Below are positions 1-24,451 of a DNA stretch of 24,451 nucleotides, piece after piece. Every line of letters begins with the position of its first letter. Position 1 is the stretch's first letter. The notes below the pieces were generated by a model, which worked only from the letters and a program-made list of their open reading frames with translations, was not told where the DNA came from and did not search any database. Source of the stretch: a virus. The stretch spans positions 1 through 24,451 of the IMG/VR virus record IMGVR_UViG_3300044516_000573. One strand, 5' to 3'. Made by a program: the position numbers and the translations under genes.

Positions 1-1
1 C

Positions 2-205
2 GACAATGCGGTCCTGTGCATGGGCGCCTCGGCAGGCTGCGGCGCGACGACTCACGCGCCCCGCATCGTGGCGGGTGGCGCTCGGGTGTGGTCGACGCGT
101 GGCCTGGTCGCGGGCGGTGTGACGGCGCAGGCCGTGTCACTGCGCTCGGTCGGGAGTAGCACTGCGGACCTCGAGGTGTGCGGCACGTATCGGACGCAGC
201 CATGA
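2..205 (+). CDS. C-terminal fragment of an unidentified protein
   Basis: An open frame enters from the left edge and ends at TGA 203-205, so only the last 67 residues are visible. They are small and polar (many Gly, Ala, Ser, Thr and Val) with three cysteines and no motif I recognise. The stop overlaps the ATG of the next gene (ATGA), as in most junctions of this window, which supports it as a real coding end. Its place upstream of an adhesin-like protein and possible lysis genes would suit the tail end of a virion or tail-fibre protein, but nothing in the fragment proves that. Confidence 0.5.
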   Translation, partial: DNAVLCMGASAGCGATTHAPRIVAGGARVWSTRGLVAGGVTAQAVSLRSVGSSTADLEVCGTYRTQP

Positions 206-1167
206 CGCGCGCCACACGTCACATCTTCGCGGGGCTCCTGTTCGGCCTCGCTCTCATGGTCGGCATCCCGCTCGCACTGAGCGCGGGGTCGACCATCACG
301 CTACCGCCGAGCGGCGGCACGGGCTCATCGGACCCCGGCCCCATCGTCACGCGGTATCTGACGCCGGGCAGCGGCACATGGACCGCACCGGCAGACGGTT
401 GCGACGTCGTTGAGTGGGTCGCCATCGGCGGCGGCGGCGGCGGCGGCTCGGCGCGCAACGGCGTAGCGGCATCGACCCGTGGCGGGGCCGGGGGCGGGGG
501 TGGCGGCGGGTACGCGCGGGGCGTCGTGGACGGCATCGCGGGCAACGCGACCGTGTCCTACGTCGTCGGCACGGGCGGCACGGGCGGCGCGGCGCAGGCG
601 AGCGGGTCGACGAACGGCAACGCAGGTGATGCAGGCACTGCGACCACGTTCGGGACCTACGGCATTGCGGGCGGCGGCGCGGGCGGCGGCGGTGGTGGCG
701 GAACGGGCGGAACGGGCGGCACGGGCGGCGCAGGTCAGGGAACCGGCGCGGCAGGCGGCAACGGGGGTGGCTCGGGTGCGCCCCAAGTCGGCACGGCGAG
801 CAACGCCGCAGCGTGGGGCGCGGGCGGCGGCGGCGGCGGCGGCATGGTCTCGTCCGGGAACACTCAAAACCCCGGCGCAGTAGGAGGCAATGGCGCGCTG
901 TGGGTCACCGCGACCCCACCGCAGGGTGGCGCGCGCGGCGAGCTCGGCAGCAACCCGGGCAGCGCGGGTGGCGCAGTCACCACGGGCGCGGTAGCTCCGG
1001 GCGCGGGTGGTGGTGGCGGTGGCGCATCCTCGACAGCCGGTGGCGCAGGCGGCGCGGGTGGCGGTTTCGGTGGTGGCGGTGGCGGTGGCGGCGGAAGCAC
1101 CGCGACGACAGGCGGCGCAGGCGGCGCGGGGGCCGGTGGCGCCCTCGTCGTGACGTGCTACCAGTGA
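202..1167 (+). CDS. Exported glycine-rich (polyglycine) adhesin-like protein
   Basis: A protein of 321 residues. I chose ATG 202, which overlaps the previous stop, over GTG 178 because it puts a signal-peptide-like N-terminus at residue 1: basic TRATRH, a hydrophobic stretch at about residues 8-27, then a small-residue region ending in SAG. Residues 50-75 contain a GTWTAPADGCDVVEWVAIGG segment followed by long Gly runs. This is the layout of Gly-rich domains in phage tail adhesins, where a short beta segment precedes packed polyglycine helices. The rest alternates Gly runs with short hydrophobic or polar islands and ends in a strand-like LVVTCYQ. Phage receptor-binding Gly-rich proteins do not normally carry an export signal, so it may be a surface protein made in the infected cell rather than a virion part. 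Function is inferred from composition only. Confidence 0.7.
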   Translation: MTRATRHIFAGLLFGLALMVGIPLALSAGSTITLPPSGGTGSSDPGPIVTRYLTPGSGTWTAPADGCDVVEWVAIGGGGGGGSARNGVAASTRGGAGGGGGGGYARGVVDGIAGNATVSYVVGTGGTGGAAQASGSTNGNAGDAGTATTFGTYGIAGGGAGGGGGGGTGGTGGTGGAGQGTGAAGGNGGGSGAPQVGTASNAAAWGAGGGGGGGMVSSGNTQNPGAVGGNGALWVTATPPQGGARGELGSNPGSAGGAVTTGAVAPGAGGGGGGASSTAGGAGGAGGGFGGGGGGGGGSTATTGGAGGAGAGGALVVTCYQ

Positions 1168-1178
1168 GCGGAGGCAGC

Positions 1179-1505
1179 ATGCGGCGTCTCATCTTCGCGG
1201 GCCTCTCGGCTGCGCTCCTCATCTCCTGCGGCTCGGCGACGGTGCCGAGCATCGAGCGTGACGTGTGGGTGTGCTCGACCCCCATCGCCTCGGTGCCGGT
1301 CGCGGTGCCGTCGCTGACGGGCCTCCCGGTGCGGCTCGTGGCACTGCGCGCGACGCTCGAGGCAGACGGCCTGCGGGTCGACGTGGGGTGCTCGCGGCAG
1401 GTCGCCGAGACGCCTGATGCGGCGCTCCCGGTCGTGGCGCCGAGCGTCGCGCCGGAGTCGGTTCCCCCGGCAGCCGAGGACGCGCCGCCGGGTCTCGCGC
1501 CGTGA
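1179..1505 (+). CDS. Small lipoprotein, possible outer-membrane spanin
   Basis: A protein of 108 residues starting at ATG 1179 with GGAGG at 1170-1174. It has a textbook lipoprotein signal: MRR, a hydrophobic core, then a lipobox L-I-S-C with the modified cysteine at residue 17 and Gly at +2, which predicts the outer membrane. Two more cysteines follow in the mature part, and the C-terminal 30 residues are rich in Pro, Ala and Glu. A Pro-rich lipoprotein beside small membrane proteins in a phage late region is the usual setting of an outer-membrane spanin (Rz1 type), but it is longer than typical Rz1 and the match is contextual. A host-modifying lipoprotein is the main alternative. Confidence 0.7.
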   Translation: MRRLIFAGLSAALLISCGSATVPSIERDVWVCSTPIASVPVAVPSLTGLPVRLVALRATLEADGLRVDVGCSRQVAETPDAALPVVAPSVAPESVPPAAEDAPPGLAP

Positions 1506-1684
1506 ACGGCCTGCGGGCAAACGCGACGCTCATCGCGGGCGTCATCGGCATGGGGCTCATCGCGAGCCTCGCGCTCATCGAGGGCGGCAAGGTCGACACG
1601 GCCATCGCGCAGATTGCCGGCATCGTGGGGCTGCTCGTCGGGCGCTCGATGAGCGCCAACGGGCCGAAGCCGGGCGGCCCCTGA
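1502..1684 (+). CDS. Small two-helix membrane protein, holin-like
   Basis: A protein of 60 residues starting at GTG 1502, which overlaps the preceding TGA (GTGA), so translation is probably coupled. Residues 8-26 (ATLIAGVIGMGLIASLALI) are strongly hydrophobic, and residues 32-47 (around IAQIAGIVGLLVG) form a second, weaker membrane segment. The C-terminus is short and polar. Small size, two membrane passes and the neighbouring lipoprotein fit a holin, but no holin family signature is visible. Confidence 0.6.
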   Translation: MNGLRANATLIAGVIGMGLIASLALIEGGKVDTAIAQIAGIVGLLVGRSMSANGPKPGGP

Positions 1685-1878
1685 TGCCGCTCGTGCCGCG
1701 CAAGCGCAGGCCCCCGACGTGGTGGTCTGCTCGGGCGTGGGGGATGCCTGCGTGCGAGACGGTCATGCGCTCGATCTGCGCGGTCGCTGACGTGTACCGC
1801 TGCATCGTCGCGCCCGTCGTCAGGCTCCACGCCTCGCGGTGTCGGCGCCAGCCTCTGTGGGTGTGCGCCCGTGGGTAG
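1684..1878 (+). CDS. Small basic Cys-containing protein of unknown function
   Basis: A frame of 64 residues from ATG 1684 (TGATG overlap with the previous gene) to TAG 1876-1878, overlapping the next start by 8 bases. It is basic, begins with a run of Arg, Lys and Pro, and has five Trp or Cys residues in its central part with a weak hydrophobic stretch near residues 25-45. I do not recognise it. Its reality rests on tight packing: without it there would be a gap of nearly 190 bases in an otherwise gapless stretch. It has no convincing ribosome binding site other than coupling. Confidence 0.4.
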   Translation: MPLVPRKRRPPTWWSARAWGMPACETVMRSICAVADVYRCIVAPVVRLHASRCRRQPLWVCARG

Positions 1879-2167
1879 TGCGTCCGAGGTCGCCGTGGGG
1901 CTCGGGCTCATCGGCGCCTTGTGCACGCTCGGCGGCATCCTCTGGCGCATGGCCTCGGCGATGGAGAGGACCAGGCTGATGGTCGAGCGGCTCACGGCGG
2001 ACTGCGTCCGAATCGAGGCGTCGGTCACGCGCATTGACGGCGAGCGGGTGAGCCAGCGGGTATGCTCTGAGAGAATGCACGGCCTCCGACGCGACCTGAC
2101 GCAGCAGTCGATGATCCATCACCTGGGGGGCATACCGCCCGCCCCGGGTACACAGGGAGACGGATGA
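1871..2167 (+). CDS. Membrane-anchored helical protein, possible inner-membrane lysis protein
   Basis: A protein of 98 residues from GTG 1871. Residues 5-22 (EVAVGLGLIGALCTLGGI) form one membrane helix. This is followed by about 55 residues that look like a continuous charged helix with hydrophobic positions every three to four residues (MERTRLMVERLTADCVRIEA), then a Pro- and Gly-rich tail. An N-terminal anchor followed by a long helix is the layout of inner-membrane spanins (Rz type) and of several small phage membrane proteins. The Cys-containing helix next to a lipoprotein gene makes a spanin pair plausible. The assignment is from architecture alone. Confidence 0.6.
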   Translation: MGSASEVAVGLGLIGALCTLGGILWRMASAMERTRLMVERLTADCVRIEASVTRIDGERVSQRVCSERMHGLRRDLTQQSMIHHLGGIPPAPGTQGDG

Positions 2168-2595
2168 CCATGCCGATGACCGTCGTCATCTATGGCGAGA
2201 CCGAGGCGCCCCGTGCGCTGCTCATCGCGGCAGCTCGGGCGCTCGGCGCCAACGTCACCATCGCGCTCTCGACCACGCTCGACGTGCTGCGGCTCCTCGA
2301 CGTGCAGCCACCTCCGACGCTGCTCCTCGTCGCCGAGGACACGGGCCAGGGGATGACCGTCGCCGAGGACGACCCGACGCGACTGCTCCACGACCACGTG
2401 CTGCGAGCTGCGCGAGACCGGGGCGTTCCGGCTGTGATGCTTGGGCGGTGGACGCGGACGGGGCCGGTTGGTGGGGCGCCGGTGGTCTACGATTGGGGCG
2501 CGGCGCAGCGGGCGAGCGTCATCCTCGAGGTGGCGCGGGTCGCACGTGAGCAGATGGCGGCGTGGCCTGCGGGTCCGCAGCGGATGGCAGTGTGA
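2164..2595 (+). CDS. Unknown protein with alternating beta/alpha pattern
   Basis: A protein of 143 residues from ATG 2164 (ATGA overlap); ATGs at 2170 and 2176 are also possible. The sequence alternates hydrophobic strands and helices: a strand at MTVVIYG, a helix through ALLIAAARALG, a strand at NVTIALS, a helix, then the strand TLLLVAEDTG. This pattern resembles a small Rossmann-like or receiver-like fold. I see no nucleotide-binding loop or phospho-acceptor pattern I can defend, so no function is assigned. It sits just upstream of the small terminase and is translationally coupled on both sides, which suggests a role in packaging or late regulation at most. Confidence 0.6.
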   Translation: MTMPMTVVIYGETEAPRALLIAAARALGANVTIALSTTLDVLRLLDVQPPPTLLLVAEDTGQGMTVAEDDPTRLLHDHVLRAARDRGVPAVMLGRWTRTGPVGGAPVVYDWGAAQRASVILEVARVAREQMAAWPAGPQRMAV

Positions 2596-3047
2596 GCGCG
2601 CGCAAGCCCCCGCGGCGACCGGCAAAGACGCACGACACGGGGCGCCCGACCATGTGCACGCCGGAGATGATTGCGCGGCTCTGCGACGCGATGGAGTCGC
2701 TCGGATTCGTGGGCGCGGCGTGCGCTCGGGCCGGAATCTCGCGTGCAACGGTCGACGAGTGGGTCCAGCGCGGCAAGGATGGGCAGGAGCCCTTTGCGGC
2801 GTTCGCTGACCAATGGGCGCAGGCGCGCGCGCGCGCGAATGCCACGCTCCTGGAACATGTTCGCGGCGCATCGGCCGGGGGCGACTGGAAGGCTGCGGCG
2901 TGGCTCCTCGAGCGCGCATCCCCGGATGAGTACCCGCGCGAGCCCTCGGTCACCGTCACGACCCACGTCCATCAGGGCGTCGAGACCGCGCCTCTCCTCG
3001 AGCGCATCGCAGCACGCACCGCCCCGGAGCGCTCGGGCTCGGCATGA
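2592..3047 (+). CDS. terS: Terminase small subunit
   Basis: A protein of 151 residues that recognises phage DNA and loads it on the packaging motor. I place the start at GTG 2592, overlapping the upstream TGA, because the Pro/Arg/Lys-rich N-terminus then leads straight into the family pattern. The sequence runs GRPT..TPEM at residues 17-26, followed by a helix-turn-helix at about residues 40-60 with GAACARAGISRATVDEWV. Such a domain followed by an Ala/Arg-rich oligomerisation helix (about 70-105) is standard for this family. It overlaps the large terminase gene by four bases, the usual pairing. Confidence 0.88.
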   Translation: MSARKPPRRPAKTHDTGRPTMCTPEMIARLCDAMESLGFVGAACARAGISRATVDEWVQRGKDGQEPFAAFADQWAQARARANATLLEHVRGASAGGDWKAAAWLLERASPDEYPREPSVTVTTHVHQGVETAPLLERIAARTAPERSGSA

Positions 3048-4453
3048 CCACGCCGCGCATCGCGGACCTCGACCCGCTGCCGTGGCAGGCCGACATGCTC
3101 GCCGCGGGCCTCTCGGGTCACTGGCCCGGCGACATCGCGGCAATCCGTGGCGGGCTCGGGAGCGGGAAGAGCCTCGCACTCTGCGCGCTCGCGTGCCTCA
3201 TCGCGGAGCACCGGCCCGGCGCCACCGTGGTCGTGGGCATGGATACGCATCGGCGACTTCGGGACGTGCACCTCCCGCATCTCCACGGCCTGCTCTCGGG
3301 CTCGACGGTCGCGCACCAAATCAGCGAGCAGGCGTTCGCGTGGCCAAGCGGGTCGAGGCTCATCCTCGCGCACCTCGACACACCGGCAGGCGCGGGCCTC
3401 GGGCAGTCCCCCATCGAGGGCGTCAACGCACACGCCGTGCTCATCGACGAGTGCCAGACGCTACGCCCTGACGTGCTCGACGTGGCGCGCTCTCGAGCTC
3501 GCGTGCCGATGACGCAGGGCGGGCACATCCGCGCGCCCATCGTGCTCACGTGCGGTATCCCCGTGGAGCCTGCGTGGTGGGTCGAGCGGACGCGCGAGGT
3601 CGGCGGGGCCGTGTACCTCCCGGTGAGCGCCGACAACGTGGCGCACCTTGGGCCCGGGTGGCTCGACCGGATGCGCGAGACGCTCGGCGAGCGGGACTTC
3701 TCGGCGCTCGCGGAGAACCGACCGCTGCCGCCCTCGGGGTCCGTGTTCCGCTCGTGGCAACCGGAGCGCTGCGTCGTCGACCTCGTGCCGGAGTGGGGCA
3801 CGATGCGGTGCCTCCTCGCGATGGACTTCGGGTTGCGGCACCCAGCGGTGCTCGCCCTCGCCGAGACCGGGCGTAACCGCTGGTGCGTCGTGCGTGAGTG
3901 GGCGCCGGACGACGAAGCGCTCCCCGACCTGCTCGCGCGCCTCGCGGCCGACTGCGTGCCTCGACGCCACTGGACCCCGGGCGACCGGCGCATCCCGCTC
4001 GATATGGTCGTGGTGGACCCGGCCGGCGCGGCGCGGTCAGCGCAGACCGGGGCGTCCGACCTCGACCTGGTCCGCGCTGCGCATCCGCAGGGACTCGGCA
4101 TGGTGCCCATCATCGAGCGCGACCCGGCTCGGCGTGACATCGTGAGCGGGTGCACGCGCGTTGACCTCGCCCTCGAGCGCGGCGCGCTGACCGTGGCGCG
4201 GCAGCTCTACGAGACCGGGCTGCGAGCTCCAGCGGGGCGGCGCACTCTGGCCCGGGCGCTGTCGGGGTATCGGTGGGACGCGCGGCAACCCGGGCGCCCC
4301 GCGAAGGACGGGACGCACGACCACCACGCCGACGCGCTGCGATACGCGGTGAGGCACGTGCTCTGGTCGCCGCCCGGCCCTGCGACGACGGCGCCGGCTC
4401 CGACGCAGCAGGGGCGGGGTCGATACGAGGCGCCGGGGTCGTGGCACGAGTAG
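3044..4453 (+). CDS. terL: Terminase large subunit (packaging ATPase and nuclease)
   Basis: A protein of 469 residues that pumps DNA into the prohead and cuts the concatemer. The N-terminal ATPase has a Walker A loop GGLGSGKS at residues 36-43 and a Walker B VLIDEC at 132-137 with catalytic Glu136. The C-terminal RNase H-like nuclease shows the expected acidic residues: Asp261 in AMDFG, Asp325 in VVVDP, and Asp430 in the DHHADALRYA motif (426-435) near the end. Length is normal for this family. Start ATG 3044 overlaps the small-subunit stop. The C-terminal tail after about 445 is Pro-rich and variable. Confidence 0.95.
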   Translation: MTTPRIADLDPLPWQADMLAAGLSGHWPGDIAAIRGGLGSGKSLALCALACLIAEHRPGATVVVGMDTHRRLRDVHLPHLHGLLSGSTVAHQISEQAFAWPSGSRLILAHLDTPAGAGLGQSPIEGVNAHAVLIDECQTLRPDVLDVARSRARVPMTQGGHIRAPIVLTCGIPVEPAWWVERTREVGGAVYLPVSADNVAHLGPGWLDRMRETLGERDFSALAENRPLPPSGSVFRSWQPERCVVDLVPEWGTMRCLLAMDFGLRHPAVLALAETGRNRWCVVREWAPDDEALPDLLARLAADCVPRRHWTPGDRRIPLDMVVVDPAGAARSAQTGASDLDLVRAAHPQGLGMVPIIERDPARRDIVSGCTRVDLALERGALTVARQLYETGLRAPAGRRTLARALSGYRWDARQPGRPAKDGTHDHHADALRYAVRHVLWSPPGPATTAPAPTQQGRGRYEAPGSWHE

Positions 4454-4454
4454 G

Positions 4455-4484
4455 TTGACGCTCCGGCGGGGTCGCAGGTACGTT
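4455..4484 (+). promoter_or_regulatory. Candidate sigma70-type promoter after the terminase genes
   Basis: TTGACG at 4455-4460 and TACGTT at 4479-4484 are separated by 18 bases. This is a good -35 and a moderate -10 (T, A and final T conserved). Transcription would begin near 4491, just at a pair of direct repeats. It lies two bases after the terL stop and could drive the cargo lipoprotein and head genes. Confidence 0.4.
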
Positions 4485-4492
4485 GCTCGCAG

Positions 4493-4527
4493 ATGCCCGG
4501 CAGTCCTCTGCGACATGCCCGGCGGTC
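4493..4527 (+). repeat. Tandem 13-base direct repeats, possible operator
   Basis: ATGCCCGGCAGTC at 4493-4505 and ATGCCCGGCGGTC at 4515-4527 differ at one position and start 22 bases apart, about two helical turns. They lie directly at the predicted transcription start of the promoter at 4455-4484, in non-coding DNA, as expected for a repressor or activator site. Chance similarity in GC-rich DNA cannot be excluded. The rest of the 231-base gap (4454-4684) holds a second TTGACG at 4582 without a good -10, and the elements described separately. Confidence 0.35.
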
Positions 4528-4621
4528 ATCGACGCGGGCGTGTTCTCAGGCCCGCTCCGCGTCACCCTGAAGCCCTCGGCGTTGACGCGTCGGGGGTTTC
4601 GCCTTTGAGGGGCGCCGCATG

Positions 4622-4651
4622 TTGCTACCCGGGCAGGGCGCGTGCTACTCG
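4622..4651 (+). promoter_or_regulatory. Candidate promoter of the lipoprotein cargo gene
   Basis: TTGCTA at 4622-4627 and TACTCG at 4646-4651 have an 18-base spacer, and TG precedes the -10 by one base (extended -10). Transcription would start near 4658, exactly where the GAGG-loop hairpin begins. The -10 lacks its final T, so this is tentative. The same promoter-then-hairpin order is seen at 17750-17800. Confidence 0.3.
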
Positions 4652-4657
4652 TGGCAG

Positions 4658-4684
4658 TGCGGCGAGGGCCGCAGGAGGTGCGAG
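4658..4684 (+). promoter_or_regulatory. GAGG-loop hairpin plus ribosome binding site (copy 1)
   Basis: Stem TGCGGC (4658-4663), loop GAGG (4664-4667), stem GCCGCA (4668-4673): a perfect 6 bp hairpin. GGAGG follows at 4674-4678, six bases before ATG 4685. The hairpin ends 11 bases before the start codon. Four other copies with different stems and the same loop occur at 17785, 23290, 23612 and 24028. Confidence 0.6.
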
Positions 4685-4924
4685 ATGGGCAGGTTCATCC
4701 TCGCGGCGCTCGTCGTCGCAGGCTGCTCCGCACAGTGGCAATCCTCGGCGCGCGCGATGAGCGTGTCGCAGATGCCGTGCACGGAGCAGCAGGTCGAGGT
4801 CCGCGAGGTCGAGATGCACTACGCCTCGTGGACGTGGGACGCGCGGTGCAAGGGCGTGGACTATCACTGCACGTCGGCGGGGTTCGCCACGACCTGCCGC
4901 ACGGTCGAGGCGCTCGCCGAGTAG
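4685..4924 (+). CDS. Small Cys-rich lipoprotein (cargo gene)
   Basis: A protein of 79 residues. ATG 4685 was chosen over the in-frame ATG 4619 because it has GGAGG six bases upstream and puts a lipoprotein signal at the N-terminus: MGRF, a short hydrophobic core, lipobox V-A-G-C with Cys14 and Ser at +2. The mature part has four more cysteines, suggesting two disulfides, with a WTWDARCKGVDYHCTS stretch near residues 49-64. Cys-x-Tyr-x-Cys arrangements like this are familiar from small lipoproteins of myxobacteria, though I cannot name a family. It is unrelated in type to the flanking packaging and head genes and carries its own control signals. That is typical of a moron, perhaps altering the host envelope or excluding other phages. 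Confidence 0.75.
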   Translation: MGRFILAALVVAGCSAQWQSSARAMSVSQMPCTEQQVEVREVEMHYASWTWDARCKGVDYHCTSAGFATTCRTVEALAE

Positions 4925-4952
4925 CCTGACGCACCGTGCGTGCATCGACTGA

Positions 4953-4977
4953 CGGCGTGTGGTAGTCTGCGCACATG
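4953..4977 (+). promoter_or_regulatory. Leaderless-type promoter box at the portal start (copy 1)
   Basis: An extended -10 TGGTAGTCT ends at 4968, followed by six bases (GCGCAC) and ATG 4975. There is no Shine-Dalgarno upstream of this ATG. Spacing of 6 between -10 and ATG puts the predicted transcription start at or within a base of the start codon. The 25 bases 4953-4977 match 10399-10423 at 23 positions. No good -35 is visible at this copy. Confidence 0.5.
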
Positions 4978-6363
4978 CCGCAGGCTGTCCGCGTATCCGG
5001 TTACGTCGCGCCCGAGGCCGTACCAGGTCGGGGCATCGGCGCGCACTCTCTCGCGGCGCAGGATGGCGAGCACGCGCGACGGTTCGCGGTGCTGTCGGAG
5101 CGCATCCGGGCGTACAGCGTCGCCGAGCGGTGCGCGCCCGTGCGGGTCGGGTGGCAGGCGTTGTCGGGCCTCGCGACCTCGGCCACGTGGGACGTATCCC
5201 CGGTGGCGGATTCGCCTGCGTCGGAGGCCGCTGCGGCGGTCGTGCGGCGCGTGCTCGGCCTCGGCGGGGCAAGCTCCCCGGTCATCGAGTGGGAGGGGCG
5301 CATCATCGCGCTGCCCTCGTGGGAGTCGCGACTGCGCGACCTCCTGCGCGGCGCGCTAATGGGGTTCAGCCTCGCGGAGATGGTCGCATACCCCTACGAG
5401 GGGACCACCTACGTCGACCTTGAGCCGCGCGACCAGTCGAGCGTGCGCCAATGGGTGTACGACCGTGACGGGCGCGTGGTCGCCGTCGACCAGTGGCGCC
5501 GCGAGCCGGGCGGGCTGTCGAGCATGACATCGGTGCGGCTGCCCTACGAGCGGCTGGTCCACCTGGTCTACCCCTCGCCTGCCGCGGGCGTCGAGGGCCT
5601 CGGAATCATGCGGCACATCGAGCCGCTCGCCACGGACTACACGGCGACGATGCGCCTGCGCGCGGTCGCGATGCAGCGGACTGCGGTCCCAGTGCCCACC
5701 ATCAGCATCGACGAGGAGGCCCTCGGGCGCTCGGCTCGCAGCGATGGCGGACCGCCCGACGTGTCGGCCATTGAGTCGGCGCGGACTGCGCTCCTCGACA
5801 TCGCCCGCAAGTGGTCCTCGCACGAGGAGGCCGCGCTGGTGATGCCCTCGTGGGCAACGCTCGCGTGGGAAGGCCGCCCCGACTCGGCCGCGCCTCTCTC
5901 GGGGGTGGTCGCCGACCTCGAGCGGCAGATCCTCCAAGCCTGCTACGTGCAACACCTCGCGATGGGCTCGGCGTCCTCGTCGGGCTCTTACTCCACGGCG
6001 CAGGTGCACGCGGACCTCGCGGCGCAGCTCGCGGGCGACCTGTGTCAGTGGGTCGCCGAGGGGCTCGCGCCTTACGTCCGCACCATCGTCGCGCTCAACA
6101 TCGGGCCGCTCCCGCTCGCCGAGCTGCCGCGCCTGACCTATGCGGGCATCCGCTCCCCGCTGTGGGTCGAGCGCATCGCGGACGTGGTCTCGCTGCTCAA
6201 CACCGGCGCGCTGACGCCGTCGCCCGACGACGAGCGCCACATCCGCGCCACCCTCGAGCTTGCGCCGCCATCGACTGCCGCCGATGGGCGTAGCGAGCGC
6301 GCGCGGGTCGCGGGCACGGTCGCCATGACGCCGCCTTCGGGCGGGCTGCCGGGCGGTCTCTGA
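4975..6363 (+). CDS. Portal protein, DUF935 (Mu gp29-like) type
   Basis: A protein of 462 residues forming the dodecameric ring through which DNA enters the head. The family is indicated by the order of features: an N-terminal helical segment, a Trp- and Pro-containing region near residues 115-180 with a YDRDGRV.. turn, YERLVHLVYPSP and GVEGLGIMRHIEP at about 190-218, and near residues 327-347 a HLAMGS...GSYSTAQVHADL segment. The last corresponds to the Gly-Ser-Tyr/His signature near the end of DUF935 portals. Length is normal or slightly short. It begins with a leaderless-type promoter box and overlaps the protease gene by one base. Confidence 0.85.
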   Translation: MPQAVRVSGYVAPEAVPGRGIGAHSLAAQDGEHARRFAVLSERIRAYSVAERCAPVRVGWQALSGLATSATWDVSPVADSPASEAAAAVVRRVLGLGGASSPVIEWEGRIIALPSWESRLRDLLRGALMGFSLAEMVAYPYEGTTYVDLEPRDQSSVRQWVYDRDGRVVAVDQWRREPGGLSSMTSVRLPYERLVHLVYPSPAAGVEGLGIMRHIEPLATDYTATMRLRAVAMQRTAVPVPTISIDEEALGRSARSDGGPPDVSAIESARTALLDIARKWSSHEEAALVMPSWATLAWEGRPDSAAPLSGVVADLERQILQACYVQHLAMGSASSSGSYSTAQVHADLAAQLAGDLCQWVAEGLAPYVRTIVALNIGPLPLAELPRLTYAGIRSPLWVERIADVVSLLNTGALTPSPDDERHIRATLELAPPSTAADGRSERARVAGTVAMTPPSGGLPGGL

Positions 6364-7862
6364 TGGCGCTCACGACCGCCGAGCTGACGCCACCCGAGGC
6401 CGTGCAGGACGCCGCGCGCAAGGGCGTCGAGCTGCACCAGGCCGGCAGGTCCGGTGACGGGCTCAAGCCCGAGACCGTGCGCCGCGCCAACAGCATCGCG
6501 GACGGTGAGCCGCAGTCCGAGCAGTGGGCGACCGTCGAGGCCCCTGCATGGTTCGCGCGCCACGCTGACGACTTCCAGCGCGGCGTCGATGACCAGGATG
6601 GCGAGGAGACGCCGGGATTCGTGGCGTGGCTCCTGTGGGGCGGCGACCCCGGGCGGCGATGGGTCGAGCGGCTCAAGGAGGTCGACATGCAGCGAGACGA
6701 GAACACGGGCGCATCGATGGCGCCGGCCGAACTGGCCGTGCTTGCAGGGCATGCGCGGGCGCTCTCGGCGCCTCGGCCTGCGCGGGTGCTGCCCGATGGT
6801 GCGGTCGGCTCGATGCACCTCGAGGGCGGGCTCTACCCCTACGATTACAGCGCTGCTCGGCACGAGGCCGACAAGGCGATGGCCGAGCGCCATCCCGTGC
6901 TCATCATCCACGTCGACTCCCCCGGAGGTTACGTCTCTGGTGTCGTCGAGACCCGGCGCGCCATCGCACGAGCGCAGGCCGCGGGCGTCTACGTCGTCGC
7001 CTACGTCTACGGCACCGCGGCATCAGCGGCGCTGTGGGTTATCTCGGGCGCCGATGAGATTGTCGCGTCGCCGACTGCGCAGGTCGGTGGCGTGGGCGTG
7101 GTCGTGACCCTCTACGTCGAGGACGCCGAGCACGTGGTCGAGGTGGTCTCGACGCAGACGCCGAGCAAGCGCGCGTCGGTCGACGACGGCGACTACATCG
7201 CAGCGCTCCAGCGCCGGGTCGACGCGCTCGCCGAGGTCATGCTCGACGACATCGCGCGCGGTCGTGGCGTGAGTCGCGAGGCGCTCGGCGATGGCTCGGT
7301 CTACTCGGCGCAGGACGCCGTGGAGCGGGGCCTCGTGGACCGCATCGCGACCGACGCTGATGACTGGATGTTCATGGGCGGCCGCATGCCGCTCGACTAC
7401 CCGCGCGCTGTCCGGACCGCCCCGGCGCTCGCGTCTCTCGATGGCGGAATGGAGGCGCTCGATATGAGCGAGCAGGTTGCGGCGCAGGCCGCACAGTTGG
7501 AGGCGCTCGCCCGAGAGGTCGAGCGTCTGAAGGGTGCGCAGCAGGCTGATGCCGCGCGCGCCGAAGCCGCGGAGCTCGCGCTCCGCACGCGGGACGCGGA
7601 GGCCATTGTCGATGGCGCCATCCGTGAGACCCGCATCCCGCAGGCGTCGCGTGCGTCGTGGGTCGAGCGGGCCGTCCGCATCGGCCTCGACGACGTGCGC
7701 GCGATGCTCTCCGACATGGTGCCGCAGGCGCAGGTCGGAAGCGCGGCGGGGCACGGCGGGGCCGCCGAGCCCAAGCCCGAGACCACGCCCGAAAAGGCCG
7801 CGGTCGCCAAGGCGAACGAACTGATTGCTGCGGCCCTCGGCCGGAAGGAGAGCACCCGATGA
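6363..7862 (+). CDS. Prohead protease (S49/SppA-like) fused to N-terminal phage domain and C-terminal scaffold
   Basis: A protein of 499 residues in three parts. Residues 5-105 form a helical domain ending in AWLLWGGDPGRRW (88-100), a motif found at the start of some phage head-protease proteins (XkdF-like). Residues 130-340 are an S49 serine protease: DSPGG at 185-189, nucleophile Ser221 in GTAASAALW, and a candidate general base Lys269 in TPSKRAS. The spacing of 48 is close to that in Bacillus SppA (Ser147/Lys199). Residues 368-499 form a Glu/Ala coiled coil with a basic C-terminus, the layout of a scaffold that is digested during maturation. Strong ribosome binding sites lie before the second and third parts. 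It should process the scaffold and possibly the capsid protein. Confidence 0.85.
   Translation: MALTTAELTPPEAVQDAARKGVELHQAGRSGDGLKPETVRRANSIADGEPQSEQWATVEAPAWFARHADDFQRGVDDQDGEETPGFVAWLLWGGDPGRRWVERLKEVDMQRDENTGASMAPAELAVLAGHARALSAPRPARVLPDGAVGSMHLEGGLYPYDYSAARHEADKAMAERHPVLIIHVDSPGGYVSGVVETRRAIARAQAAGVYVVAYVYGTAASAALWVISGADEIVASPTAQVGGVGVVVTLYVEDAEHVVEVVSTQTPSKRASVDDGDYIAALQRRVDALAEVMLDDIARGRGVSREALGDGSVYSAQDAVERGLVDRIATDADDWMFMGGRMPLDYPRAVRTAPALASLDGGMEALDMSEQVAAQAAQLEALAREVERLKGAQQADAARAEAAELALRTRDAEAIVDGAIRETRIPQASRASWVERAVRIGLDDVRAMLSDMVPQAQVGSAAGHGGAAEPKPETTPEKAAVAKANELIAAALGRKESTR
6675..6689 (+). promoter_or_regulatory. Internal ribosome binding site and in-frame start within the protease gene
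   Basis: AAGGAGGT at 6675-6682 is followed four bases later by ATG 6687-6689, in frame and encoding Met109. This is among the strongest Shine-Dalgarno sequences in the window and falls at the junction between the WGGD domain and the S49 protease domain. A product of residues 109-499 would be a protease-scaffold without the N-terminal domain. Confidence 0.5.
7464..7862 (+). CDS. Nested capsid scaffold from an internal start
   Basis: ATG 7464 is in frame with the protease gene (Met368) and is preceded by GGAGG at 7451-7455 with eight bases of spacing. The predicted 132-residue product is the C-terminal region alone: an Ala/Glu-rich coiled coil at about 1-50, then helical segments and a Pro/Lys region. 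Lambda C/Nu3 and Mu I/Z express a scaffold in just this way from the 3' part of the protease gene. Known biology of those phages and the local sequence agree, but expression here is inferred. Confidence 0.6.
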   Translation: MSEQVAAQAAQLEALAREVERLKGAQQADAARAEAAELALRTRDAEAIVDGAIRETRIPQASRASWVERAVRIGLDDVRAMLSDMVPQAQVGSAAGHGGAAEPKPETTPEKAAVAKANELIAAALGRKESTR

Positions 7863-8263
7863 GCCAGCCCGTCACCATCACGTGCATCGCGTCGGCCGCC
7901 ATTGCGCGCGGTCGGTTCGTGCGCCTCAACTCCTACTCCACCGGTATCCCGGTCGTCACGCAGGCGACGGACGGCACGAGCGCGACGGGTCACCTCATCG
8001 TGGGCGTGGCGGGCACCGCCGCCGCCGCGGTCGGCGACCTCATCGACGTGGTCGTGCAGGGTCGCGTCGACTACGCCATCGCCTCGGCCGCCATCGCCCC
8101 GGGTACCACCATCGGGTGCACCGCGGACGCCGAGGTCAAGGCCGCAGCGTCCGGTGACTTCGGTCTCGGCACCATGCTCGGCGGCCGGTCCTCGACCGGT
8201 GCGACCGCCAACGACGCCGTGTGCAGCATCCTGCTCTCCGGCATCCGCATCCTCGTGGCCTAA
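7859..8263 (+). CDS. Capsid decoration-like protein (DUF2190-like)
   Basis: A protein of 134 residues from ATG 7859, with AAGGAGAG ending nine bases upstream. It is nearly all short beta strands with many Ala, Gly, Val and Thr: an ITCIASAAIARGRFVRL opening, a GHLIVGVAGTAAAAVGD centre, and a second half with similar ASAAIAPGTTIG and LGTML phrases. This is typical of small head proteins between protease and major capsid genes, such as the DUF2190 group that binds the outside of the capsid. Position and composition support the call; there is no catalytic motif. Confidence 0.7.
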   Translation: MSQPVTITCIASAAIARGRFVRLNSYSTGIPVVTQATDGTSATGHLIVGVAGTAAAAVGDLIDVVVQGRVDYAIASAAIAPGTTIGCTADAEVKAAASGDFGLGTMLGGRSSTGATANDAVCSILLSGIRILVA

Positions 8264-8276
8264 GGAGGGCTGACAC

Positions 8277-9344
8277 ATGGCTGGTTACACCACGGCGCAG
8301 CTTGCGCCGGTCAATCCGGTCCTCTCGGCGGCAGGCGTCATCGGCGCCATGCAGGACCTGGGCGGGCTCGTGTTTCCGCGCCTCGGGCGCAACACCGTCC
8401 GCGTCGCCCCGCGCGACCATCAGGGCACGATCTTCGTGGCGCCCTCGGCGTCGATGCTCGGCTCGCCTGCGGTCCTCGAGACGGCGCTCGCGGCCGACTA
8501 CCCGCAGCGCTCGCTCGGCGCACCGACGACGGTCACGTACCGCACGGTCGAGATGAAGCTCGCGTCGGACCTCCTGCCGTACCGGCTCCTCGAGCGGTCG
8601 CAGATGCCCGAGAGCATCAAGGAATTCGAGGCCGTGAGCCTCGCGCGCTCGCTCGCCCTCGCCGTCGAGAGCAAGGTCCTCACCTCGTTCTCGACGACCG
8701 GCAACTGGACCGGCACGGCCGCCCTCACGGCCCTCTCGGGCGGCGCGGGTGTGCAGTGGTCGACGGTCGCCACGGCCGCCCCCATGAGCGACCTGCGGGC
8801 CGCCATCGAGGTGTTCCGTGCGCAGGCGTTCGGCATGCGTCCCGACACGGTCATCATGAGCCGCGCGGTCGCCTCCTTCGTGGCGCGCTCCGCCGAGGCC
8901 CGTGGCTTCGCCATCGTGACCTCGGGCGCGTCGCCCATCGCGCGCGCGGTCGCCTCGGATGAGTACCTCATCGCGGCGTTCAAGGGTGAGCTCGGCCTCG
9001 ACCTCATCATCAGCGACGCGCGGCGGCAGACCTCGGCGGACGGGCTCACGCACACGTCGGCCGACCTGCTCACCGACACCGTGTGGCTCGGCTGCCTCGG
9101 CAGCGGCGTCACGGCGGCCGGCAACGACGTGCTCGCGCGCCCCTCGGCGTTCCTGCTCGTGGTCGAGGACCCGCTGTTCGGCGGCGGCGTCGACAGCGGT
9201 GGCCTCGTGCTCCCGATGTCGATTCGCGAGGAGGAGAGCGCCAACCTCTCCGCTCGCGGCGTGTACATCAAGGGCGAGGTCTACACCGACGAGGTCGCCC
9301 TGATGGCGCAGCTCGGCTACACCATCACCGACTGTCTCGCCTGA
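8277..9344 (+). CDS. Major capsid protein
   Basis: A protein of 355 residues and the expected most abundant virion protein. It has the best-placed ribosome binding site of the head genes, AAGGAGGG at 8262-8269, seven bases before ATG 8277. The sequence suits an HK97-fold capsid: a flexible N-arm, an extended E-loop-like part at about 40-95, a long spine-helix region near residues 110-145, a WSTVATAAPMSDLRAAIEVF helix near 160-180, FGMRPDTVIMS near 185-195 (a helix followed by a core strand), and a beta-rich C-terminus. Position after protease, scaffold and decoration genes is canonical. I cannot assign it to a subfamily, and no obvious N-terminal cleavage site is visible. Confidence 0.85.
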   Translation: MAGYTTAQLAPVNPVLSAAGVIGAMQDLGGLVFPRLGRNTVRVAPRDHQGTIFVAPSASMLGSPAVLETALAADYPQRSLGAPTTVTYRTVEMKLASDLLPYRLLERSQMPESIKEFEAVSLARSLALAVESKVLTSFSTTGNWTGTAALTALSGGAGVQWSTVATAAPMSDLRAAIEVFRAQAFGMRPDTVIMSRAVASFVARSAEARGFAIVTSGASPIARAVASDEYLIAAFKGELGLDLIISDARRQTSADGLTHTSADLLTDTVWLGCLGSGVTAAGNDVLARPSAFLLVVEDPLFGGGVDSGGLVLPMSIREEESANLSARGVYIKGEVYTDEVALMAQLGYTITDCLA

Positions 9345-9541
9345 TGCGCTGCACCGTCACGAAGCGCGTCCCCACGATGGGTCAGAACAACCACCCGTGG
9401 ACCGCGGACCTGTCCGCCGAGCAGGTGGCGTGGATTCGCGAGCAGTACGGCGACGGTGCGGTGCACATCCTCGAGCCGGTCGAGCCCGAGGCCATCGAGC
9501 CCGAGGCCGTCGAGGCGCCCAAGCGCAAGCCTCGCCGCTGA
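9344..9541 (+). CDS. Small unknown head-region protein
   Basis: A protein of 65 residues from ATG 9344 (TGATG overlap with the capsid gene). The first half contains a LSAEQVAWIREQYG helix; the second half is an acidic Glu/Pro/Val repeat (EPEAIEPEAVEAP) ending in a basic KRKPRR. Small proteins of this kind often lie directly after the capsid gene in phage genomes and may be head-completion factors. No function can be assigned from sequence. Confidence 0.6.
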   Translation: MRCTVTKRVPTMGQNNHPWTADLSAEQVAWIREQYGDGAVHILEPVEPEAIEPEAVEAPKRKPRR

Positions 9542-9544
9542 CGC

Positions 9545-10381
9545 ATGGCACTGCCCGCAGCGATACGGGCGGCTCTGCGTCGGCGGCAGGCCGACATCGA
9601 CGACGTAGGGCAGCGGACCGCCGCTGCTCTCGTCGGACTCCGCGCCACCCTGCGCGAGCGGCTGCTCGAGCTGCTCGACCAGGCCGGCGACGGCGATTGG
9701 CGCGCGGGCATCATCGCGGTGCAGCTCGACGAGGTCGCGGCCGCAGTCGCCGAGCTCACGGGCGAGGTACAAGACGCGTGGCTCGACGGGCTCGAAGCGG
9801 TCGAGCGCGCGACCCCCGCGCATCTCCGCTCCCTCGGCCTCGACCCGAGCGAGGTCATCGACGTCGAGGCGCTCACGTCCGTCATCGACGCCGCGAAGCG
9901 TGACGCGCGGGACGCATTCCGGGGCGCGTCGTTGTCGGTCGCCACGGACCTCATGCCGCTGCTCCGCGAAGGGTATCGGCTGGAGTCACTGACCGAGCTG
10001 TCCGAGCGCCTCGCGAAGCGCCTCGAAATCAGCACGGAGAAGGCCGCGACCGAGGCGCGCACGCAGACCGCGGTCTACGCGCGGGCCGTGGCGGGGGCCT
10101 ACGCCGACGAGCTGCCGGGCATCCTCGGGTACGCCTACGGAGGCCCGGAGGACGGCCTTACGCGCCCGTTCTGCGCGGCGCTTGTGGGGCTGTGGGTATC
10201 GCGAGCCCTCGCGCCGAAGCTGGACAACGGCGTCAACGGCCTGCCGCATCCGCTCGACAGCGGCGGCGGCTACAACTGCCGACACTCGTGGCTCGCGGTG
10301 CCGCTCTCGACGGCGCTGCGATGGGGCTACCGCGAGGCGACCGAGGCCGACATCACGGCGGCGAATCGCGCGGCGGTGTAG
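9545..10381 (+). CDS. MuF-like minor head / head morphogenesis protein
   Basis: A protein of 278 residues. The N-terminal two thirds are long helices; the C-terminus carries the MuF signature: TRPFC at residues 206-210, a Gly/Pro-rich loop with NGVNGLPHP, and GGYNCRHSW at 241-249. The Cys and His residues are the conserved ones of this family. These proteins are present in a few copies near the portal and are needed for head assembly or DNA protection. In Mu the homologue lies beside the portal; here it follows the capsid gene, so order is rearranged. It starts three bases after the previous gene. Confidence 0.85.
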   Translation: MALPAAIRAALRRRQADIDDVGQRTAAALVGLRATLRERLLELLDQAGDGDWRAGIIAVQLDEVAAAVAELTGEVQDAWLDGLEAVERATPAHLRSLGLDPSEVIDVEALTSVIDAAKRDARDAFRGASLSVATDLMPLLREGYRLESLTELSERLAKRLEISTEKAATEARTQTAVYARAVAGAYADELPGILGYAYGGPEDGLTRPFCAALVGLWVSRALAPKLDNGVNGLPHPLDSGGGYNCRHSWLAVPLSTALRWGYREATEADITAANRAAV

Positions 10382-10385
10382 GGCG

Positions 10386-10423
10386 TCGACCTCTCGCGCG
10401 GTGTGTGGTAGCCTGCGCACATG
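10386..10423 (+). promoter_or_regulatory. Leaderless-type promoter box (copy 2)
   Basis: TCGACC (10386-10391, four of six -35 positions), a 17-base spacer, extended -10 TGGTAGCCT ending at 10414, six bases (GCGCAC), then ATG 10421. No Shine-Dalgarno is present. Bases 10399-10423 match the portal copy at 23 of 25 positions. It occupies the 39-base gap after the MuF gene. Confidence 0.55.
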
Positions 10424-11458
10424 GCGGCGCGCAAACTCAACACAGGGCAGGCGCATCGGTTCCGGTGGTGGCCTCCGGACGGCGTCGTCGCGTCGGACCC
10501 GACCCTCACGGTCACGTGGCCCACGGGCGCAATCGCGTACACGCTCGACCTCGCGCGCGAGCCTGACACCGTCTCCTCCATCTCGACTGACCGGCGTACT
10601 CTGACCGTGACGTGGGGCGCATCCGGCGCTCCCGTGATACTCGCGTCCCCCGACTCCCCGGCAGCGGCGATGCTCTACGGCATCGGCACCATCGAGGCTT
10701 CGGTCCGCGTGGTGCGGCAGGTCACGACAGGCGCGCTCGCGGGGACGGTCGAGCTTGCCGAGCCGCTGCCGCACCCGGTGACCGTCTCGGCTTCGACGCT
10801 GACCCTGCACTGGCACGAGCGGTCGGCGGTCATCGCGTCCGGTCACGTCGGCACGACCCCGACCCGCAACGTGCGGTGGTCTGTCGACTACACGGCGGCC
10901 ACGCAGGGCATCACCGTCGACTACCGGCGGGACCGCGACGTGCTGCACATCGTCGCGATGGCGTTCGCGACCGGGCTCTCCGACGCTGACGTGCTCGCGG
11001 CGTTCCCGGACCTGCGCTCGCGCCCGATGGGGCAGGGCTCGTGGCGGGCGCAGCGCGACGCAGCGCTCGACGACCTGGTCCTCCTCGTGCGGTCTCGCAT
11101 CGCACCCCGGGTCGAGGACGTGCTGCCGGGCTCGCAGTTCTCGCGCGCCCACGCCTACCTCACGGCGGCCGCCATCGTCGATGGCACCTCGAGCGCCGGG
11201 GCTGACCGCTCCGACCTCGCGGCGTACTACCGGGCGCGGGCGGTCGAGAGCATCGACGCGGTGCTCGCGCTGGTCGATTGGGCCGACCTTGACGGCGACG
11301 GCGTAGTGGACACGGGCGAGACCGCCATCGGGGCCGCCACGGGGCGCGCGACGGCTGGCATTGGGTCGACGTTCACGGACCTCTCGGTCGTGCGCTACGA
11401 GACCGACCCATCGGCGCCCTACGAGGTCACGCGGACCCGCGTCACGGACGACCGCTGA
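10421..11458 (+). CDS. Neck / head-tail connector protein with Ca-binding-like loop
   Basis: A protein of 345 residues. Residues 1-160 are beta-rich, with repeated Ig-like strands such as DPTLTVTWPTG and RRTLTVTWGASG. Residues 200-285 are helical with WRAQRDAALDDLVLLVRSRI and FSRAHAYLTAAAIVDG, resembling adaptor or connector proteins that follow the MuF gene. Residues 289-300 read DLDGDGVVDTGE, a complete EF-hand/dockerin-type calcium loop (acidic at 1, 3, 5, 9 and 12, Gly at 6). The gene begins at a leaderless-type promoter box. The connector call is from position and the helical half; the beta-rich half is unassigned. Confidence 0.6.
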   Translation: MAARKLNTGQAHRFRWWPPDGVVASDPTLTVTWPTGAIAYTLDLAREPDTVSSISTDRRTLTVTWGASGAPVILASPDSPAAAMLYGIGTIEASVRVVRQVTTGALAGTVELAEPLPHPVTVSASTLTLHWHERSAVIASGHVGTTPTRNVRWSVDYTAATQGITVDYRRDRDVLHIVAMAFATGLSDADVLAAFPDLRSRPMGQGSWRAQRDAALDDLVLLVRSRIAPRVEDVLPGSQFSRAHAYLTAAAIVDGTSSAGADRSDLAAYYRARAVESIDAVLALVDWADLDGDGVVDTGETAIGAATGRATAGIGSTFTDLSVVRYETDPSAPYEVTRTRVTDDR

Positions 11459-12036
11459 TGGCAGTCGGCGCCCGAGTCGACCTTTCGAAGTGGCCCACCC
11501 GCGTCGTCACGACCGAGGCCATGCGCGCCATCGGGCAGGCGGTCGCCACGCAGATGGCGCAGCGCACGTTCCGCGAGGGGCGCGGGCTGAATGACCGTGC
11601 GCACGCGGCGTACTCGACTGAGCGCGTCGTGGTCTACTTCCGGTCGGAGATTGCGCGGCGGCTGAAGCCCAAGGGTGGCGCCCCGTGGCATGCTCGACGA
11701 GGCCCACAGCGCGGGGTCGACGGGCGGCGCGGTGCCATCATCGGCAGGCTCTACGAGGGCGGGTACGCCGAGTACAAGCGGGCGTCCCGCAAGGGCGTCG
11801 GCTCGGGCGGCGTGCTCGTCGACCTCACGGCATCGGGGCAGCTCGCGCGCTCGCTCGACGTGACCGCAGTCCTGCGCACTCGATGCGTTGTCACGGTGCG
11901 CGGCGCGGCGGTGACGTACGCCGAGGGCGTCAACAGCAAGCGGCCGTGGTTCGGCTTGTCGCCGAAGGACCGCGGGCAGGTCGACCAGACGATCGCCGAG
12001 CTGCTCACGGCGCTCGTCGAGGAGCAGCGCAAGTGA
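11458..12036 (+). CDS. Tail completion / HK97 gp10-like neck protein
   Basis: A protein of 192 residues from ATG 11458 (TGATG overlap). It begins with a helix, has a basic central part with LYEGGYAEYKRAS and a VDLTASGQLARSLDV segment, and ends in a YAEGVNSKRPWFGLSPKD stretch followed by an amphipathic helix. The phrase with Arg-Pro-Trp/Phe-x-Gly-Leu-Ser near the C-terminus is characteristic of virion morphogenesis proteins of the gp10/gpS type, which join head and tail. Location between connector and tail terminator agrees. Confidence 0.7.
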   Translation: MAVGARVDLSKWPTRVVTTEAMRAIGQAVATQMAQRTFREGRGLNDRAHAAYSTERVVVYFRSEIARRLKPKGGAPWHARRGPQRGVDGRRGAIIGRLYEGGYAEYKRASRKGVGSGGVLVDLTASGQLARSLDVTAVLRTRCVVTVRGAAVTYAEGVNSKRPWFGLSPKDRGQVDQTIAELLTALVEEQRK

Positions 12037-12506
12037 GCATCACGACCCTGCGCGACGCGCTGTACGCGACCATCGCGGGCCTCACGCCGACGAGCGTGCA
12101 GTCGTGCCCGTGGACGCGCGCGCGTGACATCCGCTCGGAGTCGGGCATCGCGCTGGAGTTCGCGAGCCTGCCGACGCGCTCGGTGTGGCTCGACATCGGG
12201 CCGCCCGTCGACACGGGGCTGCTCATCTCCTCGACCCTCGACGAGGTGCGGCACGACATCACGCTCCACGTCGTCTATCGAGACTCCGACCTCGCGTGGT
12301 CTGACGACGGCGACCTGGCCCGGCTCGTGACCTACGAGGACGCGGTGCAGCTCGTCGAGGCGTTGCGGCCTGCGTCGGTGTGGGGCTCGGACGCGAACAT
12401 CCTCGAGGTGTTTCCAGATACCGCCATTGTCGAGCTCGACGACGGCGACGGCAGAGTCATCGGGCGCGTGCTGCGCGTCCGCATCACGGCAGAGGTGACA
12501 GCATGA
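12033..12506 (+). CDS. Probable tail terminator protein
   Basis: A protein of 157 residues from GTG 12033, which overlaps the previous TGA. An alpha/beta pattern is visible: N-terminal helix SITTLRDALYATIAG, strands at SGIALEFAS and HDITLHVVYR, a helix with YEDAVQLVEALRP, and C-terminal strands AIVELDDGDG and VLRVRITAEV. Size, fold pattern and the slot just before the tail tube gene are those of tail terminator proteins that cap the tube. No residue motif clinches it. Confidence 0.6.
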   Translation: MSITTLRDALYATIAGLTPTSVQSCPWTRARDIRSESGIALEFASLPTRSVWLDIGPPVDTGLLISSTLDEVRHDITLHVVYRDSDLAWSDDGDLARLVTYEDAVQLVEALRPASVWGSDANILEVFPDTAIVELDDGDGRVIGRVLRVRITAEVTA

Positions 12507-13810
12507 GCGCAGGGCTTTTGGCGGGGCAGGAGTTGGCCCTCGCTGTCGAGTCGACCTTCGGGTCGCCGTCCACGACGGACTACACCACGGTCGACGTGAG
12601 CGGCCTGTCGTACAGCCGCATCAACTGCATCCGCGCGCCCATCGCCGAGTTGGTCGGGCAGGGCGCGGTGCCTCTCTACGAGGAGCCGCTGGTCTCGACG
12701 TCGGGCGCGGGTCAGCCTCCCGAGGTGGACGCGCCCTACTCCCCGAGCGACTCGCTCCCGGTCGGCATCTCGCGCGGCGACCTGCCGGTGTCGGTGCCCT
12801 TCCGGCTGCCGGGCTCGACGGCGTTTGCCTCGACCGCCATGGGGCAGATGGTCGCCAGCTCGCTCGGCCTGCTCGGGACCGCGGTGGGCACGTATCAGAC
12901 GGTCACGGGCGCGGTCTCGACGACGGTCTACGGGGTCGGCGCCGGCGAAATCGGCGAAGTCAATCCCGGCGACGTCGTCGCGTGGAGCAACGCTGTCGGG
13001 GCGATGGAGTTCGCCTGCGTGACATCGGTCAACACGGGGACGAATCGCGTGACCGTGCACCCGGCATTCAGCGCGACCCCGCAGGTCAACGACCTCGTGC
13101 GCAAGTGCTCGGTCGCCTATCCGGTCATCGGGGCCCGGGGCGCGACCTCGCTCTCGTGGCGGTATCGGGACGCGGCGCGCGGCATCGTCGTCACCGGGTC
13201 TCGACTGCGCGAGCTCGCCATCGGATTCGGCGGCGCGTCCAACTCCACGGCCGAGGCGCGGATGCGGTTCTCCGGCCCGTTCCGGGGCGACATCTCGGGC
13301 GCGACCCCGAGCGCGGGCTCGGCAGTCGGCGGTGGCGTCACGGCGCGGCGGTACGGCTCGGTCATCTCGGGCGCTCTGAGCGGCTCGGCGCCCGAGGCCG
13401 GCGCCCGGACTGTGTTCGGCGTGCAGTCGTGGGAGGCGACCATCACCGTGGACACGGAGCCGGTGGGCAGCGCGACGACGTCAGTGCTCCAGCGCACCGA
13501 CGAGGAAATCACGCGCGTTCTCGTCGAGGCCCGCATCACGTTCGCCGACACGCAGCGCAGCGCCCTCATGGCTCGGCTGCGCGGTCAGACGCGCTCGACC
13601 TGGGTGCTCCCGCTGCAAGGCACGGCGGCCACGGGCGCGGCGCTCATCATCCCGGGCGGCTACCTCGCCGACCTCGACCCCGACACCATCGAGGAGTCGC
13701 GCAGCTTCAGCACGGTGACCATCCGCGGCGGCTCGGCCGACATCGCGGACACGACCGGCACGCCGACCGCGGCCAAGGGCGCGTGGTGCTTCCTCGCGGT
13801 CGTGTCCTGA
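12503..13810 (+). CDS. Major tail (tube) protein
   Basis: A protein of 435 residues from ATG 12503 (ATGA overlap). It starts with QELALAVESTFGSPST, an opening common among tail tube proteins, and continues as a beta-rich chain with many Gly, Ser and Thr. The last 150 residues contain WEATITVDTEPVGS, VEARITFADTQRSAL and a typical FSTVTIRGGSADI ending. It lies between the terminator and the chaperone pair, the standard tube position. It is longer than a minimal tube protein, so residues 130-230 may form an additional exposed domain. Confidence 0.7.
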   Translation: MSAGLLAGQELALAVESTFGSPSTTDYTTVDVSGLSYSRINCIRAPIAELVGQGAVPLYEEPLVSTSGAGQPPEVDAPYSPSDSLPVGISRGDLPVSVPFRLPGSTAFASTAMGQMVASSLGLLGTAVGTYQTVTGAVSTTVYGVGAGEIGEVNPGDVVAWSNAVGAMEFACVTSVNTGTNRVTVHPAFSATPQVNDLVRKCSVAYPVIGARGATSLSWRYRDAARGIVVTGSRLRELAIGFGGASNSTAEARMRFSGPFRGDISGATPSAGSAVGGGVTARRYGSVISGALSGSAPEAGARTVFGVQSWEATITVDTEPVGSATTSVLQRTDEEITRVLVEARITFADTQRSALMARLRGQTRSTWVLPLQGTAATGAALIIPGGYLADLDPDTIEESRSFSTVTIRGGSADIADTTGTPTAAKGAWCFLAVVS

Positions 13811-14364
13811 TGGCTCTCGCGGTCTCGACCTCGGCGCTCGTCTCGACGCGGTTCGTACTCGCGACCGACCCGGCGCTGTCGGGCTTGCCGCTCGCCGACC
13901 TGCGTCACTACTACGCGACGCGCGACCCTGCCGGGCTCGACATCCCGAGCGATGCATCGTGGGTCACGGCGCGCCCGATGGACCGGCGCACGGTCGCCCT
14001 CATCGAAGGCCGCACCGGGGCGCACACGGCGCAGGGCGAGGACCGCGAGCTGATGCATGCGGAGGCCATCATCGCGGCCTGCGTCGAGAGCATCAGCGAC
14101 CTGCCGCACCTCGTGCGCGGGCCTGACGGCTACCCCGTCTCGGCACTGTGGGAGGCCCTCGCGGCGCATGCCTCGGCGGGGCTCATCGTCCGCGAAATCG
14201 CGTGGCATATCGAGGCGGTGAGCAGCCTCCCAAAAGCGCCCGCGCAGTCCTCGCCCTTGCAGCGTGGCGAGGGTCATGCCAACGGCAAGGCCGCAGTCAC
14301 CACGCCTGCGACGGATGCGACGGCACCGGGGGCGAGTGGGACCGCGACGAGCGGGACGGGCTGA
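13810..14364 (+). CDS. Tail assembly chaperone, upstream frame (gpG-like)
   Basis: A protein of 184 residues from ATG 13810 (TGATG overlap). Residues 1-140 are mostly helical, including a MDRRTVALIEGRTGAH segment and ELMHAEAIIAACVESI; the rest is a low-complexity Ala/Thr/Gly tail. Two overlapping frames between tube and tape measure are the hallmark of lambda gpG/gpGT-type chaperones that hold the tape measure during tail assembly. A slippery CCCAAAA in this gene's frame at codons 141-142 would divert some ribosomes into the -1 frame. Confidence 0.7.
   Translation: MALAVSTSALVSTRFVLATDPALSGLPLADLRHYYATRDPAGLDIPSDASWVTARPMDRRTVALIEGRTGAHTAQGEDRELMHAEAIIAACVESISDLPHLVRGPDGYPVSALWEALAAHASAGLIVREIAWHIEAVSSLPKAPAQSSPLQRGEGHANGKAAVTTPATDATAPGASGTATSGTG
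14212..14290 (+). other. Programmed -1 ribosomal frameshift site
   Basis: Heptamer C-CCA-AAA at 14229-14235 is exactly in the reading phase required for -1 slippage. An internal SD-like GAGGCGG (14212-14218) lies 10 bases upstream, as in dnaX. Downstream, CCTTGC (14255-14260) pairs with GCAAGG (14285-14290), enclosing TGGC/GCCA (14265-14268 with 14278-14281). The stem begins 19 bases after the heptamer, farther than usual. Confidence 0.65.
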
Positions 14365-14621
14365 CGTGGCTCGTCGAGCCCATCATCCAGCGCGACGACC
14401 TCGCGTGCCTGGTGTGCCCGACCTGCGAGGCCGGGGCACCGTGGGCGCGGGTCATCATCGACGCGTACCAATGGATGAAGCTCGGCGGGCGCATCGAGGA
14501 CGTGGCACCGGAGCCGACGTGCGCGGTCGTGGACGGGGTGCTGGTCCTGATGCGCGAGGTACAGGCGGCAGAGGCGTGGGAGACCGACGCAGTGCGGCAG
14601 GACGCGGCGGCGAGGCGGTGA
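14235..14621 (+). CDS. Tail assembly chaperone, -1 frame extension (gpT-like)
   Basis: The -1 frame is open from the slip site to TGA 14619-14621. Reading through would give a fusion of 142 residues from the upstream frame plus 128 from this one, 270 in total. From the slip site to 14411 I find no ATG, GTG or TTG in this frame and no ribosome binding site, so an independent start is unlikely. The extension contains EWDRDERDGLTWLVEPI, then ACLVCPTC and a helical end. The Cys pairs (CDGC, CLVC, then PTC) could bind zinc, which is not usual for this domain and may be accidental in the overlapping part. Confidence 0.65.
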   Translation, partial: SARAVLALAAWRGSCQRQGRSHHACDGCDGTGGEWDRDERDGLTWLVEPIIQRDDLACLVCPTCEAGAPWARVIIDAYQWMKLGGRIEDVAPEPTCAVVDGVLVLMREVQAAEAWETDAVRQDAAARR

Positions 14622-14625
14622 CCTG

Positions 14626-16323
14626 ATGGCGCTCGCATTCCCCGTCACGGTCACCGGCGCGGAGGTCGCCGAGCGTGCTCTCGGGCGTGTCGGCGATGCC
14701 GCTGTGCAGGCCGAGCGGCGCACGCAGTCGGCAGGCAAAGGGGTCGCATCGTTCGCCGCGCAGACCGAGCGGCTCGACAAGGTCGTGGACGCCGTCGAGA
14801 AGCCGATGCGCGCGCTCAACGGCGCGCTCGACATCGCATCCGTGGCGCTCGGCGTCGGGCTCGCCGGTCCGCTCGGGGTGGTCATCGGGCAGTTCGGGGA
14901 CTTCGCGTCGGCCATCGGGACGGCCATCTCCCAATCCGACCTGATGACGACGTCCTACGACCGCCTCGGGGTCAAGATTCGGGCGGTCGGCGACGCTGCG
15001 CGCGTCTCGCGGCCGCTCATCGATGAGCTTTCGAAGGCGTCCGCGGCGGCTGCCGGGGGCAACCTCACGGCGGCGAACCGGGTCGCAGCGGTGCGCGCGG
15101 GTGTGGCGGTCGGCGGCATCGAGGGCGAGATTGAGACGCTGCGGCGCGACCTCGAGCGGCTCGTGGCGCAGGAGGCGGCGGCGCAGTCGGAGATCGAGGC
15201 GGCGCGGTCGCGCGCGGTCACGTCGCAGGGCGCGCTCCGGGCTCGGCTCGGCGGCGAGGGCACCGGCAGCGTGAGAGATGCGGCGCTCGCGGCGCAGTTC
15301 GCGCGGCGCGACATCAGCAACGCCGAGGGGCAACTCCTCGAGGTGCGCAAGCTCATCGAGGCCACGACCAGTACGCTCGAGCGGCGAGAGGTCGCGCTGA
15401 CCCGCGCACGCGAGCAGGGCCGGCGCGAGGTCGGGCTGACGGCAGAGGTCACGCTCGACACCATCAACCTGGGCACGCGCGCTGCGGCTGCATCGACGGC
15501 GCGCGCTGCTGCGACCCGCGAGGAAACGACGTCCGTCGAGGGGCTCCGCAAGGCGCTCACGGCCATCGACCCGCTCATCAAGCGCGCGGCCGAGGGGTCA
15601 CGCGTCGCCGGCCTCGTGGCGGGCGTGGAGTCGGGCCGCGTGCCGGTGACAGACGGGCTCTTCCCGTCGAGCCGCTCGACTGCTGACGTGCTCTCGCAGG
15701 GCGCGGATGCGTTCGGCCCCGACGATCCCGCAGCGGGCATCGTGCCGCAGGCGACAGCAGCCGAGCAGGCGCTGCAAGGCACGCTCACGGCAGCGACCGA
15801 CCTCTCGACGCTCGGCGTGGGCGCGCTCCAGCAATTCTCCGCGCAGGCCGGGCAGGCGCTGTCGAGCCTCATCATCGACGGCGACGCGACGGGCAAGAGC
15901 CTGCGAAAAGTCGCGGGCGAGGTCGCCGCGTCGCTCTCGGCGACCGCGCTCGGCTATTCGGTATTCCTCGGCGCGCTCGCAGTTGCGTCGGCGCTGACGG
16001 GCGGCGCACTGCTCGGGTTCAGTGCCGCGCAACTCGGCACGGCCGCTGCGGTCATGGGTGGCACCGGCGTTGCCCTCGGGCTCACGGCGCGCGCTCTCGG
16101 CGCGGGCTCCTCGCGGGGCTCTGCGCGCCCGTCCTCGGGCGGGGCGTCGGGTGGTGGCGGTGACCGCGTGGGCTCGCTCTCCTCGGGTCGCCCCGGAGGC
16201 GCGCAGCCGGTCATGGTCACCGTGGTCCTCGGCGTCGAGCAGGTCACGTCGGTCCTCGTCGATGGTGCACGGCGCGAGGCTCGCGCGGGTGGTCTCTCTG
16301 GCGGTCGATTGGCGGTGGCCTGA
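14626..16323 (+). CDS. Tape measure protein
   Basis: A protein of 565 residues from ATG 14626, five bases after the chaperone stop. It is Ala-rich and largely helical, with coiled-coil stretches at about 160-200 and 225-265 (ERREVALTRAREQGRREV). Hydrophobic regions lie at about 60-95 and 444-492 (YSVFLGALAVASALTGG onwards), followed by a Gly/Ser-rich linker and a short beta-rich end. Hydrophobic segments and position after the chaperone pair are typical. At about 0.15 nm per residue it predicts a tail near 85 nm. No peptidase or lysozyme motif is visible. Confidence 0.8.
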   Translation: MALAFPVTVTGAEVAERALGRVGDAAVQAERRTQSAGKGVASFAAQTERLDKVVDAVEKPMRALNGALDIASVALGVGLAGPLGVVIGQFGDFASAIGTAISQSDLMTTSYDRLGVKIRAVGDAARVSRPLIDELSKASAAAAGGNLTAANRVAAVRAGVAVGGIEGEIETLRRDLERLVAQEAAAQSEIEAARSRAVTSQGALRARLGGEGTGSVRDAALAAQFARRDISNAEGQLLEVRKLIEATTSTLERREVALTRAREQGRREVGLTAEVTLDTINLGTRAAAASTARAAATREETTSVEGLRKALTAIDPLIKRAAEGSRVAGLVAGVESGRVPVTDGLFPSSRSTADVLSQGADAFGPDDPAAGIVPQATAAEQALQGTLTAATDLSTLGVGALQQFSAQAGQALSSLIIDGDATGKSLRKVAGEVAASLSATALGYSVFLGALAVASALTGGALLGFSAAQLGTAAAVMGGTGVALGLTARALGAGSSRGSARPSSGGASGGGGDRVGSLSSGRPGGAQPVMVTVVLGVEQVTSVLVDGARREARAGGLSGGRLAVA

Positions 16324-16508
16324 TGGCGTCAACCTCGCAGTGTCTGACGGGTGCGGCCACCGGGCCGGAGTGGCGATGGGCTGCGTGGTCGGTCCGCTCG
16401 GGCGCGGGCGCGCGAGCGATGCCAGCAGGCCATTGGACGCGCCCGACCGTTGACGGGCTCACGGCCATCCTTGTCCCTGCGCCGGCGCGCAGCATCGCGG
16501 GGGCGTGA
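16323..16508 (+). CDS. Small unknown tail-region protein
   Basis: A protein of 61 residues from ATG 16323 (overlapping the previous TGA by one base), with a TGATG overlap into the next gene. It has three Trp in the central part and a C-terminal LTAILVPAPARS stretch. Nothing identifies it. One-base coupling on both sides argues that it is translated. Confidence 0.5.
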   Translation: MASTSQCLTGAATGPEWRWAAWSVRSGAGARAMPAGHWTRPTVDGLTAILVPAPARSIAGA

Positions 16509-17752
16509 TGGCCCGTTACCCCGCGCTCCTCGCAGGCTGCGACGTCGCCGCGCTCGCCGGGCTCATCCCGTTTACGAGGGGCGCGACGAACATCACGCTA
16601 CCCGCTGCGGCGTCGATGTACGACGGCGGGCGGTATCCCGACGTCGTCGCGTGGCTCACCGGCTACGGGTCGCAGGCCGGGCGGCATCTCGCAGGCGACA
16701 TCATCACCGCGTGGGCAGCGGCGGGCGGCGGTACTCTCGCGTGGGAGGCTGACATCACGACTGATGACCGCGTCCGAATCAGGGTGCCGAATGCGAGCCT
16801 CGGGGCATGGTCGCTTGTCGCCACCGCGGGCAACGCCTACGGCATGCCCACGGGCACCACGGCGGCATCTCTCGTCTCGGGATACCGGCAGGTGGTCGGC
16901 ACGCTCCCGTGGACGCGCGGCAACTACGACGCGGGGGCCTCGCCGCACTCGCTGACCATCACGGACGGCGTCGACACCATCGGCGTGTCGACCATCACGG
17001 CGCGCGTGCACTCGGTGCCCACGATGCTCCGGGCCTCGACAACGACCGATGAGGGCGTCTCACCGCTGACCTCGCTCGAGGACGCGGACAACGACGCGGT
17101 GGACAATGCAGACCGGCGCGTCCGGTGGGGCCTCGACGAGACGGGGCGCGTCTGGACCTCGTACCCGTCGCCGACCATCGACCCCATCGGGTGGCTCTCG
17201 ACGACGGCAGGGCTCGCGTTCCGGCGGCTCATGGGCTTCACCGGCAGCGAGTCGCCGGTGGTCACGGGCGGGCGCGCGCTGCTCACGGCGACATACGTCT
17301 GCCCGCTGGTCCTCCCGCTCTCGCGCGGCATGACCCGCTACTCGCAGACCCTGCGCACGTCGGCTGGGCTCGTCGAGCTCTCCAGCGGCCGCGCTCGGGG
17401 TCGACACATCGGGCACTGCCGGCAGCACGGCGTCGGGTACACCCTGCGCGGGCCGACGCACACCACCTCCGACGAGGGGCAAGCGCTCGCCGCGTGCTGG
17501 CCGCTCCTCGGGCGCGGGCAGCGCGTCGCCATCTCGCACGACCTCGGCGACCCTCGCCGCTCTCGACTCCTCGCCGACCTCTACGACGGCACGGCAGTCG
17601 CGGCGCACTCGACGGCCTACACGACCGAGCATCTCCGCGGGCGCGTGCCTGGTCGCGTCGCAGGGGGCAGCGCGGCGGATGTGGCGTTTGGCCTCGATGG
17701 CGCGCGGGTCCGCTCCGACGAGGTGACGCTGCTCGTCGATGAGGACGCGTAG
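16508..17752 (+). CDS. Tail-tip structural protein of unknown family
   Basis: A protein of 414 residues; ATG 16508 is preferred over the adjacent GTG 16505 because of the TGATG overlap. It is beta-rich with many Thr, Gly and Asp and few charged helices. An NPALG-like N-terminus is absent; a segment with TRYSQTLRTSAGLVELSSGR lies near residues 275-295 and DDPRR-type turns follow. It lies in the distal-tail slot directly after the tape measure. I assign it to the virion from position and composition only. Confidence 0.55.
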   Translation: MARYPALLAGCDVAALAGLIPFTRGATNITLPAAASMYDGGRYPDVVAWLTGYGSQAGRHLAGDIITAWAAAGGGTLAWEADITTDDRVRIRVPNASLGAWSLVATAGNAYGMPTGTTAASLVSGYRQVVGTLPWTRGNYDAGASPHSLTITDGVDTIGVSTITARVHSVPTMLRASTTTDEGVSPLTSLEDADNDAVDNADRRVRWGLDETGRVWTSYPSPTIDPIGWLSTTAGLAFRRLMGFTGSESPVVTGGRALLTATYVCPLVLPLSRGMTRYSQTLRTSAGLVELSSGRARGRHIGHCRQHGVGYTLRGPTHTTSDEGQALAACWPLLGRGQRVAISHDLGDPRRSRLLADLYDGTAVAAHSTAYTTEHLRGRVPGRVAGGSAADVAFGLDGARVRSDEVTLLVDEDA

Positions 17753-17779
17753 ACACGGGCGCGGCGGTGTGCTCATCAT
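17750..17779 (+). promoter_or_regulatory. Candidate promoter of the DUF4338 cargo gene
   Basis: TAGACA at 17750-17755 (five of six -35 positions), an 18-base spacer, and CATCAT at 17774-17779 (four of six -10 positions). Transcription would start near 17786, at the first bases of the GAGG-loop hairpin. The -35 overlaps the stop codon of the preceding gene. Confidence 0.4.
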
Positions 17780-17784
17780 GCGCG

Positions 17785-17811
17785 GCGCTCGAGGGAGCGC
17801 AGGAGGACAGC
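17785..17811 (+). promoter_or_regulatory. GAGG-loop hairpin plus ribosome binding site (copy 2)
   Basis: Stem GCGCTC (17785-17790), loop GAGG (17791-17794), stem GAGCGC (17795-17800): perfect 6 bp pairing. AGGAGG follows at 17801-17806, five bases before ATG 17812. The stem sequence differs from the other copies while loop, closing pair and downstream layout agree. Confidence 0.6.
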
Positions 17812-18396
17812 ATGAGCGACGCGGCATTCCTGCCGGTGTCAACATGGGACGCAGATCTCGTGCAGGCATACGCGGACCACTACACAGGCAGCAGGGGCGC
17901 GCCGCCCGGGAAGAAACTCGCGTGGCGCATCTTCACGGGCGGGCGCTCTCGCGGGTGGATTGTTCTCGGCGAGCCGCCGTTCAAACTTGCGGCGAGGCGC
18001 TCGCTCGGTCTCATAGACGCGCGTCCGTTGGCCGAGACCGTGTGCTGCGCGCTGTACCGCGTCGAGACGCGACTGCCGGGCGAGCCATCAGCCGGTGACA
18101 TCCTGCGCACGTGGCACGGCGTGGCAGCGGCAGAGTGGGCGGCGCGGTACGGGTGGACGCCGTTGCACTGGGAAACAATGGTGGACCCGGCAGCGGTCGC
18201 GTCTGCGGTGCCTGGGGCGTGCTTTCGCCGGGCCGGATACCGCGTCCTCGGCAACACGACAGGGCGGGGCGCCTCGAGGCCGGCAGGCAGCACGCGGGGT
18301 GCGCGAATCTGGACCAGTGGCAAGAGCCTGAAGCTTGTGATGTACCGGGGCCCGCTCGCGCGGGTCGAGGCCGCTGACGCCCTGCGCGGCGTGTGA
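17812..18396 (+). CDS. DUF4338 (DruA-like) protein, possible Mom/GNAT relative
   Basis: A protein of 194 residues; ATG 17812 is chosen for its AGGAGG. Compared with my recollection of the DUF4338 family, the full order of landmarks is present: DHYTGSR near residue 22, LAWRIF, GWIVLGEPPFKLAARRSLG (48-66), a YRVETRLPG strand, WAARYGWTPLHWETMVDP (109-126), then PGACFRRAGYRVLGNTTGRG (134-153) and a final KSLKLVMYRGPL. DUF4338 is found in DruA of the Druantia defence system and beside some transposases. The Y-x2-A/G-x-Y-x-V-L-G pattern also recalls the Mu DNA-modification protein Mom (GNAT fold). A virion role is unlikely; DNA modification or anti-host defence is inference. It interrupts tail genes and has its own promoter, hairpin and RBS. 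Confidence 0.7.
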   Translation: MSDAAFLPVSTWDADLVQAYADHYTGSRGAPPGKKLAWRIFTGGRSRGWIVLGEPPFKLAARRSLGLIDARPLAETVCCALYRVETRLPGEPSAGDILRTWHGVAAAEWAARYGWTPLHWETMVDPAAVASAVPGACFRRAGYRVLGNTTGRGASRPAGSTRGARIWTSGKSLKLVMYRGPLARVEAADALRGV

Positions 18397-18411
18397 TACT
18401 CTCGCCGCGTG
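18374..18411 (+). promoter_or_regulatory. Leaderless-type promoter box (copy 3)
   Basis: CTGACG (18374-18379, four of six -35 positions), a 17-base spacer, extended -10 TGATACTCT ending at 18402, six bases (CGCCGC), then GTG 18409. No Shine-Dalgarno is present. The TGA of the -10 element is also the stop codon of the DUF4338 gene. It would restart expression of tail genes beyond the cargo insert. Confidence 0.5.
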
Positions 18412-19470
18412 GCGCGCACCATCCCCGGCTCGTACACGGCGGTCGACCCGCAGGCGCTGCTCACGGGCGAGGCGCTCAAGGCATCGACCGTCACGCCGCT
18501 CGGGAGCGCGGTCAACTACCTCATGTCGCAGGTCGCGCGGTGCACGGTCATCTCGCAGTCGTGGGCGCAGACAGGCGGCGCGTCGGTCTGCCGGCGCACG
18601 GCGGGCACGCTCGCCGAGTGCGGCAAGTGGGAGATTCCGCAGCTCGCCGGCGCGACTGCCGTCACCGTGACGCTCATCGCGCGCGTCGCAGCCGGTCCGG
18701 TGACCACGCACGCGGTCGAGATACGCAGCGCCACGGGCGCAGCCACGCTCACCATCGACGCCGCGGACGGGCTTTCCACGTCCCTCGCGGTCTACTCTGG
18801 CAGCCTCGCGGTCGGGTTCGCAGGCGGGTACGAGAACATCACGATGCACCTGCTCGGCGACGGCGCAACGCCCGTCGAGGTGGTCGCGCTCCTCGTGCGG
18901 TACCCGGTGCTCTCGAGCCTCGCGGCGGGGCGCCTCTCGGACGGGCGCATCGCGGTCGATGACGACGACATCGAGCCCGACAACCCGCTCTCGGCGCGCC
19001 TCGGGCACGACCTGCGCGGGTGCATGGCGGGGCTCGCAGCGCTCCCCCGGGTCCACGCCAACGTGAGCGACCTGCGCAACGTCGACACGGCCAGCCAAAA
19101 CGAACTCGCCCCGTATCGGCACAGCTTCCCCGGGCCTCGCCTGCCCGACGTCGATGACCGCGCGCTCGACCTCACGGTGCGCATCCGCACCACGTCGGCG
19201 GCAGATGGGCGCATCGTCCTGCGGCACTCGGGCGACGGTGAGCGCGGGCCCGTGACCGAGGTGCAGGTCGGCGCCGGCGCTGCGCGCTCGATGAGCACGG
19301 CGACCATCCGCCAGCGCCCGGGGCAGGGCATCGCGCCGGCCTCGCTCGGCATCGATTGGCAGGCGGTCGGCATCGTGCCGCAGCACGACCCGGCGTTCGT
19401 CGACCGGCTTCAGACCGACACGAGCACGGTGGACCAGGTGCACGGCGTCCTCGTGTGGGGGTGGACGTGA
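18409..19470 (+). CDS. Tail-tip structural protein of unknown family
   Basis: A protein of 353 residues starting at GTG 18409, six bases after a -10 box. The first 165 residues are beta-rich with AVTVTLIARVAAGP, HAVEIRSATGAATLTI and a YENITMHLLGDGATPVEVVALLVRYPV ending. The second part has an acidic DDDDIEPDNP loop, and the last third repeats a beta pattern (LDLTVRIRTTSAADGRIVLR). It probably contributes to the tail tip or a carbohydrate-binding decoration, but no recognisable domain supports a specific role. Confidence 0.55.
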   Translation: MARTIPGSYTAVDPQALLTGEALKASTVTPLGSAVNYLMSQVARCTVISQSWAQTGGASVCRRTAGTLAECGKWEIPQLAGATAVTVTLIARVAAGPVTTHAVEIRSATGAATLTIDAADGLSTSLAVYSGSLAVGFAGGYENITMHLLGDGATPVEVVALLVRYPVLSSLAAGRLSDGRIAVDDDDIEPDNPLSARLGHDLRGCMAGLAALPRVHANVSDLRNVDTASQNELAPYRHSFPGPRLPDVDDRALDLTVRIRTTSAADGRIVLRHSGDGERGPVTEVQVGAGAARSMSTATIRQRPGQGIAPASLGIDWQAVGIVPQHDPAFVDRLQTDTSTVDQVHGVLVWGWT

Positions 19471-20120
19471 CGGTCCCTTACACCGCGCGTCTCATCCTCC
19501 CCGCTGCGGCCGAGATGCGCACCGCGCGCACCGTCACGGGCGCCACGCTCGCCGGCCTCGCCGGCGGGGCCAACACGCTCGCCGGGGTCTACGCGCGGCA
19601 CTGGCAGGTTGTGCACGGTACGCAGGTCGTAGAGACCACAGCGGCGCGGCGCCACGGGTACGTGCACTCGGCCGATGGCGTCAACCAGGCCCTCGACGCG
19701 CTCATCACCATCGGCCCTCTCGACGCGGCGCTTCAAATCGCTGTGCTCACGGCAGCGCAGGAGGCGGGCGGCTCGTCGTCGCCGGTCGTGACGGTGCGGC
19801 TCGACTCCATCACCTCGACCGTCATCGACATTGGCGTGACCTGGTCGCGCGCGCTCGGCACCCTCGCGTGCCGCGAGCTGCCCGAGATACGCATCGCGGC
19901 CGCGTCCGGGCAGCGGCGCATCGTGCCCACGTGGCAGGTCTCGGGCGACGTGCGCCGGCCTGACCTCGCGACGGCGGGCAGCGCGTCGGGGCCTCGCGCG
20001 CTCGAGGCGAACACGACCGCAGGTGACGTGCGCGGGACCGTCGCCGTGCTGCGCGTGACCTCGACCTCGTGCCGCATCCTCGCGGTCGCCGTGCTCCCGG
20101 TATGGGGGGTGGCGCTGTGA
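19467..20120 (+). CDS. Tail-tip structural protein of unknown family
   Basis: A protein of 217 residues from GTG 19467, overlapping the preceding TGA. It has an early LAGGANTLAGVYARHW segment, a strand pair VVTVRLDSITSTVIDIGVTWSR near the middle and a beta-rich C-terminus ending in RILAVAVLPVWG. Composition resembles the two preceding tail proteins. It is coupled by GTGA to the hub gene, so the two products are probably made in related amounts. No function is recognised. Confidence 0.55.
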   Translation: MTVPYTARLILPAAAEMRTARTVTGATLAGLAGGANTLAGVYARHWQVVHGTQVVETTAARRHGYVHSADGVNQALDALITIGPLDAALQIAVLTAAQEAGGSSSPVVTVRLDSITSTVIDIGVTWSRALGTLACRELPEIRIAAASGQRRIVPTWQVSGDVRRPDLATAGSASGPRALEANTTAGDVRGTVAVLRVTSTSCRILAVAVLPVWGVAL

Positions 20121-23100
20121 CCGTCGCCGCGCTCGACGTTCTGCGGGGTCGCCAGTGGGCGGTCGTGGTCACGGTCGCCGGGCTCACCGACCGCTACTAT
20201 TCCGGCCCGCATCCCGACTCGCAGAACATCCCGGGCACTGGCGGCGCGATGACCTACCGCGACGTCGAGGCCGTGCTGTCGCTCGGTCCCGAGTCGTGCA
20301 GCGTCGACGAGGTGGACGCCACGGTCGAGCAGTCGCCGGTGTCGGTGCGGCTTCTCGCTCGAGGGGCCGCGCTCTCGCCGCTCCACGCCACGACCACGGC
20401 GCGCACTGTGGACCCGCTCTCTACCCTGCGGCGCATCGGGCCCCGCGGCGCGACGTCGCGCACCACGCTCGGCGCCACGCTCATCAGCGAGACCGGGCCG
20501 AGCGTCATCACGTGCACGTCGGACATCTCGGCGTGGACCGGCCTTATCCACTGCGGCCTCGAGGCGCTGCACGTCACGGGTGCGGGCACCGGCTCTGCGC
20601 TCGACCTCGACGTGGCGCGCGGCGTGGCTTACACGCGCATCGCTCGGCACGTGTGGCAGCCGTCGCGCGGGTATCAGCCCGCGGTAACTCGCGAGGTCAC
20701 GGCGTGGCGCGGGCGTGTGTGCATCGTGCAGGCGGCGCCGGTCGCACACGGGGTCCGCGTCGGGTCATACGCCGAGGTCTGGCGCGGCGTGCTCGACCGC
20801 GAACCGTCCCTCGCCGCTGACGGGCTGACGCTCGAACTGCGCATCGCCCCGCTGTCGGCACTCCTGCGGCAGCGACTCTCCTCGGGCGCGACGAGCACGA
20901 CCCTCGTGCGGGGCTGGCACTACATCGTTCCGGGGCAGGGTTCGCGGGTCACGCATGACCAGATTTTCGAGCGCTCCGAGGCGTATCAGAGCCAGTACAA
21001 GGTCAACGCCGGGACCGACGCCGAGGTCGACATCCGGTGCTACCGCGCGCACGAACGGCTCACCGACATCACGCTCGACCCGGACCATCCGCGCGGCGGG
21101 CAGATCGAGGTGGACACGGGCGGGGCGTCGGCTACGCACGCAGTCACGGCGCGCGCTGTGGGCGGCATCGGCGGTCGGCTGACGACGGACCCGTCACCGG
21201 CAGCGCCTGCGGGCGGCGCGCCGTTCGGCCTCGTCGTCTCGCCCTACGTCGAGGAGCCGTGCACGCTTGAGCTCGTCGACCCGACCGGCACGGGCGAGCT
21301 CGTGCGCTGGCCCGAGCGGGCGCTTCAAATCATCGCCGGAACCTACGCGGCGGGCGTGACCTGGAACGATGCGCGGCACGACTGCGACCGATGGCGCATC
21401 GCCACGACGCAGGGGCGCCTCGGCCGGTGGGCGCGGGTCGAGCTGTCGCAGGATGGGTCGGGGTGGCTCTGGCGCGCCGGGCTCATCGTCGGCGGAGCTG
21501 CGCGTTCGCCTCTCTCGCTGCGGTGGCAACCAGGTGAGCAGGTCTGCGTCGGCGTCGATTTCCGGGCGCCTGATGACCCTGCCAAGCTCATCGACATCGA
21601 GGCGCAGTCCTTCGCGATTCGCCGCGAGCGCGTCTCGGCTGACGCTGACCTCCGCGCTCTGGCCCGCATCCCGTGTCGAGGCCCCGCGCTCTCATGGTTC
21701 CAAGGGTCGGAAACTCGGCTTCTCGTCGCCGATGACGTGTACTCCGGCGCAGGGCAGCAGCAGACGCTGCGGCTCTCCGGGGGCGACGAGAACAACGGCG
21801 CGGGTGGGTCCATCGACGTCGGGGTGACGGCATCGAGCGCCGTCAACGACCCCGACACGGGCGACCTCGTCGGCTACCTGCTGACCGTCGCGCACGTCGA
21901 CAACCCGAACCGCTACATCCTCGACCGCGGCACGCCCATCAGCGTGACGCCGCAGGCCCGGTCACAGGGCGTCGACCCGGGCGTCCTTCTGCTGCGGCTG
22001 CTCCAGTCGGGCGGCGGCGGGCAGGTCCACGGGGCATACGACGTCCTGCCCTACGGTGCAGGCCTCGACGATGACGACATGCTGGAGGACTCATTCTCCG
22101 CGCTGCCGATGCCCGAGCCCCTGCGCGGCGTCTCGGCTGACGTGTCGGGCTCCTCGACCCTCTCCGACGTCATGGGCGGGGTGCTGACGCTCATCGGCGC
22201 GGCAGTCGTGCAGCGTTGGGCGGACGGGCGGCAGCGCCTCGTGTGCACGCCCATCGGGCCGGCGCCATCGGCTGACGCGGTGATGACCATCACCGACGCG
22301 GACATCCTCGCAGACGGACAGTGCGTCTCGACGGTCGACGGGCGGGTCGTGCGCTCGTATCGCATCGAGAGTGACCATGATGCGGCCGGCGAGCCGGGGC
22401 GCGTCACGACCTACGTGGACAGCGACGCGGTGGACGCGACCGGGGGCGACGCGGGCGAGCAGATGACGCTCGACCTGCGCCACATCCGCCTCGACGGCGG
22501 GGGCGCGGATGCGGCGGTACTGCTGCTCCCGGTCATCCAGCACCTCCGGCGACGGGCCGGCGTGCCTCGCGTGCGGTACCAGGTCGCGGTCAGTGCGGAC
22601 CATCCCGGCGCGCTCGAGGTCGGGGTCGGCGACACGGTCACGCTGACGTGCAGCTCGGCAGTCGGTATCGACGGGACGCTCGGGCTCACCTCGGAACCGT
22701 GCCGCGTGCTCGGCGTCGAGCGGGATTGGCTCGGGAATCGCGTCGGGCTGACGCTCGGCGCATCGGGCCTGCGACCCTCGGGGTGGGCGCCGTCGCTGCG
22801 GGTCGCGTCGGTGAGCTCGCCGACCGTCGTGGTGGTCGCCGCGAATCAGTATACGAGCGCCGTGTGTCCGCGTACTGGCGAGGCGCAGACCGACATCGGG
22901 CGCACGTCCCTCGCCTACTTCGCGGTCGGCGACCGGGTGCGGTGCATCCCTGCGGGCGCGTGGGCGAGCGGCGGCGAGGTGAGCATCACCGTCATCGCGG
23001 GCAATACCGTGACGTTCGGCGGGGCGCACGGCCTCGCAGCGGGCGACGACATCGACCACGCAGACTATGACGACGCGAGCACGGCGGCGCGGGTGTATGC

Positions 23101-23164
23101 GTACCTGAGCGATGCGGCGCACACGCTCGGGACTGCGGCGGTACGGGGTCGCGACGTAGGCTAG
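20117..23164 (+). CDS. Large tail hub / central tail-tip protein
   Basis: A protein of 1015 residues from GTG 20117 (GTGA overlap), the largest gene of the window and the last of the tail operon. It is predominantly beta. Residues 190-260 contain TAWRGRVCIVQAAPV, then SYAEVWRGVLDREPSLAADGLTLELRIAPLSALL, resembling the hub domains of gpJ/gp27-like proteins. Near residue 730 an unusually hydrophobic LSDVMGGVLTLIGAAVVQRW appears, followed by DGRQRLVCTPIG. The last 45 residues (DYDDASTAARVYAYLSDAA..LG) resemble a common tail-protein C-terminus. It should form the tube end and contact the receptor-binding parts. Confidence 0.65.
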   Translation: MTVAALDVLRGRQWAVVVTVAGLTDRYYSGPHPDSQNIPGTGGAMTYRDVEAVLSLGPESCSVDEVDATVEQSPVSVRLLARGAALSPLHATTTARTVDPLSTLRRIGPRGATSRTTLGATLISETGPSVITCTSDISAWTGLIHCGLEALHVTGAGTGSALDLDVARGVAYTRIARHVWQPSRGYQPAVTREVTAWRGRVCIVQAAPVAHGVRVGSYAEVWRGVLDREPSLAADGLTLELRIAPLSALLRQRLSSGATSTTLVRGWHYIVPGQGSRVTHDQIFERSEAYQSQYKVNAGTDAEVDIRCYRAHERLTDITLDPDHPRGGQIEVDTGGASATHAVTARAVGGIGGRLTTDPSPAAPAGGAPFGLVVSPYVEEPCTLELVDPTGTGELVRWPERALQIIAGTYAAGVTWNDARHDCDRWRIATTQGRLGRWARVELSQDGSGWLWRAGLIVGGAARSPLSLRWQPGEQVCVGVDFRAPDDPAKLIDIEAQSFAIRRERVSADADLRALARIPCRGPALSWFQGSETRLLVADDVYSGAGQQQTLRLSGGDENNGAGGSIDVGVTASSAVNDPDTGDLVGYLLTVAHVDNPNRYILDRGTPISVTPQARSQGVDPGVLLLRLLQSGGGGQVHGAYDVLPYGAGLDDDDMLEDSFSALPMPEPLRGVSADVSGSSTLSDVMGGVLTLIGAAVVQRWADGRQRLVCTPIGPAPSADAVMTITDADILADGQCVSTVDGRVVRSYRIESDHDAAGEPGRVTTYVDSDAVDATGGDAGEQMTLDLRHIRLDGGGADAAVLLLPVIQHLRRRAGVPRVRYQVAVSADHPGALEVGVGDTVTLTCSSAVGIDGTLGLTSEPCRVLGVERDWLGNRVGLTLGASGLRPSGWAPSLRVASVSSPTVVVVAANQYTSAVCPRTGEAQTDIGRTSLAYFAVGDRVRCIPAGAWASGGEVSITVIAGNTVTFGGAHGLAAGDDIDHADYDDASTAARVYAYLSDAAHTLGTAAVRGRDVG

Positions 23165-23167
23165 GGT

Positions 23168-23182
23168 CGTTGCGGCGCAACG
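23168..23182 (+). terminator. Perfect hairpin after the tail operon, weak terminator candidate
   Basis: CGTTGC (23168-23173), GGC, GCAACG (23177-23182) form a perfect 6 bp hairpin four bases after the hub stop codon. The following bases (GTCTTGG) contain no real T tract, so it is at best a weak intrinsic terminator or a stabilising 3' hairpin. It could also be a DNA-binding palindrome. Confidence 0.35.
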
Positions 23183-23203
23183 GTCTTGGAGAAAAGTGTC
23201 AAA

Positions 23204-23247
23204 AAGCGCAATATGCGCTTGACCTATGCGTCGTGGCGTGGGATGGT
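23204..23247 (+). promoter_or_regulatory. Palindromic operator overlapping a candidate promoter
   Basis: AAGCGCA (23204-23210), ATA, TGCGCTT (23214-23220) form a perfect 7 bp inverted repeat. Its last two bases start a -35 TTGACC (23219-23224), which is followed after 17 bases by a weak -10 GATGGT (23242-23247). The surrounding bases 23183-23214 are notably A-rich for this window. A repressor on the palindrome would block the promoter. The likely start site is near 23254, where a CACC/GGTG stem (23253-23267) encloses another GAGG. Confidence 0.45.
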
Positions 23248-23289
23248 CTGTTCACCGAGGCGAGGTGCCCGGGAGCGAAAACATCAGAG

Positions 23290-23318
23290 GCGACCGAGGG
23301 GTCGCGAGGAGATGGGCC
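23290..23318 (+). promoter_or_regulatory. GAGG-loop hairpin plus ribosome binding site (copy 3)
   Basis: Stem GCGACC (23290-23295), loop GAGG (23296-23299), stem GGTCGC (23300-23305). GAGGAG follows at 23306-23311, seven bases before ATG 23319. Compared with the copy at 23612, it carries one extra A-T pair inserted on both sides of the stem, a paired change that supports RNA structure. Confidence 0.65.
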
Positions 23319-23516
23319 ATGACGAAGCACAAGCATACGGTCGCCGGTAAGACGTACACCATCGCCATCAGCACCGTACCTGGGTTCTGCTGTTGGGCGA
23401 CTGTCAAACTTGGGCGCGCTCGCATCGGCGAGACGCAGAACATCCCCTACGGGATGCGCGGCGTGGCCTACGAGCGCGCCGTCGAGATTGCGGAGCGCCA
23501 CGCCTCGGCCGCCTAA
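23319..23516 (+). CDS. Small basic protein of unknown function
   Basis: A protein of 65 residues from ATG 23319 with GAGGAG seven bases upstream. It opens TKHKHTVAGKTYTIAIS, has two adjacent cysteines in GFCCWATVKLG, and ends in a helix AYERAVEIAERHAS. The strand-strand-helix pattern and basic N-terminus could suit a small nucleic-acid-binding protein, but I recognise no family. It is the first gene after the late operon, downstream of an operator-like promoter, so it is probably an early or regulatory gene. Confidence 0.6.
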   Translation: MTKHKHTVAGKTYTIAISTVPGFCCWATVKLGRARIGETQNIPYGMRGVAYERAVEIAERHASAA

Positions 23517-23521
23517 CCGCC

Positions 23522-23537
23522 GCGCCCTCCGGGGCGC
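23522..23537 (+). terminator. Hairpin with UCCG tetraloop after the small gene
   Basis: GCGCCC (23522-23527), TCCG, GGGCGC (23532-23537): a perfect 6 bp GC stem with a UNCG-class tetraloop, five bases after the TAA stop. No T tract follows, so it may be an attenuator, an mRNA-stabilising hairpin or a Rho-dependent pause site rather than an intrinsic terminator. The rest of the 121-base gap up to 23637 holds a second possible stem, GGTCGC (23545-23550) with GCGACC (23574-23579). Confidence 0.4.
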
Positions 23538-23611
23538 CTCAATGGGTCGCACGCCGTCAGCCTGCACGCTGGCGCGACCTGCACGCCATATCGGCGACTG
23601 ATGACGGCACG

Positions 23612-23637
23612 GCGCCGAGGGGCGCGAGGAGGATGGA
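23612..23637 (+). promoter_or_regulatory. GAGG-loop hairpin plus ribosome binding site (copy 4)
   Basis: Stem GCGCC (23612-23616), loop GAGG (23617-23620), stem GGCGC (23621-23625). GAGGAGG follows at 23626-23632, five bases before ATG 23638. Bases 23610-23625 are identical to 24026-24041. Confidence 0.6.
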
Positions 23638-24045
23638 ATGGGCTACATGGTCGGGCACTGGAGCCACTACAGCGAGTGTTTCTCGGCGTTCCCGCACGGG
23701 CGCGTCGAGACTCTCTCGCTCGCACTCGTCGCGTGCGGCGTCGCGCGCGAGGACATCCCAATGGTCGAGGCGTCGGGCGACGTCGGGCCGGGGCGTGTTG
23801 CCACGTCTGCTGCATCCGCGGAGCTGGGCAACTTGCTCGACGTCGTCCGCGACGAGGCTGCGTGCAACACGCGGCAGGGCGACGCTGCCCGCGCGTGGGC
23901 TGCGGCAGCGAGCCAGCCGCATCACGGCAGACGGGCGCTCCTCGTGGCTGAGGCGCTGCGATGTGAGACGCCGAGGCCGTGGTCGGCGACTGCGGCGCTT
24001 GCGATTGCAGTCCTCGCCGTGACTGCGGCGCCGAGGGGCGCATGA
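23638..24045 (+). CDS. Unknown protein with C-terminal hydrophobic Ala-rich segment
   Basis: A protein of 135 residues from ATG 23638, with GAGGAGG upstream. The N-terminus reads MGYMVGHWSHYSECFSAFPHGR; the middle is helical with an ALVACGVAREDIP segment and three cysteines in total. Residues 113-130 (SATAALAIAVLAVTAA) are hydrophobic and could be a weak membrane helix. Codons 130-134 (APRGA) are encoded by a GAGG-loop hairpin that belongs to the next gene's start, so protein and RNA constraints overlap here. No family is recognised. Confidence 0.55.
   Translation: MGYMVGHWSHYSECFSAFPHGRVETLSLALVACGVAREDIPMVEASGDVGPGRVATSAASAELGNLLDVVRDEAACNTRQGDAARAWAAAASQPHHGRRALLVAEALRCETPRPWSATAALAIAVLAVTAAPRGA
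24028..24041 (+). promoter_or_regulatory. GAGG-loop hairpin abutting a start codon (copy 5)
   Basis: Stem GCGCC (24028-24032), loop GAGG (24033-24036), stem GGCGC (24037-24041), immediately followed by ATG 24042. Here the loop itself is the only Shine-Dalgarno candidate, five bases from the start codon. Pairing would hide or present it, depending on what binds. The hairpin lies within the end of the preceding coding region. Confidence 0.6.
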
Positions 24046-24281
24046 TCCCCCTCTCCACCATCGAGCCGGGCGCAGTCCCGGCCTACGTCACCATCGAGGC
24101 CGCAGGCTCCTGTGGCGGGGGCGCGGCGCTGGCCTCCGTGCTCGGCGTGCGCGCTGCCACCGTGAGCCGGTGGGCGAACGGCCACACGCGGCCCAACGTG
24201 CGCCACATGCGGACCCTGTGCGCCCTCGCAGGGGTCGAGATTACCGAGGCGCGGCGGCGCTGGAAGGAGGCGCGGGTATGA
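24042..24281 (+). CDS. XRE-type helix-turn-helix regulator
   Basis: A protein of 79 residues from ATG 24042 (ATGA overlap). After a short N-terminus with two glycines before ALASVLGV, residues 27-66 give a Cro/CI-type fold: GAALASVLGVRAATVSRWANGHTRP followed by a last helix HMRTLCALAGVEI. Its position upstream of a recombination gene suits a phage regulator that could act on the palindrome at 23204-23220. It is short for a CI-type repressor and lacks a protease domain, closer to Cro. Target and role are inferred. Confidence 0.7.
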   Translation: MIPLSTIEPGAVPAYVTIEAAGSCGGGAALASVLGVRAATVSRWANGHTRPNVRHMRTLCALAGVEITEARRRWKEARV

Positions 24282-24451
24282 GCATCGCAGACACCGTCGC
24301 CGCAGCCGACCCGCTCGGCCCGACCGCTATCGTCATCGCCTCGTCATCCCTCGCCCCGGAGGCGTTGCGGGGCAAGCCTCAGGACGCGCTCCTGGTCCTG
24401 ATGACCGGCCGCGAGCTCGGCATCGGCCCGATGCAGGCGCTGCGCATGGTC
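24278..24451 (+). CDS. RecT-like single-strand annealing protein (N-terminal fragment)
   Basis: A reading frame from ATG 24278 (ATGA overlap, AGGAGG at 24265-24270) that runs off the right edge after 58 residues. It contains LAPEALRGKPQDALLVLMTG followed by RELGIGPMQALRMV, the N-terminal signature of phage recombinases annotated as RecT or recombination proteins, in which a helix with Gly-x-Glu-Leu-Gly-x-x-Pro-Met-Gln is highly conserved. The family anneals single-stranded DNA during recombination and replication. The rest of the gene lies outside the window. Confidence 0.8.
   Translation, partial: MSIADTVAAADPLGPTAIVIASSSLAPEALRGKPQDALLVLMTGRELGIGPMQALRMV

Follow-up and report, generated by a model that had tools for sequence, protein, structure and literature searches.

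The window analysed here is a metagenomic IMG/VR fragment of 24,451 bases, 72% GC, that encodes head and tail proteins of a tailed phage. On its plus strand lie exactly five hairpins in which a stem of at least five Watson-Crick pairs is capped by a GAGG tetraloop, and on its minus strand none with such a stem. In all five, a start codon follows 0–13 nt downstream. We refer to them by slots, which were assigned from the gene neighbourhood and extend from A to M in the related phages. The slot A hairpin (4658–4673, TGCGGC-GAGG-GCCGCA) is followed by a GGAGG Shine-Dalgarno (SD) sequence and by the ATG at 4685 of a small lipoprotein-like ORF of 79 aa (4685–4924). In slot B the hairpin (17785–17800, GCGCTC-GAGG-GAGCGC) abuts an AGGAGG SD and leads an accessory ORF of 194 aa (17812–18396, ATG at 17812) whose only match is a weak one to phrog_24928. 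The slot C hairpin (23290–23305, GCGACC-GAGG-GGTCGC) precedes a GAGGAG SD and the ATG at 23319 of a 65-aa accessory ORF (23319–23516), and the slot D hairpin (23612–23625, GCGCC-GAGG-GGCGC) precedes a GAGGAGG SD and the ATG at 23638 of a 135-aa accessory ORF that matches no family (23638–24045). Slot E repeats the slot D hairpin sequence at 24028–24041, within the end of the preceding ORF, and abuts the ATG at 24042 of a gene for a helix-turn-helix protein (24042–24281; PF01381, above cut-off) with no separate SD; in the relative G001 this gene has the hairpin, a GAGGAGG SD and a GTG start. All of these features are on the plus strand. The first-pass annotation had reported the five hairpins, with stems that change yet stay paired, one copy with an inserted A-T pair and a fifth directly against its ATG, and had found the virion genes free of the element; each of these statements holds, the positions to the base.

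Among the 59 tetraloop hairpins of the window with stems of at least five pairs, GAGG is the most frequent loop. Dinucleotide shuffles of the window lead us to expect 0.38 GAGG hairpins compared with the 5 observed, and 0.003 GAGG hairpins adjoining an SD and an ATG compared with 4 observed. A terminase search returned 56 loci. The close group comprises 14 IMG/VR contigs (G001–G014); nearly all have a terminase with an identity of at least 78%, and pattern scans supplied the others. Missing contig pieces were fetched and all 14 were oriented like the window. These contigs are metagenomic fragments, and genes were called by a simple script. Together with the window (15 contigs, 255 kb) they hold about 60 copies of the element, every one in the orientation of its gene. 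Sense-strand GAGG hairpins number 6, 9 and 8 in G001, G002 and G003, of which 3, 7 and 7 stand beside an SD and an ATG (expected <0.01); the opposite strand has none. The element is absent from phages whose terminase is near 70% identical, and known phage records contain no near match.

Outside the close group, a second, unrelated group of phages (G015, G016, L266 and L267) carries GCGCC-GAGG-GGCGC followed by GAGGG ahead of different small ORFs, with common flanks and a common trailer, CACCGCCCGAAACCCGCCCCG. Among the second-group pieces searched, the two groups overlap in a single-strand-binding protein homologue only. Apart from this second group, scattered single matches in unrelated viral contigs show pairing and start association near background. 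The hairpin pattern before hpf in a Polyangiaceae metagenome-assembled genome (L176) looked striking, and a host regulon was considered. This was rejected: the hairpin precedes none of roughly two dozen other readable Polyangiales hpf upstream regions, and the other covariance matches in Polyangiales lie inside genes or away from starts. No bacterial genome was among the terminase relatives, and a search with the lipoprotein in 284 genomes of the phylum of Polyangiales gave two weak matches only.

Across the close group the slot-by-genome entries number 31, with 27 distinct sequences; two further entries carry one mismatch. Every entry has GCG in the 5' arm and CGC in the 3' arm as the base of the stem. 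The loop is GAGG in all slots but F, where it is CAGG, and the closing pair is C-G in all entries but one (T-A). One or two variable pairs, some of them G-U, separate the base from the closing pair. AGGAGG, GAGGAG or a close variant stands directly 3' of the stem, and the start codon 10–13 nt past it. The exceptions are slot E, where in two genomes the start abuts the stem inside the preceding ORF, and slot J, where a GTG lies 3 nt past the stem. In both of these slots a downstream SD is lacking and the loop itself is 5 and 9 nt from the start, which is a workable SD distance.

Pairing was evaluated in the 14 distinct copies with 6-bp stems, with shuffled 3' letters as the control. All 84 of 84 pairing cells (100%) are paired compared with 88.9% in shuffles, and the covariation score is 0.374 compared with 0.134 (reached in 0/500 shuffles). 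When the pairing partners are slid by 1–3 columns, pairing falls to 27–62%. Because these shuffles keep relatedness, the strongest items of covariation are changes at one orthologous site. Three slots offer such changes: GCGCTC/GAGCGC, GCGGCC/GGCCGC and GCGGTC/GGCCGC in slot K, GCGACC/GGTCGC and GCGGCC/GGCCGC in slot J, and GCGACC/GGTCGC, GCGGCC/GGTCGC and GCGGCC/GGCCGC in slot C. As a background, we looked for the hairpin pattern, its middle letters left free, in 84,980 genomes of bacteria and archaea; only 4 of its 54 matches are Watson-Crick-paired, or 10 of 54 if G-U is allowed. A covariance model (R1) run on 57 Polyangiales genomes at E 0.01 or better, with E-values that are rough, gave six matches, one of which precedes a gene start, whatever the length of the gene. 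Such a search had been proposed in the first-pass annotation, which held that a motif no more frequent before start codons than in shuffled sequence would refute its idea. The outcome does not refute it: the phage matches do precede starts, set against one in six in Polyangiales. An Rfam scan of 99 kb returned no match at or above the gathering score. The element is a real cis-acting RNA, as had been suggested: it keeps to one strand, stands at a constant place next to the SD, covaries and is conserved in relatives.

The genes behind the hairpin belong to about 17 families, mostly unrelated to one another and for the most part with no match in Pfam or PHROGs. Besides the small lipoprotein, the helix-turn-helix protein (PF01381) and many orphans, they include a phrog_5931 protein whose ParB-like match is faint and, in a relative, a DnaC-like helicase loader (phrog_50, IstB_IS21). 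Since this related copy leads a replication gene, the element is not restricted to cargo or regulators, and the earlier description of its genes as cargo and regulatory has to be widened.

Comparison of sister genomes reveals how these genes come and go. The entire slot B cassette (17749–18408, plus strand), which sits between two tail-region genes and contains the promoter-like sequence, hairpin, SD and gene, is absent from G001, where the flanking genes abut (28903/28908). A comparable insert, slot B' of G002 (23395–23846), corresponds to window positions 10375/10394 within the virion gene cluster, and slot M of G002 is an insertion after the lipoprotein. In slot C, the window is homologous to G002 across hairpin, SD and ATG (to 23321), the genes that come next are unrelated, and homology resumes at 23520, just past the stop. 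In the window, G001, G002 and G003 this leader is followed by four different genes, those of the three relatives being unrelated to that of the window. In slots A and K of G001 the leader is followed by a new gene, inserted at the ATG, and then by the old gene, which has no hairpin. Cassette boundaries fall at the ATG or at a neighbouring stop and start. Judging from these alignments, either a whole cassette is inserted or the leader of promoter, hairpin, SD and ATG stays in place, with its gene exchanged for another or a new gene entering at the ATG. The hairpin appears to be a standard front end into which genes can be plugged, and we consider it very probable that it is a true RNA leader of such cassettes.

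Upstream of the hairpin, promoter-like sequences are either missing or found at a distance of 0 to about 50 nt. Our scan detected one in slot B only (TAGACA-18-CATCAT, 17750–17779, plus strand), a prediction that would start the transcript at the hairpin; the promoters of other slots were judged by eye. The scan found nothing at the 4658 copy, so the earlier claim that two copies fall at a transcript start is borne out by the scan for the 17785 copy and by eye only for the other. Repeated TTGAC-type sequences are visible by eye in slots C, H, I and J; in C, H and I the promoter-like sequence is about 40–50 nt further upstream. Slots E, G, K and L lie within or overlap an upstream ORF. A reading of the hairpins as terminators was rejected, as the hairpin is followed by a purine-rich SD and the scan found no terminator-like site or T-run at any copy. 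For slot B it found no terminator after the gene and one match inside it. The start regions of hairpin genes are predicted to be more open than those of 66 other genes with an SD (0.54 compared with 0.39, p=1.4e-4). This openness is independent of the hairpin because forbidding the stem leaves the region open (0.58 compared with 0.54 with the hairpin). We therefore also discarded sequestration of the SD, or its insulation, by the stem, since openness was not lowered when the arms were forbidden in folding.

The constant distance in these leaders is that to the SD and the start, whereas the distance to promoter-like sequences varies, which argues for a role in translation. We propose that the 5–6 bp stem capped by GAGG and abutting the SD is the cis-acting RNA leader of exchangeable accessory-gene cassettes and that it would act at translation initiation. 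The loop is kept while the stem drifts, so it is probably read by something. A ribosome and a protein are both plausible readers, and we modestly favour the ribosome, since GAGG matches the SD core and, in the slots that have no downstream SD, the loop itself is at SD distance. GAGG would also pair with CCUC, the core of the 16S tail in its general sequence, from which the tail of the host may differ. The loop could offer a second SD-like contact beside the real SD by pairing with this core, with the stem stacked next to the SD duplex. Newly acquired genes would in this way gain efficient translation in a transcript of 72% GC, and the uniform leader may also supply homology for gene exchange, because it is identical everywhere. 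We regard this ribosome-read mechanism as quite possible, if somewhat short of probable. Against it, a conserved loop would also be expected from protein binding, one slot has a CAGG loop and one copy a T-A closing pair, and the start region does not close when the hairpin is forbidden. In longer transcripts, moreover, the hairpin is predicted to form with a mean probability of only about 0.57, and for some copies another fold is stronger.

Translational control by a binding factor is the foremost alternative to reading by the ribosome, and we hold it to be possible though on the unlikely side. Here a phage or host RNA-binding factor would recognise GAGG on the GCG/CGC stem and switch the translation of all cassette genes together. 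The nearly invariant loop and basal stem with drifting middle pairs fit such recognition, the position beside the SD is ideal for repression, and the presence of the same element on many unlinked genes resembles a regulon. T4 gp43 is a phage precedent for loop-specific hairpin operators (PMC3014915). Yet no candidate binding protein has been identified, the genes served range from a lipoprotein to a helicase loader, and two slots have no separate SD to occlude. The three mechanisms offered at the outset, namely an operator, a 5' stabiliser and a loop-presented SD, are not separated by our data, except that the location of several copies inside or just behind other genes makes a plain 5' stabiliser a poor fit. 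As a stabiliser, the stem-loop at or near the transcript start would block decay that depends on the 5' end. This agrees with the predicted start at the hairpin in slot B, and by eye also in slots A and J, but not with the remote promoter-like sequences of slots C, H and I or with the copies embedded in or overlapping upstream ORFs. In addition, the fixed distance is to the SD rather than to the transcript start, and the retention of GAGG instead of a more stable loop is left unexplained, so that we consider this role quite improbable.

Two readings without a role for RNA fare worse. That the element is only a short repeat kept as homology for cassette exchange would suit the exchange boundaries at the leader and the position of the slot D gene between two identical 14-bp hairpin copies (23612 and 24028), but under it no selection would be expected for compensatory stem changes, G-U pairs, single orientation or SD spacing, and we judge it very unlikely. 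Least credible of all is an inverted repeat bound as DNA by a transcription factor: despite the dyad symmetry and a helix-turn-helix protein among the cassette genes, the GAGG centre always has the orientation of the gene, and the arms vary freely yet remain complementary, including G-T combinations that suit RNA and not a DNA dimer site.

In layout, the nearest known elements are the SAS, a 13-bp sequence (GGGATAGGAGCCC), and the ESAS, a 17-bp imperfect inverted repeat, of cluster K mycobacteriophages (PMC3203893, PMC12699233). They too occur as many short copies of one orientation per genome, directly ahead of the start codons of genes that are mostly non-structural and belong to different families, and contain or join the SD; the ESAS, as an upstream inverted repeat, also resembles the hairpin. 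According to their authors, departures from the ESAS consensus do not support RNA pairing, whereas the 5–6 bp stems described here are paired in 100% of cells with compensatory changes. The SAS consensus GGGATAGGAGCCC is absent from all listed copies of our element and their flanks, and both sequence and phages are different. The promoter early stem-loop cassettes (PeSLs) of T4-type phages, as far as they are presented in PMC4503421, which cites Arbiol 2010 and Comeau 2014 for them, have a stem-loop in a promoter-terminator motif. On that account they are likewise composite regulatory sequences that include a stem-loop, recur between small genes that vary and are tied to modular gene shuffling; our hairpin, unlike theirs as so presented, has no T-run, immediately precedes the SD and goes with the downstream gene. 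The element thus belongs neither to SAS/ESAS nor to PeSLs.

Phage morons are similar in that accessory units are inserted between genes that are adjacent in relatives (slots B and B'), and at least one of these units, slot B, has a predicted promoter, but the scan found no terminator after the slot B gene. To our knowledge, the definition of a moron covers neither a common RNA leader across many morons nor gene replacement behind a fixed leader. The operator of T4 gene 43 is a loop-specific hairpin upstream of the ribosome binding site, at which an autogenous repressor controls one gene (PMC3014915). The position is shared with our element, which in contrast serves about 17 gene families and has no known binder.

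These findings bear on the way in which small genes newly gained by phages come to be usefully expressed. One covarying leader on about 17 families, with different genes at the same site in sister genomes, makes it a testable idea that a standard leader lets foreign genes establish. For transcripts very rich in GC the leader would be a start element that is both compact and portable, and it extends the little-explained start-associated elements of mycobacteriophages with the evidence for RNA pairing that is absent there. A wider scheme, unlikely as a whole in our estimation, would make it an RNA 'socket': a universal front end with an invariant loop into which genes are plugged at the ATG by recombination, a loop-binding factor that controls them all as one post-transcriptional regulon, and, in at least one slot, a self-cleaving ribozyme just upstream by which the leader is trimmed.

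The ribozyme of this scheme is an HDV-like candidate in the slot D/F leader (23544–23608, plus strand), 3 nt upstream of the hairpin. Its nested double pseudoknot of P1, P2, P3, P1.1 and P4 can be drawn in full, with a 7-bp P1 that starts with G-U and a P2 of 6–7 bp. Its Rfam scores of 25.8 and 28.1 bits compare with a gathering score of 50, and as drawn it has a C in second position of J4/2, where the catalytic C is expected first. That the GAGG hairpin itself might be P4 of such a ribozyme was considered by eye and rejected, as the other slots have no P2 partner upstream. A strict HDV-like descriptor matches this locus only in the phage group and nothing in GC-rich controls. Phages are known to have ribozymes of the HDV-like type next to tRNAs (theta ribozymes, PMC10879173); the present candidate, unlike these, would adjoin a protein gene.

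Two identical 14-bp copies of the GAGG-loop hairpin (window 23612-23625 and 24028-24041) form direct repeats that flank the ORF at 23638-24045. The related contig G001 is devoid of this ORF and has kept one hairpin copy, which is the state expected if the ORF had been gained or lost through recombination of the flanking repeats. In a second, unrelated phage group, the hairpin leader is followed by small unrelated ORFs and then by a common trailer, CACCGCCCGAAACCCGCCCCGGACCTCTCCGG. This arrangement is found in L149 (476-1130, reverse strand) as well as in L140, L266 and L267, and one contig of the group carries two such units in tandem. Judged by this organization, the leader-to-trailer interval is a cassette slot of its own.

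Upstream of the hairpin copy at 23612-23625, the slot D/F leader contains a candidate HDV-like self-cleaving ribozyme (window 23544-23608, plus strand). The modeled fold comprises P1 (GGGUCGC/GCGACCU, with a G-U where cleavage would be expected), P2 (GCCGUC/GACGGC), P3 (AGC/GCU) and P4 (CGCC/GGCG); loop L3 (CUGCAC) could pair with J1/4 to form P1.1, and J4/2 would be ACUGAU. Against the Rfam HDV_ribozyme model it scores 25.8 bits at this leader and 28.1 in L075, where the gathering threshold is 50 and neither value reaches it. In 255 kb of the phage group this locus was the only match to a strict HDV-like descriptor, which had no hits in GC-rich control sequence totalling 378 kb. In relatives the locus lies at G002 3663, G003 6154, G004 18698 and G005 13751.

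A different repeat, TGTGGTAGTCTGCGCAC-ATG with near variants, recurs directly at three virion gene starts of the window (observed 3 vs expected 0.13), namely at the portal start 4975 (4958-4977) and at starts 10421 (10404-10423) and 18409 (18392-18411). The repeat resembles an extended -10 box combined with leaderless initiation. These repeats lie just downstream of the insertion sites of hairpin cassettes.

A lone hairpin in a Polyangiaceae MAG (L176 3402-3431), sharing its stem with the phage copy at G001 33785, precedes hpf, which encodes a ribosome hibernation factor. The remaining Polyangiales genomes that were inspected showed no such hairpin ahead of hpf, and the L176 copy is therefore probably due to chance. 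The more distant phages with 70% terminase identity carry a different hairpin, CGCGCG-AGTC-CGCGCG or similar (e.g. L015 7500 and L025 14697), at a conserved place a few nucleotides upstream of the Shine-Dalgarno sequence of one gene.
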